From positions 333,132-397,131 of the forward strand of contig NZ_SJPY01000001.1 in the NCBI RefSeq assembly GCF_007860185.1: a stretch of DNA of 64,000 bases, given 5' to 3'. Shown here piece by piece: positions 1-64,000 of this stretch. How positions within the stretch are numbered: the first letter of the stretch is position 1; every line of letters begins with the position of its first letter. The notes under the pieces were generated by a model. It did no database searches, was not told where the DNA came from, and saw only the letters and a list, made by a program, of their open reading frames with translations. Source of the DNA: Novipirellula aureliae. GTDB taxonomy: Bacteria > Planctomycetota > Planctomycetia > Pirellulales > Pirellulaceae. The position numbers and the translations under genes are program-made.

Positions 1-159
1 CGATGCGTTGTCACCGCACGCACCGCCGCTACCATCTCCGCCGCCGCGCCCGCGAGCTACTGACGCTCCCGGACTGAGTGCCCCTTCTTCGATTTTCCTT
101 CTTTTCGTGACGCTCTTTGAGCTGCCCCCAGGAAGAAGGTACGCACCCAATACGGCCAT
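1..159 (-). CDS. Possible 5' part of an unknown protein, cut by the left edge
   Basis: An open minus-strand frame runs from an ATG at 159 off the left end of the window. It begins with a short hydrophobic stretch (MAVLGAYLLPGG), continues with a basic segment, then a glycine-rich region (GRGGGDGSGGACGDN). I do not recognise it. No convincing ribosome binding site precedes the ATG, and an in-frame stop lies shortly upstream. It may be a secreted or anchored protein, or a chance frame. Bases 160-490 show no other supportable feature. Confidence 0.25.
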   Translation of the reverse strand, partial: MAVLGAYLLPGGSSKSVTKRRKIEEGALSPGASVARGRGGGDGSGGACGDNAS

Positions 160-490
160 TCCGAGGAAAAAAGCCTATCTCACTGGCTTGCACACACGCT
201 GTTTGACGATCAGGTGCAATAGCAAAGCAAAAATCCCGACATAGTCTGCTTGGGGTGTTACTGCGTCACCTGACATGATGCTCTGTCCCTATACTCGTTT
301 GCCCGCCAACGAAAAAGGCCACCTTTCGGCAGCCTTCACAACGTCGTTTCACTCCGGTGCATCACCACGCAACAGACGCTGAAAACCGAAGATCAAGTCT
401 GACCCCCGCGAAGCGTTCTGCTTTGATCTCGTTCTAGACTTATTCGCGAAGCGTTCCCTTTTTACCGGCCACCTTAGACTTATTCGGACG

Positions 491-670
491 CTATTGTAGA
501 ACCCGCCGAGCATAGAAAAACATCCCCGCAAAAAAAACGCCAAAGAACACCGACGCAACGACATCCATCCAGTTTTCAGCCTCTGCACTATCACACACCG
601 CCAGTATGATGACAACTGGAATCATGGCTAATAATAATAGCCTTCCGATCGTAATTACTAGGGAGCACAT
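491..670 (-). CDS. Small two-helix membrane protein
   Basis: A 59-residue protein if started at the ATG at 670; an in-frame ATG at 703 would add 11 residues and overlap the end of the upstream gene by 28 bp. It shows two hydrophobic segments (LLLLAMIPVVIILAV near the start and ASVFFGVFFAGMFFY near the end) separated by a short acidic loop, so it probably spans the membrane twice. It lies directly behind the cysteine-rich protein ending at 676 and may be co-transcribed with it. Function is not recognisable. Confidence 0.45.
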   Translation of the reverse strand: MCSLVITIGRLLLLAMIPVVIILAVCDSAEAENWMDVVASVFFGVFFAGMFFYARRVLQ

Positions 671-675
671 CGTGA

Positions 676-1167
676 CTATCTCGTACGGTCTTGGTAAAGA
701 CAATCGGTAAGTTCGTCGTACGCATCAGCGGCTCTATTGCAAGCCAATGACATAGTAGCACCTAATCCTGTTATACATGATAAACAACCAGGACTAAGAG
801 ATCCTACTCTCAAGCAAATAATGCCACAAGTTGGCACGGCTAGGGCACAGGTTGATGCATAACCTGCGTAAGTTGCATATTCACCAAGGCAACAATCCCA
901 GCATGGTGGCGGTGGCGGTGTATCGTCATCCGCACCACACAACCTCCAGGAAGACAATGAGTAGCAATCCGACCCGCCTTGTCCTGGATTAACATCGTTA
1001 CAACAATTCTCGCCGCTTCCCGAATCAATGTTACCCCCAGAGCAATCCGTTGTTACCGTTACCGTGCGACTTCCAACTCTTGAGTGCCGAAAAGTACACT
1101 CGATACACACCAAACCATAAGGATCGCATCCCGACAATACGCAAGGTACCACCAAGGGACAGAGCAT
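676..1167 (-). CDS. Small cysteine-rich exported protein, possible lipoprotein
   Basis: A protein of 163 residues with about 20 cysteines, several paired (ENCCND, CWDCCLGEY, TCGIICLRVG), and a central proline run (TPPPPPCW). The N-terminus carries a lipobox-like VLSGC at residues 10-14, but lacks the usual positive charge before it. The cysteine density suggests a disulphide-rich secreted protein. A purine-rich stretch (GGAAAAGG) lies about 15-20 bp before the ATG, and a stop codon closes the frame upstream. A small membrane protein follows and overlaps its end. I do not recognise a family. Confidence 0.45.
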   Translation of the reverse strand: MLCPLVVPCVLSGCDPYGLVCIECTFRHSRVGSRTVTVTTDCSGGNIDSGSGENCCNDVNPGQGGSDCYSLSSWRLCGADDDTPPPPPCWDCCLGEYATYAGYASTCALAVPTCGIICLRVGSLSPGCLSCITGLGATMSLACNRAADAYDELTDCLYQDRTR

Positions 1168-1277
1168 GATTTTGGTGGATTTGCCTTTTCCCTAACCGAG
1201 GTATACGATTCCTGGTGATTCTGCTGATGCTTTTCTCTCGGGAGGTGTGTGATGGTTCGGTTGGCACGTAGCGAGGT

Positions 1278-1627
1278 CATTAGCGTCGATCAGTGTGCAT
1301 TAGCGGTCAAAATCAACAAGTCTGCCGAATGCACTACGCATATCCGCCTATAATTTGTGGGTAGTGTATTCCGTTTTTGAAATTCAAAAGGAGTATTTTG
1401 GTGCCTGAACAACAAAGCCCATTTGCGCAAGAAGGATACGATTTCATGGCTGCCGCCTTTGAGGTTCACAACGTTTTGGGTGCCGAACACGAAGCACAAT
1501 TGATCAACTATATGCGAATCAGTCGCAGCTCCGTTGGCTATTTGGTCAACTTTGGTCCAATCAAGAAACTGGAATACAAGCGTTTTATTTTGTCTGAGTT
1601 TCTGTGAGTCGTGTGTGTGGAACGGTT
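1278..1627 (+). repeat. Direct repeat of about 350 bp, copy 1
   Basis: This segment is repeated almost base for base at 1719-2068, an offset of 441 bp. Differences are a handful of substitutions, mostly before the gene start and after its stop. Each copy contains one shortened GxxExxY gene with its ribosome binding site. Short ATTAGCG/CGCTAAT motifs cluster in and between the copies, notably around 1660-1750. Confidence 0.9.
1401..1607 (+). pseudogene. Internally deleted GxxExxY protein, copy 1
   Basis: Normal GxxExxY proteins (about 120-130 residues, PD-(D/E)XK-like fold) begin with EGY...AAFEVxNxLG and end with a HEAQLINY...VGxLxNFG...KLEYKRF block. Here the N-terminal motif EGYDFMAAAFEVHNVLG runs straight into AEHEAQLINYM, so the central region of roughly 60 residues with the name-giving and catalytic-type residues is gone. 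The frame is still open (68 residues from a GTG at 1401). An AAAGGAG ribosome site at 1387-1393 supports this start over the TTG at 1377. Probably inactive, but translatable. Confidence 0.7.
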
Positions 1628-1718
1628 AATTCATGTGCTCTGTGGATTGGGATGGGAAACCGCTAATCGACGCTAATGAACGCTAATCAAATATGGAAGA
1701 CCATTTTGAAGTGGGTTT

Positions 1719-2068
1719 CATTAGCGTCGATCAGCGTGCATTAGCGGTCAAAATCAACAAGTCTGCCGAAAGTACTACACATATCCGCCTATAATTTGTG
1801 GGTAGTGTATTCCGTTTTTGAAATTCAAAAGGAGTATTTTGGTGCCTGAACAACAAAGCCCATTTGCGCAAGAAGGATACGATTTCATGGCTGCCGCCTT
1901 TGAGGTTCACAACGTTTTGGGTGCCGAACACGAAGCACAATTGATCAACTATATGCGAATCAGTCGCAGCTCCGTTGGCTATTTGGTCAACTTTGGTCCA
2001 ATCAAGAAACTGGAATACAAGCGTTTTATTTTGTCTGAGTTTCTGTGAGTCGTGTATGTGGAACGGTG
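1719..2068 (+). repeat. Direct repeat of about 350 bp, copy 2
   Basis: Second copy of the segment at 1278-1627. The encoded shortened protein is identical to that of copy 1. Similarity stops shortly after the gene's stop codon, and the following bases lead into the transposase remnant at 2174. Confidence 0.9.
1842..2048 (+). pseudogene. Internally deleted GxxExxY protein, copy 2
   Basis: Same 68-residue product as the gene at 1401-1607, with the same internal deletion joining NVLG to AEHEAQ, the same GTG start and the same AAAGGAG ribosome site (1828-1834). Because both copies share the deletion, it happened before the duplication. No sequence difference at protein level separates the two copies. 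Confidence 0.7.
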
Positions 2069-2173
2069 AATGAGATATTATCAAAAGTTGTGTTCTTGAA
2101 AGAATAAAAAAGGTGGCGCATCCTGTTGGAACTTCAAACCTCCAACCGCCCGAAGTGGGCAAAGGAATACGCC

Positions 2174-2580
2174 ATGAACCAGGTTAAAACAGAACGAACC
2201 GCTTTACCAGTGGACGAGTCGCTCGATCCGGAAGTGATCTCTTTCCGAGCTCAGTTCGACGAGAAAAGTCCACTGGACGAACTAGTCCGTGAAGGTGCCC
2301 GCTAAATGCTCCAAGCCGCGATTGACGCCGAAGTGGAAGATTTCCTCGCACAACACAGCAACCGCCTTGACGAACGTGGTCGACGGCTTGTCGTGAAAAA
2401 TGGCAGTCTCCCCGAACGTGAAATCCTGACGGGCGCTGGAGCGATCCCCGTCACTCAAGGTCGTGTTCGTGACAATACTGCCGATCCAGACAAGCGAGTC
2501 ACTTTCACTCCGAGCGTCTTGCCAGCTTACCTTCGCAAAACGCAGGCGATCGAAGAATTGATTCCATGGCTTTACCGCCT
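2174..2580 (+). pseudogene. IS256-family transposase remnant
   Basis: From the ATG at 2174 the frame encodes an IS256/mutator-type N-terminus: an REGAR block, then MLQAAIDAEVEDFLAQH, GRRLVVKNG, and PAYLRKTQAIEELIPWLY near 2575. A TAA at 2303-2305, exactly between REGAR and MLQ, interrupts it; a CAA to TAA change would explain this. After LIPWLY the similarity ends and the DDE catalytic region is absent, so the element is truncated and dead. No terminal inverted repeats were found. The remaining open frame to 2746 is not transposase-like. Confidence 0.65.
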
Positions 2581-2994
2581 ACGAAATCGAACCGTGAATC
2601 TGTTGAAAGTGAAGGTGAAAAAGGTGATGAACGTCGCGCGTGAGTCTTCGATACCAACCGACAATGCTTCGACCGTCTCGTTGTGCCCGGAATCGTCGCC
2701 ACCGACTTGGCTCTGGTGGATTCGCGGTAACATCCGAGTGAGGTAAGATCGCCCGAGCGGGCCGAGAGCCGCAAGGATGTTCTCGAACGCATTTTCTGCG
2801 GCTTCACCCATCGCCGTTCCTAGATAAAGCCTCGCACTGCTTTGGCACGGCATCAGCGCGAGCGCTTCGTCAAAAGCAAACTTGATTTGCGGAATCGCGT
2901 CACTGGCAATGTGATACGTTTTTTGCCCACGCGTTTTGGTGCGTTCTTCGATGGGGAAGCCACCGCCAGGGAAGAGGCTTCCCCCATTCTTCAC
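2572..2994 (-). CDS. Hypothetical protein antisense to the transposase remnant
   Basis: An open frame of 140 residues. Its first 95 residues look protein-like (TYHIASDAIPQIKFAFDEAL, EAAENAFENILAALGPLGRS), with alternating helix-forming residues. The end is low-complexity (TFITFFTFTFN) and overlaps the broken transposase. It may itself be a fragment of a mobile-element protein. Family not recognised; coding status uncertain. Confidence 0.3.
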   Translation of the reverse strand: MKNGGSLFPGGGFPIEERTKTRGQKTYHIASDAIPQIKFAFDEALALMPCQSSARLYLGTAMGEAAENAFENILAALGPLGRSYLTRMLPRIHQSQVGGDDSGHNETVEALSVGIEDSRATFITFFTFTFNRFTVRFRRR

Positions 2995-3005
2995 CTGACA
3001 AAGCG

Positions 3006-4103
3006 TTAGGCAGCCTTGCGATCTTGATGCACTCGGCGGCTTGCTGATTCGATGCGTTGGCGTGCGACTGCGTGGGCACCTTGCTCGGATCGATCGCTAT
3101 CCTGGTACCAATGACGATTGGCAATCGAATCGAGAATCTGGTCGGCGACAACGACGGCGCGAGCCCCTGCATCCCCGGTGACGGTCGGTGCGACACCGGT
3201 TTGAATACTGATCACGAAGTCGTGCAGTTCATCGAGGATCGCGTTTCTTGGTTGCAGCTCTAAGGTCTCACAATGGAGAGGCCCTGAGAAAATCTGATCG
3301 GCGCATCCAAGCGGGTTTTCGACATCGGACTCGATATCGAATTGGCGATCGACGACTCGGTCATTTGCGCAAACCTTCGACAAGGCAGGGGTACCGAAAT
3401 CGATATCGGCAAACCCGTTTGGTCCAAATACCTGCATCGAACGAGCGGGCGTGGGACTCAATCGGGAAGCCTTCAAGTTGGCAACCAAACCACACTCGAA
3501 TTCAATTCGAGTTTCGGCCATGTCCTCATGGCTGCTAATGACCGAGACGCCGCTCGCTTGTACCGATCGGACAGGTGCATTGGTTAGGGAAAGTACCAAA
3601 TCAAGATCGTGGATCATCAAATCCATGACCACACCGACATCTAAACAGCGACCGGGGAACCGCGACGCCCGGACCGCTTCGACATACTTGACATCGACGG
3701 CTAGGTCATCGAGGGCCGTGAAAGCTGGATTGAATCGTTCGACATGGCCCACTTGAAGCGTCAAGTGTTTCGATCGAGCGAGCATCGCCAAACGCTGAGC
3801 ATCGGCACCGTTTGCTGCTAACGGTTTTTCCGCCAAGACATGCTTGCCAGCCTTTAGTAGTTCGGTCGCGATCTCGGCATGGAGATCCGTCGGAGCCGCG
3901 ACGACGGCTGCGTCGATGAGCGGGATACAGTCGCGGTAGTCCTCGTAGGTAGGAATATCAAACTGTTGTTTAATGGTTTCGCGAGCTTGCACGAAGGGAT
4001 CGCTGACGGCAACCACTTCGACTCCGTCCACTTGGCCGAGTAGTTTGGTATGAATGCGACCGAGATGCCCGGCACCGATAACTGCGATTTGTAGAGGCTT
4101 CAC
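3006..4103 (-). CDS. Gfo/Idh/MocA oxidoreductase, GnnA-like
   Basis: A 365-residue NAD(P)-dependent dehydrogenase: Rossmann motif IGAGHLGRIH near residues 9-18, the family lysine in LAEKPLAAN (about 93-101), and a C-terminal substrate domain. It starts with GTG at 4103, overlapping the TGA of lpxA by 2-4 bp, so the two are translationally coupled. In other bacteria (for example Acidithiobacillus and Leptospira) a dehydrogenase of this family next to lpxA, GnnA, oxidises UDP-GlcNAc at C3 before amination by GnnB, giving amide-linked lipid A. No gnnB aminotransferase is present here, so that role is inference from position. The C-terminus is rich in basic residues. Confidence 0.8.
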   Translation of the reverse strand: MKPLQIAVIGAGHLGRIHTKLLGQVDGVEVVAVSDPFVQARETIKQQFDIPTYEDYRDCIPLIDAAVVAAPTDLHAEIATELLKAGKHVLAEKPLAANGADAQRLAMLARSKHLTLQVGHVERFNPAFTALDDLAVDVKYVEAVRASRFPGRCLDVGVVMDLMIHDLDLVLSLTNAPVRSVQASGVSVISSHEDMAETRIEFECGLVANLKASRLSPTPARSMQVFGPNGFADIDFGTPALSKVCANDRVVDRQFDIESDVENPLGCADQIFSGPLHCETLELQPRNAILDELHDFVISIQTGVAPTVTGDAGARAVVVADQILDSIANRHWYQDSDRSEQGAHAVARQRIESASRRVHQDRKAA

Positions 4104-4909
4104 GCTGCTTTTCTCCTTCGGTCACGTCCACGACCTTTCTGGCCGCCGACCGAATTTTCAAGGAAATCAAATAGTGTCCGCAGAACAGGTCGAATGGGAC
4201 CCGTTGATAACATTTGCTCTTTCGCCTTTTCTAGCCCCACATACGAGCGGTACAATAACCGAAACGTCTTGGTCAGAGCCGCGACATCTTCACTGGAGAA
4301 ACCGTGACGTTTGAGGCCGATCGAGTTGACCGCTCGCGGCTTCGTCGGTTGGCCTTCGACGATCATAAAGGGAGGAACGTCGTGCAGAACCTTGCTCATT
4401 GCGCTCACAAAGCTAAGCGATCCGATCGATGCAAAGTGTGAAACGCCAACCCCACCTGCTAGCGTGATGTCACTGCCGAGATGGGAATGTCCGCCAAGCA
4501 TGACATTGTTGGCGAACACGTTGCGGTCACCGATATTACAATCGTGCGCGACATGGGCATGGGTCATCAAGTAATTGTTATTGCCGATTCGGGTATAGCC
4601 GTCTTCCTTCTCGGTCGCCCGGTTAACCGTCACGTACTCGCGAAAGGTATTGCCATCACCGATCACAACAGCGGTGGGTGCGCCTTTATAGCTTGTGTCT
4701 TGCGGGTCGGCGCCGATCACGACTCCTGGAAAGATATGATTTTCGGCACCAAGGGTGGTATGTCCCGTCAGCACGGCATGAGCTTCGATGATGCAATCGT
4801 CACCGATAGTCACATCGGGTCCAATCACACAAAAATGGCCAATGCGTACATTCGATCCCAACTTTGCTCGTGGATCGACCACCGCAGTTTGAGCAATCTT
4901 CGTACCCAT
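4100..4909 (-). CDS. lpxA: Acyl-ACP--UDP-N-acetylglucosamine O-acyltransferase
   Basis: First enzyme of lipid A synthesis: transfers a 3-hydroxyacyl group from ACP to UDP-GlcNAc, in the cytoplasm. The 269-residue protein has a left-handed beta-helix built of hexapeptide repeats (VRIGHFCVIGPDVTIG, IGDDCIIEAHAVL), the catalytic histidine region MTHAHVAHDCNIGD, and the C-terminal helical part (LKRHGFSSEDVAALTKTFRLLY). Length matches the family. The ATG at 4909 is preferred; an upstream in-frame TTG at 4930 adds seven residues without family similarity. Followed directly by the GnnA-like gene and preceded by lpxC. Confidence 0.93.
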   Translation of the reverse strand: MGTKIAQTAVVDPRAKLGSNVRIGHFCVIGPDVTIGDDCIIEAHAVLTGHTTLGAENHIFPGVVIGADPQDTSYKGAPTAVVIGDGNTFREYVTVNRATEKEDGYTRIGNNNYLMTHAHVAHDCNIGDRNVFANNVMLGGHSHLGSDITLAGGVGVSHFASIGSLSFVSAMSKVLHDVPPFMIVEGQPTKPRAVNSIGLKRHGFSSEDVAALTKTFRLLYRSYVGLEKAKEQMLSTGPIRPVLRTLFDFLENSVGGQKGRGRDRRRKAA

Positions 4910-5017
4910 AAGTTGGTTCCAACTTCTCAAAAAAATTTACCACGCGGACGCTTCTCGCTAAAACAAAGTTCGGTCACTTCTAAGGAAAGAAGGGACCTGA
5001 TTCTCTATTTCATTTGG

Positions 5018-5914
5018 CTACGCTGCTTTGCGAAGAGTGTCTGCTGAAACGGTTAGGGGAATCTGTGCAGCCGCCAAGTCAGCAATCTGCTGAGCCATTC
5101 GGCCATTTAAACTATGTCCGCCGCGGTAAGAAACAATGTTCCCGACCACTTCGACGTTGGTAAGTGCCAAGTCGCCAATCAAGTCGAGTAGCTTGTGGCG
5201 GGCACATTCTTCGGGATAACGGTACGAGTTTTCGATCGGACCATTTTTCCCAACAATCAACAGGTCTTGGTTGGTGACGTGGGACGCGATGCCTTGACTT
5301 CGCAGTGTCATCGCTTGCTCTTCGGTCACAAACGTTCGCGCTGGAGCGACTTCACGGATGAACCGATGCGGGCTCATGCGTAGGGAGAAACTTTGAGGCG
5401 GAATCGGAGTTTGATCGTCAAAGCTGAGGCGATACTCGTAGGAGACCGCACCATCGGGAGATGGCGTGATCTCAATCCAAGAGGTGCCAGCCGAGGCGTA
5501 GAGACGTTCGCGAACGACGAGTCGACGCTTTGCCGGAGACTGGATAATCAATCCCGCATGACGCAGCGATTCGACATACGCAGCACTACTGCCGTCAAGT
5601 CCAGGGAGTTCTTCGGCATCGATTTCGACATAGCAATTATCGATTTCCAAGCCGACGAACGCAGCCATCAAATGTTCCACCATTTCGAATCTTGCTTCAC
5701 CGTTTTGCAAATTTGTTCTCAGATTTGCATCATGGCGATTGGCAACGGTTGCTTGGCAACGAGGTGCCGATTCCAGATCCGTTCGAATCAAGCAGATTCC
5801 GGTTCCAGCCGGGGCTGGATTCATCATAACGCAGACGTCGCGTCCACTCCAATAGCCTTGGCCACGGACTTCGCACGATACCGCGATGGTGTGTTCGTTG
5901 CGTGAAGGGGTCAC
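5018..5914 (-). CDS. lpxC: UDP-3-O-acyl-N-acetylglucosamine deacetylase
   Basis: Zinc amidase that commits the precursor to lipid A. Key blocks are visible: EHLMAAFVGLEIDN with the first zinc histidine, the DGSSAAYV region, HKLLDLIGDLAL with the second zinc histidine and aspartate, and the GGHSLNG motif near the end. The GTG at 5914 is chosen as start because GGAAGGGAG lies about 8 bp upstream and the product (298 residues) then has normal LpxC length. The frame stays open back to 6085, but that stretch runs through a palindromic repeat and does not resemble LpxC. Confidence 0.93.
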   Translation of the reverse strand: MTPSRNEHTIAVSCEVRGQGYWSGRDVCVMMNPAPAGTGICLIRTDLESAPRCQATVANRHDANLRTNLQNGEARFEMVEHLMAAFVGLEIDNCYVEIDAEELPGLDGSSAAYVESLRHAGLIIQSPAKRRLVVRERLYASAGTSWIEITPSPDGAVSYEYRLSFDDQTPIPPQSFSLRMSPHRFIREVAPARTFVTEEQAMTLRSQGIASHVTNQDLLIVGKNGPIENSYRYPEECARHKLLDLIGDLALTNVEVVGNIVSYRGGHSLNGRMAQQIADLAAAQIPLTVSADTLRKAA

Positions 5915-5983
5915 GCTCGGTCTCCCTTCCGATAAAACCACCACATCCATGTGATGATTGTGTTTGGAACGTTCGTTAAGTAG

Positions 5984-6004
5984 ATCCGTCTCTCCGAGAC
6001 GGAT
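5984..6004. repeat. Palindrome upstream of lpxC
   Basis: Perfect 9-bp arms ATCCGTCTC and GAGACGGAT around a 3-base loop. It has the same GTCTC-NNN-GAGAC core as the 39-bp repeat array at 51275-51610. It lies in the spacer between ompH and lpxC. Confidence 0.75.
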
Positions 6005-6085
6005 TTCGTAGCGGAAATCGTCAAGACTTTCGTTTTCCAGCGAGAACGAAACGCTTGACGCTTGTCCGCTACTGAGTCCTTCCAT

Positions 6086-6104
6086 CGAGTCTCGGTGAGA
6101 CTCG
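6086..6104. repeat. Palindrome just after the ompH stop codon
   Basis: Perfect 8-bp arms CGAGTCTC and GAGACTCG with loop GGT, 7 bp beyond the ompH stop codon. Same core type as the palindrome at 5984-6004. It could end or protect the ompH transcript; no T-run follows. Confidence 0.7.
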
Positions 6105-6110
6105 GCTACT

Positions 6111-6743
6111 CTAGCGGGTTTGGCCAGCGGTTGGACGCGCGGCTGTTTGCTCCTTGGCCATCGATTGGTCGAGGTACTGCATCACGCCCTTGGTCATGTC
6201 GAGTGCATCGTCATGGTAAACGATGTTCTTCATCACGCCACGGATAACCGATTCGCCCTTCTCCAAGTCCATCTCTTCGCTGTTGTAACGAAGGACCATG
6301 TTGATCTTGTAGTGCTGAGCCAAAAACTTCACACCAGCTGCGATGCGTTGATAGTTTTCGTAATAGATCCGAGCTTCGGCGTCGGCTAGCTCTTTACGTT
6401 TGCGAGCCATGTCGAGACGTAGCTTCGATTCCATCGAAGCAACCTTCTCTTCCTGCGAAGTGTATTCAGGTGAACCGACTTTGAATGTCTTCAGCATTTC
6501 GGCGGCTTGCTTCAACTCTTCGCGTTTGCCTTGTAGTTGACCGTCGTAAGTCTTTAGGTCGCCTTCGACCGATTGAACCTGAGCTTTAATGCCGGGGTGA
6601 TTCTTGAAGATGTAAGCTACATCGACAACCGCCACGCGATGACCGGCCGAAGGTGATGCCTCCTGAGCCGAAGCTTTTCCGGGGACCACGCTCGTCATGC
6701 TCATGATGGCCACTAACATGGCCGTTTTGCAGATAAATCGCAC
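6111..6743 (-). CDS. OmpH/Skp-family periplasmic chaperone
   Basis: A 210-residue exported protein: signal peptide over about residues 1-26 ending ASAQ, then the Skp-type start VAVVDVAYIFKNHP, a long charged coiled coil (about 60-150) and a short beta segment (INMVLRYNSEEM). Skp chaperones bind unfolded outer-membrane proteins in the periplasm. It starts with GTG at 6743, supported by AAGGAG about 8 bp upstream; the first residues (RFICKTAML) suit a signal peptide. Lying upstream of lpxC and lpxA on the same strand, it fits an envelope-biogenesis cluster. Confidence 0.88.
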   Translation of the reverse strand: MRFICKTAMLVAIMSMTSVVPGKASAQEASPSAGHRVAVVDVAYIFKNHPGIKAQVQSVEGDLKTYDGQLQGKREELKQAAEMLKTFKVGSPEYTSQEEKVASMESKLRLDMARKRKELADAEARIYYENYQRIAAGVKFLAQHYKINMVLRYNSEEMDLEKGESVIRGVMKNIVYHDDALDMTKGVMQYLDQSMAKEQTAARPTAGQTR

Positions 6744-6930
6744 GTCCGCTCTCCTTGCGTTGTAGGTGCGCTAATGTTCGCTTGACGCTCGAGTAAACGA
6801 ATGTCAAGTGTTCCACGAATTCAACCCTGAATCCTCTTTTGGAACTGTTCGTTTCGAATTGTGTCACCAGTTCGATTAGCCGTAAAGACTAATTTGACCA
6901 TTCTTGCGAACCGTCGACCATTTTTTTCAA

Positions 6931-9027
6931 TTATTTTGCTTCCAACCGAACCGTCGCTTCGATCCGTTCGGTTTGCCGCGTCACTCGGACCTTTACATCA
7001 TCGCCAGGATTGTATCGGCGCAGAGCGTCCATCAAATCCGTTTGCGTCTTCATCACTTGTTTGCCCAGTCGATCGAAGCGATCGCCAGCACGCAAACCAG
7101 CCTCTTCGGCAGGCCCATCCGGCGAAACGGCAGCGATGACCACATGATCGTCCTGTTCGATAAGCTGCACGCCCATAAACACCGTCAATTGGCGGCGAAT
7201 GGTAACGCGTTTTTCTGTTTCCGCATAAGTCGGACGTTCCGATTGCATTGCCAATTGACAAGCGACATCACAAACCATATCGGTTATTCGGGTTAAGCCG
7301 CCGTAATCGATTTTCGAAAAATCATCACTTGGGCGATGGTAATCATTGTGAAGACCTGTAAAGAAGAACAAAACAGGGATTCCCGCTTCGTAAAAGGATT
7401 GATGATCGCTCGGACCATAGCCTGTCGCGACTTTGTTGAGCTGAAACCGATACCGTTCGTTCGTTTGATCCACCATCGATTCCAAATCCGAACCACTACC
7501 CGTGCCGTAAACGGTCAATTCGTTATCACGAAGTCGCCCCACCATATCCAAATTGATCATTGCAATCGTCGATTCCAGCGAAAATCTTGGATAGCGAACA
7601 TAATGCTTGCTCCCCAAAAGTCCCCGCTCCTCGGCTGTAAATGCAATAAATACCACTCGTCGATGCGATTCGACCTCGCGAAGTTGCTCCGTTACCAACT
7701 TCGCCGCCGCCATCATCGCCACCGTGCCACTGGCATTGTCGTCCGCCCCGTTGTGAACCGCCACCGTCCCCGGAGCCAACGATGCATACCCCCCCATCCC
7801 AACATGGTCGTAGTGTGCCCCTAAAACAATCGTTTCGTTTGCTAGCAATCCACGACCGGGTAATTCAGCGATCACGTTTGACGTTCGCGAATTGGCCGCT
7901 TTCAATTCGACGCTAATGTCAACGTGGACGCCATCGAGCAGAGAACTCTGCGGTGGATAGTTATCGCCAATTTTGTCATCGATTTTGGCCTCGATTTCCG
8001 CTACCGTCATGTTCATCGTTTGAGTCAAGAGTCGATCGACCGTATCACGAGCGATCGAGATCACGGGGATCGACTTTGTTTGTTTGCTGTCCTGTGTTCG
8101 TTTGCTGTCCTGTGTTTGTTTGCTGTCATCATCGCGTTCGATCGCTACGGTAACCGTGCTACCTCCTGCTTCGCCAACCGCTAGAACACCGCGTTCGCTA
8201 ATGCGTCGTTCATGGAGTCGTCCTTCACGAATCGCCGTGGCTTGTTCGATCCGTTTGAGCAGGTGTTCATGCAGGTTCACCGCACCCTTTGGCAAATCGG
8301 CGAGCTGTTGTTTCAGCTGCTCAACTCGAGCGGATTCTCGTTGCAGTTGATCCTCAGCAGCCAGCACATTTTTGGCGATACTATCGGGATCGTTGACCAA
8401 TAAAACAGCCACTGCCCCATGACGGATTGCGTTCTTGATCTTCGTTTGAAAAAAGGCGTGATCGGTCGAGTTGACTCCATCAAAACAGCTCTCGGGGTCG
8501 TTCGCCCCCGGCTCTTTTCGCAAGACAATGACCACTTTTCCACGGACGTTCAGATTCGCGTAGTCATCGTAATTCAAATTCGGGGCGGTGATTCCATAAC
8601 CGACAAAAGCCAATTCGCCACTCGCCTTTCCTTTACTGGAACCAATCGCCAACGGGTTCATGCCTGAATTGAGACTTTCGGTGATGTCCAAGTTGGTTAT
8701 GTTCGGCGAGTCGATTTGCAAACGCACAAAGTTTTCCTCGACCGCGCCAGCTCGCGCACCGATCGGCACCTCGAGCGTTTGAAACGGCTGGCCGTCAAAC
8801 AAGGCTGTATTGAGTCCAATTTCAGTGAACCGGTTGGCAATGAACTCCGCCGCCAAGTCGATCGATTCGTCCTGGACCCCCCGTCCGCGAAGTTCCTCAC
8901 TCGCCAAATACTCCAAGTCAGCACGCTGACGGAGCTGCCAAGACAGCTCGGGCTTCGCCGACAACGGACGCTCTGCCGATGCGAACGATATTTGTAGAAT
9001 CAGTAGGCAGAAAACAATCGTACGCAT
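6931..9027 (-). CDS. Secreted M28 aminopeptidase with PA and PDZ domains
   Basis: A zinc exopeptidase of 698 residues when begun at the ATG at 9027, which gives a good signal peptide (MRTIVFCLLILQISFASA). Order: signal peptide, N-terminal segment, a PA insert (GYGITAPNLNYDDYANL to VLLVNDPDS), the M28 catalytic domain with ligands in GAHYDHVG, GADDNASG, TAEERGLLG, NLDMVGR and NDYHRPSD, and a C-terminal PDZ domain (DGPAEEAGLRAGDRF). A Q/T/D/S/K-rich repeat (DSKQTQDSKRTQDSKQT) interrupts the PA region. The open frame upstream to 9090 gives no better start. Likely degrades peptides outside the cytoplasm. Confidence 0.88.
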   Translation of the reverse strand: MRTIVFCLLILQISFASAERPLSAKPELSWQLRQRADLEYLASEELRGRGVQDESIDLAAEFIANRFTEIGLNTALFDGQPFQTLEVPIGARAGAVEENFVRLQIDSPNITNLDITESLNSGMNPLAIGSSKGKASGELAFVGYGITAPNLNYDDYANLNVRGKVVIVLRKEPGANDPESCFDGVNSTDHAFFQTKIKNAIRHGAVAVLLVNDPDSIAKNVLAAEDQLQRESARVEQLKQQLADLPKGAVNLHEHLLKRIEQATAIREGRLHERRISERGVLAVGEAGGSTVTVAIERDDDSKQTQDSKRTQDSKQTKSIPVISIARDTVDRLLTQTMNMTVAEIEAKIDDKIGDNYPPQSSLLDGVHVDISVELKAANSRTSNVIAELPGRGLLANETIVLGAHYDHVGMGGYASLAPGTVAVHNGADDNASGTVAMMAAAKLVTEQLREVESHRRVVFIAFTAEERGLLGSKHYVRYPRFSLESTIAMINLDMVGRLRDNELTVYGTGSGSDLESMVDQTNERYRFQLNKVATGYGPSDHQSFYEAGIPVLFFFTGLHNDYHRPSDDFSKIDYGGLTRITDMVCDVACQLAMQSERPTYAETEKRVTIRRQLTVFMGVQLIEQDDHVVIAAVSPDGPAEEAGLRAGDRFDRLGKQVMKTQTDLMDALRRYNPGDDVKVRVTRQTERIEATVRLEAK

Positions 9028-9111
9028 AGAAATTATCCCGTAAGCATTTATTGGATAAGCATTTATTGGAGTATAGTCTTTCGGCGACATCCGTGAACCG
9101 CGTGACGTCGG

Positions 9112-11415
9112 CTAAAGCCTAGACGACAGCGTTTCATCCGAACGCATCATCAACGCCACGCAGGCAGGCAGCAGCGTCAAATTCACCACCGTCCCGATAC
9201 ATAAAGTTGCAGCAATCAGTATACCGAAGGTTGCGGTAGGTACAAATTCGCTTGATGACAAGATACTAAACCCGACAACCAACGCGATGGTTGCGAGAAT
9301 CACAGGGATACCAACATTCCCTGCCGCATGGCTGACCGCGAGATCGACTCGGTGCCCGCGGTGCCGCAAACGCCGGTAATTCGCCAACAAATGGACAGAC
9401 CCGTCAATCGTCAGCCCAATCGAAACCGCAGCAATCATGGTTGCCCCCATGTTGATCTTACCATCGAGAAACCCCGCCGCGGCCAAGACAATAAAAGCAG
9501 GCAATAGATTGGGCAGCAGTGCTGCGATCGACAATCGAAGCGAACCGGTCGCCAACCACAACAATAGCCAAACCAACCCCCCCGCCGCTGCCAAGCATCG
9601 CCATTGGTCCCCTATCAATTGTCCTACCAATTGCGACATGATCACATAATAGCCGGTTACTTTCGGAGCATCCACTCGATCGGACTCGCCGAAGACTGCT
9701 TTCCACTCATCGGACCGAACATGCTCCGCCGCGGCCATTTGTACCTGTGCAATCAACGCCGATTTGACCTCAGCAGGTAGTTGTTCTTGACTTCGCAGCA
9801 TGATTCGCATCTGTCTTGGTAGATTTGGATCGGTCGTCAACAGTGCTTCGAAGAACACGGGTATCGTCTCTTTCATCGCTGACAGGCGTTCCGCAGAGGG
9901 CGTGAACCGCAGCAGTGGTGCTAGCGATGCAACGTAGTCGGCATCCGCCAAACTGAGCACCTTGGTCAACTTCGTTCCATCGACCTCGACCGCGCGGAGT
10001 TTTTTCTCCAGCTCGATCACTTGCCGAATGTATTCATTTGACAATTTGCGTGGCGCGGGCAAAACCACATCCCAAATGCCTGCCCCGCCCAAATTCGTTT
10101 CGACTTGGTTGTACGCTTCAACGATCGGACTGTCAGCACGAAAGTTATTCAAAAAACTGGTTTCCGCCCGCGCTTGCCAAGTTCCATAGACCGACACCAT
10201 CATCAACCCGATTGCGGCCAACGTTGCGGTTTTGCGGTAGGAAACAAAACCTCTCGCTAGCACCGTACACCCTCGACTTACGCGCACCGTTACTCGGTTT
10301 TGAATTCGCTGTAAGGGCTCCGCAATCCGCAGCTCGGGCAACATCATGACAAAAGCTGCGAAGAGCAATACGGCTGCAAACACGGCGATTGATGCGATCG
10401 CAATCATCGCTCCGAACTGACGCACGGGCAAAATGCGTGACCACCCCAGTGCCGCGAAACCGGCTGCGTCCGTCATGCAAGTCCAAAAGATCGGTACGAT
10501 CAACGTGGACAACGAACGATTGCAGGCTTCAATTTTGGACAAACCGGTTCGCCGATGGTTTTGATACCGGACTCCTAAATGCAGAATTGCGGCGACCGCG
10601 ACCACGGTCACAATGGCCGTCATGATCGTCGACACCAACGAACGATGAATGCCTACCATCACGGAGATCGCTTCGGCCACCACGACCGACCATCCAACGA
10701 TTCCGACCGTCAGTAGAACGAAACGGAAATCCAACAGACTGATCAGTACCACGATGCTAAGTAACCCCAACGTGATCGTCGCCAAACGACGGCCATCCCG
10801 TTCGACCAAATCGAACGCATCATTGATCAAAACTGGCTCACCCACCAAATAGCCCTGGCCCACTTTTCCGTCAAAACGGTCACGAAGCCCGCTTGCGATC
10901 TCTCGCAATTGTTCAATCGTTTCAGGCGGGTGTTCCGGCTTGAGCAATGCGACGACTGCAGCAAAATCGTGGTCGAGCGAATGAGTGTACCCAGAGAAGA
11001 CGAGATCGATACCTCGAGCAACCCTATCCCCTCGGCGAGCCAACGCTGGTTCACTCGAGCGATCGGTAAAAAAACGTACGGGACGCATCATAGCGACTAA
11101 GTCGTTCAAAACCGATGGCGATAAGACTCCATCGACACCTTCGACTTCACCAATCGCTGCCGACAGAGCCTTACTACGCGATAACCCAGCATCTGACATC
11201 AAGTCATCGTCATGGTAGACGATCATGACCACAACGTTACCGCCAAACGCATCTTGCAGCGACTGATAATCGAGCAGTGTGGGATCGTCGGACGGAAACA
11301 TCGTCGCGATCGTCCGATCAAACGTCAATTGTGAAGCGATTGGCCACGCCCCAAAGAACACAAGAAGCCCCAGAACCATCAAAACGATCCGATAGTGGAC
11401 GAGCTTTTCTGCCAA
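9112..11415 (-). CDS. RND/MMPL-family membrane transporter
   Basis: A 767-residue inner-membrane protein with the half-RND architecture repeated twice: one transmembrane segment, a large extracytoplasmic loop (about 35-215), five helices (about 215-370), a helix near 390, a second loop (about 415-590) and five more helices to the end. The TM4-like helices carry charged residues (VDLAVSHAAGNVG, LTIDGSVHLLANYRRLRH). Such proteins use the proton gradient to export lipids or hydrophobic compounds. No membrane-fusion partner is adjacent. Substrate unknown. Confidence 0.85.
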   Translation of the reverse strand: MAEKLVHYRIVLMVLGLLVFFGAWPIASQLTFDRTIATMFPSDDPTLLDYQSLQDAFGGNVVVMIVYHDDDLMSDAGLSRSKALSAAIGEVEGVDGVLSPSVLNDLVAMMRPVRFFTDRSSEPALARRGDRVARGIDLVFSGYTHSLDHDFAAVVALLKPEHPPETIEQLREIASGLRDRFDGKVGQGYLVGEPVLINDAFDLVERDGRRLATITLGLLSIVVLISLLDFRFVLLTVGIVGWSVVVAEAISVMVGIHRSLVSTIMTAIVTVVAVAAILHLGVRYQNHRRTGLSKIEACNRSLSTLIVPIFWTCMTDAAGFAALGWSRILPVRQFGAMIAIASIAVFAAVLLFAAFVMMLPELRIAEPLQRIQNRVTVRVSRGCTVLARGFVSYRKTATLAAIGLMMVSVYGTWQARAETSFLNNFRADSPIVEAYNQVETNLGGAGIWDVVLPAPRKLSNEYIRQVIELEKKLRAVEVDGTKLTKVLSLADADYVASLAPLLRFTPSAERLSAMKETIPVFFEALLTTDPNLPRQMRIMLRSQEQLPAEVKSALIAQVQMAAAEHVRSDEWKAVFGESDRVDAPKVTGYYVIMSQLVGQLIGDQWRCLAAAGGLVWLLLWLATGSLRLSIAALLPNLLPAFIVLAAAGFLDGKINMGATMIAAVSIGLTIDGSVHLLANYRRLRHRGHRVDLAVSHAAGNVGIPVILATIALVVGFSILSSSEFVPTATFGILIAATLCIGTVVNLTLLPACVALMMRSDETLSSRL

Positions 11416-11503
11416 CGTTAATCTAAGCGTCTCGATGCGACTGCGTAAGTCGGACTTGGGTAAAACGTGTTTGGAAATGGTGTGACCGTTGGGAATCGAT
11501 GGG

Positions 11504-12886
11504 ATGGATGGGAATGCTGGGAATCATCGTCGCTGGCGAGATCCAAAATGGATCGTCATCGCCGTCTTGTTCGCCACCGTGATGGTTCGCGGCCTTGTGC
11601 TTTGGGCTCAGTTCGACCATTTCGAACAAGATCCCGATGCTTATGCGAAAATCGCTGAAACGATCCAGGCTCAGCAAACGTTTGGTCTGATGGTTGCGGA
11701 TGACCCCGATTCGGTCAATCCAACCGCATTTCGTCCTCCGCTCTATCCTTTTTTGCTCTCGTTATTGGTAACCGATGGAACGTTAAACCATGCCGCCGTC
11801 GCCCTCTTTCATCTGGTGTTGGCGATTGCGACGGTATGGTTCACTTTACGAACCAGTCAAAAGCTGATCGATGGAGGCAAAATCGGCTGGCCCTCTATCG
11901 TGGCATCGATTCTGGTAATCGTCGACCCCATCCTTTTGCAGCAATCGACGCTTGTAATGACCGAAACGATTGCCGCAGCGATCGCCAGCGGCGTGATTTG
12001 GTTTTGGGCTTGCCATTTTACACGCTGCCCGACCGTTGCAAAGGCTGTTGTTTTTGGCCTGCTGTTGTCTCTTGCCTACCTTTGCCGACCCACCTTCCTG
12101 GTTTGGGCGGTGCTCTTACTCCCCATGATCTTGGTCGGAATCGAAGCAAGTCGTTTGAAAAGAGGTCTGCTCTGCCTGTCCACCGCAACGGTACTGATAT
12201 TAGCCGTCGGCTTATGGACGTCCCGAAACGTTCGAGTTCTCGGGCATCCGATTTGGGCGACCACACATGGCGGTTACACGTTACTGTTGGCCAACAATCC
12301 GTCCTTCTACGATTACTTGCGTCATGGATCGTTCGGGACCACTTGGGACGCTGAAGCCTTCTTCAAAGCTTACGCTCCCGCCGGAGACTTGGGCGAGGTC
12401 GAACAAGACCGGGTTGCCTACGAAGCGGCCAAACAGACGATTCAAACTCAACCAGCGATGTTCGCTTGGTCCTCTGTGGTACGAGTGGCGCGGCTATGGA
12501 GCCCGATGCCGCATCACACCGCCGACCGTTCGTGGGTTCCCATTATCTTCGTTACGATTTACTACACGGCCTTACTCGTTGCCGTACTCATCGGCGGCTA
12601 TCGACTAAGAAGACAGCTACTACGATCGCCGTGGCTACCGATGGCAGCGCTAGTGTTTACGTTGTCTGGCGTCCATGCGGTGTACTGGAGCAACATGCGG
12701 ATGCGTGCTCCGGCAACGACCGCGATAGCCATCGTCGCCGCCAGTCTGCTGTCACGCCGAGAAAGAGTAGGTGGGAAAAATGAGCCTTTAAGCGACGTCC
12801 CCAACGCTCCGCAGCCATACCCGCATTCGGATGGCGTACAGCAGCGCAAAGGCAACCAGTCCAAATCCCATTGCGATTGGGAGTGA
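11504..12886 (+). CDS. GT39/ArnT-type membrane glycosyltransferase
   Basis: A protein of 460 residues with about 10 hydrophobic helices. After the first helix it has the acidic motif FEQDPDAYAKIAETI, typical of GT-C enzymes (the DxD-like catalytic loop), then FRPPLYPFLLSLL, both hallmarks of the PMT_2/GT39 group. These enzymes move sugars from polyprenyl phosphate to acceptors on the outer face of the inner membrane. The ATG at 11504 is chosen; an in-frame TTG at 11489 is an alternative. The hydrophilic tail (about 425-460) overlaps an antisense small ORF and may be extra. Confidence 0.8.
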   Translation: MDGNAGNHRRWRDPKWIVIAVLFATVMVRGLVLWAQFDHFEQDPDAYAKIAETIQAQQTFGLMVADDPDSVNPTAFRPPLYPFLLSLLVTDGTLNHAAVALFHLVLAIATVWFTLRTSQKLIDGGKIGWPSIVASILVIVDPILLQQSTLVMTETIAAAIASGVIWFWACHFTRCPTVAKAVVFGLLLSLAYLCRPTFLVWAVLLLPMILVGIEASRLKRGLLCLSTATVLILAVGLWTSRNVRVLGHPIWATTHGGYTLLLANNPSFYDYLRHGSFGTTWDAEAFFKAYAPAGDLGEVEQDRVAYEAAKQTIQTQPAMFAWSSVVRVARLWSPMPHHTADRSWVPIIFVTIYYTALLVAVLIGGYRLRRQLLRSPWLPMAALVFTLSGVHAVYWSNMRMRAPATTAIAIVAASLLSRRERVGGKNEPLSDVPNAPQPYPHSDGVQQRKGNQSKSHCDWE

Positions 12887-12950
12887 CGCATTTCGCCCCC
12901 CGGCCGAGCCCATACACCAAGAAGATGCATCCCATCACGCCCATCAGCAT
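12788..12950 (-). pseudogene. Small two-helix membrane protein split by a G-run frameshift
   Basis: The first half (MLMGVMGCIFLVYGLGRG from 12950) is one hydrophobic helix. One base shorter in the run of six G (six C on the plus strand, about 12891-12896) would join it to SLPIAMGFGLVAFALLYAI and a stop at 12788, giving a tidy 53-residue two-helix protein. As written the frame runs on into unrelated residues. It is either a real frameshift, a slippage site, or a base-call error. The 3' half overlaps the end of the GT39 gene on the other strand. Confidence 0.4.
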
Positions 12951-13162
12951 TGAAGATGCTTAACGGAAAACTCGAAATCCAGTCGATTCCTAAAAAATGA
13001 ATTTCAAATCGCGGTGCAACCCAACCGCTTGTTCCCTTGCGATTTGTTCTTTTCCCAACCCATTTGTAGGCGTTCTTTAGCGAAGATTAGCGGTCCCCTT
13101 TCGAACCAACTCTCTCTGACCTTCGACGTGATACTTGTTGATTTCAGGAGAGTTGGTAGTGG

Positions 13163-13264
13163 CTATGTCCTTACGATCATCAAGAACGCGTAAGCGAACA
13201 TGGAAACGATGACGCCGAGTGCAGCCCCGTATTTCGCAAATTCATGCAATGGGGATGGTTGCAT
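13163..13264 (-). CDS. Possible 33-residue single-helix membrane protein
   Basis: A short frame beginning MQPSPLHEFAKYGAALG and continuing into one hydrophobic helix (VIVSMFAYAFLMIV), ending RT. Many small membrane proteins have this plan, but no clear ribosome site was seen. It lies in the 500-bp space between the split small membrane gene and mfd. The rest of 12951-13463 shows only a short interspersed motif around 13365-13385 (GGAGTCCAGGCTT), also seen in variant form near 20490 and 38360. Confidence 0.35.
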   Translation of the reverse strand: MQPSPLHEFAKYGAALGVIVSMFAYAFLMIVRT

Positions 13265-13463
13265 GGAGAGGCATATTCGCAAAACGGGTAGGGCGAGTCT
13301 TTCCGTTGGTCGGCGATTTAAAAAAGCATTTCGTTTGCTTGTCTCGAATGTCGTGGACTTAAATGTTGGAGTCCAGGCTTTGGCCGATTCATGCCTCTCG
13401 AAACTCCCTCCACTCTCGGCGAATCCTGGTCATCCATACCTCGTGGAAAATCAGCCGGATTTT

Positions 13464-16400
13464 CTACCCCAAATGCAGTGCCGCTCGGGCCAATTGCAGC
13501 CAACTGGTTCCGGCTGTATCAACGTTCATATCGTAATCCTTGGTCGGAATGTACGCCTTCCGATTGTCGACGATCCGGATCGGGATCGTCGTGTGACGCA
13601 CCAATTGATTGATGCGGTGGCGATCGGTGTAATGCAACACAATGAATCGGGCATCACTGGTGATCGCAGCAATCTGCCAGGCTGCCGCATCCAGTCTCAG
13701 CTCGGCAAACTCGAGAATCCGTTTGGCGGGGGCCGGCAACTTACCGAAGCGGTCCTTCAGTTCCATACGTACTGCTTTGATCTCGCTCGCTTCATTGATC
13801 TTGGCAATGCGGCGGTACAAGTCGATTTTGTGTCGTAAATCGGGAACATAGTCGTCTGGCAAATACGCTTCGACCGGCAAGTCGATATCGACATCGGCCG
13901 ACAATTTCGGTGGCAATTTCTGCAGCTGTCTGACAGCGTCTTCGAGAAGTTGACAATACATTTCGTATCCGACGGCTGCGATATGACCGCTTTGTTGGCT
14001 GCCGAGCAAATTCCCCGCACCGCGGATTTCCAAGTCTCGCATTGAAATCGCAAAACCAGCCCCCATGTGGCTGAACTCTTCGATTGCCCGGAGCCGCTTC
14101 GACGCCTCGGGCGACAAATGCTTGTGCTGAGCAACCATCATGTAGCAATACGCTTGATGCTTGTAGCGACCAACACGCCCACGGAGTTGGTGTAAATCAC
14201 TGAGCCCATATCGATCCGCATCGTCGATAAAGATCGTGTTGGCATTGGGGATGTCCAAGCCACTTTCGATGATCGTGGTCGCCAGTAACAAGTCGAACTT
14301 ATGCTCGATAAAGTCAACCATCACCTGCTCCAATTCCCCTTCGCCCATCTGGCCATGCCCGATGCCAATGCGAACCTCGGGAACGATACGACGAATCTTG
14401 TCGGCGATGGTGTGCATATCACCGATTCGATTATGGACAAAATAGATTTGCCCGCCGCGATTCAACTCACGCACGATGGCGCTACGAATCGTTTGGTCAT
14501 CCCAGCGAGTGACGTTGGTCTCCACTGCCATGCGTTCCGACGGCGGTGTTTCCAAGTTGCTGATGTCACGAACGCCGACCAACGCCATGTGAAGCGTCCG
14601 GGGAATCGGGGTCGCTGACAGCGTCATCACATCGACGGTACTGTGCAGCGTTTTCAGTCGTTCTTTGACGGCGACCCCAAACCGCTGTTCCTCGTCGACA
14701 ACGACCAACCCCAGATTTGAAAACTTCACATCGTGACTAGCCAAACGATGGGTCCCAACGACGATGTCAACTTTGCCGCGGCCGATATCCTTGACGGTTT
14801 GCCGCTGCTGGGCCGCGGAGCAGAAGCGGCTTAGTTTGGCAATTTCAACAGGAAACTCGGCCATTCGGGTGCAAAAACTATGGTAGTGCTGTTCGGCCAG
14901 GACCGTGGTGGGCACGAGCACGGCGACTTGATGGCCACTCGTAACGGCCTTGAAAGCGGCACGCATCGCGACCTCGGTCTTGCCAAAACCGACATCACCG
15001 CAGATCAGTCGATCCATCGGTTTGGGCAATTCCATATCGATCTTGCTGGCCTCGATCGCCGTTAGTTGATCGGGCGTTTCGAGATAGGGAAAACTGGCGT
15101 CGAATTGCCGCTGCCAAGCATTGTCCGGATCGAATGCGATGCCTTGCCGGGATGTCCGTTCCGCCTGCATCTCGAGTAACTCCGACGCCATATCGGTAAC
15201 AGCCGACTCGGCTGCTTTGCGTTGTTTCGCCCACGATTGACCACCGATCTTTGCCAATCGCGGCGTTGTTTTTGTGCCACCAACGTAGCGTTGAATCAAG
15301 CCGATTCGGGACGCGGGGACATAGATCTTTGTTCCTCCGTCGAACTCGATCGTCAAGTGTTCTAAATGCTGGCCGTTTTTTTCAATGCTTTGCAGCCCAC
15401 GGTAGAGTCCGATGCCATGCGACAGGTGGACGACAAGGTCGCCAGCTTCAAGTTGCAGAAAACTGTCAATTGGTTTCCCGCGTGCCCGCGTGCGTCCACG
15501 ACGAACGGGACTGCGATGAAACAGTTCTGCGCCCGTTAACACCAAGACCTTGGAAGAGCTCAGTCGGAAGCCACCGCTTAATTCTGCGACCGTTAAATGT
15601 AGCCGGCCTTGGCGAGCCGCTTTGGTGTCACGAAGTAGTTCTGACAACCGTTCACTGTCCGCCGCGGTATCGCCAACCAAAATGATTTGGTGGTTGTCGG
15701 CGACGGTATCGATTCGCGTGCAAGTCTCATCGAGATGAACGGCAAAGTTGTCGGCGGTGACCGCTTCGATTCGGATAACTTTGCGGCCAGTCGATTCGCT
15801 TAGCGAACTGGCGTGGACGATTGGGAAGGCGGAAAACGACTCGCCTAGCTCACGGTAGTTCATGAACCGCGGATCATCACCGCTGCGCCGATGGATCGCC
15901 GCGGCGGACGCTTCACAGTCTTGAGGATCGACGAAGACGACCAGCGTGTCGGCAGGCAAGTATTCACAGAGACTTCCGAACGCTTCGGTTTGGTTGCCAA
16001 CGATGGCTTCGGCATCTTCACCGCCAATCGCCGTCAACTCGACTTCCGAGACCGATTCGACACTGCGTTGGCTCGCGAGATCGAAACGTCGAATCGATTC
16101 GATCTCATCACCAAACCATTCGATTCTCAGGGGGTTGGCTTGATCGGCGGAATAGATGTCCAAAATACCACCGCGCGAAGCAAACTCGCCCGGAAATTGG
16201 ACGGCCGTCGTCGCGGCGAAACCCGCTTCGGCTAACCAACGGCGAATCGATTCAGGTTCGATCTGCTCGCCGACTTGAAAGATGCGAGTCGCTTGGTCGA
16301 GCCGGTTACGTGACGGCACTCGCTGCATCGCTCCGCCCACGAAGGCGGTGACCAAGAGTGGCCCATTGTCTAATCCACCATCGCCGATCTCGTTTGAGAG

Positions 16401-16847
16401 AGCATTCTCGCTACGAAGCTTGCGAGCTTCCAAACGCTGCAGTACTTGAAGTCGCTCGGCAAACTCGGCGTCACGGTGATGGTGACGTCCCGAGGAGGAT
16501 CCCCCCGAAGAAAGCGGCAAGGAGATCGAGTTTTGCAGTCCGAACTCGATCGCGTCACCCGCGACGATATCCGCGTCGGCGGCCTGTGGGACAATCACCA
16601 GCAAATTTGAAACGTGCCGAGCAAGCGTTGCAGCAAGCAGTCCGCGCAGCGGTCCCCAAACATTATCGAATACCAACGGTTTGGTACGTTTCGTCCTTTT
16701 TTTCGTGAGATGCGGACTTATTTGCGCAGAAATCCCGCAGGTCTCGTCAAGTAAACGAGCCAGATCAGCGAGTCCGCCAGCGGCGGTACGAGTGGTCGTG
16801 ACAGCATCAGCCAAAACGTTACCGATAACGTGGTCGGGGGTTGTCAA
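13464..16847 (-). CDS. mfd: Transcription-repair coupling factor
   Basis: Mfd (1127 residues) removes RNA polymerase stalled at DNA damage and recruits UvrA. Domain order is complete: UvrB-like N-terminus (about 40-330), the RNA-polymerase-interacting CarD-like domain (about 470-540, GDLVVHLSHGIGLYRGL), RecG-like translocase with Walker A GDVGFGKTEVAMRAAF, DEEQRFG box, LSATPIPRTLHMALVGVRD motif and GRVGRYKHQAYCY motif, and the C-terminal TRCF domain. Length fits the family. It is transcribed away from the Gfo/Idh/MocA gene at 16946. Confidence 0.96.
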   Translation of the reverse strand: MTTPDHVIGNVLADAVTTTRTAAGGLADLARLLDETCGISAQISPHLTKKRTKRTKPLVFDNVWGPLRGLLAATLARHVSNLLVIVPQAADADIVAGDAIEFGLQNSISLPLSSGGSSSGRHHHRDAEFAERLQVLQRLEARKLRSENALSNEIGDGGLDNGPLLVTAFVGGAMQRVPSRNRLDQATRIFQVGEQIEPESIRRWLAEAGFAATTAVQFPGEFASRGGILDIYSADQANPLRIEWFGDEIESIRRFDLASQRSVESVSEVELTAIGGEDAEAIVGNQTEAFGSLCEYLPADTLVVFVDPQDCEASAAAIHRRSGDDPRFMNYRELGESFSAFPIVHASSLSESTGRKVIRIEAVTADNFAVHLDETCTRIDTVADNHQIILVGDTAADSERLSELLRDTKAARQGRLHLTVAELSGGFRLSSSKVLVLTGAELFHRSPVRRGRTRARGKPIDSFLQLEAGDLVVHLSHGIGLYRGLQSIEKNGQHLEHLTIEFDGGTKIYVPASRIGLIQRYVGGTKTTPRLAKIGGQSWAKQRKAAESAVTDMASELLEMQAERTSRQGIAFDPDNAWQRQFDASFPYLETPDQLTAIEASKIDMELPKPMDRLICGDVGFGKTEVAMRAAFKAVTSGHQVAVLVPTTVLAEQHYHSFCTRMAEFPVEIAKLSRFCSAAQQRQTVKDIGRGKVDIVVGTHRLASHDVKFSNLGLVVVDEEQRFGVAVKERLKTLHSTVDVMTLSATPIPRTLHMALVGVRDISNLETPPSERMAVETNVTRWDDQTIRSAIVRELNRGGQIYFVHNRIGDMHTIADKIRRIVPEVRIGIGHGQMGEGELEQVMVDFIEHKFDLLLATTIIESGLDIPNANTIFIDDADRYGLSDLHQLRGRVGRYKHQAYCYMMVAQHKHLSPEASKRLRAIEEFSHMGAGFAISMRDLEIRGAGNLLGSQQSGHIAAVGYEMYCQLLEDAVRQLQKLPPKLSADVDIDLPVEAYLPDDYVPDLRHKIDLYRRIAKINEASEIKAVRMELKDRFGKLPAPAKRILEFAELRLDAAAWQIAAITSDARFIVLHYTDRHRINQLVRHTTIPIRIVDNRKAYIPTKDYDMNVDTAGTSWLQLARAALHLG

Positions 16848-16945
16848 GTTAGAACACTTCCCAAAGGCATCTAAAAAAAGTATCGTAAAGAGTCAAACTT
16901 GGATACACCGGTTTGACAAATACGCAATGAGCGGAGAAAGAGAAA

Positions 16946-17986
16946 ATGGCGATTGGAATTGGCGTGGTTGGTTGCGGAATGATTGCTGGATTTCACGCAA
17001 AGGCGATCGCCGACGCGAACGGGGCCGAATTGATCGGCGGTGTCGATCGTAGTCCTGATTTGGCAAAGAACTTTGCTGAAAAGAACGGGTGCAAAGCCTA
17101 CAATACCCTGGCCGAGATGCTGGCCGATCCAGCGATTGATGCGGTTTCAATCTGCACCCCCAGCGGCGTTCATATGGACCCGGCCGTTGAGGCGGCACAA
17201 GCGGGTAAGCATGTCTTCGTCGAAAAACCGCTGGAAATCACCACCGAACGCTGCGACAAGATTATCCAGGCCTGCGAAAAATCGGACGTACGGCTAGCGG
17301 TCACCTTTCAAAGCCGTTTCCACAAATCGAGTCAAATCGTCAAAAAAGCGGTCGATGAAGGGCGCTTCGGAACGATCACCATGGGTGACGCCTACGTGAA
17401 ATGGTTCCGCACCCAAGAGTATTATGACAGCGGGGCTTGGCGTGGCACTTGGGCTCTCGATGGCGGCGGGGCGCTGATGAACCAAGCGGTCCATAGCGTC
17501 GATCTTTTGCTATGGTTGATGGGCGATGTCAAGGAAATCAGCGCGATGACAACGACCGCGACGCACGAGCGAATCGAGGTTGAGGATATCGCCGTCGCAA
17601 CGCTGCGGTTCGCCAACGGTGCGCTCGGGGTGATTGAAGCGACGACAACCGCTTTTCCAGGGACGCTCAAACGGATTGAAATCAGCGGTAGTCTCGGGAC
17701 CGCGATCATCGAAGAAGAAGATATCAAAATGTGGCAATTCGCTCACGAGCACGAAAACGATCAACACATCCGAGACACAATGATCGGTAAAACGGAGACC
17801 GGTGGTGGTGCGGCGGATCCGTCGGCCATCGGGCACCACGGTCACACAATGTTGTTCGAAGAGTTTGTCGCCGCGATCGATGAAAAACGCGCTCCCGCAA
17901 TCGATGGCCATGAGGGCCGACGCAGTATCGAAGTGATCGAAGCGATCTACCAGAGTGCAAAAAGCGGGCAAGTGATTGAACTTTAG
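16946..17986 (+). CDS. Gfo/Idh/MocA oxidoreductase
   Basis: A 346-residue NAD(P)-dependent dehydrogenase: Rossmann motif VVGCGMIAGFHAKAI at residues 7-21, lysine motif FVEKPLEIT (about 91-99), the mid-domain WRGTWALDGGGALMNQAVH motif with the proposed catalytic histidine, and the two-domain C-terminus. The family oxidises or reduces hydroxyls of sugars and inositols; this subgroup is very common in planctomycetes. It stands alone, with an AGCGGAGAAAGAG stretch before the ATG. Substrate cannot be read from sequence. Confidence 0.88.
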   Translation: MAIGIGVVGCGMIAGFHAKAIADANGAELIGGVDRSPDLAKNFAEKNGCKAYNTLAEMLADPAIDAVSICTPSGVHMDPAVEAAQAGKHVFVEKPLEITTERCDKIIQACEKSDVRLAVTFQSRFHKSSQIVKKAVDEGRFGTITMGDAYVKWFRTQEYYDSGAWRGTWALDGGGALMNQAVHSVDLLLWLMGDVKEISAMTTTATHERIEVEDIAVATLRFANGALGVIEATTTAFPGTLKRIEISGSLGTAIIEEEDIKMWQFAHEHENDQHIRDTMIGKTETGGGAADPSAIGHHGHTMLFEEFVAAIDEKRAPAIDGHEGRRSIEVIEAIYQSAKSGQVIEL

Positions 17987-18015
17987 TCGCCTGTCATGGA
18001 TAAGAACCAGCGTTG

Positions 18016-18072
18016 TGTCGTGGATTTTGTTAGAGATCCACATGTGCCAGGATCTTTAACAAGATCCACTAC
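18016..18072. repeat. Inverted pair of GTGGATCTTGTTAAAGATCC-type palindromes
   Basis: A degenerate copy at about 18016-18038 faces an exact reverse copy at 18050-18072 (GGATCTTTAACAAGATCC). The second copy overlaps the stop codon of the minus-strand gene ending at 18069. The same element occurs three times between nifD and nifK (32648-32743) and once, degenerate, at 58271. Confidence 0.85.
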
Positions 18073-19016
18073 CTGACCAATTCACAGTAATCGGGTCGCT
18101 CGGCAGCGGTTTGGTGCCGGAATGATTTGACGATCTTGTCTCCAAAAATCACGAACGCTCCAGGCATCTGGAAGCCATCACCACCGAGTTTGCCCACCCC
18201 ATGACGGTTGACAATCGCAACCCAAAAACCTCGCCACCAGACCGAGGGCCCCAACAATTCTCGCACCGCGCCGCGGCGTAAGTGATAACTGCGATAGAGC
18301 TTGCGAGTCGGGTCACTGATGCGGTCGACATCACCAAGCGAGTAGCTGGTGAAATACTTATGCGTTTCTGCGTTTTCGGCGCCCATGTGGACGAGCACGA
18401 TATTGGCAGATTGCTCAATCTTGTCTCGACGAACCTCAATGTCGGCCAACGCTTCGCGGCAAAACGTACACCCGCTGTGACGCAAAAATACCAATAGCGC
18501 TGGTCGGTCACGATTCAGTTCGCTTAGCGTCTTGCCATGCTGAGATAAAAACGCTTGGTTGGCTTCGGCAATCGTCATCGGCACGCTATCCTCCATCGGT
18601 GCACTGTCGTTACGCATTGCGGCCAGCAAGATGCCAGCAAATGGAATGATCCAGATCAAATCGTTGCTCAAGCTGAGCCACAACCATTCGCCCGGCAACC
18701 GGCCTGGGGTGGACGGATCGATCATCAGCACGTTCCAAAGCATCCCAATCGGGCCAAAAAGCTTGCCCAAAAAACCAACCAAAACGATGGGCCAATGCCT
18801 TAGTGGGTCGAACGCCGCAATCCCATAGCCGATTCCGTAAACACCAACGATCATCCCAACGCATTGCCAAATGCCTGGATACAAAGGTGTGGCGATGCCA
18901 GTTAATTCGAACAGCTGATCGGGAAACAATACCACCCAACCGCCCCAACACAAATTGTAGCTCGCTGCGGCAATCAGCACCCATTTCATCCAAGGTCGGT
19001 AGGATTCGGTTTGCAT
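18069..19016 (-). CDS. Membrane protein fused to a peroxiredoxin-like domain
   Basis: A protein of 315 residues. Residues 1-135 hold four hydrophobic helices with GGWVVLFPDQLFELTG and conserved polar turns. Residues about 150-315 form a thioredoxin-fold AhpC/PRX-like domain with the redox pair in RHSGCTFCREALADI (CxxC). The arrangement tethers a thiol redox domain to the membrane, probably facing the cytoplasm. Peroxide reduction or disulphide exchange is plausible, not shown. The stop codon lies inside a palindromic repeat. Confidence 0.65.
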   Translation of the reverse strand: MQTESYRPWMKWVLIAAASYNLCWGGWVVLFPDQLFELTGIATPLYPGIWQCVGMIVGVYGIGYGIAAFDPLRHWPIVLVGFLGKLFGPIGMLWNVLMIDPSTPGRLPGEWLWLSLSNDLIWIIPFAGILLAAMRNDSAPMEDSVPMTIAEANQAFLSQHGKTLSELNRDRPALLVFLRHSGCTFCREALADIEVRRDKIEQSANIVLVHMGAENAETHKYFTSYSLGDVDRISDPTRKLYRSYHLRRGAVRELLGPSVWWRGFWVAIVNRHGVGKLGGDGFQMPGAFVIFGDKIVKSFRHQTAAERPDYCELVR

Positions 19017-19062
19017 GGATGTGAAGCTCGATTAGGAAGTGTCTGGCCGAAGGCTTTCGTCC

Positions 19063-19089
19063 CTAGCCCGGATGAATCATCCGGGCTAG
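19063..19089. repeat. CTAGCCCGGATGA palindrome over a stop codon
   Basis: Arms of 13 bp (CTAGCCCGGATGA and TCATCCGGGCTAG) around a one-base centre. The right arm contains the stop codon of the minus-strand gene ending at 19086. Parts of the same motif reappear at 58938-58960 and 59030-59042. It could act as a transcript-end hairpin. Confidence 0.8.
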
Positions 19090-20240
19090 CGCATTCCGAA
19101 CGCACCGTTATAAAGGCTTCGCTTGCTTGTTTTGGGAACAGCAATCGGCGATGGATTGATGTCGAACGGGATCATAGCTGCATGGTTTGCTGCAATCCCT
19201 TTTTGGCCCATCGGTCGAGCGTAACGCTCATTGAACGCACGATATTTTTCAATCGTTTGGCGCACATCGCGGGCGTATTCGAAACGCTTGTCGGGCAGTT
19301 CGCGTCCTAGCACGTCGAAACTACCTACGGTCACCAACGATCGCGTGCGATCATGAAATTGGTACGCTTCGACTCCGTCGCTTCGTAGTTTTTTCACCAT
19401 TTTGTCTGCGTCGGCAGCGAACTTGTCCAAGCGTTTCCCGCTGGGCTCAAATTCTTTCTCTTTGTGACCATCGACAATCGTTCCCAAACCTTCAAAGGTA
19501 GCAACGACAACCGTGTATTTTCCTGGACAGGTCAACAAGTTGTATTCCTTGCCTTCATTCAGCTGACGAACAAATGAATCCACCTGAGGTGCATTGAAGT
19601 ACTCTTCCGGCAGCATTGGGTTTCGCGTCACGAACGCATTAGCCATCGGTCCGAGCGTTTTGTCACGGCGAATGGACAATAGTTTGCGGCTCATCGCTTT
19701 CACACTGGTCACCGGATTGATACCACTGGTCTCCTTTGCTATTTCTTCTTTGTCTTGAAAGACCGGCAATTTTGCCGTTTTTAGAATTTGCAAATCATGA
19801 TCAATACTCTCATTCTCGACACGATCGTATTCACCGACGAGTACCGCGTAGGCCTCGTACTGATAAGGGTTCGCATACCGTTGGTGGCGTGATCGGCGGT
19901 CCGTGTCGACCGTACCCGTAAAATCGAATTTTTCGCGGTAAATAAATGCGGGTAATCCCAGTTCACTGCGAATTTCTAAGGCCAATCGATGGGCGCGATC
20001 CCGAGCTCCCTCACCCACACAAGTCGAAGCCAAGATCAACCACGGCCCATCTTCTAGCGTCAGTTCGTAATCCGCGTCTACGTCCGCTTCAACACTCGGT
20101 GTCGACCGGAACATACGAAGCAGATCGGGTGGTCCCGCATCCACGGAGTCGCTGAAGCACGCTCCGCAAACCGCAACAGCGAGTAAGGAGGAGAAAACAA
20201 ATTTTGGTAACCACGAAGGGTGACGTGACGTTGAGAGCAT
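19086..20240 (-). CDS. Secreted hypothetical protein
   Basis: A 384-residue protein if started at the ATG at 20240; the frame is open to 20696, but that stretch is basic and low in protein character. A hydrophobic segment at about residues 12-30 (FVFSSLLAVAVCGACFS) is a signal peptide or anchor. The mature part has two alpha/beta modules (GPWLILASTCVGEGARDRAH and GKYTVVVATFEGLGTIVDG) with long charged helices, vaguely like SPOR-type repeats. Family not recognised. Only a 70-bp spacer separates it from the downstream membrane/peroxiredoxin gene on the same strand. Confidence 0.6.
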   Translation of the reverse strand: MLSTSRHPSWLPKFVFSSLLAVAVCGACFSDSVDAGPPDLLRMFRSTPSVEADVDADYELTLEDGPWLILASTCVGEGARDRAHRLALEIRSELGLPAFIYREKFDFTGTVDTDRRSRHQRYANPYQYEAYAVLVGEYDRVENESIDHDLQILKTAKLPVFQDKEEIAKETSGINPVTSVKAMSRKLLSIRRDKTLGPMANAFVTRNPMLPEEYFNAPQVDSFVRQLNEGKEYNLLTCPGKYTVVVATFEGLGTIVDGHKEKEFEPSGKRLDKFAADADKMVKKLRSDGVEAYQFHDRTRSLVTVGSFDVLGRELPDKRFEYARDVRQTIEKYRAFNERYARPMGQKGIAANHAAMIPFDINPSPIAVPKTSKRSLYNGAFGMR

Positions 20241-20512
20241 TTGTCTTTTCCAGTCTAGGAAAGAAGGATCTTCTTGTAAGAAGTCACTGATTAACAAAAA
20301 TGACCTCGTGGTGAAAAGAGCGGTAACCAGGGATTTTTTCTGAAAAGGGCACACCAAAACGCTAGCGAGTTCAATTGAGGTCGTATCGGCTTGAATGCTG
20401 TATAGGCAGGGAGTCACAACTTGGTAGCCACCCGTCGTCTTCTCCGCCGAGACAAGCTCGACGGAAGGAAGTTTCATGCGACGACATCGGCGATAGCCTG
20501 GACTCCAACGGC

Positions 20513-21430
20513 TCAACCGCGAATCAGGTCCACGAGCGTTTGTAGGGCATTGGTTAATTGGCGTCCTTTGCGGAAAGCAGCGACCACGTTGACTTGACCC
20601 AATTGGTGCGCCAGTGAGCGGGTTTTGACCGCTCGAGTTAAATGCCCCGCCGCATGGCTGGCGATGATGCCGACCCCTAGACCCGCTCGGACGCAAGCGA
20701 TCGTGATCGCACTGTTGTCGGTCTCCGCTACGATTCGCAGAGGATAGCTGAGCCCCAAACGAAAATGTGCCTGCTCGAACTGCTGACGCCCGATCGTTTG
20801 TGAGCTACCCACAATCAACGGCTCGCCTTGAAGGTCTTCAAGCGTCAACTGGGAATGACGAATCAAGCGGTGACGCGGCGGCAAAGCAGCCAAGTACTCA
20901 AGCGGGTACAAGGATTGATAATCGATCCCCTCCGCAATCAAATTCTTTGGGGGTTCAATTAGCAATGCCAAATCAGCGTGCCCGTCGAGTATGAGTCGCT
21001 GGGCCGTCGCATTGTCGGCGGTTCGTAAACGCATGGTCGCATTTGGGTACTCCTTCTGGAATCGAGCTAGGGGCGTACCGAGCTCTTCCATCATCATCCG
21101 CGATCCGGTTACCAAGCGGATGTGTGTCGCGGATTGGTCGGCTTGTTCTGCTAAACGGTCAAAGGTTGATGCGACATTGGCCAACAACGGGCGCAGCATT
21201 TCGTAAAGTGCGTCACCGCTAAGGGTGGAAACGATACTGCGACCCGAACGCGCAAACAATTTGGTTTGATAAATTTTCTCGAGCGTTTTTACCTGTTCCC
21301 AAATGGTCGGCGTGGCCAAACCAAGTTCCTCTGCGGCACCTGCATAGCTACCATGCTCATAGACACGACAAAACGTACTAATTTGCTGGATTGTCAACGA
21401 ATCGGCTCGAAGGTGATTCAGCTCTGGCAT
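20513..21430 (-). CDS. LysR-family transcriptional regulator
   Basis: A 305-residue LTTR with an N-terminal winged helix-turn-helix (residues 13-75, ISTFCRVYEHGSYAGAAEEL) and a periplasmic-binding-protein-like effector domain (about 100-300). It is divergent from the MFS/oxidoreductase/OtnK/OtnC operon. A TTCATT-N11-AATGAA dyad lies three bases from its start codon, so it very likely controls itself and the operon. A second, nearly identical control region precedes the operon at 42201, suggesting one regulon. The inducer is presumably the sugar acid or an intermediate. Confidence 0.9.
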   Translation of the reverse strand: MPELNHLRADSLTIQQISTFCRVYEHGSYAGAAEELGLATPTIWEQVKTLEKIYQTKLFARSGRSIVSTLSGDALYEMLRPLLANVASTFDRLAEQADQSATHIRLVTGSRMMMEELGTPLARFQKEYPNATMRLRTADNATAQRLILDGHADLALLIEPPKNLIAEGIDYQSLYPLEYLAALPPRHRLIRHSQLTLEDLQGEPLIVGSSQTIGRQQFEQAHFRLGLSYPLRIVAETDNSAITIACVRAGLGVGIIASHAAGHLTRAVKTRSLAHQLGQVNVVAAFRKGRQLTNALQTLVDLIRG

Positions 21431-21432
21431 CG

Positions 21433-21500
21433 TTCATTAGGTAGTTTCGAATGAAAGAACGATATTATACAATGGAACCGCTGACTTGTCGCTGTTACAT
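21433..21500. promoter_or_regulatory. LysR box and promoter region, copy A
   Basis: An LTTR-type dyad TTCATT (21433-21438), an 11-bp spacer and AATGAA (21450-21455), followed by ATTATACAATGGAACCG (21464-21480) and ACTTGTCGCTGTTA. The same order and spacing recur at 42075-42140. TATACAAT may serve as a -10 element. The MFS start codon is about 113 bp beyond the dyad. Confidence 0.75.
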
Positions 21501-21567
21501 TCTAGCCTGGATGATTTATTAGTCACGGTTGCAACAATGCACTTCCTTCCTTTGCAAGGCCTACCGG

Positions 21568-22884
21568 ATGCGAATTCCCGCGCGAGCGATTTTGGTTGCG
21601 GCAACGTTCATGTTGTCCGTATTGCTGTACGTTGATCGCGTCTGCATCTCGGCAGCCAAACAGGACGTGACACGTGATTTGTCGCTCAGCGATCAACAGA
21701 TGGGCTGGGTCTTTGCCGCCTTCTCGCTCGGCTATGCGTTGTTCCAAACCCCCGCCGGTTCCCTTGCGGATCGCTTTGGTCCACGGCGTGTTTTGGCAAG
21801 CATTGTGGCCATTTGGTCTGTCTTTACAGGACTGACGGCGGCAGCCGGTTCCTTGGCGTCAATGCTCGTCATCCGATTTTTATTCGGCGCGGGCGAGGCA
21901 GGTGCGTTTCCAGGCATGGCACGGGCGATGTACTCGTGGATTCCCATGCAGGAACGGGGACTGGTCCAGGGGATCAATTTCTCCGGATCAAGGATTGGTG
22001 CTGCCGTAACGTTGCCGCTCGTCGCCGGTTTGATTGCCCAATTTGGTTGGCGTCCAACGTTTGTAATCTTGATGATTGTCGGGTTCATTTGGTCCGTTGC
22101 TTGGTTGCTTTACTTTCGCGATGACCCCGCGGACGCAAAATGGCTTAGTGAGAGGGAGAGTGAATACATTTTGGCCAATCGGCAAAGCGACTCGCCAGTA
22201 ACGAATCCGGCATCGGACCCGGCATCGAATCCGGCATCGGATTCATTGACGACGCCAGCGACCGATGCCGAGTCTTTGCTGAAAACGATCCTTCGCTCGG
22301 GCAATGTTCGTGCTTTGTGTTTGCAGTACTTCGCTTCTAACTTTATTTTCTTCTTCGGTTTGACGTGGTTTTTCCCACAATTGATGACGCGTTATGGATT
22401 GACTGGGATGCAGGCCAGTTTGTTTACCGCGGTGCCGATGATGTTTGGCGCGTTTGGCAATTGGGCGGCCGGTTGGTGGGTCGATCGTTTGTACTCTCAA
22501 GACAAATGGCGTTTGTCACGTCGATTGCCTGCAGCAACCGGCTTTGCGTTGGCGGGAATCGGGATCGTCGGCAGCGCCTATGCATCCACGCCACTATCGT
22601 CGTCGATGTGGTTTAGTTTGTGCATCTTTGGTGCCGACATGACGCTGTCCCCCTCCTGGAGCACGTGCGTGGATATTGGGAAATCGCGGGCGGGTGTGGT
22701 CTCGGGGATGATGAATATGGCCGGAAACGTTGGCGCCTTCGTCACGTCGCTTGCGTTTCCTTATCTGCTGGAGTGGACCGGTTCTCCACTTCCCTTTTTC
22801 TACATCGCGGCAGTATTAAACTTGCTCGCGATTGGCATGTGGTTTCGTATCGATCCGACCGTGCCGCTACAGGAGTCTGCTTGA
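21568..22884 (+). CDS. MFS transporter of the anion:cation symporter type
   Basis: A permease of 438 residues with 12 predicted helices and a central loop rich in small residues (about 205-235, repeated NPASDPASNPASD). The start region (VLLYVDRVCISAAKQDVTRDL) and the loop motif PAGSLADRFGPRR are characteristic of the ACS family, which imports hexuronates, aldonates and related acids with H+ or Na+. The ATG at 21568 is chosen; 13 residues upstream lack family character. Its stop overlaps the next start. As first gene of the operon it probably imports the sugar acid. Confidence 0.85.
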   Translation: MRIPARAILVAATFMLSVLLYVDRVCISAAKQDVTRDLSLSDQQMGWVFAAFSLGYALFQTPAGSLADRFGPRRVLASIVAIWSVFTGLTAAAGSLASMLVIRFLFGAGEAGAFPGMARAMYSWIPMQERGLVQGINFSGSRIGAAVTLPLVAGLIAQFGWRPTFVILMIVGFIWSVAWLLYFRDDPADAKWLSERESEYILANRQSDSPVTNPASDPASNPASDSLTTPATDAESLLKTILRSGNVRALCLQYFASNFIFFFGLTWFFPQLMTRYGLTGMQASLFTAVPMMFGAFGNWAAGWWVDRLYSQDKWRLSRRLPAATGFALAGIGIVGSAYASTPLSSSMWFSLCIFGADMTLSPSWSTCVDIGKSRAGVVSGMMNMAGNVGAFVTSLAFPYLLEWTGSPLPFFYIAAVLNLLAIGMWFRIDPTVPLQESA

Positions 22885-24704
22885 TGAATGCTTCGCTTGA
22901 ATCACCTTCGCCGTCAATCGAAAACCAGCGAGAACCAGCGAACCGGCGCGGGTTGTTGATCGGGGCAGGCTACTTTAGCGATTTCCATTTGGATGCTTGG
23001 CAACGGTGTAAACGGGCGAACATCGTGGCGGTTTGCGATCTGGATGCAACCAAGGCAAACGCCGCTGCGAAAAAATACGGCATCGAGCGATCCGTGACCG
23101 ACATCGCCGAAGCTCTCGCTTTGCCCGACATCGATTTCATTGATGTTGCGACGGGACCGACAAACCGATTCGAATTGATTCAGCAAGTCGTGCCACGCCG
23201 ATTACCAATCATTTGCCAGAAACCTTTGGCAAACGACTTTGCCGAGGCAACCAAGATTTTGGATCGGGTGCGATCGGCCGATGCCCCATTCATGGTTCAC
23301 GAAAACTTTCGTTTCCAGCCTTGGTATCGTGAAATCAAGCGATTGCTCGCTAAAGGGGTAATCGGTCACCGAGTACACACGATGACGATGCGAACACGGA
23401 TGGGAGACGGTTGGGGGCCAGACGCCTATCTAGGTCGTCAACCTTATTTCCGTACGATGCCGCGATTGCTGATCCACGAAACGGGTGTGCATTTTATCGA
23501 CACCTTTCGATTTTTGGCTGGCGAAGTGACCGAGTGTTCCGCAACAACCCGCCGCATCAATGACGTCATTGTCGGCGAGGATGCTTGCGTGTTGACGCTG
23601 CAAATGGAAAAGGGAGTGACGGCGATCTGGGATGCAAATCGCTACAACGAATTCAGTGGTAGCGATGCCGGTCACGATCCGAGATACACGTTTGGTCAGT
23701 TCCAAGTCGAGGCCGATGGAGGCACGATTTCGTTGGCAACCGATGGAACGATCACGATTGATCCACTCGGAAAGCCAGCGTACCAACACGCCTACACGCC
23801 TTCGCGGCATGGCTTTGCAGGCGATTGTGTGCTGGCATGCCAAGAGCATTTCTTAGACGTTCTCGATAACCGAGTCGCCTGCGAAACCTCGGCGGATGAA
23901 TACCAAAAAACGCTGTTAGTGGTCGAAGCGGCCTACGAATCGGCACAACGTCATCGACCCGTTGTTAGCCGTTTTGGCATTAGCCATAGCGCCGATGATC
24001 TTGATGTGAAAACCGGAGCTAACGCCCAAACGACTCAGGAAAGCGGTGCTGCTCGGCTTGGCCGCGTGATTGACCTCACTCGCCCATTGACGAGCACCGT
24101 GCCTGGCGTTCAGGTGGAACCGTGCAAAACGATCGAGAAGGACGGTTGGAATGCGACGACGCTGTCCCTCTATTCGCACTGCGGCACGCACATCGATGCA
24201 CCACGGCATTTTCTACCAAACGGTAAAACGCTCGATGCCCTCGATTTGTCGGTCTGCTCGGGTGCGGCCCGGTTGGTGAATCTGGCTGATACCCCCCCGC
24301 GCCACTTGATCTCCGTTGCCGATGTCATCGACTCGATCGGCGACGTTTTCCCAGACGATCGTTTGATTTTTCGAACGGATTGGCATCGTCGTTTCGGCAC
24401 CTCTGCCTACCGTGACGAGCTACCACGAATCTCGATCGAGTTGGCACATTGGCTTGTTGAGAAACAAGTGGCGCTGATCGGAGTCGAGCCACCTTCCGTT
24501 GCGGATGTCAACAACAAGGTCGAATTGACCGACGTGCATCAAACACTGTTTCGTGGTGGAGTCACGATCGTAGAAGGCTTGGTCAATTTAGATCAACTAC
24601 CACCATCCGAGTTTCAATTCATCGCGGTTCCTCTGAACATCGTTGGCGGTGATGGGTGTCCCGTACGCGCGATCGCAATCGTGAACGACGAGGTATCGGG
24701 ATGA
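22884..24704 (+). CDS. Gfo/Idh/MocA oxidoreductase fused to a cyclase-family hydrolase
   Basis: A 606-residue two-enzyme protein. Residues about 20-380 are a Gfo/Idh/MocA dehydrogenase (LLIGAGYFSDFH nucleotide motif, ICQKPLAND in place of the usual EKP, HETGVHFIDTFRFLAG). Residues about 392-606 are a PF04199 cyclase/kynurenine-formamidase-like metal hydrolase with the signature SHCGTHIDAPRHF. The ATG at 22884 overlaps the MFS stop; the stop overlaps the OtnK start. In tetronate pathways a dehydrogenase makes the 3-oxo acid for OtnK; here this half could do that, while the hydrolase half could open a lactone. Both roles are inferred. Confidence 0.8.
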   Translation: MNASLESPSPSIENQREPANRRGLLIGAGYFSDFHLDAWQRCKRANIVAVCDLDATKANAAAKKYGIERSVTDIAEALALPDIDFIDVATGPTNRFELIQQVVPRRLPIICQKPLANDFAEATKILDRVRSADAPFMVHENFRFQPWYREIKRLLAKGVIGHRVHTMTMRTRMGDGWGPDAYLGRQPYFRTMPRLLIHETGVHFIDTFRFLAGEVTECSATTRRINDVIVGEDACVLTLQMEKGVTAIWDANRYNEFSGSDAGHDPRYTFGQFQVEADGGTISLATDGTITIDPLGKPAYQHAYTPSRHGFAGDCVLACQEHFLDVLDNRVACETSADEYQKTLLVVEAAYESAQRHRPVVSRFGISHSADDLDVKTGANAQTTQESGAARLGRVIDLTRPLTSTVPGVQVEPCKTIEKDGWNATTLSLYSHCGTHIDAPRHFLPNGKTLDALDLSVCSGAARLVNLADTPPRHLISVADVIDSIGDVFPDDRLIFRTDWHRRFGTSAYRDELPRISIELAHWLVEKQVALIGVEPPSVADVNNKVELTDVHQTLFRGGVTIVEGLVNLDQLPPSEFQFIAVPLNIVGGDGCPVRAIAIVNDEVSG

Positions 24705-25951
24705 CGTCGCAGAGACTCGGATGTATTGCAGACGATTACACCGGAGCGACCGATTTATGTTCGATGCTAGTTCGTAGCGGGCGTCGAGTGGTTCAGTGCT
24801 TCGGGGTTCCCGAATTGGCTAGCGGCCAGAACCTGAGTGATGCGGATGCCGTTGTGGTGGCGCTGAAGTCACGGTCGATTCCCGCGCCGGAAGCGGTTGA
24901 CGAATCGTTGTCGGCACTACGGTTTCTTCAATCATGGGGTGGGGATCGATTTTTCTTCAAGTACTGCTCGACCTTTGATTCAACCAAGCAAGGCAATATC
25001 GGACCCGTTGCTGACGCATTGGGCACCGCACTTGACGTGGACCGGTTGATGTTCTGTCCGGCCTTTCCTGAGAATGGACGCACCGTTCACTGCGGTCATT
25101 TGTTTGTCGACGGCGTGCCACTCAGCGAAAGCGGGATGCGTAACCATCCGCTCAACCCGATGACTGACAGTAACCTCGTGCGAGTCTTGCAGGCTCAGAC
25201 ATCTCATTCGGTCGGTTGGCTCTCGACTCACGGCAAATCTGCCAATCCGAATGCATCGCGGATCATTGTTGATGCGATCACGGATGATGATCTGCGTGCC
25301 GTTGCTGATATCGCCAGCTCGGAGCGGTTGTTAACGGGTGGTTCTGCAATCGCTCGCTACTGGGCCGACGCCGCCCAAATCCGCTGCTCTGGCGGACCGA
25401 CGGAGACACGATCGACGGATCACGACAAGGGTCCCTGCGTAATACTGGCGGGCAGTTGTTCCGATGCGACTCGCACACAGGTCGCCGAGTTTGAGCAAAC
25501 GCATCCGGTTTTGCACCTCAACGTTGCCGATACCGCCAACATCGAATCAATCGCTGGCATGGCACTGAAATGGTGTTCAAATCATTGGAATCGCCAAGGC
25601 GATCAGCCGCCCGTGGTTTTGATCAGTTCGGCTGAGAATTCGCAAGCGGTCGATGCGGCTCGCCAGCAGTGGGGCGAGCGAGAGGCGGCCGAGAGAACCG
25701 AAGCGATTTTCGCATTGATCTCCGTTGGCCTCCGAGAGCAAGGGATCACGCGTCTCATCGTCGCTGGCGGTGAAACCTCTGGAACGGTCGTCGCTGCGCT
25801 GAAGATTCCCGCTGTACGGATTGGACGCGAGATCGCACCCGGCGTGCCATGGGTAACCTCGATCGGCGAGCCTACCATTTCGTTGGCTTTAAAATCTGGC
25901 AATTTTGGTGGCAAGAGTTTCTTCTTCGATGCACTGGAGACATCCCCATGA
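24701..25951 (+). CDS. Four-carbon acid sugar kinase (OtnK/DtnK-like)
   Basis: A 416-residue DUF1537-family kinase: N-terminal domain starting LGCIADDYTGATDLC, which is the family signature, and a C-terminal nucleotide-binding domain with VILAGSCSDATRTQ and the LIVAGGETSGTVVAAL motif. OtnK-type enzymes phosphorylate 3-oxo-tetronates, DtnK phosphorylates D-threonate, at the 4-hydroxyl. Length is normal. It overlaps both neighbours by 4 bp, so the operon is tightly coupled. The order kinase then OtnC-type aldolase supports a tetronate-like substrate, though five- and six-carbon acids also use this family. Confidence 0.85.
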   Translation: MTSQRLGCIADDYTGATDLCSMLVRSGRRVVQCFGVPELASGQNLSDADAVVVALKSRSIPAPEAVDESLSALRFLQSWGGDRFFFKYCSTFDSTKQGNIGPVADALGTALDVDRLMFCPAFPENGRTVHCGHLFVDGVPLSESGMRNHPLNPMTDSNLVRVLQAQTSHSVGWLSTHGKSANPNASRIIVDAITDDDLRAVADIASSERLLTGGSAIARYWADAAQIRCSGGPTETRSTDHDKGPCVILAGSCSDATRTQVAEFEQTHPVLHLNVADTANIESIAGMALKWCSNHWNRQGDQPPVVLISSAENSQAVDAARQQWGEREAAERTEAIFALISVGLREQGITRLIVAGGETSGTVVAALKIPAVRIGREIAPGVPWVTSIGEPTISLALKSGNFGGKSFFFDALETSP

Positions 25952-26562
25952 GTGAAACTGAACTTCGCGAACGGATGGCCGAACATGGCCGATCGCTATA
26001 TGAGCGTGGCTTGACGGCCGGCAGTTCCGGCAACATCAGCGTCCGATTGCCCGATGGCATCTTGGTAACGCCAACCAATTGCTGTTTGGGTAGACTCGAT
26101 CCCGATGAAATCTCGAGGTTGGACTCGGTCGGAAATCTGCTCTCGGGCAAACGACCCTCGAAAGAGTCGTTTTTGCATTTGGCGTATTACAACGCGCGTT
26201 CAAAGGAACAAGCCGTCGTCCATTTGCATTCGACATGGTCGGTTGCTGTCAGTTGTTTGGCAGACATCGATCCTGAGAACGTCATCCCTCCAATCACGGC
26301 TTACTTTGTAATGCGAGTGGGAAAACTACCACTCGTTCCATTCTTTCCACCTGGTGATGAGCAATTGGCTGAAGCCGTCGCATCGGTAGCCAAGTCATCG
26401 CGAGGTGCGTTGTTGGCTAACCACGGCCCCGTCATTGGGGCAACCGACTTGGATCAAGCCGTGTATGCAATCGAAGAACTAGAGGAAACAGCCAAGTTGT
26501 TCTTAATGCTTCGCGGTTTACCGACTCGATACCTTACCGACGAACAGGCTGGGAAACTGTAG
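25948..26562 (+). CDS. Class II aldolase/OtnC-like 3-oxo-tetronate 4-phosphate decarboxylase
   Basis: A 204-residue class II aldolase/adducin-fold enzyme: TAGSSGNISVRLPDG substrate loop, KPSKESFLH-like proton-donor region (RPSKESFLHLAYY), zinc histidines in VVHLHSTWSVAVS, and LLANHGPVIGATDL. OtnC enzymes decarboxylate 3-oxo-tetronate 4-phosphate to dihydroxyacetone phosphate. The ATG overlaps the kinase stop by 4 bp. It is the last gene of the operon. A 23-bp stretch of its coding sequence (26267-26289) is found again at 39922-39944 behind nifV. Confidence 0.85.
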   Translation: MSETELRERMAEHGRSLYERGLTAGSSGNISVRLPDGILVTPTNCCLGRLDPDEISRLDSVGNLLSGKRPSKESFLHLAYYNARSKEQAVVHLHSTWSVAVSCLADIDPENVIPPITAYFVMRVGKLPLVPFFPPGDEQLAEAVASVAKSSRGALLANHGPVIGATDLDQAVYAIEELEETAKLFLMLRGLPTRYLTDEQAGKL

Positions 26563-26714
26563 AGTCTCTTGATTCTCACTCAGGCCGCCCAACGGATGGA
26601 TCGAACCGATTACGAATCGGCGTCAACATCATCAACGCGTAAGAATCCGTTATTGATTGTCAAGACTCGCCCAGCAATCTGTGCGACGAGGACTTGATTG
26701 ACCCTTGCCGTTTC

Positions 26715-27500
26715 CTATTTCGCCGAAACAAACCCGTACGCCTCGAATACTTTCGTGGCATCGTCCGATTCTAGATACTCGTAAAACTCTCTCGCCGATG
26801 GATTCATAGCCACACGTTTTAGCAGTAGCAAAGGATAGACGATGGCTTCGTGCGATTGAGGATCAAATTCGTAAACCACTTCGACGTCGGTAGCACCTAT
26901 TACGTCGCTTGCATAGACAATCCCTGCTTCCGCTTCGCCTCGCTGCACATAAGTCAGTGTCACTCGTGCATCGCTGCCGCGTGCGAATTTGTTTTCGTGT
27001 GTTAGCTGTTCGTACATCCCAAGCTTTAGCAAAGCCTGTTCCGCGTACATTCCGACGGGCACATTTTCCCCGGCGATTGCAACTCGGTGAATGTTGTTCG
27101 CCATCAAATCGCTCGGTTGTTTGACGTTTGCTGGGTTTCCTTTGCGCACTATCAACACGATACGATTGGTCAGTAGATTGGTGCTCTCTTCGACAGGCTC
27201 GGATTGAACAATTGCATCGGCCCATTGCTGATTCGCTGAAACAAAAACATCCACCGGAGCCCCCGTGACAATTTGGCGAGCAAGATTATTGGACGGCCCG
27301 CTACTAATGACGACGCCGACTCCCGTTCGCAGTTCAAATTGGTACGCGATCTGTTTGATCGCCTCGTTCGTACTTGCGGCCACTAGCACCATGATCTCGT
27401 TGCCTTCGGACCGGTTCGTTTCCGCTAGGTCACACCCAAGAGCGAGTAGACAGAAAATCGCAACCATCGCACCCGCAAAACATCGTTTCACTGCTGTCAT
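26715..27500 (-). CDS. modA: Molybdate ABC transporter substrate-binding lipoprotein
   Basis: A 261-residue type II periplasmic binding protein. The lipobox LLALGC puts the lipidated cysteine at about residue 23. Typical ModA segments follow: VLVAASTNEAIKQIA, GVGVVISSGPSNNLARQI (oxyanion-binding serine), GAPVDVFVSANQQWAD, and a C-terminal EFYEYLESDDA block. No modB or modC is near, so the permease must be encoded elsewhere or the gene was carried alone. It sits divergent from nifA, fitting molybdenum supply for nitrogenase. Tungstate or another oxyanion cannot be excluded. Confidence 0.83.
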   Translation of the reverse strand: MTAVKRCFAGAMVAIFCLLALGCDLAETNRSEGNEIMVLVAASTNEAIKQIAYQFELRTGVGVVISSGPSNNLARQIVTGAPVDVFVSANQQWADAIVQSEPVEESTNLLTNRIVLIVRKGNPANVKQPSDLMANNIHRVAIAGENVPVGMYAEQALLKLGMYEQLTHENKFARGSDARVTLTYVQRGEAEAGIVYASDVIGATDVEVVYEFDPQSHEAIVYPLLLLKRVAMNPSAREFYEYLESDDATKVFEAYGFVSAK

Positions 27501-27799
27501 CGAATCAGATGCTCATCGCTAGGTTGTGTCAGAATGGGACGTCAGAATGGGACGGTGGCAACATGTCTATTTCACCGCTTCAAAGCAAATCAAGTGCCGA
27601 CATCAGCCTCTCGGCACACGACTTGCCACGACAATGAGAGCCTACGCTTTATGAGTGATTTGTATCGCGGGTCAAGTAGATCTAGGCAACTGCGAATTCA
27701 CTGCCGTCGATGCGATTTTGCTCGGTTTTGTTGGGTTTCTCAATTCGACGCGAATGACCGTCCGCGACACTCTGTCAATATTCCTCAGAAACTCTTGCT
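27501..27799. other. Divergent modA-nifA spacer
   Basis: About 300 bp without a supportable gene. It begins with a short direct repeat (GTCAGAATGGGACG at 27528 and 27540). No clear sigma-54 or NtrC-type site was found; the nifA promoter must lie here, within the stretch before 27800. Confidence 0.5.
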
Positions 27800-29413
27800 A
27801 TGGAAGTGCTTACAAATTGCGCAGGTGAAGATTGTCCGATGCACGATGATTTGGCAAGTGCCGTATCATGCGCGGAACTTCGCTATCGACGCGAAGCCGA
27901 ACGCAAAGCCTTGCTCCAAATCGCTCGTTTGCTCTCCGAGCGACCGGGACAAAACCAAACCCTTTTGGAAATCGTCGCTTGTATCGAAGAACATTTAGGG
28001 ATGATACATGTCACGGTGATGATGGTTTCCGTCGATGGGCTGCGTCTCGAACTCGAAGCCACCAAGGAGCCAAGCACGAGAAACCACACAAAATTGGCGT
28101 ATGAACGAGGTGAGGGCGTCATCGGCCGAGTCCAGCAATCCGGTCAAGCTGAAATTGTTAGTCCCATTGGGGACGACCCAAATTTTCGCAATCGGATTCA
28201 CCAACGCACGCCACAACATCTCGACGCACACGCATTCATCTGCGTTCCCATTTCTGTCGAAGGTGAAGCGTTCGGTACGCTATCGGCGGACGTTCTGTCC
28301 CGAGATGAAGATGAGTTGCGAGGCGCAGCAGAGACACTCGGCATCGTCGCTAGCATGATCGCATACGATGTCAACGGCCGGCGAACCCGTCGGCTCGAGC
28401 GTGAAATGTTGGAACTGCAAAATCTAGAGCTGCGAGATTCCCTGGGTGAGCGGTTTCGCCCGGGCAACATGATTGGCAGCTCGAGTCCGATGCGACAGCT
28501 CTACACCCAAATTCAACAGGTTTCGTCAAGCGACACAACGGTATTAATTCGCGGCGAATCGGGAACGGGGAAAGAATTGGTTGCGACCGCGATTCACTGC
28601 ACCAGCAGCCGAGCAAAGAAACCAATCATCAAAGTGAACTGCGCGGCGCTCAACGAAAACCTGCTTGAAAGTGAACTATTCGGACACGAAAAGGGATCCT
28701 TCACGGGAGCTGTCCAGAAGCGAAATGGTCGCATCGAAGAGGCCGAAGGCGGGACATTGTTCCTCGATGAGGTGGGTGAATTTTCGCCGATCATCCAAGT
28801 AAAGCTATTGCGAGTATTACAGGAACGCCAATATGAACGCGTGGGTAGTAGTGTCACGCGCGACGCCAACGTCAGGATTGTCGCGGCAACCAATCGGGAC
28901 TTAGAGGAAGCGGTCCGCGCCGGACGGTTTCGCCAAGATTTGTACTATCGAATCAATGTTTTCCCCATTCATTTGCCGCCACTTCGCAAGCGTCCTGACG
29001 ATATCCTGCTATTGGCCAATCACTTCGTCGCCAAATTTTCCAAGCAAATGGGTCGACCGATCAAACGAATCAGTACACCCGCGATCAATACTTTGATGAT
29101 GTACCATTGGCCCGGCAATGTTCGCGAACTTGAAAACTGCATCGAACACGCCGTGCTACTAGCGCGAGAAGGAGTGATTCACAGTCACAATTTTCCACCC
29201 ACGATCCGAATGCCGGACGATAAGACCACCAGCACAGCGGTATGTTTTTCGTTAAGCACGCGAGTCCGTGCGCTCGAACGCGACATGATCAGTGATGCCC
29301 TAAAGCGATCGGAGGGCAACATGGCCGCCGCGGCTCGAGAGCTAGGGATCAGCTCAAGAATGATTCGGTACAAGGTGCAAAATTTGGGGATCGATTGGAA
29401 CTCAGAGGCATAA
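27800..29413 (+). CDS. nifA: NifA-type sigma-54 activator of nitrogen fixation
   Basis: A 537-residue enhancer-binding protein: N-terminal GAF domain (about 45-195), AAA+ domain (about 230-465) with Walker A GESGTGKE, sigma-54 contact loop GSFTGA (the usual GAFTGA with a serine), Walker B GGTLFLDEVGE and the arginine-finger region, then a Fis-type helix-turn-helix (about 490-535, NMAAAARELGISSRMIRYKV). The linker before the HTH lacks the paired cysteines that make rhizobial NifA directly oxygen-sensitive, and no nifL is present, so redox or nitrogen sensing is probably by the GAF domain or other proteins. It lies directly upstream of nifH. Confidence 0.88.
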   Translation: MEVLTNCAGEDCPMHDDLASAVSCAELRYRREAERKALLQIARLLSERPGQNQTLLEIVACIEEHLGMIHVTVMMVSVDGLRLELEATKEPSTRNHTKLAYERGEGVIGRVQQSGQAEIVSPIGDDPNFRNRIHQRTPQHLDAHAFICVPISVEGEAFGTLSADVLSRDEDELRGAAETLGIVASMIAYDVNGRRTRRLEREMLELQNLELRDSLGERFRPGNMIGSSSPMRQLYTQIQQVSSSDTTVLIRGESGTGKELVATAIHCTSSRAKKPIIKVNCAALNENLLESELFGHEKGSFTGAVQKRNGRIEEAEGGTLFLDEVGEFSPIIQVKLLRVLQERQYERVGSSVTRDANVRIVAATNRDLEEAVRAGRFRQDLYYRINVFPIHLPPLRKRPDDILLLANHFVAKFSKQMGRPIKRISTPAINTLMMYHWPGNVRELENCIEHAVLLAREGVIHSHNFPPTIRMPDDKTTSTAVCFSLSTRVRALERDMISDALKRSEGNMAAAARELGISSRMIRYKVQNLGIDWNSEA

Positions 29414-29483
29414 CGTTGCGGCAAATCCTCCGCTCGATTGCTTAAGTGGCTTCAAAAACAATTTCTAGCAACCAAGCAACAAT

Positions 29484-29513
29484 ATTGTCGCTTCTCTGCT
29501 TTCGGCCGACAAT
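29484..29513. promoter_or_regulatory. ATTGTCG inverted repeat after nifA
   Basis: Arms ATTGTCG and CGACAAT with a 16-bp centre, 70 bp after the nifA stop. It contains TGT and ACA triplets 20 bp apart instead of the canonical NifA TGT-N10-ACA spacing. It may be a weak terminator, or an operator with two-turn spacing upstream of the nifH promoters. No canonical NifA site was found between 29414 and 29896. Confidence 0.35.
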
Positions 29514-29701
29514 TATGTCACTTTGCTTTGGTGGGCTGGTCTTGGGAGCCGTGTCTTCCGCAAACAAGATCAATCGCAAGTTTCTAGCCCTTAGCGTTTT
29601 CACACCACGCAGCAAGGCTACATTCCTGTCGCTTTCTCTCTCTGCTTGCCATCGTAGCATACGGAGCTGACGCCGAGAAAAGCCAAGAATTCCCAACTTC
29701 A

Positions 29702-29717
29702 TTGGCATGGCACTGGC
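29702..29717 (+). promoter_or_regulatory. Candidate sigma-54 promoter P1 for nifH
   Basis: TTGGCATGGCACTGGC has the invariant GG and GC separated by exactly 10 bp and matches the -24 element well (TTGGCA), the -12 element less well (TGGC for TTGC). It would give a leader of about 170 nt before nifH. Confidence 0.5.
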
Positions 29718-29801
29718 GCTCGACGTTTCCTTGAAAAAACACGTCTCTGATGCAATGACTTGCGTTTGCGTAACGATCGATTGGCGTATCCCCAAACACT
29801 T

Positions 29802-29817
29802 TTGGTACGACCTTCGC
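29802..29817 (+). promoter_or_regulatory. Candidate sigma-54 promoter P2 for nifH
   Basis: TTGGTACGACCTTCGC also has GG-N10-GC, with a good -24 element apart from T for C and TCGC for TTGC at -12. It would give a leader of about 70 nt, a more usual length. Only one of P1 and P2 may be real. Confidence 0.45.
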
Positions 29818-29821
29818 TTGA

Positions 29822-30730
<909 letters not shown>

Positions 30731-30745
30731 CAAGGCAGTCTCACT

Positions 30746-30948
30746 CTCGTTAGCCGTTTAGGCGTTAGTCCCGGTTCTCACGACCAACAAACCAGAACCG
30801 TGGCTAGCGGGCTGTCGATTTAATCGTTTAACGATTAGCCGAAGGCGTCAGCTTTTTCATAAGCGGTCGCCTATGGCTTGGCGTTAAACAATCAGTCGAG
30901 TCAAACCGATTAAATCGACAGCCCGCTAGCGCCAAAACGGCTAACAAG
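30746..30948. repeat. Large inverted-repeat structure between nifH and nifD
   Basis: A perfect 24-bp arm pair, 30803-30826 with 30907-30930, is extended by a near-perfect 18-bp outer pair, 30746-30763 with 30931-30948. The inner loop holds a small palindrome TAATCGTTTAACGATTA (30821-30837). In RNA this would fold into a long hairpin right after nifH. In cluster III nif operons this is where nifI1 and nifI2 usually lie; none is here. It could stabilise nifH mRNA and lower read-through to nifDK. Confidence 0.85.
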
Positions 30949-30983
30949 ACATTCATCACTTCAAACTCTAGGGAGCGACCATC

Positions 30984-32636
30984 GTGTCCAGCAAACCGAT
31001 CCATACACCTGACCTTAGCACGCCGAGCGAACCGTTTGCGGTGGAAGCTCTGACGGCCGACCAAATCAAAGGCGAACTGACGCGGCAATACCCAGCCAAA
31101 GTCAAACGCAAACGCGACAAGCAAATCGTCTTGAACGAGAAAACGAAGAACCAAGATGGTAGTCTGACGCTGCCTGTCATCAACGCCAACACGCGAACGT
31201 CGCCCGGCATCATCACCCAGCGTGGGTGTACCTACGCCGGGTGCAAGGGTGTCATCATGGGGCCGACCCGTGACATCATCAATATCACGCACGGCCCGAT
31301 CGGCTGTGGTTTCTACTCGTGGTTGACTCGACGGAATCAAACCAAGCCACCGACCGAAGAGCACGACAACTACATCCCGTATTCGTTCTCAACCGACATG
31401 CAGGATGAAAACATCATCTTCGGTGGCGAAAAGAAACTGAAGGCGGCGATTCAAGAAGCCTATGACATGTTTCACCCTAAAGCGATTGCTGTCTTCGCAA
31501 CCTGTCCGGTCGGACTGATTGGTGACGACGTCCACCAGGCTTGCCGCGAAATGAAGCGAGAATTGGTGGATTGCAATGTCTTCGCCTTTTCATGTGAAGG
31601 TTACAAAGGGGTCAGCCAATCCGCGGGCCATCACATCGCCAACAACGGCGTTTTTCAACACATGGTTGGCAACCAAACCAAAGAGCCAAAGGGCAAGTTC
31701 AAAATCAACCTGTTGGGCGAGTACAACATTGGCGGCGACGCCTTCGTTCTCGAAGAGATGTTTGAAAAGTGTGGCATCACGCTCTTGTCTACCTTCAGCG
31801 GCAACTCGACGGTCGAACAATTCGAAAGATCGCACTGGGCCGAACTTAATTGTGTGATGTGTCACCGCTCGATTAACTATGTCGCGGATATGATCGAGAA
31901 GAAGTACGGAGCACCCTGGATCAAGGTAAACTTCATCGGGGCGAAAGCCACGGCGAAGAGTCTGCGCAAGATCGCTGAGTTCTTTAATGATGCTGATTTG
32001 ACGGAGCGAGTCGAGAACTTTATCACCGCTGAGTACCCGGCTGTACTCAAAGCCCAAGCGGAGGTTCTGCCGCGAACCGAAGGCAAACGAGCGATGTTGT
32101 TTGTCGGCGGTAGTCGAGCCCATTCCTATCAAGAATTGTTTAAGGAAATCGGCATGAAGACGATTGCCGCGGGATACGAGTTCGCTCACCGCGACGACTA
32201 CGAAGGCCGCAAGGTCTTGCCAGACATCAAGGTCGATGCGGATAGTCGTAACATCGAGGAGTTGACGGTCGAACGAGACGAAAAACTGTACCGTGAACCA
32301 AAGACCAACGCGGATCTGGAGTCACTCCAGAAACGAGATTTCTTCGAGAATTACCAAGGGATGATGGCCGACATGGGCGAGAAAGCGATGATCATCGACG
32401 ACGTCAGCCACCACGAAGCGGAGAAGTTGATCGAGATGTGCCAGCCCGACATTTTCTGTGCTGGCATCAAAGAGAAGTACGCCGTTCAAAAACTCGGCGT
32501 GCCGTGCAAACAACTTCACAGCTACGACTACGGCGGACCCTATGCCGGGTTCCAAGGTGCAGTGCGGTTCTACCAGGACATTGATCGCATGGTGAACAGC
32601 AAGGTGAAGGACATGATCAAGGCTCCATGGGAGTGA
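30984..32636 (+). CDS. nifD: Nitrogenase MoFe protein alpha chain
   Basis: A 550-residue subunit carrying FeMo-co. P-cluster cysteines C82 (QRGCTYAG), C108 (GPIGCGFYSW) and C174 (FATCPVGLIGDD), FeMo-co ligands C293 (NCVMCHRSINY) and H512 (CKQLHSYDYGG), and active-site Q212/H216 (VSQSAGHHIAN) are all visible. An extra block of about 50 residues (about 400-460) and the ending IDRMVNSKV...IKAPWE match anaerobe-type (cluster III) NifD. It starts with GTG at 30984 behind TAGGGAG; the basic N-terminal extension is unremarkable. nifK follows after a repeat-filled spacer. Confidence 0.97.
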   Translation: MSSKPIHTPDLSTPSEPFAVEALTADQIKGELTRQYPAKVKRKRDKQIVLNEKTKNQDGSLTLPVINANTRTSPGIITQRGCTYAGCKGVIMGPTRDIINITHGPIGCGFYSWLTRRNQTKPPTEEHDNYIPYSFSTDMQDENIIFGGEKKLKAAIQEAYDMFHPKAIAVFATCPVGLIGDDVHQACREMKRELVDCNVFAFSCEGYKGVSQSAGHHIANNGVFQHMVGNQTKEPKGKFKINLLGEYNIGGDAFVLEEMFEKCGITLLSTFSGNSTVEQFERSHWAELNCVMCHRSINYVADMIEKKYGAPWIKVNFIGAKATAKSLRKIAEFFNDADLTERVENFITAEYPAVLKAQAEVLPRTEGKRAMLFVGGSRAHSYQELFKEIGMKTIAAGYEFAHRDDYEGRKVLPDIKVDADSRNIEELTVERDEKLYREPKTNADLESLQKRDFFENYQGMMADMGEKAMIIDDVSHHEAEKLIEMCQPDIFCAGIKEKYAVQKLGVPCKQLHSYDYGGPYAGFQGAVRFYQDIDRMVNSKVKDMIKAPWE

Positions 32637-32640
32637 ACGC

Positions 32641-32743
32641 ACCGAGTGTAGTGGATCTTGTTAAAGATCCTTTCACCGCACCGAGTGTCGTGGATCTTGT
32701 TAAAGATCCTTTCACGCGGAGGATCTTTAACAAGATCCACTAC
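32641..32743. repeat. Triple palindromic repeat between nifD and nifK
   Basis: A 39-bp unit is directly repeated (32641-32679 and 32680-32718), each holding GTGGATCTTGTTAAAGATCC; a third copy (32721-32743) is inverted. Each is itself a hairpin (GGATCTT/AAGATCC), and copies 2 and 3 can pair with each other. The same element overlaps the stop codon at 18069, so it is a genomic repeat that entered the nif operon rather than a nif-specific element. It begins 5 bp after the nifD stop codon. Confidence 0.9.
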
Positions 32744-32796
32744 CGCCTTGCCGTAGATCGAGACTTTCAAATCATAAAACATAGGAACAAACAAAA

Positions 32797-34188
32797 ATGG
32801 CACTTTTACGACATACCACTGACGACGTCGTCGAACGTCAAGCTCTTACGGTCAACCCTGCAAAAACTTGCCAACCGATCGGAGCGATGTATGCAGCTCT
32901 TGGCATCAACCGTTGTTTGCCCCACAGTCACGGCTCACAAGGCTGTTGCTCGTACCACCGCAGTACGCTAAGCCGTCACTACAAAGAACCGGCAATGGCG
33001 GCAACCAGTTCGTTCACCGAAGGCTCATCGGTCTTCGGAGGTCAAGCGAACTTGTTGCAAGCCCTCAACACTATCTTTTCGGTCTACGACCCCGATGTGG
33101 TTGCGGTCCATACGACTTGCTTGTCCGAAACAATCGGCGACGACATCCCGCAAATCGCCGACGCCGCAGTGGCCAAAGGATTCGTTCCCGAAGGCAAATG
33201 TGTGATCCACTGCAACACGCCAAGCTACGTGGGATCGCATACCACGGGGTTTGCCAACATGACCAAGGCGATGGTCGATTACTTTTCCACTTCGACCAGC
33301 GAAGACAAGATCGCTGATCAAATCAACATCATTCCTGGTTGGGTCGAACCAGCGGACATGGGCGAAATCAAACGACTCGTCAAGATGATGAGCCTCAAGG
33401 GGATAACGTTTCCCGATACGTCCGGTGTTCTCGATGCACCGCTGACTGCCGAATACAACATGTATCCCAAAGGCGGAGCGACGATTGAGCAACTCGAAGC
33501 GACCGGGGATTCTGCGGGCACGATCGCACTCGGTCCGATCTGTTCTGGCCCCGCCGCCGAAGCACTTCAAAACAAATGCCAGGTGCCTCAGAACACGTTG
33601 CCGTTACCGATCGGTCTGCGTGCAACCGACATGTTTATCCAAACGCTCCGCAAATACAACGGCGGCAACGTGCCAGCGGAAATCACGGCCGAACGTGGTC
33701 GGCTGGTCGATTTGGTTTCAGATATGTCGCAGTACTTTTACGGCAAAACGGTTGCTCTTTGGGGCGATCCGGATCAACTGGTTTCTTTGACCCAATTCCT
33801 TGTTGATCTGGACATGCGACCCAAGTACATCATTACGGGGACACCCGGCAAAGCGTTCTTACGTCGGATCGGTGAAGTGTTGGGCGACGGTGTTAAAGAC
33901 GTGATTGTCAAACAGGGGGCACAAGCCGACATGCTCTACATTCATCAACTGATCAAGCGAGAGAGGGTTGATTTGTTGATTGGCAACACTTACGGCAAGT
34001 ACATCAGCCGCGATGAGGACATCCCGTTGATTCGCCACGGATTCCCAATCCTCGATCGTATTGGGCATCAGTATTTCCCCACGGCGGGATACCGCGGCGC
34101 GATGCGATTGTGTGAAAAGATTCTCGATGCATTTCTCGATCGTCAAGACCGCGACGCACCCGAAGAGAGTTTTGAGCTGACGATGTAG
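32797..34188 (+). CDS. nifK: Nitrogenase MoFe protein beta chain
   Basis: A 463-residue subunit that shares the P-cluster with NifD. Ligand cysteines are C25 (AKTCQPIGAMYA), C50 or C51 (GSQGCCSYHRS) and C108 (HTTCLSETIGDD). It lacks the roughly 50-residue N-terminal extension of proteobacterial NifK, as expected for the cluster III type. Other landmarks are HCNTPSYVGSHTTGFANM and GFPILDRIGHQYFPTAGYRG. The 160-bp gap to nifD is unusual for two subunits needed in equal amounts. nifE follows closely. Confidence 0.97.
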   Translation: MALLRHTTDDVVERQALTVNPAKTCQPIGAMYAALGINRCLPHSHGSQGCCSYHRSTLSRHYKEPAMAATSSFTEGSSVFGGQANLLQALNTIFSVYDPDVVAVHTTCLSETIGDDIPQIADAAVAKGFVPEGKCVIHCNTPSYVGSHTTGFANMTKAMVDYFSTSTSEDKIADQINIIPGWVEPADMGEIKRLVKMMSLKGITFPDTSGVLDAPLTAEYNMYPKGGATIEQLEATGDSAGTIALGPICSGPAAEALQNKCQVPQNTLPLPIGLRATDMFIQTLRKYNGGNVPAEITAERGRLVDLVSDMSQYFYGKTVALWGDPDQLVSLTQFLVDLDMRPKYIITGTPGKAFLRRIGEVLGDGVKDVIVKQGAQADMLYIHQLIKRERVDLLIGNTYGKYISRDEDIPLIRHGFPILDRIGHQYFPTAGYRGAMRLCEKILDAFLDRQDRDAPEESFELTM

Positions 34189-34225
34189 CTTGTGATGAAT
34201 AAAATTGCGGATGCAAGATAAAACC

Positions 34226-35620
34226 ATGACCACCACCGACATCCTTGAAGGCCGTAAGGCGCATATCCACGAAAAGGGTGCTGTTCCATTCAACATCGCC
34301 TGCGAAAAGCAGAGCGTTGCCGGATCGGTCAGCCAACGTGCCTGCGTCTTCTGTGGATCACGAGTCGTATTGTACCCGATTGCCGATGCGTTGCATGTCA
34401 TCCACGGTCCGATCGGATGTGCAGCGTACACTTGGGACATTCGAGGTGCATGGTCGAGCGGCCCGCAATTGCATCGAATGAGTTTCTCAACCGACTTGCA
34501 GGAGAAGGATGTCATCTATGGCGGTGAGAAGAAGCTGTATCAAGCTCTCGTCGAACTGATCGAACATTATCGCCCCAAAGCTGCGTTCATTTACAGTACT
34601 TGTATCGTCGGTTTGATCGGTGATGACGTCGAAGCCATTTGTCGCCGTATCTCAGCGGAAACCGGCGTCGAAACGATCCCTGTTCATTCCGAAGGATTCA
34701 AAGGATCGAAAAAGGACGGCTATTCGGCGGCCTGCAACGCATTGAATCAACTCGTCGGAACAGGCGACACGAATGGCATAAGTCCTCTGTCGATCAACAT
34801 TCTTGGCGACTTCAACATCGCCGGTGAAACCTGGGTCATTAAAGATTATTACGAAAGAATGGGCGTGGAGGTGGTCGCAACGATAACCGGCGACGGGCGA
34901 GTCGATGACATCCGCCGCTGCCACGGTGCGGCATTGAACGTTGTGCAGTGTTCTGGATCGATGACTCAGCTTGCAACAATGATGAAAGAGAAATACGGCA
35001 TTCCCATCATTCGGGCTTCCTACTTCGGCATCGAAGACATGAGCAAGGCGTTGTACGACGTCGCCGAATATTTGAATGACAAAACGGTCATGAGAAACAC
35101 ACAGAACTTGGTCCGTGATGAAGTCTCGAAACTCGTTCCTCAGCTTCGCAAATACAAGAAAGACTTGAAAGGAAAACGGGCCGCCGTTTACACAGGAGGA
35201 GCGTTCAAGGCTTTGTCGATGATCCGCTCCCTTCGCACTCTGGGCATGAAGACGGTGATCGCCGGGTCACAGACCGGAAACCAACAAGACTACGCACGCC
35301 TGCAAGAACTCAGCGATGAAGGGACGATCATCCTGGACGACACCAACCCGCTTGAGTTGGCAAAGTTCCTCGAAGAAAAGAAGGCGGACTTGCTGATCGG
35401 TGGCGTAAAGGAACGTCCAATCGCTTACAAACTCGGGCTCGGATTTTGTGACCACAACCACGAACGCAAAATCGGTCTGGCTGGTTTCGAGGGGATGTTG
35501 AACTTTGCCAAGGAGGTTCACGGAACCGTGACCAGTCCGGTTTGGAAATTAGCGGCACTCCACCGCAAAGATGTGTGGTCGGCTACAAGCCGCCAACACA
35601 GGCAAGGAGACGAATCATGA
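34226..35620 (+). CDS. nifE: FeMo-co scaffold protein NifE
   Basis: NifE pairs with NifN as the scaffold on which NifB-co is completed to FeMo-co. It resembles NifD but with its own residues: QRACVFCGSRVVLYPIADAL, HGPIGCAAYTWDIRGA, STCIVGLIGDDVEAI, and the conserved VQCSGSM cysteine region. Length is 464 residues from the ATG at 34226; in-frame TTG (34205) and ATG (34211) are alternatives, and no start has a strong ribosome site. The stop overlaps the nifN start. Confidence 0.94.
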   Translation: MTTTDILEGRKAHIHEKGAVPFNIACEKQSVAGSVSQRACVFCGSRVVLYPIADALHVIHGPIGCAAYTWDIRGAWSSGPQLHRMSFSTDLQEKDVIYGGEKKLYQALVELIEHYRPKAAFIYSTCIVGLIGDDVEAICRRISAETGVETIPVHSEGFKGSKKDGYSAACNALNQLVGTGDTNGISPLSINILGDFNIAGETWVIKDYYERMGVEVVATITGDGRVDDIRRCHGAALNVVQCSGSMTQLATMMKEKYGIPIIRASYFGIEDMSKALYDVAEYLNDKTVMRNTQNLVRDEVSKLVPQLRKYKKDLKGKRAAVYTGGAFKALSMIRSLRTLGMKTVIAGSQTGNQQDYARLQELSDEGTIILDDTNPLELAKFLEEKKADLLIGGVKERPIAYKLGLGFCDHNHERKIGLAGFEGMLNFAKEVHGTVTSPVWKLAALHRKDVWSATSRQHRQGDES

Positions 35621-36984
35621 TCGCGGCACTTCCGGTTTCTGAGCACTTCACAGCGACTCGTAACGCTTGCAAACTTTGCACACCACTCGGGGCTTGCTTA
35701 GCGTTCAGCGGAATCGAAGGAGCGATGCCGTTCCTACACGGTTCGCAAGGTTGTTCGACGTACATTCGCCGCTACATGATTAGCCACTTTCGCGAACCGA
35801 TGGACATCGCGTCGTCGAACTTCGGCGAGCACACCGCGATCTTCGGCGGTGGCAAGAACATCCGATTGGGGTTAGCGAATGTGATTGAAGGCTACCACCC
35901 GACGATGATCGGCATTGCGACAACATGCCTATCCGAAACAATCGGTGACGACGTCAAAATGTTTCTGCATGAGTTCCGCAAGGATCACCAAGGCGAGGCA
36001 CTTCCGCATTTGGTGCACGTCGCGACACCCAGCTACACAGGAACTCATGCGACGGGTTATCACGACGCCATCCGCGCGATCGTGGACGTGCTCGCTCAGC
36101 CTGGGCCTACGATCAAAGGTGTCGTGAACCTGATTCCTGGGATGCTTTCGCCAGCCGATTTGCGCTGGTTGAAAGACGTCGTTACCGATTTCGGACTCCA
36201 GCCTATTTTGCTGCCCGACTATTCGGATCGACTTGATGGCGGAACGTGGTCTGAATACAAGAAGTTGCCGCCTGGCGGAACAACAATCCAACAAGCCGCG
36301 CGGATGGGACAAGCCGAAGCAACGTTGGAGTTTGGGTTTACGACCAACGAGGCAACCAGTGCCGGAACGCTGCTTGAGAAAAAATTCGGGGTTCCTTGTT
36401 CTCACATGGGCGTTCCGATGGGCGTCGCTCTGTCGGATGCCTTGTTCGACAAACTATCGCAAATTAGCGGTCGCCCGGTTCCGGTGAAATACCAGGGCCG
36501 TCGTGGGCGGTTGATTGATTCGTTCATCGACGCACACAAGTATGTGATCAACAAACGAGTGGTCGTGTTCGGGGAAGAGGACTTGGTCGTCGGCATGACC
36601 GCGATGATGGCCGAGGTGGGACTCAAACCCGTGCTTTGCTCATCAGGCGGCAAGAGCAAGAAACTGGGCGAATCGATTCGCGCGGTTGCACCGGAGATTG
36701 CGGACGATTGCGAGATTCACGAAGGGGTCGATTTTGAAGAGATCGCAGAACATGCGAAACAGCTCGAACCTGATTTGCTGGTCGGCAACAGCAAAGGATA
36801 CAAGCTGGCTCGCGAGTTGAACGTGCCACTGATGCGAGTCGGTTTTCCGATCCATGATCGCATCGGCGGGGCGCGAGTGTTGCACGTCGGTTACGACGGA
36901 GCACAAACTCGCTTCGATTCGATCGCCAACGGTTTGCTGGAAATGCGTCAGCACGATTCGGACGTTGGATTTACCTATTTTTAA
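35617..36984 (+). CDS. nifN: FeMo-co scaffold protein NifN
   Basis: Partner of NifE, related to NifK: ACKLCTPLGACLAFSGIEG, HGSQGCSTYIRRYMISHFRE, TTCLSETIGDDV, ATPSYTGTHATGYHDAI and GFPIHDRIGGARVLHVGY. The ATG at 35617, with AAGGAGA at 35603-35609 and a 4-bp overlap with nifE, is clearly the start (455 residues) although the frame is open further up. A cysteine-rich N-terminus similar to NifK suggests bound Fe-S. Confidence 0.94.
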   Translation: MIAALPVSEHFTATRNACKLCTPLGACLAFSGIEGAMPFLHGSQGCSTYIRRYMISHFREPMDIASSNFGEHTAIFGGGKNIRLGLANVIEGYHPTMIGIATTCLSETIGDDVKMFLHEFRKDHQGEALPHLVHVATPSYTGTHATGYHDAIRAIVDVLAQPGPTIKGVVNLIPGMLSPADLRWLKDVVTDFGLQPILLPDYSDRLDGGTWSEYKKLPPGGTTIQQAARMGQAEATLEFGFTTNEATSAGTLLEKKFGVPCSHMGVPMGVALSDALFDKLSQISGRPVPVKYQGRRGRLIDSFIDAHKYVINKRVVVFGEEDLVVGMTAMMAEVGLKPVLCSSGGKSKKLGESIRAVAPEIADDCEIHEGVDFEEIAEHAKQLEPDLLVGNSKGYKLARELNVPLMRVGFPIHDRIGGARVLHVGYDGAQTRFDSIANGLLEMRQHDSDVGFTYF

Positions 36985-37002
36985 CTCGGAGAATAAATCG
37001 AC

Positions 37003-38301
37003 ATGACCATTGACACCTCATTGCACCCTTGCTTTAGCCCGAGTGCGAAGCACAAGTTCGGACGGGTTCATTTGCCTGTCGCTCCGAAGTGCAATATTAG
37101 TTGCAACTTTTGCAATCGCAAGTTCGACTGTGCCAACGAAAGTCGCCCGGGCGTCACCAGCACAGTGCTCTCTCCTGCTCAATCGGTTGCCTATTTGAAT
37201 AAAGTCAAAGCATTAGTCGAATGTCCGATTACTGTCGTCGGCATCGCTGGACCAGGCGACCCGTTCGCCAACCCGGATGAGACGATGGAGACGCTGCGGT
37301 TGGCTCGTGAATCGGACCCGAACATCATCCTGTGCATCGCCTCGAACGGTTTGAACTTGGAACCTTATGTCGAGGAATTAGCGGAACTAAAAACAAGTCA
37401 TGTGACCGTTACCGTCAATGCAGTTGACCCGAAGATTGGTGCAAAAATCTATCGTTGGATTCGTCCTCAGCCAAACCGAGTCTATCGGGGCGAGGACGGT
37501 GCGAAGTATCTGCTCGATTGCCAACGTGCATCGATCACTGCCCTGAAACGATGCGGAATCACGGTAAAAATTAACACGATCGTGATGCCGGGGGTGAACG
37601 ATCATCACATTACCGAGATCACCAAAGCGATGGCCGAGCTTGGGGTGGATGTTCAGAACTGTATGGCACTCGTGCCCGTCCAAGGAACGCCGTTTGAGGA
37701 TTTGGATGCACCGGATCCGAAGTTGATGATGGAAATTCGCAAAGACATTCGCCAAGTGCTACCGCAAATGTCGCATTGTGCTAGGTGTCGAGCCGACGCG
37801 GTGGGACTTCTCGGGGAAGCGAATTCGGATTTGATTCAAGAAGCGTTAATCGAAGCGGCCACCCGTCCGCTAAATCCAACCGACGAGCGGCCTTGTGTTG
37901 CCGTCGCTTCACTCGAAGGGATGTTGGTAAACCAGCATCTTGGGGAGTCTGAACAATTATGGATATTCGAGCGAACGGACGATGGCGAGTTCGAGATGAC
38001 CGAGACACGACCGACGCCGCTTCCAGGAAGTGGATCACGACGTTGGTCTGAACTTGCCGAACGATTGAGCGATTGCCGCGCGGTGCTTGCGGCACACGCG
38101 GGTCCATCGCCCAAGACAGCACTCGCGAAAGCAGGTATCCGGGTGATGGTTGCCGAGGGACTAATCGACGAGGCACTTGAATGGGTCTACGCAGGCCAAA
38201 AACCTCGAATGCCACTGCGAGTCAAGGAACCGGGGGCGGGCTGTGACAGCGACGGCGTCGGTTGCGGACCCTGCAGCGGGCCAGGGACGGGGTGCGGCTA
38301 A
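37003..38301 (+). CDS. nifB: NifB: radical-SAM FeMo-co core synthase with NifX-like C-terminus
   Basis: NifB makes NifB-co, the [8Fe-9S-C] precursor. The radical-SAM motif is C30-C34-C37 (PKCNISCNFCNRKFDC), with further conserved ExRPG and AGPGDPFAN segments and the pair CARCRADAVG. Residues about 298-400 form a NifX/NafY-like domain (CVAVASLEGMLVNQHLGES), so a carrier function is fused on. The last 25 residues are rich in Cys and Gly (VGCGPCSGPGTGCG). 432 residues; starts 18 bp after nifN with CGGAGAA before the ATG. Confidence 0.96.
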   Translation: MTIDTSLHPCFSPSAKHKFGRVHLPVAPKCNISCNFCNRKFDCANESRPGVTSTVLSPAQSVAYLNKVKALVECPITVVGIAGPGDPFANPDETMETLRLARESDPNIILCIASNGLNLEPYVEELAELKTSHVTVTVNAVDPKIGAKIYRWIRPQPNRVYRGEDGAKYLLDCQRASITALKRCGITVKINTIVMPGVNDHHITEITKAMAELGVDVQNCMALVPVQGTPFEDLDAPDPKLMMEIRKDIRQVLPQMSHCARCRADAVGLLGEANSDLIQEALIEAATRPLNPTDERPCVAVASLEGMLVNQHLGESEQLWIFERTDDGEFEMTETRPTPLPGSGSRRWSELAERLSDCRAVLAAHAGPSPKTALAKAGIRVMVAEGLIDEALEWVYAGQKPRMPLRVKEPGAGCDSDGVGCGPCSGPGTGCG

Positions 38302-38311
38302 AAGGGTTGGT

Positions 38312-38337
38312 GTGCAGACTTTGGCCGCCGTCTGCAC
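38312..38337. other. Hairpin between nifB and the ferredoxin gene
   Basis: Perfect 8-bp arms GTGCAGAC and GTCTGCAC around a 10-base loop, starting 10 bp after the nifB stop. No T-run follows, so it is more likely an RNA-stability or processing element than a terminator. Confidence 0.6.
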
Positions 38338-38387
38338 GTGTGTTTGAAAGGCGGCTGAAGCCTGGACTCCGACTCAAGGAACTAACA

Positions 38388-38690
38388 ATGGAAAAACCAC
38401 AGTATCACATTCTTGTTTGCAGTAGTGCACGCGCTAGTGGTGAGCTGAAGGGTGTTTGTCACAAGAAAGGCGCATCAGATTTGCCGCAGTATCTCGAGAA
38501 CGAAATACTTGATCGCGGGATTGATGCATTGGTCTCGACGACCAGTTGTTTCAAGGTGTGCAACAAAGGCCCAGTGCTAACCGTCTATCCCAACGGATGG
38601 TGGTATGGCGAAATCGATGAAGAGAAAATCGACGAAATTCTCGATTCACTCGAAGAGGACAAACCGGCCGAAGCTCTGTTAATGGCATGA
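38388..38690 (+). CDS. Thioredoxin-like [2Fe-2S] ferredoxin
   Basis: A protein of 100 residues with cysteines at C11, C24, C54 and C58 (ILVCSSARASGE, KGVCHKKG, TSCFKVCNKGP), the pattern of the thioredoxin-fold ferredoxins of Clostridium pasteurianum and Azotobacter, which are associated with nitrogenase. The tail GWWYGEIDEEKIDEIL is also typical. The ATG at 38388 has CAAGGA upstream; an open frame further up lacks ferredoxin character. Position between nifB and nifV suggests it donates electrons for NifB or NifH, or serves in FeMo-co assembly. Confidence 0.85.
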   Translation: MEKPQYHILVCSSARASGELKGVCHKKGASDLPQYLENEILDRGIDALVSTTSCFKVCNKGPVLTVYPNGWWYGEIDEEKIDEILDSLEEDKPAEALLMA

Positions 38691-38771
38691 TGCAACATTC
38701 TCTGACAGCCTTTATTGGAGTCTAGACGCTAGCCGATTCCAGCACCGTCGGAACGATTGGAAATCCTAAAC

Positions 38772-39887
38772 ATGAACAACGAACTTTACCTTATCGACAG
38801 CACGCTTCGTGATGGCGAACAACGTGCGGACGTTGCGTTTACTCATGGGCAACGTGAAACCATTGCGTTGATGCTCAACTCGCTCGGCATCGCTGAAATC
38901 GAAGTCGGCACGCCCGCGGCGGGCCGCGATGAAATCGAATCGATTCGCCGCATCGTTTCGCTCGGTCTTGATTGCCGATTGACAGGTTGGTGTCGAGCCT
39001 TGTCCATGGACCTTGAGGCTGCTGAAAGTGCAAACCTCCGCTCCGTTCATTTCTCATTACCTGTTTCGCGCATCTTGCTTTCGACACTCGGTCGGGATCG
39101 GTCGTGGGTCTTTGGGCAACTAAGCCAATTGCTCGCCAATGCGCTGAATCGATTTGATTTTGTATCCGTCGGATTGCAAGACGCATCACGAACCGACACC
39201 CGTTTTCTAGTTGACTTGGCATGTAGCGCGGCCATCCATGGTGCCAACCGAGTTCGTATAGCGGACACCGTTGGCGTTTGGGATCCGCTAAGGACTTGGG
39301 CCGTCGTCGGCCGAGTTCGCGAAGCGGTTCCCGATATTCTGTTGGGTTTTCATGGTCACAACGACCTTGGGATGGCCACCGCCAATGCCTTGGCTGCCCT
39401 GCAAGCCGGTGCGGATTGCGTCGACGTCACGGTCAATGGACTCGGCGAACGTGCAGGCAACGCGGCACTTGAAGAAGTCGCGATGGCATTGAAAGTCATC
39501 TTGAAAGAAAACATCGGTTTAAGAACCAAGAAACTCGCTGAGCTGTGTGACTTTGTCGCTAGCGCCAGCGGCATTCCGATCGCGGCTCACAAACCAATTG
39601 TCGGCAAGCAAGTCTTTCGACATGAATCGGGAATCCATGTGCGCGCCATGCAGAAGGATCGTCGCAGTTATGAGCCCTTCGCTCCGTCGGAAGTCGGCCA
39701 GTCGGATTCGGTAACGGTGTTAGGAAAGCATTCCGGCCGCGCCGCGCTGCACCAAGCGTTTGCCGAATCAGGCATTGAGCTAAACACGTCACAAGCCGAC
39801 CGATTGCTTGATGCGGTCCGCCAGCGATCGAGTGAGCTAGGTCGCTCGCTAACTCCCATCGAAGTGTTGCGACTGTACGAGACTTGA
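38772..39887 (+). CDS. nifV: Homocitrate synthase
   Basis: NifV condenses acetyl-CoA with 2-oxoglutarate to homocitrate, the organic ligand of FeMo-co. The 371-residue TIM-barrel shows IDSTLRDGEQRADVAF at the start, GLQDASRTD, metal histidines in GFHGHNDLGMATANAL, NGLGERAGNAALEEV and HESGIHVRAM. Compared with leucine-pathway homologues it lacks the long regulatory C-terminus. The ATG at 38772 is preferred over the one at 38757. Confidence 0.94.
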   Translation: MNNELYLIDSTLRDGEQRADVAFTHGQRETIALMLNSLGIAEIEVGTPAAGRDEIESIRRIVSLGLDCRLTGWCRALSMDLEAAESANLRSVHFSLPVSRILLSTLGRDRSWVFGQLSQLLANALNRFDFVSVGLQDASRTDTRFLVDLACSAAIHGANRVRIADTVGVWDPLRTWAVVGRVREAVPDILLGFHGHNDLGMATANALAALQAGADCVDVTVNGLGERAGNAALEEVAMALKVILKENIGLRTKKLAELCDFVASASGIPIAAHKPIVGKQVFRHESGIHVRAMQKDRRSYEPFAPSEVGQSDSVTVLGKHSGRAALHQAFAESGIELNTSQADRLLDAVRQRSSELGRSLTPIEVLRLYET

Positions 39888-39906
39888 TCCTGATGAGATA
39901 ACAGGA

Positions 39907-40072
39907 TTGGTTTAGCAAATTTCGATCCTGAGAACGTCATCCCTGACGCGATCGCCTCCGTCAGCAGTGCGGTGATTTGTCGCAAAGTAATGGAAATCAT
40001 GCGATATCACCACTTCCTTATGTCGATTCGCTTTCGATCTTGGCGAGTTCTTCCTATGCTGAATAGCTAACG
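39907..40072 (+). other. otnC-like fragment in the space after nifV
   Basis: A 23-bp stretch (39922-39944) is identical to codons of the otnC-like gene (26267-26289) and the reading frame around it is kept: LAxxDPENVIP in both, with partial similarity a little further left. The frame here has no start codon and ends after about 45 more codons. It looks like a small gene fragment or copying scar. The rest of 39888-40125 shows only a weak hairpin (ATCCTG/CAGGAT) after nifV. Confidence 0.4.
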
Positions 40073-40125
40073 TTCAGCACGTCGATGCTGCCCATTCTTT
40101 TTCCTTTTGACGAGCGAGTCTTGCG

Positions 40126-41799
40126 ATGGCGGATTGGATTAGATCGAATGACGTTTTAGGGACGACGAACCGAGGCAACCCCTGTGAGTCAGGACTATGC
40201 ACATTGTGCCGCGCTGACTGCAAAGGTAAATGTGAAACATGGCTTGGGTCCATGGTTGGACGCAAACTGCTTTATCCACGTGACTTTGGCTTGGTCACCG
40301 CCGGCAGCGCTAATACAACTCATGTCGGTGTCAATTACAACGGCTTGCGTATCCAAGGTGGTGTTTACGGTGCCAAAGGTTTACCACCGGGATTGACGAC
40401 ATCAGCCGACGATTGTGTCTTCCCAAATGTTTCGGTCGAAACGGAATTTGGAAACAAGGTCAAGACGAAAGCTCGCGTGCCGTTGATGACGGGCGCACTG
40501 GGGTCGACGATTATCGCCGCGAAGTACTGGGAATCGTTTGCGACGGGTGCAGCGTTGGTTGGATTCCCTATCGTTGTTGGCGAAAATGTCGTCGGAGTCG
40601 ATCGCCAAAGCGTGATCAACAATGGCCGAGTCACCAAAGCACCGGAGCTGGATCGACGCATTGATACTTTCCTGCGTTACTACGATGGGTATGGTTCCAT
40701 CATCGTGCAGCTAAACGTCGAAGACACGCGAAATGGTGTTGCCGAGTATGTTGTCGACAAGTACGGCGACAAGGTCACGATCGAATTGAAGTGGGGCCAG
40801 GGTGCGAAGAATATCGGTGGTGAGATTCAAGTCAGTAGCTATGACTATGCAATGTTCTTAAAGGACCGAGGGTATGTGGTTGATCCTGACCCTTCGCTTC
40901 CGGACGTCAAAGATGCGTTTGATCGCAATGCAATCCGTGCCTTTGCTCGTCATAGCCGACTGGGTTATACCGACCTCACCAGTGAAGCCGCCGTACGCGA
41001 GAACTTCATGCAATCGGTCGACTATTTGCGAAGCCTCGGTTACCAACGAGTAACACTAAAGACTGGATCGTACGGAATGGAAGGCTTAGCGATGGCAATC
41101 AAATATGCCAGTGAAGCGGAGCTCGATTTGTTGACGATTGACGGTTCAGGAGGCGGGACCGGAATGAGCCCATGGAACATGATGGAAACGTGGGGAGTGC
41201 CATCCGTTCTGCTACACGCCAAAGCAAACCAGTATGGGGAAATGCTCGCGAATGCGGGAAAGAATGTCGTTGACATGGCGTTTGCTGGCGGACTTGCCCG
41301 TGAAGATCATATCTTCAAAGCACTGGCCCTCGGTGCACCGTTCACCAAGTTGATTTGCATGGGCCGGGCGTTAATGATTCCCGGCTTCGTAGGCTCCAAT
41401 GTCGAAGGTGTTCTCAAAGGAGAGGACCGCGAAGCGATTGTGGATGGAGAGTTGGTCCGCCGCGATACCGTTCACGGCACCTGGGACAAGCTGCCCGCAA
41501 CCGTCCGAGAAATTGGACATTCGGTGGATGAGATTTTCGCTGGCTACCATGAAGTGCAGGATCGGTTGGGTAAGGACGAGATGAAGAACGTTCCGTATGG
41601 TGCAATCGCGATCTGGACCCTAGCAGACAAACTTGCTGCGGGCCTTCAACAGCTGATGGCCGGCGCTCGCAAGTTCTCGCTCAACCAGATCGATCGAAGC
41701 GACCTCGTATCCGCGAATCGTGAGACGGAGGAAGAAACGGGCATTCCGTTTATCACGGATGTCGATGACGACAAAGCCAGAAAGATCTTGGCGTCGTAG
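40126..41799 (+). CDS. Glutamate-synthase-like FMN protein with N-terminal cysteine cluster
   Basis: A 557-residue protein of the FMN-binding glutamate synthase family (GltB central domain): LMTGALGSTIIAAKYWES, LKWGQGAKNIGGEI, LTIDGSGGGTGMSPWNMMETWG, VDMAFAGGLARED. There is no amidotransferase domain. The N-terminus has five cysteines, C20, C25, C28, C32 and C36 (NPCESGLCTLCRADCKGKC), likely an Fe-S site. The usual 3Fe-4S loop after the barrel is reduced to a single cysteine (LICMGRALMIPGFVG). Its place behind nifV suggests assimilation of fixed ammonium or a linked redox step; true glutamate synthase activity is unproven. Confidence 0.75.
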   Translation: MADWIRSNDVLGTTNRGNPCESGLCTLCRADCKGKCETWLGSMVGRKLLYPRDFGLVTAGSANTTHVGVNYNGLRIQGGVYGAKGLPPGLTTSADDCVFPNVSVETEFGNKVKTKARVPLMTGALGSTIIAAKYWESFATGAALVGFPIVVGENVVGVDRQSVINNGRVTKAPELDRRIDTFLRYYDGYGSIIVQLNVEDTRNGVAEYVVDKYGDKVTIELKWGQGAKNIGGEIQVSSYDYAMFLKDRGYVVDPDPSLPDVKDAFDRNAIRAFARHSRLGYTDLTSEAAVRENFMQSVDYLRSLGYQRVTLKTGSYGMEGLAMAIKYASEAELDLLTIDGSGGGTGMSPWNMMETWGVPSVLLHAKANQYGEMLANAGKNVVDMAFAGGLAREDHIFKALALGAPFTKLICMGRALMIPGFVGSNVEGVLKGEDREAIVDGELVRRDTVHGTWDKLPATVREIGHSVDEIFAGYHEVQDRLGKDEMKNVPYGAIAIWTLADKLAAGLQQLMAGARKFSLNQIDRSDLVSANRETEEETGIPFITDVDDDKARKILAS

Positions 41800-42074
41800 A
41801 CGACCGGCTACTTCCACGAACGAATCACTCCATCGATGGTTGCCAATCGAATCGATTCGAGTAGGAACGCCAGTTTGCGAAACAATCGTTGCAGCAACTT
41901 CGATCAAGGTGGCGTCCGTCGACAATGACAGAGCTGACCATGGAAAAGAGCATGGTAATCAAAGGCAACTTGATGGGTTCATCGTCTAATCCTGGCCGAG
42001 AAATATGCCAACGACAATCGAATTTCGATCCGCTGATATTCTAGAAGATACGACGGCGACCACCCGCCAAATCA
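41800..42074. other. Spacer after the glutamate-synthase-like gene
   Basis: About 275 bp without a convincing gene. Short frames on both strands (for example minus-strand residues STDATLIEVAATIVSQTGV ending inside the upstream gene) look like possible remains but cannot be assigned. The LysR-type control region starts at 42075. Confidence 0.4.
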
Positions 42075-42140
42075 TTCATTAGGCGTTTCCGAATAAAAAC
42101 ACAAAATTATACAATGGAACCGGTCACTTGTTGCTGATAT
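42075..42140 (+). promoter_or_regulatory. LysR box and promoter region, copy B
   Basis: TTCATT (42075-42080), an 11-bp spacer and AATAAA (42092-42097), then ATTATACAATGGAACCG and ACTTGTTGCTGATA with the same spacing as at 21433-21500. Roughly 47 of 65 bases agree, with the 17-bp core identical. The first gene starts 104 bp past the dyad, against 113 bp in copy A. Regulation by the LysR protein encoded at 20513-21430 is the natural inference. Confidence 0.72.
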
Positions 42141-42200
42141 GTTGAAGGCTTGTCCCAACTGATGGACTGACAGAGCCGCTGACAAAATTCAAGGAACAAC

Positions 42201-42503
42201 ATGCCTCAGCCTACTTTCGCCGTCTCGGTCACCCTTCGCATCAGGAGCGAGCATATTGATTCATTTCGAAAGCGTGTTTTGCAACAAGCTCGCGACTCGG
42301 TCGATCGAGAACCGGGATGCCATCAATTCGATGTTCTGATCGACGAGTCCGAGCCTACTGTCTTCGTACTGTATGAAACCTATACCGATGCGTCAGCGTT
42401 CGACGATCATCGATCGACACCTCACTTCAAGGACTTTGATGCTCAGGCTAGCGATTGGATCGAAGCGAAGAACGTTCACTGTTTGACTTTGTTGGAGAAA
42501 TAA
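42201..42503 (+). CDS. ABM-domain monooxygenase-like small protein
   Basis: A 100-residue ferredoxin-like alpha/beta protein of the antibiotic-biosynthesis-monooxygenase/YgiN type: SVTLRIRSEHIDSFRKRV, SVDREPGCHQFDVLIDES, FVLYETYTDASAFDDHRSTPHF. Members act as quinol monooxygenases, small isomerases or mutarotase-like helpers. AAGGAA precedes the ATG. First gene of the operon behind LysR box B; the next gene starts 4 bp after its stop. Confidence 0.8.
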   Translation: MPQPTFAVSVTLRIRSEHIDSFRKRVLQQARDSVDREPGCHQFDVLIDESEPTVFVLYETYTDASAFDDHRSTPHFKDFDAQASDWIEAKNVHCLTLLEK

Positions 42504-42507
42504 ACGG

Positions 42508-43617
42508 ATGAAGACTTATCGAATCGCAGCGTTACCGGGTGACGGAATCGGCCCGGAGTGCATGGCCGCGACGCGGATCGTACTCGATCGCATTCAAGCG
42601 GAAACTTCAGGACTTTCGCTTGAGATCACACCTTATCGAGCAGGTGCAGAATTGTACCGCGACGTTGGTGTGACCCTTCCCGACGCGGTGGTGAAGGCTT
42701 GCATCGATGCGGATGCGGTATTGTTGTCGGCGATTGGTTTGCCCGATGTTCGTTTTCCGGATGGAACAGAAGTCCAGCCGACGATGATGGTAGGATTGCG
42801 TCGGGCGCTTGACGTACACTCCGCCGTTCGGCCGGTGAAGTTGTATCCGGGTGCTCCATGCGTTTTGAAAGAATCTGGCCCAGGCATTGACTTTGTCGTC
42901 ATCCGCGAAAATTTGGAGGGTTTGTTTGCTTCGTTCGGTGGTGGTGCCAAAGTGGGACGCGAAGTCGCGACCGATACGATGGTGATTACACGATCCGGAA
43001 CGACTCGCGTCGCCGACTTTGCATTTCGCTTGGCCCAGCGACGCGGTGGACGTCCAAGCGATGGCAAAAAAATGGTCACCTGCGTCGACAAAGCGAACGT
43101 GTTTCGCAGCATGGCTTTCTTTCGCGAAGTCTTCATGGATGTGGCCCAGTCGTATCCCGAAATTGCCAAGGATGCGGTGTACGTGGACGCGATGAGTCTC
43201 TACATGGTGCAAAATCCTTGGGACTTCGACGTGTTGGTAATGGAAAACCAATTCGGTGATATTCTGTCCGACTTGGGTGCCGGTTTGGTTGGCGGGTTGG
43301 GGTTGGGACCATCGGCCGAGATTGGCGAAGAACATGCTCTGTTTCAACCCTCCCATGGCACCGCACCCCAGCTTGCGGGCAAAAACGTCGCCAATCCGAT
43401 GGCAACGATTTTGTCCGCCGCCATGATGCTCGATTGGCTTGGTGATCGATACGATGATGCCGTTTGCATCGACGCAAGCGTGAGAATCGAAAACGCGGTT
43501 GCGAGTGTCTTAAAAGATGGATCTATCCGTACGCCCGATATCGGCGGCACGGCCTCGACGACCGACGTGGCCCATGCGGTTGCCGATGCACTTCAAGCTT
43601 CCATCCCTGCCTCCTAG
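42508..43617 (+). CDS. Isocitrate/isopropylmalate-family dehydrogenase
   Basis: A 369-residue NAD-dependent beta-decarboxylating dehydrogenase: IAALPGDGIGPECMAAT at the start, RENLEGLFAS, TCVDKANVFRSMAFFREVF (catalytic lysine), VDAMSLYMVQNPWDFDVLVMENQFGDILSDLGAGLVGGLG, and SHGTAPQLAGKNVANP. The family covers isopropylmalate, isocitrate, tartrate and D-malate dehydrogenases. Position in the LysR regulon, not next to leucine genes, favours oxidation of a tartrate- or malate-like sugar acid. The exact substrate cannot be decided from sequence. Confidence 0.85.
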   Translation: MKTYRIAALPGDGIGPECMAATRIVLDRIQAETSGLSLEITPYRAGAELYRDVGVTLPDAVVKACIDADAVLLSAIGLPDVRFPDGTEVQPTMMVGLRRALDVHSAVRPVKLYPGAPCVLKESGPGIDFVVIRENLEGLFASFGGGAKVGREVATDTMVITRSGTTRVADFAFRLAQRRGGRPSDGKKMVTCVDKANVFRSMAFFREVFMDVAQSYPEIAKDAVYVDAMSLYMVQNPWDFDVLVMENQFGDILSDLGAGLVGGLGLGPSAEIGEEHALFQPSHGTAPQLAGKNVANPMATILSAAMMLDWLGDRYDDAVCIDASVRIENAVASVLKDGSIRTPDIGGTASTTDVAHAVADALQASIPAS

Positions 43618-43644
43618 TCTATTCTCCTACCCCTGAGACCTAGC

Positions 43645-46494
43645 ATGATTCGACAACTGTTCTCGACCGTTTTACTGTTGACCGTTTGCTGCCAAGTCGG
43701 CCTGACACAACCCCCACGCTCATCCGATGGCGATGGAAGTGTCCGCGTAAGCGGTGAACTGAAAATGTGGCACAAGGTGGTTCTCGATTTGAGCGGCCCG
43801 TACGCTCACGAAAAGGACGATGCGCCTAATCCGTTCACCGACATTCGAATGACGGTAACCTTCACCCACGCCGGTGGGAAACAGATCACCGTGCCCGGCT
43901 ACTTTGCTGCCGATGGAAATGCGGCCAACACGTCCGCCGATGCGGGAACGGTGTGGCGAGCATTATTCGCTCCCGATGAAGCGGGCGAGTGGACATACGA
44001 AATCTCGATGGTCCAGGGAGAAGATGCTGCTCTTGACGCCAATGCCCCATCGAAACCGCTTCTTCCCTTCGATGGCAAGCGAGGAAAGTTCCAGATCACT
44101 GACTCTGATAAACAAGGCCGCGACCTACGAGCGCACGGACGGTTGGACTATGTCCGCAAACACTACCTGCAATTCGCAGGTTCGAAAAAGTATTTTCTCA
44201 AAGTCGGAGCCGACGCACCGGAAACGCTACTCGCGTACGCTGATTTCGATAATACAATCGCTGGCAATGCCAAGAAAGCTCCCTTGAAGACGTGGTCTGC
44301 TCACGAGCAGGATTGGAAAGACGGTGACCCGACCTGGCAGAACGGTAAAGGGAAAGGCTTGATCGGAGCGGTCAACTATCTATCGGGAAAAGGTTGCAAC
44401 GCGTTCTCGTTCTTGACGTACAACGCGGGTGGCGATGGCGACAATGTGTGGCCCTTCGTCAGCCGCAATGACAAGCTGCATTATGATTGCAGTAAACTCG
44501 ACCAATGGGGGACCGTCTTCGAACATGGAACTCACAAAGGAATGCATTTGCATTTCAAAATGCAAGAGACCGAAATCGATGACAACCGAATCGGTACAGG
44601 CGGAAAAACCGGGAACGTACCCGAGTCGCTTGATGGTGGCGCGCTGGGTCGGGAACGAAAACTGTATTGCCGCGAACTGATCGCGCGGTTCGGCCACAAC
44701 TTGGCTCTGAATTGGAACCTCGGTGAAGAAAATACTCAATCGACCGATGAGCTCCAAGCGATGATTGACTACATCGTTCAAACCGATCCCTACGATCATC
44801 CCGTTGTGATCCATACCTTTCCCAATCAACAAGACAAGGTTTACAAACCGTTGTTGGGTGAGCAGTCAAAATTGACAGGCACTTCGCTACAAAACAGCAA
44901 CCTCGAATCGACTCACGCACAAACGATCAAATGGGTCGACGCCTCTGCCAAAACGGGTAAACCGTGGGTGGTAGCATTCGATGAATCGGGCAGTGCGGCT
45001 CATGGCCAATGTCCCGACCTTGGTTATCAAGGCTTCGACGGTCACGATGCGTCCGGAAAAATGATCTACACCCAGGACAAGGTTCGCAAACAAACCTTGT
45101 GGGGAACACTGATGGGTGGCGGTGCCGGGTGCGAGTATTACTTCGGTTACAAATTCGACCAAAACGACCTCCTTTGCGAGGATTGGCGAAGCCGTGACCA
45201 AAGTTGGGATTATTGCCGAATCGCAATCGGGTTCTTTCACGATCATGAAATCCCGTTTTGGGAAATGAAGAATGCGGACGCGTTGGTCGGCAATCCGGAC
45301 CATGGAACATCGGTTTACTGCTTCGCCAAACAGGATCAAGTCTATCTGGTTTATTTGCCAAACGGCGGTGAATCGAAGTTGGACTTGAGCGACGCCACGG
45401 GCTCGTTCACCGTCGCTTGGTTCAATCCGCGCGATGGTGGCGATTTGCAGGAAGGCAGTCTGACGGCGGTTGATGGCGGCGGCACGGTGTCGCTCGGAAT
45501 GCCACCCCAAGACGCCGATCAGGATTGGTTGGTCGTTCTGAAGAAGAAAGAACAAAGCCGAATCAGCCAGCGTCCTCTGAATTGGCAAAGAGTATCGACG
45601 AGCGGGAAACCCCACGCTCGCCATGAAGCGGGGTTCATCGAATGTGACGGAAAGATGTACCTGCTCGGTGGCAGACGAATCCAACCGGTCGACATCTTTG
45701 ATCCCAAAACTCAAACGTGGACGCAGGGCAAAACGCCACCCATCGAAGTTCATCACTTCCAGCCTGTCGTATGGAATCACCGCATCTACTTGGCTGGCGC
45801 GATGACCGGAAGGTACCCGCGTGAAAAGGCGATCGATCGCATTTTGATCTACGATCCCCGTATCGATGAATGGTCATGGGGACCAGAGATTCCAGCAGAT
45901 CGTCGACGCGGTGGTTCCGGTGTTGTCCTGGATGGCGATTCCTTGTACATGGCTTGCGGAATTCAAAACGGGCACTGGGATGGATGGGTGACTTGGCTTG
46001 ATCGGCTTGACTTGAAAACGGGGACTTGGGAGCGGCTCCCGGACGCTCCTCGCGCCCGCGATCACTTTCAATCCGTCCTCATTGACAACAAGATCTACGC
46101 TGCCGGTGGACGCAAAACATCGGGCGTCAGTAAACAAATCTTCGATCTCACGATTGCGGAAGTCGACATGTACGATTTAGACGCCGGAACATGGTCGACG
46201 CTTCCCGTACAAAGCAATCTGCCGACGCCGCGTGCCGGTTGCTTTGCCTTTCGCATGGGGGATGAGTTGCTTATCGCTGGTGGCGAGTCGATGCAACCGA
46301 CCGCGCACGATCAAATCGAAGCTTTCGATACCAAAACGGGCTCGTGGAGGGTGATGTCGGTCTTCTCGCAAGGTCGACACGGAACGGGGATCGGGCAGTA
46401 CGAGGACATGCTCTACACCGCAGCCGGTGCAACAAGTCAAGGTGGTCGATTGGAGCTTGACTCGACCGAAGTACTAATCCTTCCATCAAAGTGA
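43645..46494 (+). CDS. Secreted DUF5060 glycosidase-like protein with Kelch repeats
   Basis: A 949-residue exported protein. Signal peptide about 1-21; DUF5060 immunoglobulin-like domain about 30-150 ([29 protein letters not shown]); a TIM-barrel glycosidase-like region about 170-520 ([31 protein letters not shown] with likely catalytic glutamates); a small beta domain about 560-630; then about six Kelch repeats to the end ([39 protein letters not shown]). It starts 28 bp after the dehydrogenase, so it is probably in the same transcript. It could release the sugar acid from a polysaccharide. Confidence 0.75.
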
Positions 46495-46575
46495 GCAGGG
46501 CGACACCTGCCGCAAAACCGCGTGATGGAAAGATCATGGGATAGCGGAAATACCGCGAGTCTCTACAATCCCGAT

Positions 46576-47352
46576 ATGGAAGTCATTGCATTACAATCAG
46601 GAAGTAACGGAAATTGCATCTACGTCGAAGCGGGTGGAAAGCAACTGCTTTTCGACGCTGGTATCAGCGGCGTTCAAGCCGAAAACCGGCTGGCGGAACA
46701 TGGGCGTGATATTCGTGACGTCGATGCCCTCATTATCTCGCACGACCACAGTGATCATACACGCTGCATGGGCGTTTATCATCGGAAATTCGGTCTGCCG
46801 ATTCATGTGACCGACGAAACCATCTCCGCCCTCCAGCGAAAAAATCGAACGGGACGGATCGATGACGTCCAACGATTCAAGTCAGGCAGCACTTTGAACT
46901 TTGGTCACGTGCGAGTGGAAACGATCAAGACACCGCATGATGCCGTCGACGGGGTGGCGTTTGTCGTCGACGATGGATCGAATCGCTTAGGGATACTCAC
47001 CGATTTGGGACACGTTTTTTCGGGTCTCGATTGTCTGCTGTCAACACTCGATGCCGTCATTATCGAGAGCAATTACGATACCGACATGTTGGCCAACGGA
47101 CCTTATCCCGAATCGCTCAAACGCCGTATTAGCGGTCCAGGCGGACATTTGTCTAACGCCGAATCAGCGAATCTATTGCTGCGATCAGATAATCGAACGC
47201 TGCAATGGGTTTGCATGGGCCATCTATCGGAACATAACAACGACCCAGACTTGGTCTATCAAACGCACCGCACCACCCTCGGTACGCAGTTTCCTCTCTT
47301 TGTCGCCGACCGCTACGCAGGCAAGACACTCCCGCGACTCAAACCGCGATAG
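46576..47352 (+). CDS. Metallo-beta-lactamase-fold hydrolase, YycJ/WalJ-like
   Basis: A 258-residue protein with LQSGSNGNCIYVEAGGKQLLFDAG at the start, the zinc motif SHDHSDHTRC (HxHxDH), KTPHDAVDGVAFVV, GILTDLGHV, IIESNYD and GPGGHLSNAESANLL. This pattern is the YycJ/WalJ subgroup, linked to DNA-related nuclease activity in Firmicutes. The ATG at 46576 matches the family start; an ATG at 46522 adds 18 unrelated residues. It converges with the desaturase gene. Confidence 0.85.
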   Translation: MEVIALQSGSNGNCIYVEAGGKQLLFDAGISGVQAENRLAEHGRDIRDVDALIISHDHSDHTRCMGVYHRKFGLPIHVTDETISALQRKNRTGRIDDVQRFKSGSTLNFGHVRVETIKTPHDAVDGVAFVVDDGSNRLGILTDLGHVFSGLDCLLSTLDAVIIESNYDTDMLANGPYPESLKRRISGPGGHLSNAESANLLLRSDNRTLQWVCMGHLSEHNNDPDLVYQTHRTTLGTQFPLFVADRYAGKTLPRLKPR

Positions 47353-47410
47353 CCAATGGATGGCGCTCGTGACGCTTCTTCATTTTCGCTGTACGATTCG
47401 CTGTCTGTCG

Positions 47411-47463
47411 TATGCTTCGCTGGTTCGTCGTACGCTTCGCTGGTTCGCTGTACGCTTCGCTGG
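47411..47463. repeat. 20-bp tandem repeat, three copies
   Basis: TACGCTTCGCTGGTTCGCTG-type units at 47411, 47431 and 47451, the last shortened. They lie between the convergent MBL and desaturase genes, ending 8 bp from the desaturase stop codon. Confidence 0.75.
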
Positions 47464-47471
47464 CAAGCGTG

Positions 47472-48482
47472 TCAGCTTTCCTTCTCAACGTCAGCGACCT
47501 GTTCCGTCTTGGGACGGACCACATCGGTGGCCAAACCGACCCATTCGAGAAACTGAATCACTCGCCACGACATGTCAAATTCGTACCAATGATGGCCGTG
47601 CGAGGCGGCACGTGGCTGAGCATGATGATTGTTGTGCCATCCTTCGCCGTGACTGATCAGAGCCACCAACCAATTGTTGCGGCTGTTATCACGCGTCTCA
47701 TAATTGCGATAGCCAAACACGTGCGAGAGAGAATTGACTGCCCATGTACCGTGGAGCACAAACACCGTGCGGACGGCAACCGCCCAGACAAACCAACTAT
47801 ACGAATAGCGAACCGCTTCCGCAGCGATGCCACCGCTGACGGCAAATCCAAATAAGGCTCCCATCAGGCTAATCAAAACGGCATGGGCGACAAAGACAAA
47901 GAACCACCCGCCTCGACGTTCGAGTCGCAAATAGAACGGATCACGCAATAAATCACGCACATATCGCTCGTAATGACTGGTTCGATCCAAATCTCGGTGG
48001 CGGCAAACGACCCATCCGACATGGCCCCATAGAAAATTTGCTAGCGGCGTGTGGGGATCCGGTTGGTGGTCGCTGTGTTGATGATGCATGCGGTGAATCG
48101 CAACCCACCGAGCGGGGCTATCCTGCAAATTACACATGCCTAATATCGCCAAGCCATGCTCGAGCCATTTCGGGCAATGGAAGCCGCGATGAGTCAACAA
48201 ACGATGGTAGCCTATCGTGATGCCCATCATGCCGAAGACGAAATGGCCAAGTACTGCTAAAATCAGGCCCGACCAAGTAAACAGATAGCCAAACGAAAAG
48301 GGTAGAAACGCCAACAAAGCAATGAGATGAACGGTCGACAATACGATCACGTATTGCCAAAGAATCTTTAATGGCTGAGTCGCTTCAGGCAGAGGTAAGC
48401 GCTGTGGGTCGACCCCCTCGGTTGGTAGGTTGGTCGATTCGTCCGTTTCAGGCTGCGACAAGGGAGAGTCGGTGATGGACAA
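47472..48482 (-). CDS. Membrane fatty-acid desaturase
   Basis: A 336-residue di-iron acyl desaturase of the delta-9 type. The three histidine boxes are present: GYHRLLTHRGF (HxxxxH), HRMHHQHSD (HxxHH) and GEGWHNNHHA (HxxHH). Four membrane helices flank them. The N-terminal 35 residues are hydrophilic. It would insert a double bond in an acyl chain, using an electron donor not encoded nearby. Single gene, transcribed toward the MBL gene. Confidence 0.9.
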   Translation of the reverse strand: MSITDSPLSQPETDESTNLPTEGVDPQRLPLPEATQPLKILWQYVIVLSTVHLIALLAFLPFSFGYLFTWSGLILAVLGHFVFGMMGITIGYHRLLTHRGFHCPKWLEHGLAILGMCNLQDSPARWVAIHRMHHQHSDHQPDPHTPLANFLWGHVGWVVCRHRDLDRTSHYERYVRDLLRDPFYLRLERRGGWFFVFVAHAVLISLMGALFGFAVSGGIAAEAVRYSYSWFVWAVAVRTVFVLHGTWAVNSLSHVFGYRNYETRDNSRNNWLVALISHGEGWHNNHHAQPRAASHGHHWYEFDMSWRVIQFLEWVGLATDVVRPKTEQVADVEKES

Positions 48483-48614
48483 GACAGCATCTCGAAAGAG
48501 TGGAGTATAAGGTAAGCTTCAGGCTTGCGATGGGAAGATCTGTAAGCTGGAAGCTTACGCCACTTTAGGTATTTTCTGCTAGCGAATAAACCGGAAAGTG
48601 GCCAAAATCCCAAC

Positions 48615-48644
48615 AAAAAAGCCGATCCAAGGGTTCGGATCGGC
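48615..48644 (-). terminator. Rho-independent terminator of the small basic protein gene
   Basis: Perfect 8-bp stem GCCGATCC/GGATCGGC with an 8-base loop, followed on the minus strand by six T. It starts 37 bp after the stop codon at 48681. Confidence 0.9.
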
Positions 48645-48680
48645 TGTTTCGATGGATGTTGTAAACGAAGAAAACGTAGC

Positions 48681-48884
48681 CTACTTGGCGTCGTCTTCCT
48701 TCTTCACTTTCTTCTTTCGCTTCAGCGAAACCTTCGGCACGCGAGTTTTCGCCATACCGACGATGTTTGCTTCGGGGTCGAAACGGTCGATTTCCTTCAG
48801 CCGTGCAATTCGCTCGGCACGGGTCAGCACGTTTCGCGTCTTGATTGCCCCAGCTTGAACTTTGAGGCTGCGATCCATGGTCAT
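48681..48884 (-). CDS. Planctomycete small basic protein
   Basis: A 67-residue, lysine- and arginine-rich protein: MDRSLKVQAGAIKTRNVLTR then AERIARLKEIDRFD, ending with a very basic KVSLKRKKKVKKEDDAK. This pattern matches the short 'small basic protein' family found in planctomycetes, of unknown function, possibly nucleic-acid or ribosome associated. The ATG at 48884 or at 48878 may be used. It has its own terminator. Confidence 0.75.
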   Translation of the reverse strand: MTMDRSLKVQAGAIKTRNVLTRAERIARLKEIDRFDPEANIVGMAKTRVPKVSLKRKKKVKKEDDAK

Positions 48885-49259
48885 ATTAAAGCTCGGTCGG
48901 TCAAATTCGAGTGATGAACAATTTTCAAGCCCGCTTTTCGGATTGGGGCACTATTTGGAACACGAAAAATAACGAATCGACCCGGGTTTGGCAAGATTGC
49001 GTTTCCATTTTCACCCCTCAAAACCAAATATTACGCGTTTTGTTGGTTTTTTGAGGCTTCGCCGTTTGCGTTTCGATGCCGATACGTGACAATCTGGGTG
49101 CATTCGATTCCCGTTCGGGCTTGCCCCAACGGGATCACAATATTCTTGCTAGCTATCAGTTGTCGCTCCGGCTCGGGCAAGCCCGGCGGAAGTAGGATCA
49201 GTCAGATACACGCTGCTCTGATTCGCGAGCTCAGCCTCTAACTTTGAAGGAAATTTCGT
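48885..49259. other. Gene-free spacer with inverted repeat
   Basis: About 375 bp between the divergent small basic protein and antiporter genes. It holds an 11-bp inverted pair CGGGCTTGCCC (49116-49126) and GGGCAAGCCCG (49175-49185), 48 bp apart, and an AT-rich tract around 48950-49060. Promoters for both genes should lie here; none is clear enough to call. Confidence 0.5.
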
Positions 49260-50369
49260 TTGAACGAGTGGTTTTTCGTTATCGGCCAAATCGGTTTAGG
49301 CTTGGTATTGTTGGTAGCCGGCGGTGAATTTCTCGTTCGTGGCGCGGTGGCGCTCGCATCGGCACTACACATTTCACCCTTGGTGATCGGATTGACCGTC
49401 GTCGCATTTGGCACTAGCGCCCCCGAATTGGGGGTAAGTTTACAGGCCGCATTCGCCGGCAGCGCCGATGTAGCAATTGGCAACGTCGTCGGCAGCAATA
49501 TCATCAACACACTGTTCGTCCTCGGGGCAGCCGCTCTTGTCACGCCGCTGATCGTTTCGAGTCAACTCATTCGCTTGGATGTCCCGATCATGATCGCGGC
49601 CTCCGGTTTACTTTGGTGGATGTCGTCGGACGGCTCGATTTCCCAAATCGAAGGGATCACTCTCTTCACGATTTTGATCGTCTATATTGTCTATTGTATT
49701 CGTAAAAGTCGAAGTGAATCGAAGCAGGTTCAAGAGGAGTACATTCGCCAATACGGCGAACCGGAGGTCGCTGCTGAATCGCCCGCCCGGCTTTCGACCT
49801 TTCTGAAGAATTTTGGATACTTGCTCGCCGGACTCCTTCTGCTCGGCCTCGGTTCCAATTGGTTGGTCGACGGAGCAACAAAAATCGCAACGTCCCTTGG
49901 CATTAGCCAATTGGTGATTGGTTTGACAGTGGTGGCCATCGGTACGTCGCTACCGGAAGTGGTGACGTCGATCGTTGCCAGTTACCGAGGCGAGCGAGAC
50001 ATCGCGGTCGGCAATGTGGTCGGCAGTAACCTGTTCAATATTTTGTGCGTTCTCGGTTTGACGGCGACCGTCTCACCAGCGGGAATTAGCATTGCTGCAA
50101 CCGCCATCCACTTTGACATCCCGGTGATGTTTGCCGTATCCGTCATCTGCATGCCGATTTTCATGAGTGGCCATTTGATTGACCGAATGGAAGGAGCGTT
50201 GTTTTTGATGTACTACGCCGCCTACAACACGTTCATCGTGATGACGGCCAAGAGTCCCTTTGCGGCCAATCAATACACGCGCATTTTGTTCTGGGTTGTC
50301 TTACCGCTGACGATCTTGCCAATCGTCGTTTCGATTGTCACCGTTCGGATTCAAAAGAGTAGAACGTAG
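49260..50369 (+). CDS. CaCA-family calcium/sodium antiporter (YrbG-like)
   Basis: A 369-residue membrane protein with two homologous halves of five helices each. Each half has the alpha-repeat signature: VVAFGTSAPELGVSLQAAF with GNVVGSNIINTLFVLG, and VVAIGTSLPEVVTSIVAS with GNVVGSNLFNILCVLG. The central cytoplasmic loop (about 140-185) is hydrophilic. It exports Ca2+ in exchange for Na+ or H+. TTG at 49260 is the start, supported by GAAGGA at 49245-49250. Confidence 0.9.
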   Translation: MNEWFFVIGQIGLGLVLLVAGGEFLVRGAVALASALHISPLVIGLTVVAFGTSAPELGVSLQAAFAGSADVAIGNVVGSNIINTLFVLGAAALVTPLIVSSQLIRLDVPIMIAASGLLWWMSSDGSISQIEGITLFTILIVYIVYCIRKSRSESKQVQEEYIRQYGEPEVAAESPARLSTFLKNFGYLLAGLLLLGLGSNWLVDGATKIATSLGISQLVIGLTVVAIGTSLPEVVTSIVASYRGERDIAVGNVVGSNLFNILCVLGLTATVSPAGISIAATAIHFDIPVMFAVSVICMPIFMSGHLIDRMEGALFLMYYAAYNTFIVMTAKSPFAANQYTRILFWVVLPLTILPIVVSIVTVRIQKSRT

Positions 50370-50383
50370 GCTACCTTACAACC

Positions 50384-50890
50384 TTAGGCTGCGTCGTTAA
50401 ACAGTCGTCCGCCACCAGTTTGCTCCGGTTGTTTTTGTCCATACGCATTCGAAGATGCCCGATAAGTCGGCGGCGTGTCCGTTCCCGACAACATGCGAAC
50501 CACATCGGACGTGTAGGATGCTAAATGGAATTGGCAAACAAATAGCGATAACGCACGCTGATGAGATATCGCAACGGCTTCAGAAACCCGTTTCGCTCGC
50601 GATGCCAATGCGTTGTCTCGGTCTCGATGGGGCGCATGAAGCTTCTCAAGTAAAGTCGTGCCATAGGGTGGTGCCTCTGCATCAAGCAACAGAGACTCAC
50701 GCTCGGCGACCAAGGTTTCGAGCTCTCCGACCGCTTCGATCAATTCGCCGCTTCGAGCCGTCACATCGGAATGGTCCAGCGCCGCCGTCGAGACCGTTGA
50801 CTTTGATAAGATCCTTTCGATCGAGTCCGCGACTCGTTCGAGTCGGTCAACATAGTCTCTCACTCTTTGATGCCAAATTGGATGTGTCAT
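50384..50890 (-). CDS. flgN: FlgN-like flagellar export chaperone
   Basis: A 168-residue, mostly helical protein with long heptad-like stretches (VRDYVDRLERVADSIERIL, GELIEAVGELETLVAERESLLL), the FlgN fold that chaperones the hook-filament junction proteins FlgK and FlgL. The family is poorly conserved; position directly behind flgJ in the flagellar operon is the main support. The C-terminus is polar and probably disordered. flgK and flgL do not follow; a converging antiporter gene does. Confidence 0.6.
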   Translation of the reverse strand: MTHPIWHQRVRDYVDRLERVADSIERILSKSTVSTAALDHSDVTARSGELIEAVGELETLVAERESLLLDAEAPPYGTTLLEKLHAPHRDRDNALASRAKRVSEAVAISHQRALSLFVCQFHLASYTSDVVRMLSGTDTPPTYRASSNAYGQKQPEQTGGGRLFNDAA

Positions 50891-50893
50891 GAG

Positions 50894-51229
50894 TTACCCT
50901 GCTTTGCGACTGAGCTGGAATAGATCGAACATCGGGTCGGCAATTTCGCTGGCAGACGATTCGGTCAAATCTTCGACGATCAATTGATCAAGCTGTTTTT
51001 GAAAAACTTCCTCCGTTCTTCCACCGTGCATGTAAGCCGGCTTACCAACCGTTTTTCGCATCGATGCCAACATACTGCCAAACATCGTTTCACCAACAAA
51101 CTTGGTGAACGCTTCTTTGGTCTCGTTTTCAGGCTTTGCCGCGACGTTCTCCGACAAGGAACTTGACAACGGACTCTGCTCCCACTTCGACCCCAATGTA
51201 TCGAACGAAGAAGATGATTGAATATTCAT
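50894..51229 (-). CDS. flgJ: FlgJ-like rod-binding protein
   Basis: A 111-residue protein matching the N-terminal rod-binding domain of FlgJ: AFTKFVGETMFGSMLASMRKT, then the glycine-containing GGRTEEVFQKQLDQLIVEDL. The muramidase domain of enterobacterial FlgJ is absent, as in many other bacteria. It starts just beyond the 39-bp repeat array and ends 3 bp before flgN. It should cap the growing rod in the periplasm. Confidence 0.75.
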   Translation of the reverse strand: MNIQSSSSFDTLGSKWEQSPLSSSLSENVAAKPENETKEAFTKFVGETMFGSMLASMRKTVGKPAYMHGGRTEEVFQKQLDQLIVEDLTESSASEIADPMFDLFQLSRKAG

Positions 51230-51242
51230 TTTTTTCCTTTAG

Positions 51243-51610
51243 TAGCAGCGTCTCTCCGAGACGCTCAAAAATCCGGCGTCTCGGAGAGACGCCGCTACGA
51301 TGCCAATCAATACGGCGGCTCGGAGAGACGCCGCTACGATGCCAATCAACCCGGCGGCTCGGAGAGACGCCGCTACGATGCCAAACAATCCGGCGGCTCG
51401 GAGAGACGCCGCTACGATGCCAAACAACCCGGCGGCTCGGAGAGACGCCGCTACGATGCCAATCAATACGGCGGCTCGGAGAGACGCCGCTACGGTGCCA
51501 ATCAATCCGGCGGCTCGGAGAGACGCCGCTACGATGCCAATCAACCCGGCGGCTCGGAGAGACGCCGCTACGGTGCCAAACAATCCGGCGTCTCGGAGAG
51601 ACGCCGCTAC
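51243..51610. repeat. 39-bp palindromic tandem array in the flagellar operon
   Basis: Nine copies (the last partial) of a 39-bp unit from 51275 to 51610, preceded by one inverted copy at 51243-51265. Each unit has the hairpin GGCGTCTCGGAGAGACGCC or the variant GGCGGCTCGGAGAGACGCC, then CGCTACGATGCCAATCAA with small changes. The array fills the whole flgI-flgJ spacer (51230-51620). As 39 is a multiple of three, long frames (13-residue repeats such as GGSERRRYDANQP) appear on both strands; I do not regard them as genes. Confidence 0.95.
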
Positions 51611-51620
51611 TGAATGGCGA

Positions 51621-52736
51621 CTATTCGAAGACAACTTCACCAAACAAGTCGCCTTTGCGTTTGAGTGTCTTGATGATCGCAATCAGATCGGATGTTGGAA
51701 CGTCAAGTGCATTGAGTGCGTCAGCCAAGTTTTTGAGTTTAGCATTGTCGTGTTCGTTCACCTTGTCGTGGACTCCGACGAAGCCTGCCACACCACCTGC
51801 TTCAATCCGCAGATTTCGGTGAGTCACCAAGACCGGTGCAACTTCGACGTCTTTGCCAATAACCACAATCCCTTCGCGTTCATTGATAACGACCCGTGAT
51901 GAATGGCTAGCCAATTGGATCGGTAAGTTAAGTAGCAGTGCAATGAATTTGATCGGATTGTCTCGGTAGATCGAAGGAATTTGGACTCGGACATGCAGTT
52001 GATCGATCGCTTGAGCACGACCCCGCGAGGCATCTTGCGTTGATTGGGTTTGAAAACCAGCAGAATCACCAAGCGTTAACGCGGACAAACTATTGATTTC
52101 ATCCTCAATACGCTGCGTGTTGTCGAAGCTAGCGAAATCTCGGTCGAGCACGAGAGTGATCATTCCATCGTCGTGAAAGGCAGCTGGCACAGACGCTTCC
52201 ATCTTTCCGCCCCCCTGGATCGTTGCACTCGTCAGGTTTCCATCGTCACTAAGCCGCATCGCGCCTTGCGCGATTGCATACACGGTCGGATTATCGGCTC
52301 GCGGACCAAGCAGTGGTGTCATCATCAAGTAGCCGCCTTCGAGACTTTTGGCGTTGATCGCATTGACCGTTACATCAATCAAGTCCCCCGACTGTGCTCC
52401 AACCGCGGGAAGCTTGGCAGTGACAAAAACCATGGCAACGTTTTTTGCGTCTCCGATATCCTTGACATCCAATTGCCCCAGCGAGTCAACCGACATGGGT
52501 CCACCCATTAATTGCATCATCCGCGACAACGCTCGAGCCGTCGGTGCAGCATCACTGTCACCCGTCCCCTTGAGACCAACGACCAAACCGAGCCCTTGCA
52601 GCGAGTTCGTCTCTTGACCTTTTAGTCGGCACATGTCGCCAAGTTTCAGACTAGCCGCGTTGGTCGATTGGAATGCGGCCATCGCAAACGCAACCGTCAA
52701 AATGGATTTGGTAATCGACGAGAAATACGTATTCAT
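51621..52736 (-). CDS. flgI: Flagellar P-ring protein
   Basis: A 371-residue exported protein forming the ring around the rod in the peptidoglycan layer. Signal peptide about 1-27 (ending STNAAS), then LKDMC-type start LKLGDMCRLKGQETNSLQGL, GLVVGLKGTGDSDAAPTARAL, DVTVNAINAKSLEGGYLMMTPL, and VVINEREGIVVIGKDVEVAPV. Length and motifs agree with FlgI. The repeat array follows its stop by 10 bp. Confidence 0.94.
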   Translation of the reverse strand: MNTYFSSITKSILTVAFAMAAFQSTNAASLKLGDMCRLKGQETNSLQGLGLVVGLKGTGDSDAAPTARALSRMMQLMGGPMSVDSLGQLDVKDIGDAKNVAMVFVTAKLPAVGAQSGDLIDVTVNAINAKSLEGGYLMMTPLLGPRADNPTVYAIAQGAMRLSDDGNLTSATIQGGGKMEASVPAAFHDDGMITLVLDRDFASFDNTQRIEDEINSLSALTLGDSAGFQTQSTQDASRGRAQAIDQLHVRVQIPSIYRDNPIKFIALLLNLPIQLASHSSRVVINEREGIVVIGKDVEVAPVLVTHRNLRIEAGGVAGFVGVHDKVNEHDNAKLKNLADALNALDVPTSDLIAIIKTLKRKGDLFGEVVFE

Positions 52737-52808
52737 GAAATTCTTTTTGGGCGGCGAAGCTGCGAAAGGTAGTGGATCGAGTCAAGAACCTTGCAGTACG
52801 AACATCAA

Positions 52809-53588
52809 TCAAAATGGTTGGACACGGTCGAACCAACGGCTGAACCATCCGCGTTTGTATCCGTCACGCAGATGCCCTTGATCCTCTTTACGAATCTCGA
52901 GATCGATTACGTCGCGGCTCAATACAACATTATCAGGTGCGATGTCCTGCGCTCGGCAGATCCCGGAGAGCGAGGTTTCCCAAAGGTTATCATTGACTCG
53001 AATCGTTTTTCGGGCTTCAAGAACCAAGTTTCCATTCGGGCGAATATCGACAATCGTTGCAGCGATATTAAACGACATCGATTCACGTGATTCGACAGAC
53101 GCCTCGGCACGATATTGGTTATTCGACTCCGCCGCAACGGTCGGGTCGCCTTCCTCCTGTGGGTCTGGGATGACACGGAAATTGTCGAGCCGGATCCAAT
53201 CGCTCACTAATGCTTCGTACAATGTTTGCTTGCGACTGTCAGCGGCTCCCTCGGCCATCATTCGAGTGATCTCGTCTACACGAATCGCGATGATATCGTT
53301 TTTCTGAAATCGACGAAGTGGTGGCGGTGGCTGATAGGTCCAACTCACACCACTTAACATCGCTGCGTTCGAAGCGGCAGGATTGCCCTGGTTATAGGGA
53401 TTGCCTTGAATCGGCTGTGCACTTGAAGGCTGTGCCAGCGGCGATAGCGATTGACCCTGAGGCAACGGCTGACGCAGCAGTGAACTGTCCTGACCATGGA
53501 CGCTCGTCGCTATCGCCAGCATTCCCATACCGATCATGACGATCTGTTTTGCGACGCCGTTTCGGATGTTGAGGCTCTTTCGTTTCAT
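52809..53588 (-). CDS. flgH: Flagellar L-ring protein
   Basis: A 259-residue outer-membrane ring protein: basic start and hydrophobic segment (QIVMIGMGMLAIATSVHG), a Q/P-rich linker, SWTYQPPPPLRRFQKNDIIAIRVDE, and the conserved end IVDIRPNGNLVLEARKTIRV, LSGICRAQDIAPDNVVLSRDV. No lipobox is seen at the expected place, unlike proteobacterial FlgH. The ATG at 53588 is chosen; a start at 53609 would fall within the 17-bp repeats. Confidence 0.88.
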   Translation of the reverse strand: MKRKSLNIRNGVAKQIVMIGMGMLAIATSVHGQDSSLLRQPLPQGQSLSPLAQPSSAQPIQGNPYNQGNPAASNAAMLSGVSWTYQPPPPLRRFQKNDIIAIRVDEITRMMAEGAADSRKQTLYEALVSDWIRLDNFRVIPDPQEEGDPTVAAESNNQYRAEASVESRESMSFNIAATIVDIRPNGNLVLEARKTIRVNDNLWETSLSGICRAQDIAPDNVVLSRDVIDLEIRKEDQGHLRDGYKRGWFSRWFDRVQPF

Positions 53589-53595
53589 TGTTTGC

Positions 53596-53662
53596 GTTAC
53601 CGAGTACATTGCGTTACCGAGTACATTGCTTTACCGAGTACGGGGCTTTACCGAGTACGGGG
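53596..53662. repeat. 17-bp tandem repeat, four copies, at the flgA-flgH junction
   Basis: Units at 53596, 53613, 53630 and 53647 (GTTACCGAGTACATTGC twice, TTTACCGAGTACGGGGC twice). The flgA stop codon (53648-53650) lies in the fourth unit, and the others fill the space up to flgH. Confidence 0.85.
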
Positions 53663-54847
53663 AGATCGAGTGACGATTTCAACCAATCCGCTTTGCACGA
53701 CACGAGCGATCAAGCGTTTTCGCGGGTCGAGCGTTTCAATTTCAATCAAATCGGATTCCGCCCCATCCCCTTGCGCCTTTGCGTTGGTGGTGACACTGAT
53801 CGATCCATTGACGACACGAACTTCCAACAAATCACCTCGACGAATCAAGGTCGGTTTTCCAACATCTCCGATCCGGATCGGCTCATCCTTTCTGAGATAG
53901 CTTTTCGTTTCCGTTCCAATCAATTCCGATGGATCGGTATAGAACGAATCCTCCCAATTCTCGGGTTCGATGGGTAGGGTCCGCAAATCGGATGCCCCAA
54001 TTCGGACCCCAGGTCGCAGGTTGTTTGCCGTTGTGACGGCGAGCGGATTTTCTTTTAGCTCCGCGATCATGGTTGCTTCGACCGCAGCGTTGAGGCCTCG
54101 CGACTTGACGTACAAAGAGCACTTGCCTTCTTGGATGGGTGAAAGGAAGTGAGCTTGCTCAATGCCTCGGGCAGATTCCAAACTCAACATCGCTGGCTGC
54201 TGAGGATCGATAATCAGTTGATATCGCTTGAGAAGGTCACGATCACCTCTCGCGATTGCCTGCTCGATCCAGGCAATGACGCGATTCGCAAATTCCGGCG
54301 GCAACGCTGCCTGTGGAACGGCTGTTGCCGCCGTCTCGATGCGTGGGTGGTAGCTGGTTTGCCGAATCGTGGAATGCCCCAGAGCTGGTTCGCCCGTGTC
54401 CTGCTGGCTCTCCTCCGCAGACGGCAAGTAGCGGATCGAGGTCGATTCGCCCCCGACCCAAAGGATCGCGTGCGGGGTCGCTTCGGCACGTACAATCAGT
54501 TTGGCAAGACGCTCACGATCGATTCGCATCGCCGTCCCGTCGACAGGCAACAATCCAACCGATGCACGACTCAGCCGTGACCATTGAGGCAAATTCGGAT
54601 CGAGTGGAACGATGATGTCGCCAAGTCGGACGATCGGAGAACTCAAAACGACATCTTGTTTCATCCGAAAGGTCCACGCTGTTTCCGCATCGACCGAAAC
54701 GGTCCTCGGTGCCGAACGGCGAACGGGTACGAAGGAACCCGATTGAGCGTTTGCAGTAGCCGAGTCGAAAAAGGTGGCAACAACAATCGAGCAGAGGATG
54801 ATTCGATAGGCGACGTGTTGATAGGCGATGGGGGTGACCGAGGTCAT
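53648..54847 (-). CDS. flgA: Flagellar P-ring assembly chaperone
   Basis: A 399-residue exported protein, longer than typical FlgA because of an N-terminal extension (about 40-190) containing a first SAF-like part (VVLSSPIVRLGDIIVPLDPN). The C-terminal half is standard: NPLAVTTANNLRPGVRIGAS, PSELIGTETKSYLRKDEPIR, GDLLEVRVVNGSISVTTNAKAQ. FlgA helps FlgI assemble in the periplasm. It starts 4 bp from the end of flgG. Confidence 0.85.
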   Translation of the reverse strand: MTSVTPIAYQHVAYRIILCSIVVATFFDSATANAQSGSFVPVRRSAPRTVSVDAETAWTFRMKQDVVLSSPIVRLGDIIVPLDPNLPQWSRLSRASVGLLPVDGTAMRIDRERLAKLIVRAEATPHAILWVGGESTSIRYLPSAEESQQDTGEPALGHSTIRQTSYHPRIETAATAVPQAALPPEFANRVIAWIEQAIARGDRDLLKRYQLIIDPQQPAMLSLESARGIEQAHFLSPIQEGKCSLYVKSRGLNAAVEATMIAELKENPLAVTTANNLRPGVRIGASDLRTLPIEPENWEDSFYTDPSELIGTETKSYLRKDEPIRIGDVGKPTLIRRGDLLEVRVVNGSISVTTNAKAQGDGAESDLIEIETLDPRKRLIARVVQSGLVEIVTRSPRTR

Positions 54848-54851
54848 GCGT

Positions 54852-55658
54852 CTAGAACCTTCTTAGATTTGAGATATTCTGCATCACTTGATCGCCCGCC
54901 TGAATCGCTTGACTGTTCAGCTCGAACGCTCTTTGAGTGGTTATCAAATCGATTAGCTCTTGGACCGGTTCGACGTTGGATGCTTCCAGATTTCCTTGGA
55001 CCAATGTTCCCATCCCTTGATCTCCGGGCGTCCCTTGTTGTTCTTGACCCGATGCATCGGTTTGCAAATACATGTTTTCGCCAACCTTCAACAGACCGTC
55101 GGGGTTGATAAATTGTGCCATCTGGATATTGCCCACCGAGCTAAGCTCGGTATTGTTGGGTTGACGCACCATTACTTCACCATTCGAACTGATAACCATG
55201 GCGCTAGCGTCTTCCGGGATTGTGATCGGTGGGTCGAGCAAGCGTCCCGTTTGAGCCGATCCGATGACCAATTGTCCGTTGGCGTTGATATCTAAATTGC
55301 CAGCTCGCGTGTACATCGTATCTTGGGTCAATGGGTCGATTGTACGCAGATAGCCTTTCCCGCGAATGGCGACGTCAAGTTCACGTCCCGTTTGCTGAAG
55401 CGTGCCCTGCCGCTGATCGGTTTGCGTGCTGGTAACTCGGACGCCCAAACCGACTTGAGTTCCCACGGCGGTCGGGTTTTGCTGAGCATCTCGAACGCCG
55501 GGATAAACCTCGGTACGGTAGAGCAAATCTTCAAAGTTGGCACGGTCTTTTTTGAAGCCGGTTGTATTGATGTTCGCTAGGTTGTTGGCGATTACATCCA
55601 ATTTGGTTTCCATCGCCCCCATGCCTGTGGCGGCGGTGTATAGCGATTGAACGCTCAT
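54852..55658 (-). CDS. flgG: Flagellar distal rod protein
   Basis: A 268-residue axial protein: N-terminal SLYTAATGMGAMETKLDVIA then NNLANINTTGFKKDRANFEDLLY, central GYLRTIDPLTQDTMYTRAGN, and C-terminal GNLEASNVEPVQELIDLI then TTQRAFELNSQAIQAGDQVM. Both ends form the coiled coil of the rod. Length matches FlgG. It follows the FlgF-like gene by 37 bp. Confidence 0.93.
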   Translation of the reverse strand: MSVQSLYTAATGMGAMETKLDVIANNLANINTTGFKKDRANFEDLLYRTEVYPGVRDAQQNPTAVGTQVGLGVRVTSTQTDQRQGTLQQTGRELDVAIRGKGYLRTIDPLTQDTMYTRAGNLDINANGQLVIGSAQTGRLLDPPITIPEDASAMVISSNGEVMVRQPNNTELSSVGNIQMAQFINPDGLLKVGENMYLQTDASGQEQQGTPGDQGMGTLVQGNLEASNVEPVQELIDLITTQRAFELNSQAIQAGDQVMQNISNLRRF

Positions 55659-55695
55659 GACGAAACTCCGTTTTCGATCAATAGGTTTGTGTTGC

Positions 55696-56448
55696 TTACG
55701 ACTTTAACACTCGGCCAATCAACGATCCCATCACACTGTCCTGGTTTTGGATCATCCGCACGTTCGCCTCGTAGGCACGTGAGGTTTCAATTAGCTCCAT
55801 CATGGCCATCGTCGGACGGACCGAAGACAGCTCGACCTGACCCGCTACTACCTTTCGCTGGTCACCGGGGACAAGATCAAAGTCGGCGAGTGGCTTGAAT
55901 AAGTTGCCACCCACGTGCGACAAGTCACCCATACTTTTCGGTTTGGCCAGCATGATCTCGTACTGAATCTCCCCTTGCTGGATCCGACCGCCAGGAGCAA
56001 CATGGTAGGCTCTCGTAGGATCCATTTGGATCGGTTTTCCGTCGCTGCCGAGAACTTGATCGCCCGTGGGATTGATCATCCGGCCCTTCGAATCGAACAG
56101 GAATTCACCCGCTCGGGTCATGAATTGCTCTTCGCCGCGTTGGACGACAAAGAAGGATTCGGTATCGTTGATTGCGAAATCGGTTTCGTTTCCGGTCTTT
56201 TTGAGTGGTCCTTGGTCAAATTGAGTCTGCGCATTTTGAATCGTGACACCGCCACCAATATCGTCTGCACCGCCGAGACCCGGCGACACTTCACCCTCTT
56301 CGATCATTTCGGCAAAGCGTGCTTGCAAGATGGTTTGCTGAGGTTTATAGCCTGGTGTTTGCGTATTGGCCAAATTATTACTGAGCACTTCGAGTCGATG
56401 GCTTTGTGCGTGGGCACCCGAAGCCGATAAATAGACACCGTAGGGCAT
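55696..56448 (-). CDS. flgF: Flagellar proximal rod/hook-basal-body protein, FlgF-like
   Basis: A 250-residue protein with the axial ends LEVLSNNLANTQTPGYKPQQ and SSVRPTMAMMELIETSRAYEANVRMIQNQD, and a middle FFVVQRGEEQFMTRAGEF like FlgF. It is the first gene of the flagellar operon here. FlgF and FlgG are close relatives; the FlgF call rests on its shorter length and its place before flgG. Confidence 0.82.
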   Translation of the reverse strand: MPYGVYLSASGAHAQSHRLEVLSNNLANTQTPGYKPQQTILQARFAEMIEEGEVSPGLGGADDIGGGVTIQNAQTQFDQGPLKKTGNETDFAINDTESFFVVQRGEEQFMTRAGEFLFDSKGRMINPTGDQVLGSDGKPIQMDPTRAYHVAPGGRIQQGEIQYEIMLAKPKSMGDLSHVGGNLFKPLADFDLVPGDQRKVVAGQVELSSVRPTMAMMELIETSRAYEANVRMIQNQDSVMGSLIGRVLKS

Positions 56449-56526
56449 AGTTCACCAAACCACTCAAAATAAAACGAAACGTGTTGCCGATTAATCCCCT
56501 ATCCATCCGTTAACAATTGTCTCGGG

Positions 56527-57192
56527 ATGCTCGCAAGTGCAAAAAACATGAACCCCGTAAAGAATCCCACCAAGCAAACCGTTATTCTTGTGCCCGGTTT
56601 CTGTGAACCACGCCCGCTATTGTGGCCGCTACGGCTGACGCTGCGGTCACCCGCCGTGGTCAATGGACACTGCACGCGGAAAGTTCGCATCTTTAAAGAT
56701 CGAATCGTATTTCGTGATTTGGAAAACAGTGCTAGCAAGCTACGACAGCAAATCGAATCCCTGTTAAAGGAACCGAATCACTCGGTTGCGATCGTGACAC
56801 ATAGTTTTGGCGATTGGGTCGCACGCCAAGCGATCAGCCGAGTGCTTCAGGATTTTGAGGGCAGGGACGCACCGGCGATCTCGCTCGCTTCGATCGCTCC
56901 GATCATGACCGCCAGTCCGATTGCCAGGGGATTGCATTGGTTGGGAGGGGACGTGATTTCGGAAGTTGCCGTGATGTCCAATGCCTCTCGGGCCTCGACG
57001 AACGTGACGTTCGATGTTGCGATCCCACGTCTGATTGTCTGGGCGAATGTGGACGTCTGGATTCGCACAATGGAGCTGGAAGGAAATGCATTGTTGGAAA
57101 TACAGCACATTTGGGCCAGTCACTTGTCGATTGTCCTACATCCACGTGTCCATCGATCCGTGAAGAAATTCATCAATGGCGTGATTGCATGA
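56527..57192 (+). CDS. Small alpha/beta-hydrolase, lipase-like
   Basis: A 221-residue protein with the lipase pattern: oxyanion strand VILVPGFCEP, nucleophile elbow IVTHSFGDWVARQAI (Ser in HSFGD), and a late histidine in HLSIVLHPRVHRSVKKFI. No signal peptide. Similar to single-domain triacylglycerol lipase-like esterases. An in-frame ATG at 56548 is an alternative start. Divergent from the flagellar operon. Confidence 0.7.
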   Translation: MLASAKNMNPVKNPTKQTVILVPGFCEPRPLLWPLRLTLRSPAVVNGHCTRKVRIFKDRIVFRDLENSASKLRQQIESLLKEPNHSVAIVTHSFGDWVARQAISRVLQDFEGRDAPAISLASIAPIMTASPIARGLHWLGGDVISEVAVMSNASRASTNVTFDVAIPRLIVWANVDVWIRTMELEGNALLEIQHIWASHLSIVLHPRVHRSVKKFINGVIA

Positions 57193-57234
57193 AAAAACGG
57201 CCACGTGTTTACGTGACCGTTCCATTTCGTCTGA

Positions 57235-57474
57235 AATGAGGGTGGCAAAGATTCATCCGCATTGCCAGGTGGTGGTCGTCAAATCGGCAATGCTGTCGAA
57301 GTGATCCGTGGTACCGAGCAACAAGGTTCGGGATCCAGACTTGATATGCCATCCTACAAGAATGACTTGATGCACGCTTTGACCGGCACAGACGGTTTGC
57401 CGCGTTTGAATGCGAAAAGCGAAGTCAAAATCCTCAAAGCGTCGCGGTTCACCAACCAGACACGCACTGACTAA
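57235..57474 (+). pseudogene. Fragment of a polysaccharide-export (SLBB) protein
   Basis: The frame from 57235 has no plausible start codon and encodes about 79 residues. PSYKNDLMHALTGTDGLPRL followed by NAKSEVKILKASR resembles the segment of planctomycete Wza-like export proteins between SLBB domains. The upstream and downstream parts are missing, so this is a remnant. It ends on the stop codon shared in position with the converging hydrolase gene. Confidence 0.45.
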
Positions 57475-58217
57475 AGCAATGCTTTCATCCGTTCAACCGT
57501 GCGCACAATCGACTCGGTGTCGATGGTGTGTGGACCATTGAAGGCATGAAATTCGGTTTCCGCACCCGATTGCTTCAAGAGCTCCGAAAGCTCCATCGCA
57601 CTGGTGAAAGGTAATATCGGATCGACGGTTCCATGGGCTTGGTAAATATGCGTATTGGCCAACCGGGTGAGTGATTTGGTCCATTCCGATTCACAAATTA
57701 AGGTACCGGAGTAAAGCAGCAGCAGGGCTGGTGGATCGATGTCGCCGCGCAAGACGGTATCGAGCGTCAACATTGCTCCTTGAGAAAACCCTCCCAGTAC
57801 GTAGGGTCTGTTTGCTGCATCGCGTCCCGATGCATCGGCCAATTCCGAGCGAACCAGCTCGATGGTTCTCGTCAACTCGCTGCGTGCTTCGGAAAGACCT
57901 TGAGGTTGGTGATCGTGCATTTCACTGAACTTCGAAGTTTGCATCGCTTCAGCCAACTGTGCCATGTTGATCGGCCACCATGCACGAGCGTCGGGCATCC
58001 CAAGTTCGATGAGCGAAAGGGGCGCTGCTGGGAAAACGAAGCGAAATGTCCCCGCGTCAGTACCCAATAGCGAAATCCATTCGAACGCCAATCCCGCTAA
58101 ATCGGTGCCGGGGGCGCCATAGCCATGACAGAGAATGACAGGGATCGACGGCGACTCGCCACCATCGATGACAATACAATCAAGTGAACCGTAAGTGGTT
58201 TTGCGTGGTTGAGGCAT
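57471..58217 (-). CDS. Phospholipase/carboxylesterase-type hydrolase
   Basis: A 248-residue serine hydrolase: VILCHGYGAPGTDLAGLA, nucleophile motif LGGFSQGAMLTLD, aspartate region AHGTVDPILPFTSAMEL, and histidine in FNGPHTIDTES. This is the carboxylesterase/thioesterase (YpfH-like) group. No signal peptide, so it acts in the cytoplasm. Substrate unknown. Confidence 0.82.
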   Translation of the reverse strand: MPQPRKTTYGSLDCIVIDGGESPSIPVILCHGYGAPGTDLAGLAFEWISLLGTDAGTFRFVFPAAPLSLIELGMPDARAWWPINMAQLAEAMQTSKFSEMHDHQPQGLSEARSELTRTIELVRSELADASGRDAANRPYVLGGFSQGAMLTLDTVLRGDIDPPALLLLYSGTLICESEWTKSLTRLANTHIYQAHGTVDPILPFTSAMELSELLKQSGAETEFHAFNGPHTIDTESIVRTVERMKALL

Positions 58218-58270
58218 TCGTTGAGTACGCTTTCTAGTTGATACTTCGTAAACTTGGTTACTTAGGGGGA

Positions 58271-58290
58271 GTGGATCTGGTTAAAGATCT
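58271..58290. repeat. Degenerate copy of the GTGGATCTTGTTAAAGATC repeat
   Basis: GTGGATCTGGTTAAAGATCT differs by few bases from the elements at 18050-18072 and 32648-32743. It stands upstream of the hydrolase gene and downstream of the LuxR-type gene. Confidence 0.6.
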
Positions 58291-58329
58291 CGATAATGTT
58301 GGATGTTTGACAGCTTCCACGATCGGGAT

Positions 58330-58743
58330 CTAGGCTTGGTAGGCGACTTTGCACCAGGCCTTAAACCTTCGCAGGTGGATATCACTTAAATCGAGACCCA
58401 CTAAATCGAGACCCACTAAATCGAGACCCACTAAATCGAGACCCACTAAATCGAGACCCACGGAGGTCGCGACACCGACCAGTTTGGCTTGGCCGCGAAG
58501 TCGCAGTTTTTTGCTGATCGAATCCTTGTGCCGTTCGACCGTTTTTGGGCTGCGATGCAAGATCGCCGCAGCGCGAGGGACGCTGAGTCCGTGTCCAAGC
58601 AAAACGAGCACCTCCAATTCGCGGCGGGTCAATACGTCCAAGGTGCCAAGCCCAATATACTGAGTTGCTACGACTTCGATAGTCGAGTCCACTTCAAGTG
58701 GGTCCCAGCTTCTGGAAACCAGATGGGAGACGACAATAATCAA
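58330..58743 (-). CDS. LuxR-type HTH regulator with a GLDLV coding repeat
   Basis: A 137-residue frame from a TTG at 58743. Residues about 35-95 are a LuxR/GerE helix-turn-helix (LTRRELEVLVLLGHGLSVPR, SPKTVERHKDSISKKLRLRG). Directly after it comes a five-fold GLDLV repeat coded by a 15-bp tandem repeat. The same reading frame is open upstream to 58965, interrupted only by a TGA at 58759-58761, so the gene may once have had an N-terminal domain of about 75 residues. Binding target unknown. Confidence 0.6.
   Translation of the reverse strand: MIIVVSHLVSRSWDPLEVDSTIEVVATQYIGLGTLDVLTRRELEVLVLLGHGLSVPRAAAILHRSPKTVERHKDSISKKLRLRGQAKLVGVATSVGLDLVGLDLVGLDLVGLDLVGLDLSDIHLRRFKAWCKVAYQA
58386..58460. 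repeat. 15-bp tandem repeat inside the LuxR-type gene
   Basis: Five units of CTAAATCGAGACCCA (the first with T for C). The period keeps the frame, adding or removing GLDLV pentapeptides. Such arrays can change copy number by slippage. Confidence 0.9.
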
Positions 58744-58932
58744 CCTGGTGGAATCCCCTCATATGCTGCAACAAAACGCATCCCAATAATACTCGCATAC
58801 GTCGCCAAGGCCAATCACACCAAGGTTGCGAGGACTGTATTTCTTGAAATCGATTGCCTGGGCAGTGAGGCGAACTTTCCGGATGACGAGGGAGCCGCTG
58901 GCGTCAGGACTCCTTTGTCGTCTCGGATAATC

Positions 58933-59233
58933 GGCGGCTAGCCCGGATGATTCATGGGCTTGCAAATTGTTTTGCTAACGTCTACGCCTTAAAGCGTTTA
59001 CGTTCATTGCTCGAAAAACAGTCTGCGTATTAGCCGGGCTAGTGTTTTGTCCCGAGGAAGCATTCGGGTGAGAATCTTTCGTGGCTGTGGCTTCCAGCCG
59101 CAGTTTACTGGGGCAAGATGCCGCAGCCACGATTCTGCACATGCCTAAACGCGAGCTGTGAAAATGCACGAGTGCGCATGAAGGCATTCTTCAATATGCC
59201 AGCGGCGCTACATTCCGAAGCCGGACGGCATGA
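58933..59233. other. Gene-free spacer with REP-like palindromes
   Basis: It holds broken copies of the TAGCCCGGATGA palindrome (58938-58960 and 59033-59042) and the inverted pair GTGGCTG...CAGCC around 59081-59120. No gene is supported. Confidence 0.5.
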
Positions 59234-60724
59234 TTACTGACCAAGCTTCGCAAAACGCTCTGCTGGCTCCGTCCAGGCATCGACGTTCTGGGGTGAAAAC
59301 GTCTTGACTTCGAAACTGTCTCGAATCAGCCGTCGTGCATCGATGATCGAGTCGAGTTTGCCACAGCCCATCATCTGGACGACGACATTCCCCGCCGCCG
59401 TCGCTTCGATCGGTCCTGCGACCACTTTGCGGTCGCAGGCGTCCGCGGTCATTTGGCACAGCAGTTCGTTCTGCGAGCCACCACCGACAATATGAATGAC
59501 CTCGATGCGGTGACCGAGCAACGTTTCAAGATTGTTAAAGGTTTCACGGTAGCGCAGAGCTAGACTTTCGAGTGCTCCGCGATACAGCGACCCTTTTGAC
59601 TCAGCCGCACCTTGGCCCGTTCGCAATGCAAACGCGTTGATCGCTTCGACCATGTCATGCGGGGCAATAAAGCCAGCGTCATCAGGATCAATTAAGAGCG
59701 AAAACGGCTTCGCTGTGCGTGCCAAATTCACCATCTCTTCCCAGGAATCGGCGTCCGATTTGCGTTCAAGCGACTTGCGGATTTGCTGGAAGATCCAAAG
59801 ACCACTGATATTCTTGAGCAAACGCGTGGTACCTTGAATTCCGCCTTCGTTGGTGAAACAAAATTCCGCGCATTGAGCGTTCACCAACGGATGGCGTAGT
59901 TCGCATCCCATCAACGACCAAGTCCCGCTACTGATGTAGCACCAAGACGTATCCTCCGGAGCAAAGTCGTCGGCGGGGACCGCAATCACCGCCGAAGCGG
60001 TATCATGGGTCGCGGGGATGATCACGGGCACATCCTTTAAGCCAGTCGTTTTCACGACCGATGGTTGTATATTGCCCAAAACGGTTCCCGGTTGGCTGAG
60101 CTCGCCAAACAGAACGGGCGGTAGGTTGAACCGAGAGATCAAGTCCTGAGACCATGTTTTCGTCCGCGGGTCGAGTAACTGCGTCGTCGAGGCATTGGTC
60201 GCATCGATACTTCGTTTGCCCGTCAGTAACCAATGATAGAAGTCGCCCATCAGTAGCATGCCGTTGGCGATGTCAAGCGAATGCTCGCCGTTGAGACGGG
60301 CGGCAAGAAGTTGATAGAGCGTGTTCAGCTGCATAAACTGCAGCCCCGTCGCCTCAAAAATTTCTTCGCGTGGCACGATTTCGAAAGCGCGTTGCAACAT
60401 GCCCTCCGTTCGATCGTCGCGATAGCAACGCACCGGCCCGATCACCATGTCTTGATCATCGACCAGAGCGTAGTCGACACCCCAAGTATCGACGCCGACC
60501 GATTGCACATTTTCGTAGGTGTCGGACGCTTTTCGCAAACCTTTTTGGATCTCAGCCCACAAGCCATGCGTATTCCACTGCATCGAACCCTGGATATAAA
60601 CCGGTTCGTTGGCAAACCGATGCACCTCGGCTAACTGCAATTTGCCATTTTCCAAATATCCCGCCATCACTCGGCCACTCGACGCCCCGAGATCAATCGC
60701 CAAATGGACCGCTTCTGACTTCAT
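59234..60724 (-). CDS. rhaB: Rhamnulokinase
   Basis: A 496-residue FGGY-family kinase that phosphorylates L-rhamnulose to L-rhamnulose 1-phosphate. LAIDLGASSGRVMAGYLENG is the rhamnulokinase start; VGVDTWGVDYALVDDQ, THDTASAVIAVPA, YISSGTWSLMGCEL and IHIVGGGSQNELLCQMTADA follow in order. Length is typical. No other rhamnose genes are in the window, so in this genome the pathway is scattered or continues elsewhere. Confidence 0.93.
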   Translation of the reverse strand: MKSEAVHLAIDLGASSGRVMAGYLENGKLQLAEVHRFANEPVYIQGSMQWNTHGLWAEIQKGLRKASDTYENVQSVGVDTWGVDYALVDDQDMVIGPVRCYRDDRTEGMLQRAFEIVPREEIFEATGLQFMQLNTLYQLLAARLNGEHSLDIANGMLLMGDFYHWLLTGKRSIDATNASTTQLLDPRTKTWSQDLISRFNLPPVLFGELSQPGTVLGNIQPSVVKTTGLKDVPVIIPATHDTASAVIAVPADDFAPEDTSWCYISSGTWSLMGCELRHPLVNAQCAEFCFTNEGGIQGTTRLLKNISGLWIFQQIRKSLERKSDADSWEEMVNLARTAKPFSLLIDPDDAGFIAPHDMVEAINAFALRTGQGAAESKGSLYRGALESLALRYRETFNNLETLLGHRIEVIHIVGGGSQNELLCQMTADACDRKVVAGPIEATAAGNVVVQMMGCGKLDSIIDARRLIRDSFEVKTFSPQNVDAWTEPAERFAKLGQ

Positions 60725-60901
60725 TGCTTTTTCCTCTGTTTAGCTGGCCAAAAATCGCCGAATCGCTGGAATCCGACTGGTTATGAGTGAAATAAGATAG
60801 CAGATTTCGCTCTTTCGAGCACTACCACCAAGTCGAAGTATTCCCTGCACTTCATGCGAGCGGGATCAAAGAACCTACCGATCAAAATACACTGCCGCAC
60901 G

Positions 60902-61137
60902 ACGTATGCGCTCGGTTGATTCTCGCTCTTTCCCAGGCTGGAAGCCTAGGCTACGACGGTACGTATGCGCTCGGTTGATTCTCGCTCTTTCCCAGGCTGG
61001 AAGCCTAGGCTACGACGATACGTATGCGCTCGGTTGATTCTCGCTCTTCCCCAGGCTGGAAGCCTAGGCTACGACGATACGTATGCGCTCGGTTGATTCT
61101 CGCTCTTTCCCAGGCTGGAAGCCTAGGCTACGACGAT
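60902..61137. repeat. 59-bp tandem repeat, four copies
   Basis: Units begin at 60902, 60961, 61020 and 61079 and are nearly identical. Each contains CCCAGGCTGGAAGCCTAGGC, which can fold (AGGCT/AGCCT and GCCTAGGC), and GCGCTCGGTTGATTCTCGC. The array ends 2 bp before the stop codon of the membrane protein gene at 61140. Confidence 0.95.
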
Positions 61138-61139
61138 CT

Positions 61140-64000
61140 TCAACCATCCCAATTCGAAAGCGTGTTGGCGTACTGGCGGAGCCTTGGTTTGTTCTTTTCT
61201 ATCCACATCAATCCCGCCAACAGCATCACACCCGTACTGATCCCAAACGCCCACCACGGCCAAACCGCGTTGATCGAGACTTGAGCATGACGTACCATGC
61301 TGGCCGCTCCCAAGAACACAAAACATGCTCCCAGATACAAAAACGGTCGAACTCGAAGGATCACGCCCGCTAACATTCCGATCAGGGCAAGCACGATCAA
61401 GACAATCGGACCACTGATACTCGTACCAATCTGCTGCAGCAACATATCTGCTGTGCTGCTGACGTAAATCACTAGCGTCATGCCATATCGAATCGCAGAC
61501 GCAAACGTTTTGCCGAGTCGATCGCGGTATTGATGAGCAACCACCAACACACAAACCGCTGGCGGTATTAGCCACGCTTGTGGATGTGCCAGGAAACTCC
61601 ATCCTGGTGTCTGCACCAACATCACCCAGAGTGCTGCGTTACCGAGCACAATCGCAGTGACTCGAGGCATCGAACGCTTCCAAAGCAGTGAGAGTCCAAC
61701 ATAGTAGGCCGCACCGATCGATAGCAGCAAGGCATAGGGGACTTTGCCACCATCGAACATCCACGACCACTCACCTTGCCCAATAAGCCCCCCGCTAAGC
61801 CAAAAACCGATCGCTGGGATCAACGGCAAATACAATGCCGTCGGTGCGAGTGTGCTTGATAACACTTCATCGCCTTGCCGCTTCGCCCATTCGGTCGCCC
61901 CTACGCTGACGAACGAGATCAGCATCACGATGTAGGGCCAATACGCTCGCAATCCCAAGAAAGCAAGATCTGCTTTGCAAAGAAACAAGTGCAGCCAAGC
62001 CATCGCAGCAATCGCCTGGGCCGCGACTATCAATCCTTGACGTTGGCGATCTGATAACAATAGCGTAGGGCCTAGCGAGAATCGTGGGCCGGTCGCAATC
62101 GCAATCCAAGCCGTCAATAAACTGAGGAAGACTAGCATCACACCGATACCGATAATCAGTGGTCGTGAAATCTCGTCAATGCCACCGTCCCGGCGAACCA
62201 CCGCTTCCATCATGAGCATCGCCAAGAGACTGGCGATCGTCGCCGTACCGCTGACGATCGCTCCTACGCGAAGCGCCGGTCGCCAACGTTCGTTGATGGT
62301 ATCTCCTAGAAATTTTGGCACTGCTAACAAGAGTGTTGCTGTCGAAATCACACCCGCAACAAGCCACTGCATCGAACCGACTAGCCAAGGTAAAAGGTGA
62401 GCCGAATCGACGACGCTAGCCCAAAGCCCGATCGTTATCAACGCGACTTGTACGGCAAAATGTCGTAGCCGTCGCTGGGATGTCAACTCAGACAATTCAA
62501 AGTAAGCAATCCCAACCATCGCAACACCAACGATCGTCATGCGAATGGTCGCCCTGTCAAGTTCCATAAAGATCATCAGAACGGAAACGGCAATGCTAAC
62601 CACAGCAACTGCGGCCGTTAAATGTTCACTCGCCCGCGCCAGGGTTGCCATTCGCACAGGACGCGCGACGCGAAGAGTACGCGATGCAACGAACGCACCC
62701 TTCCATAACGGTTTCAGTTGGTAGATGATAGCGGCCAGCGTAAAGCCAATTGCCAAGACAGCCACCATGATCCGACGCTCGTCGCTCAGAGAAAAATGCT
62801 CGGCAGCTCGAGCAGCCATCGACGCCGCGACCCCAAGAACAATGGCCATGGCGGCTTGCCATACCATCCGGCGATCACCGCGAAGGACCGTCGACGCAGC
62901 CGCGACAAAGTAGGCGGACAAACGCACCCACCAGTGTGAATCACTTGCGAGCGGCAGTCGTGTTTGGTTTTGAAACAACACCTGGGAAACCGATTCGCAA
63001 ACAGCAATCAGTGCCAACAGCAAGAAGACTTCGGAATCGGCAGGAAAACCTCCTTCCCCGGATCCTGCCCAGGATCCCGCAGCCCGTTCCCCGGCAGGAG
63101 CCTGGGGACCCGTGCGTTGCACACACAGCCAACGCCAAGCAACAATCCACCCCGACAACCAAAGCACCGCCATAGTCCCTTCCACGTTGCCAGCTCCGAA
63201 ACGCTGTGAAGCGATCCCTATGATCAGGTAACCACCTGCGAGAAGGGTGAACCAGGGCAACCCACGAGTGAGGCGTCGGTGGCGAGCTACCAATTTTGTA
63301 TTGTGGCTGTGAATCGCGACCAAGATCCCGACAAGAACGCAAGCGATGAGACCAAGACACTCCATCGCAACTTGACCATTTGATCGTAGCAGAATCGCAA
63401 TCGACACGGCTGTAAAACAGGTTGCCAGAGAATGAATAAGATGAATCCATGTGCCCCGTTTTTGATACAAAATCAAAGAGGCAATACAGCCGATCAACCA
63501 GGTGGCTACGACGAAATGGATCTGCCAAAGAGACGGTAAGAAGCCAATGGTACGGGCCATCCAAGCCATTTGGCCCGCGAATAAACTAAGTCCAATCGGC
63601 CACGGCAATCGCACCGCACGCGAAAACAGACTCGATTCCGCTTGCCCTCCATTGCCAATTGGCCATCCGACAAAACAGACCAGACAAACGGCAATCCCTG
63701 ATAGGATGAAACTTGCCATTCCAAGCACAACCGACAATTCAGGAATGTCCATTACGATCTTGGTGATCGCAGCAATGGCCGAAACCGCACCAGCGAAGAG
63801 GATGACCTGTAGCGACCTGTTTTCGGCCAACTGAGAAACAGCGAATTGTGGTCGTCGGCATAAGATTTGATTGGCCACAACCCATACGAACGAGAAAATC
63901 ACCGCAACTTGAAACCAGACGATTGGATGGGAAAGAGACAACGCGGCGGTGCTAATCAGAGCTGCCGCAGGCGTCAGAAAAGCCGAGACTCCCGATGCGA
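61140..64000 (-). CDS. Very large multi-spanning membrane protein, N-terminus outside the window
   Basis: At least 953 residues with more than 20 hydrophobic helices and short loops; the frame is still open at the right edge, and residues before the first internal start (FLTPAAALISTAALSLSHP) fit a membrane helix, so the true start lies beyond 64000. A hydrophilic insert (QAPAGERAAGSWAGSGEGG) lies in the middle. No motif of a known transporter or enzyme was recognised. Possibly a DUF-type integral membrane protein of planctomycetes. Confidence 0.75.
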   Translation of the reverse strand, partial: ASGVSAFLTPAAALISTAALSLSHPIVWFQVAVIFSFVWVVANQILCRRPQFAVSQLAENRSLQVILFAGAVSAIAAITKIVMDIPELSVVLGMASFILSGIAVCLVCFVGWPIGNGGQAESSLFSRAVRLPWPIGLSLFAGQMAWMARTIGFLPSLWQIHFVVATWLIGCIASLILYQKRGTWIHLIHSLATCFTAVSIAILLRSNGQVAMECLGLIACVLVGILVAIHSHNTKLVARHRRLTRGLPWFTLLAGGYLIIGIASQRFGAGNVEGTMAVLWLSGWIVAWRWLCVQRTGPQAPAGERAAGSWAGSGEGGFPADSEVFLLLALIAVCESVSQVLFQNQTRLPLASDSHWWVRLSAYFVAAASTVLRGDRRMVWQAAMAIVLGVAASMAARAAEHFSLSDERRIMVAVLAIGFTLAAIIYQLKPLWKGAFVASRTLRVARPVRMATLARASEHLTAAVAVVSIAVSVLMIFMELDRATIRMTIVGVAMVGIAYFELSELTSQRRLRHFAVQVALITIGLWASVVDSAHLLPWLVGSMQWLVAGVISTATLLLAVPKFLGDTINERWRPALRVGAIVSGTATIASLLAMLMMEAVVRRDGGIDEISRPLIIGIGVMLVFLSLLTAWIAIATGPRFSLGPTLLLSDRQRQGLIVAAQAIAAMAWLHLFLCKADLAFLGLRAYWPYIVMLISFVSVGATEWAKRQGDEVLSSTLAPTALYLPLIPAIGFWLSGGLIGQGEWSWMFDGGKVPYALLLSIGAAYYVGLSLLWKRSMPRVTAIVLGNAALWVMLVQTPGWSFLAHPQAWLIPPAVCVLVVAHQYRDRLGKTFASAIRYGMTLVIYVSSTADMLLQQIGTSISGPIVLIVLALIGMLAGVILRVRPFLYLGACFVFLGAASMVRHAQVSINAVWPWWAFGISTGVMLLAGLMWIEKNKPRLRQYANTLSNWDG

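Follow-up and report, generated by a model that had tools for sequence, protein, structure and literature searches.

A catabolic operon divided by nif and modA genes, and a second putative LysR operator before its stranded half

Two control regions and one regulator gene

The DNA considered here (the window) is a stretch of 64,000 nucleotides in which two closely similar control regions, A and B, lie 20.6 kb apart with a block of nif genes between them. Region A separates a lysR gene from a divergent transporter operon, and region B, which has no lysR gene of its own, precedes a second set of catabolic genes (Table 1). Why should one regulator gene be accompanied by two such regions? I propose that a single operon was split by a nif-modA block, that region B acts as a second operator and that one LysR protein switches both halves, a reading to which I give a probability of about three in four.

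Table 1. Features of the locus, with positions in the window
Feature	Position	Strand	Basis or remark
lysR, LysR-type regulator, 305 aa	20513..21430	-	Pfam HTH_1 and LysR_substrate; divergent from MFS operon
Region A outer inverted repeat, TTCATT-N11-AATGAA	21433..21455 (TTCATT 21433-21438, AATGAA 21450-21455)	+	Proposed LysR recognition site
Region A 17-bp core, ATTATACAATGGAACCG	21464..21480	+	Proposed activation site; overlaps putative -35
Putative lysR promoter: GCGACA, 17 nt, TATAAT	21464..21492	-	Promoter scan, 10/12
Putative forward promoter A: TGGAAC, 17 nt, TACATT	21473..21501	+	Read by eye
Region A element, ACTTGTCGCTG	21484-21494
MFS transporter, galactonate-transporter-like	21568..22884	+	Pfam MFS_1; TIGR00893 251.6 bits, below cut-off 395
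Fused Gfo/Idh/MocA dehydrogenase and cyclase-family hydrolase	22884..24704	+	Pfam; ATGA overlap with MFS gene
OtnK, 3-oxo-tetronate kinase	24656..25951	+	NF043035 472.6 bits, cut-off 350; coordinates are those of the longest ORF, start codon provisional
OtnC, 3-oxo-tetronate decarboxylase	25948..26562	+	NF043034 308.4 bits, cut-off 250
Left junction, OtnC end meets modA end	26563..26714		In relatives, ABM follows OtnC and modBC lies beside modA
modA, severed from modBC	26715..27500	-	TIGR01256
nifA, nifH, D, K, E, N, B, ferredoxin, nifV	27800..39887	+	Best or near-best NCBIfam matches
Glutamate-synthase-domain protein, right end of nif block	40126..41799	+	Pfam Glu_synthase
Region B outer inverted repeat, TTCATT-N11-AATAAA	42075..42097 (TTCATT 42075-42080, AATAAA 42092-42097)	+
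Region B 17-bp core, identical to region A core	42106..42122	+
Putative forward promoter B: TGGAAC, 17 nt, TATGTT	42115..42143	+	Read by eye
Region B element, ACTTGTTGCTG	42126-42136
ABM protein, LsrG-like	42201..42503	+	Pfam ABM; best PDB match LsrG 2gff; proposed 2-oxo to 3-oxo tetronate isomerase
Isopropylmalate/tartrate dehydrogenase-family enzyme	42508..43617	+	Pfam Iso_dh; best PDB match tartrate dehydrogenase 3flk; proposed tetronate 2-dehydrogenase
Secreted-looking glycosidase-like protein	43645..46494	+	DUF5060, Collagen_bind_2, Kelch
Metallo-beta-lactamase-fold protein	46522..47352	+	Possibly in one unit with the three preceding genes

Regions A and B are identical at 54 of 69 bp, without a gap, and the offsets between their elements are the same; every element lies where an earlier, sequence-only reading of this DNA had placed it. 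That reading also gave the two regions a similar distance to the first gene, which needs a minor correction, to 67 nt (A) and 58 nt (B) from the putative -10. It is too much to expect that two intergenic regions came to be alike by chance, a vanishingly improbable explanation that I reject: nowhere else in the window, on either strand, does the 69-bp element reach more than 33 matching positions, the maxima in 20 shuffled windows were 33 to 36, and the element recurs in six other genomes. The core by itself, with up to three mismatches allowed, occurs twice in the window where 0.10 are expected (two were reached in one of 100 shuffles). The whole genome (7.27 Mb) holds it without mismatch exactly twice; the other eight of its ten matches have three mismatches, and a control with the reversed pattern gave seven.

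Promoters are less clear. The forward promoters match the consensus weakly and were not reported by the promoter scan. The -10 pattern TA...T is invariant in all eight aligned sites, and the dyad and the promoter-overlapping element are conserved across the sites of relatives.

A single operon in relatives

Then there is the evidence of related loci, 95 in number after five of 100 were removed as duplicates. OtnC and the dehydrogenase are both encoded in 24 loci other than this one, and in 21 of these the two genes lie 52-466 bp apart on one strand; in the other three (L145, L167, L188) the dehydrogenase gene is on the opposite side of the operon. Relatives without nif at this place and with the two units far apart would have refuted the sequence-only reading; contiguity in 21 of the 24 loci favours its view that the units once formed one locus. 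The run from the MFS gene to the dehydrogenase gene is unbroken in G045, G140 and G111, where lysR is adjacent, and in G091, where lysR is elsewhere. In these four genomes the ABM gene starts 18-55 bp past the OtnC match, which leaves no room for a second operator. Three of them, G045, G091 and G140, are the closest genomes for the genes of both halves.

The comparison shows the genes that flank nif to belong to one ancestral operon with a single conserved control region: lysR divergent, then genes for the MFS transporter, the Gfo/Idh-cyclase fusion, OtnK, OtnC, the ABM protein, the dehydrogenase and the glycosidase-like protein. Since OtnC and the dehydrogenase are contiguous in most loci and the control element elsewhere stands before the MFS gene, nif and modA lie inside a former single operon, where they part OtnC from ABM, and region B is a copy that was derived later. 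The idea that there were two operons from the start, both with an operator, finds no support, since the genes form one operon in relatives and leave no gap in which another operator could fit. The gene for the metallo-beta-lactamase-fold protein was not found in the 20 relatives' operon loci examined. The ABM gene accompanies OtnK or OtnC in 19 of 32 loci, against none of 63 loci that lack both, in a set of loci that are related and not independent; some of the 13 OtnK/OtnC loci in which it went undetected are on short contigs and some are not. Many planctomycete loci, and one from a Woeseiaceae MAG (L156), have the pair of dehydrogenase and ABM genes next to OtnK and OtnC.

The core of the control element, with at most one mismatch, is found in six of 241 family genomes, and lies upstream of the operon's MFS gene in four besides this one (G045, G091, G140, G153). 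At the equivalent place in G087 and G111 the element is degenerate, which brings the other genomes with the element before the MFS gene to six. G130 has the core with one mismatch. A profile built from eight sites, whose scores for those sites are therefore in-sample, finds two sites in this genome, at 70.6 and 66.1 bits; G045, G091, G140, G087 and G111 each have a single one, ahead of the MFS gene, at 47.9-68.9 bits. No other site here reached E<=10 among the 150 of 611 first-look candidates that were scored, and the idea of a wider regulon was set aside, no third site having been reported by the profile within that sample.

Is region B maintained?

How region B arose is best considered along with what surrounds it. 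The likeness between A and B ends at the edges of the element: by local alignment, the flanks of B (41800-42074 and 42144-42260) resemble neither the lysR nor the MFS flank of A, and a larger duplication, with remnants of lysR or the MFS gene around B, was sought in the same way and not found. Most likely, the locus or its control region was duplicated and the copy surrounding B was then lost. One of these alignments, of 41800-42074 with the modBC stretch of G037, stood out slightly, scoring 28 where the best shuffle gave 25; on repetition it proved to be a 36-column match, which I take as chance because three of 500 shuffles reached it and this genome's own modBC gives 19.

Region B might, on the other hand, be the dead remnant of a duplicated locus. 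Transcripts that run on out of the nif block would then cover the second half of the operon by read-through, and its catabolic genes would follow nitrogen status. The named genes from nifA through the glycosidase-like gene do run in one direction, and no terminator-like site was reported on the forward strand in 41780-42260, the two sites found there being on the minus strand. Nevertheless, I consider this explanation unlikely, for B retains all its elements, their spacings and the -10, whereas the sequence on either side of it has been erased and shares nothing with the flanks of A. A and B match at 54 of 69 positions, close to the 57 of 69 between A and its orthologue in G045, a member of another genus. 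At a divergence near that between genera, region B should have decayed if there were no selection upon it.

Which regulator reads the two regions?

I propose that the LysR protein encoded beside region A binds both regions, with the outer repeat as its recognition site and the core, over the -35, as its activation site, and that it would respond to a sugar acid, or to the lactone of one, by turning on both halves of the operon at once. If region B were missing, the first and second steps of the pathway would be uncoupled from the third and fourth.

The protein has no match in the genome at E<=1e-50 other than itself. Its relatives in G045, G091, G140 and G087 are identical to it at 16-18 of 21 residues of the recognition region; for seven LysR proteins whose loci lack the core, the figure is 8-11 of 21. 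In G091 the best LysR match is on a contig other than the operon's and the core is intact, which would be a precedent for LysR action in trans.

Could a different regulator, or more than one LysR protein, bind the element instead, the link to this LysR being incidental? G045 has a second site (core with one mismatch, 29.8 bits, E 3e-6) ahead of another LysR gene, so the core may be read by more than one such protein, and G111 has the core alongside a divergent LysR protein whose recognition region is identical at 9 of 21 residues, so helix and operator track each other imperfectly. Against this, five genomes, this one included, have the site in the gap that separates lysR from the MFS gene, and the profile found no site in G037, which has no match to this LysR at E<=1e-50. 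LysR sites have the form T-N11-A, and TTCATT-N11-AATGAA fits it. I judge an incidental link improbable, and one regulator probably runs both halves of the operon. The sequence-only proposal of one LysR protein for both units gains from there being a single LysR of the type and from the two reported operators, which suit one regulon; its expectation of two adjacent operons in relatives needs correcting to one operon with one control region.

Which part moved?

The nif block is recognized by NCBIfam models, with nifH, nifE and nifB above the cut-offs and nifA, nifD, nifK, nifN and nifV below them. Among the loci read, nif lies between OtnC and ABM only in this genome. The 11 named genes of the nif block include no integrase or transposase, the window has no tRNA, and no repeat joining both ends of 26400-42300 was found.

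The simplest account is a single insertion of nif and modA, since both halves of the operon keep their genes, order and direction. The reverse order is also compatible with two operators: an exchanged operon would have landed at a resident nif locus and been split and rearranged there. NifD is 95% and 89% identical in the two genus mates. The operon, however, has its nearest counterpart in Rhodopirellula: the dehydrogenase is 88% identical there, and 79% and 65% identical in the genus mates, where RpoB is at 94.5-94.9% as compared with 85.5-86.0% in Rhodopirellula. In addition, modA has been cut away from modBC, now 273 kb distant. It is nif that is native to the genus, and the catabolic operon that is discordant and looks exchanged. 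I judge the reverse order to fall only just short of even odds. The sequence-only idea that nif was inserted into one catabolic locus is right in that nif sits inside a former operon, and insertion of nif becomes one of two possible orders.

Around the operon, synteny with G037, G087, G045 and G013 amounts, at 45% identity or more, to a single partial match, of 45%, apart from the genes of the operon itself. Two blocks further out, mfd (13.5-18.0 kb) and flagellar (50.4-56.4 kb), are both conserved in G037, G087 and G013, and they lie about 4 Mb apart in G037, which makes the interval from 18 to 50 kb a mosaic.

The pathway and known systems

The sequence-only reading called this an undescribed sugar-acid regulon. 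That does not hold for the pathway class, which, as predicted from OtnK and OtnC matches above curated cut-offs, is the known one of C4 sugar-acid (tetronate) breakdown. The Gfo/Idh-cyclase fusion would convert a sugar to a lactone and this to a C4 sugar acid, the dehydrogenase would oxidize C2 of the acid, the LsrG-like ABM protein would shift the keto group from C2 to C3, and phosphorylation by OtnK and decarboxylation by OtnC would yield dihydroxyacetone phosphate. The 3-oxo-isoapionate (apiose) pathway, an idea prompted by the Collagen_bind_2 domain and by known apiosidases, was rejected: OiaK (NF042436) scores 89.9 bits against a cut-off of 700, and DUF4038 is not among the matches listed at E<=5. 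OtnI (NF043033, cut-off 325) exceeds its cut-off in none of the six genomes searched (best here 110 bits), and no LtnD-type dehydrogenase is named among the operon genes by Pfam or NCBIfam.

A bolder view is that the operon survived the landing of nif by means of an operator copied before its stranded half, forming a two-unit regulon, and that the dehydrogenase and ABM protein are unrelated replacements of LtnD and OtnI, which would make this a new variant of the tetronate pathway that starts from a lactone. I offer it tentatively, at odds somewhat below even. The locus appears to catch an operon in the act of surviving a cut, with the unbroken form in relatives, the split form here and a defined second operator, and it provides a candidate pair of enzymes with which the breakdown of C4 sugar acids would begin.

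A textbook LysR-type activator governs a divergent target operon through recognition and activation sites. Region A conforms, with its divergent lysR, an inverted repeat, a second element over the putative -35 and a lysR promoter on the opposite strand. What the textbook case does not have is a second control region, without lysR and 20.6 kb away, before a severed half.

The tetronates L-threonate and D-erythronate are broken down in four steps by LtnD, OtnI, OtnK and OtnC, according to PMC12540250, where Zhang et al. 2016 is cited. OtnK and OtnC are shared with the pathway outlined there, and the end product would again be dihydroxyacetone phosphate; here, however, an isopropylmalate-dehydrogenase-family enzyme and an LsrG-like ABM protein stand in place of LtnD and OtnI, and a Gfo/Idh-cyclase fusion is added. 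The regulator here is of LysR type, not of the DeoR type given for the Brucella erythronate system in PMC10580937. A literature search that covered few subscription journals returned no title or abstract opening on a LysR-controlled tetronate operon in planctomycetes. Clusters of nifHDK are reported in PMC12628686 to be conserved in three Novipirellula strains, CA13 included, in a main text where modA and LysR do not appear. Unlike the clusters as presented there, the one described here has modA apart from modBC and a nif block inside a catabolic operon.

Two control regions on either side of nif

As the sequence-only reading had claimed, the window holds two near-identical control regions. 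Regions A and B agree without gaps at 54 of 69 positions; in this ungapped comparison the runner-up place in the window reaches 33, and the maxima of 20 shuffled windows were 33-36. Their shared 17-bp core occurs perfectly exactly twice in the 7,267,653-base genome. With up to three mismatches allowed, the remaining 8 matches each carry three, and the reversed pattern gives 7 matches. I read TGGAAC, inside the core and 17 nt before the -10 in both regions, as a putative -35, and the element as a putative LysR site; the promoter scan reported no forward promoter in A or B. On the strand opposite the forward genes, region B has GCAACA as its -35 and no lysR gene downstream. Were its TATAAT active, RNA antisense to the Glu_synthase-domain gene would result.

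Features of the window and their positions
Feature	Position	Strand	Remarks
lysR	20513-21430	minus	left of nif
Region A	21433-21501		between lysR and MFS gene
Putative lysR promoter	in region A	other strand, facing lysR	GCGACA-17-TATAAT, 10/12 to consensus (promoter scan)
Genes after lysR			left of nif: MFS transporter; Gfo/Idh dehydrogenase fused to a cyclase-family hydrolase; OtnK (3-oxo-tetronate kinase); OtnC (decarboxylase)
Middle (nif) block	26715-41799		modA, nifA, nifHDKENB, ferredoxin, nifV, Glu_synthase-domain protein
modA	26715-27500
nifH-nifD gap	30803-30930		27-bp inverted pair
nifD-nifK gap	32638-32743		tandem 39-bp repeat, perfect 24-bp inverted arms
Region B	42075-42143		upstream of ABM gene
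TATAAT retained in region B	42106-42134	minus	points back at nif block
Right of nif, gene 1			ABM protein; closest solved structure LsrG
Right of nif, gene 2	42508-43617		isopropylmalate/tartrate dehydrogenase-family enzyme
Right of nif, gene 3	43645-46494		glycosidase-like protein; DUF5060, Collagen_bind_2, Kelch; signal-like N-terminus
Right of nif, gene 4			metallo-beta-lactamase-fold protein

OtnK and OtnC both exceed curated family cut-offs, and the left-half genes are so tightly packed that starts and stops overlap. The glycosidase-like protein lacks some 440-500 N-terminal residues of the 1423-aa ORF of G045, a family member (L050 12289-16560). The inverted repeats around nifD are possible attenuation or RNA processing hairpins.

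One operon in relatives

A former single operon, cut by nif, is probably governed by one LysR protein through two putative operators. Among 149 Pirellulaceae genomes, window genome counted, the Gfo/Idh-cyclase protein is found in 26 (E<=1e-60) and the dehydrogenase in 30 (E<=1e-90). Loci were read in 20 stretches from 19 other family genomes and in the best 80 of 308 relatives, taken from named genomes, 5 duplicates being removed from these 100. The check on relatives without nif at this place found the two gene sets adjacent: in 21 of the 24 loci with both, OtnC and the dehydrogenase share a strand and are separated by 52-466 bp, and in the other three (L145, L167, L188) the dehydrogenase is on the MFS side. 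The order in G045, G091, G140 and G111 is MFS, Gfo/Idh-cyclase, OtnK, OtnC, ABM, dehydrogenase, glycosidase-like gene. Only the window locus, among loci read, has nif between OtnC and ABM.

The genus mate G087 has lost OtnC and part of its neighbours. There (L052 8141-9190) the OtnK match ends at residue 291 and the ABM match begins about 40 bp on, at residue 57, so that the operon has decayed at almost the site where the window operon is split. Neither OtnK nor OtnC was found in the G126 locus, and G147 has the dehydrogenase next to a LysR gene at one site and MFS and Gfo/Idh-cyclase at another. MFS, Gfo/Idh, cyclase and isopropylmalate-dehydrogenase-family genes also cluster in Bacteroidota (among L116-L121, L139, L143, L171, L177), without OtnK/OtnC and, in L139 and L171, with Gfo/Idh and cyclase unfused; six Acidobacteriota MAG loci have the fused protein at about 60% identity. 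Such clusters beyond planctomycetes perhaps represent a broader sugar or lactone pathway.

History of the nif block and region B

RpoB identity to the window genome is 94.9% in G087 and 94.5% in the other genus mate, G037, and 85.5-86.0% in G045, G091 and G140. NifD agrees with this grouping (89% and 95% in the genus mates), and the nif block is native to the genus. The operon disagrees: its dehydrogenase has 88% identity to that of G045 and G091, 79% to G037 and 65% to G087. Either the operon was swapped with a Rhodopirellula-like lineage or else paralogues were lost.

In both genus mates modA-modB-modC is contiguous beside nifA. The window genome kept modA by nif and has modBC 273 kb off (C1:633931-635261), leaving this likely diazotroph with its molybdate transporter operon in two parts. 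With modA parted from modBC and OtnC from ABM, two operons are interrupted at the left junction. Neither tRNA nor repeats were found to mark the ends of the nif block.

Region B matches A at about as many positions as the G045 site does (57/69), so B is no recent copy. No likeness of its flanks to those of A was found, and that all elements and spacings were kept while the flanks were lost argues for its use. The idea that nif entered one catabolic locus survives as a single operon cut; region B would be a derived second operator, and the insertion could have gone in either direction.

A probable single LysR protein for both regions

With no more than one mismatch allowed, 6 of the 241 family genomes contain the core: the window genome twice, G045, G091, G140 and G153 before the MFS gene, and G130 once. 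G087 (3 mismatches) and G111 have a degenerate core at the corresponding place. G045 has an extra core, with one mismatch, near a different LysR gene (L110, C3:103753); it lies between that gene and one that, read by eye, is DUF5060-like and glycosidase-type. Eight operon-linked sites align as an outer repeat TTCATT-N11-AATGAA (some rows vary) and then the core, with TA...T invariant at the -10. A profile of these eight reported two sites in the window genome and no other at E<=10; scoring covered 150 of the 611 first-look candidates, which leaves room for weak sites to escape. Five relatives each have one site before the MFS gene, at 47.9-68.9 bits, scores that are in-sample because the profile was made from these very sites. 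The extra G045 site near the different LysR gene scores 29.8 bits, and G111 has two more at 12.3 bits. The profile reported no site in G037, which has no LysR of this type.

The window genome has a single LysR match at E<=1e-50. In G091 the best match (66%) is on a contig other than the operon's while the operon core is exact, a likely precedent for action at a distance. Identity to the window LysR in the recognition region is 16-18/21 in G045, G091, G140 and G087, and 8-11/21 in seven LysR proteins from core-less loci; that of G111 has 9/21, although G111 has a core.

A possible pathway

LsrG acts on a phosphorylated C5 compound, in which it shifts a keto group. This chemistry makes an OtnI-like role for ABM and an LtnD-like role for the dehydrogenase natural guesses by analogy. 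The ABM gene is present in 19 of 32 loci having OtnK or OtnC and in 0 of 63 having neither. One source (PMC12540250) gives a known four-step route, LtnD dehydrogenase, OtnI isomerase, OtnK kinase and OtnC decarboxylase, to dihydroxyacetone phosphate, and also names a three-step alternative without OtnI and with a different OtnC domain. Compared with the four-step route, the window operon shares OtnK and OtnC, but no OtnI passes its cut-off in any of the 6 genomes searched, the window genome among them. If the roles guessed here are right, the nif block has come between the first two steps and the last two, with region B restoring their coupling.
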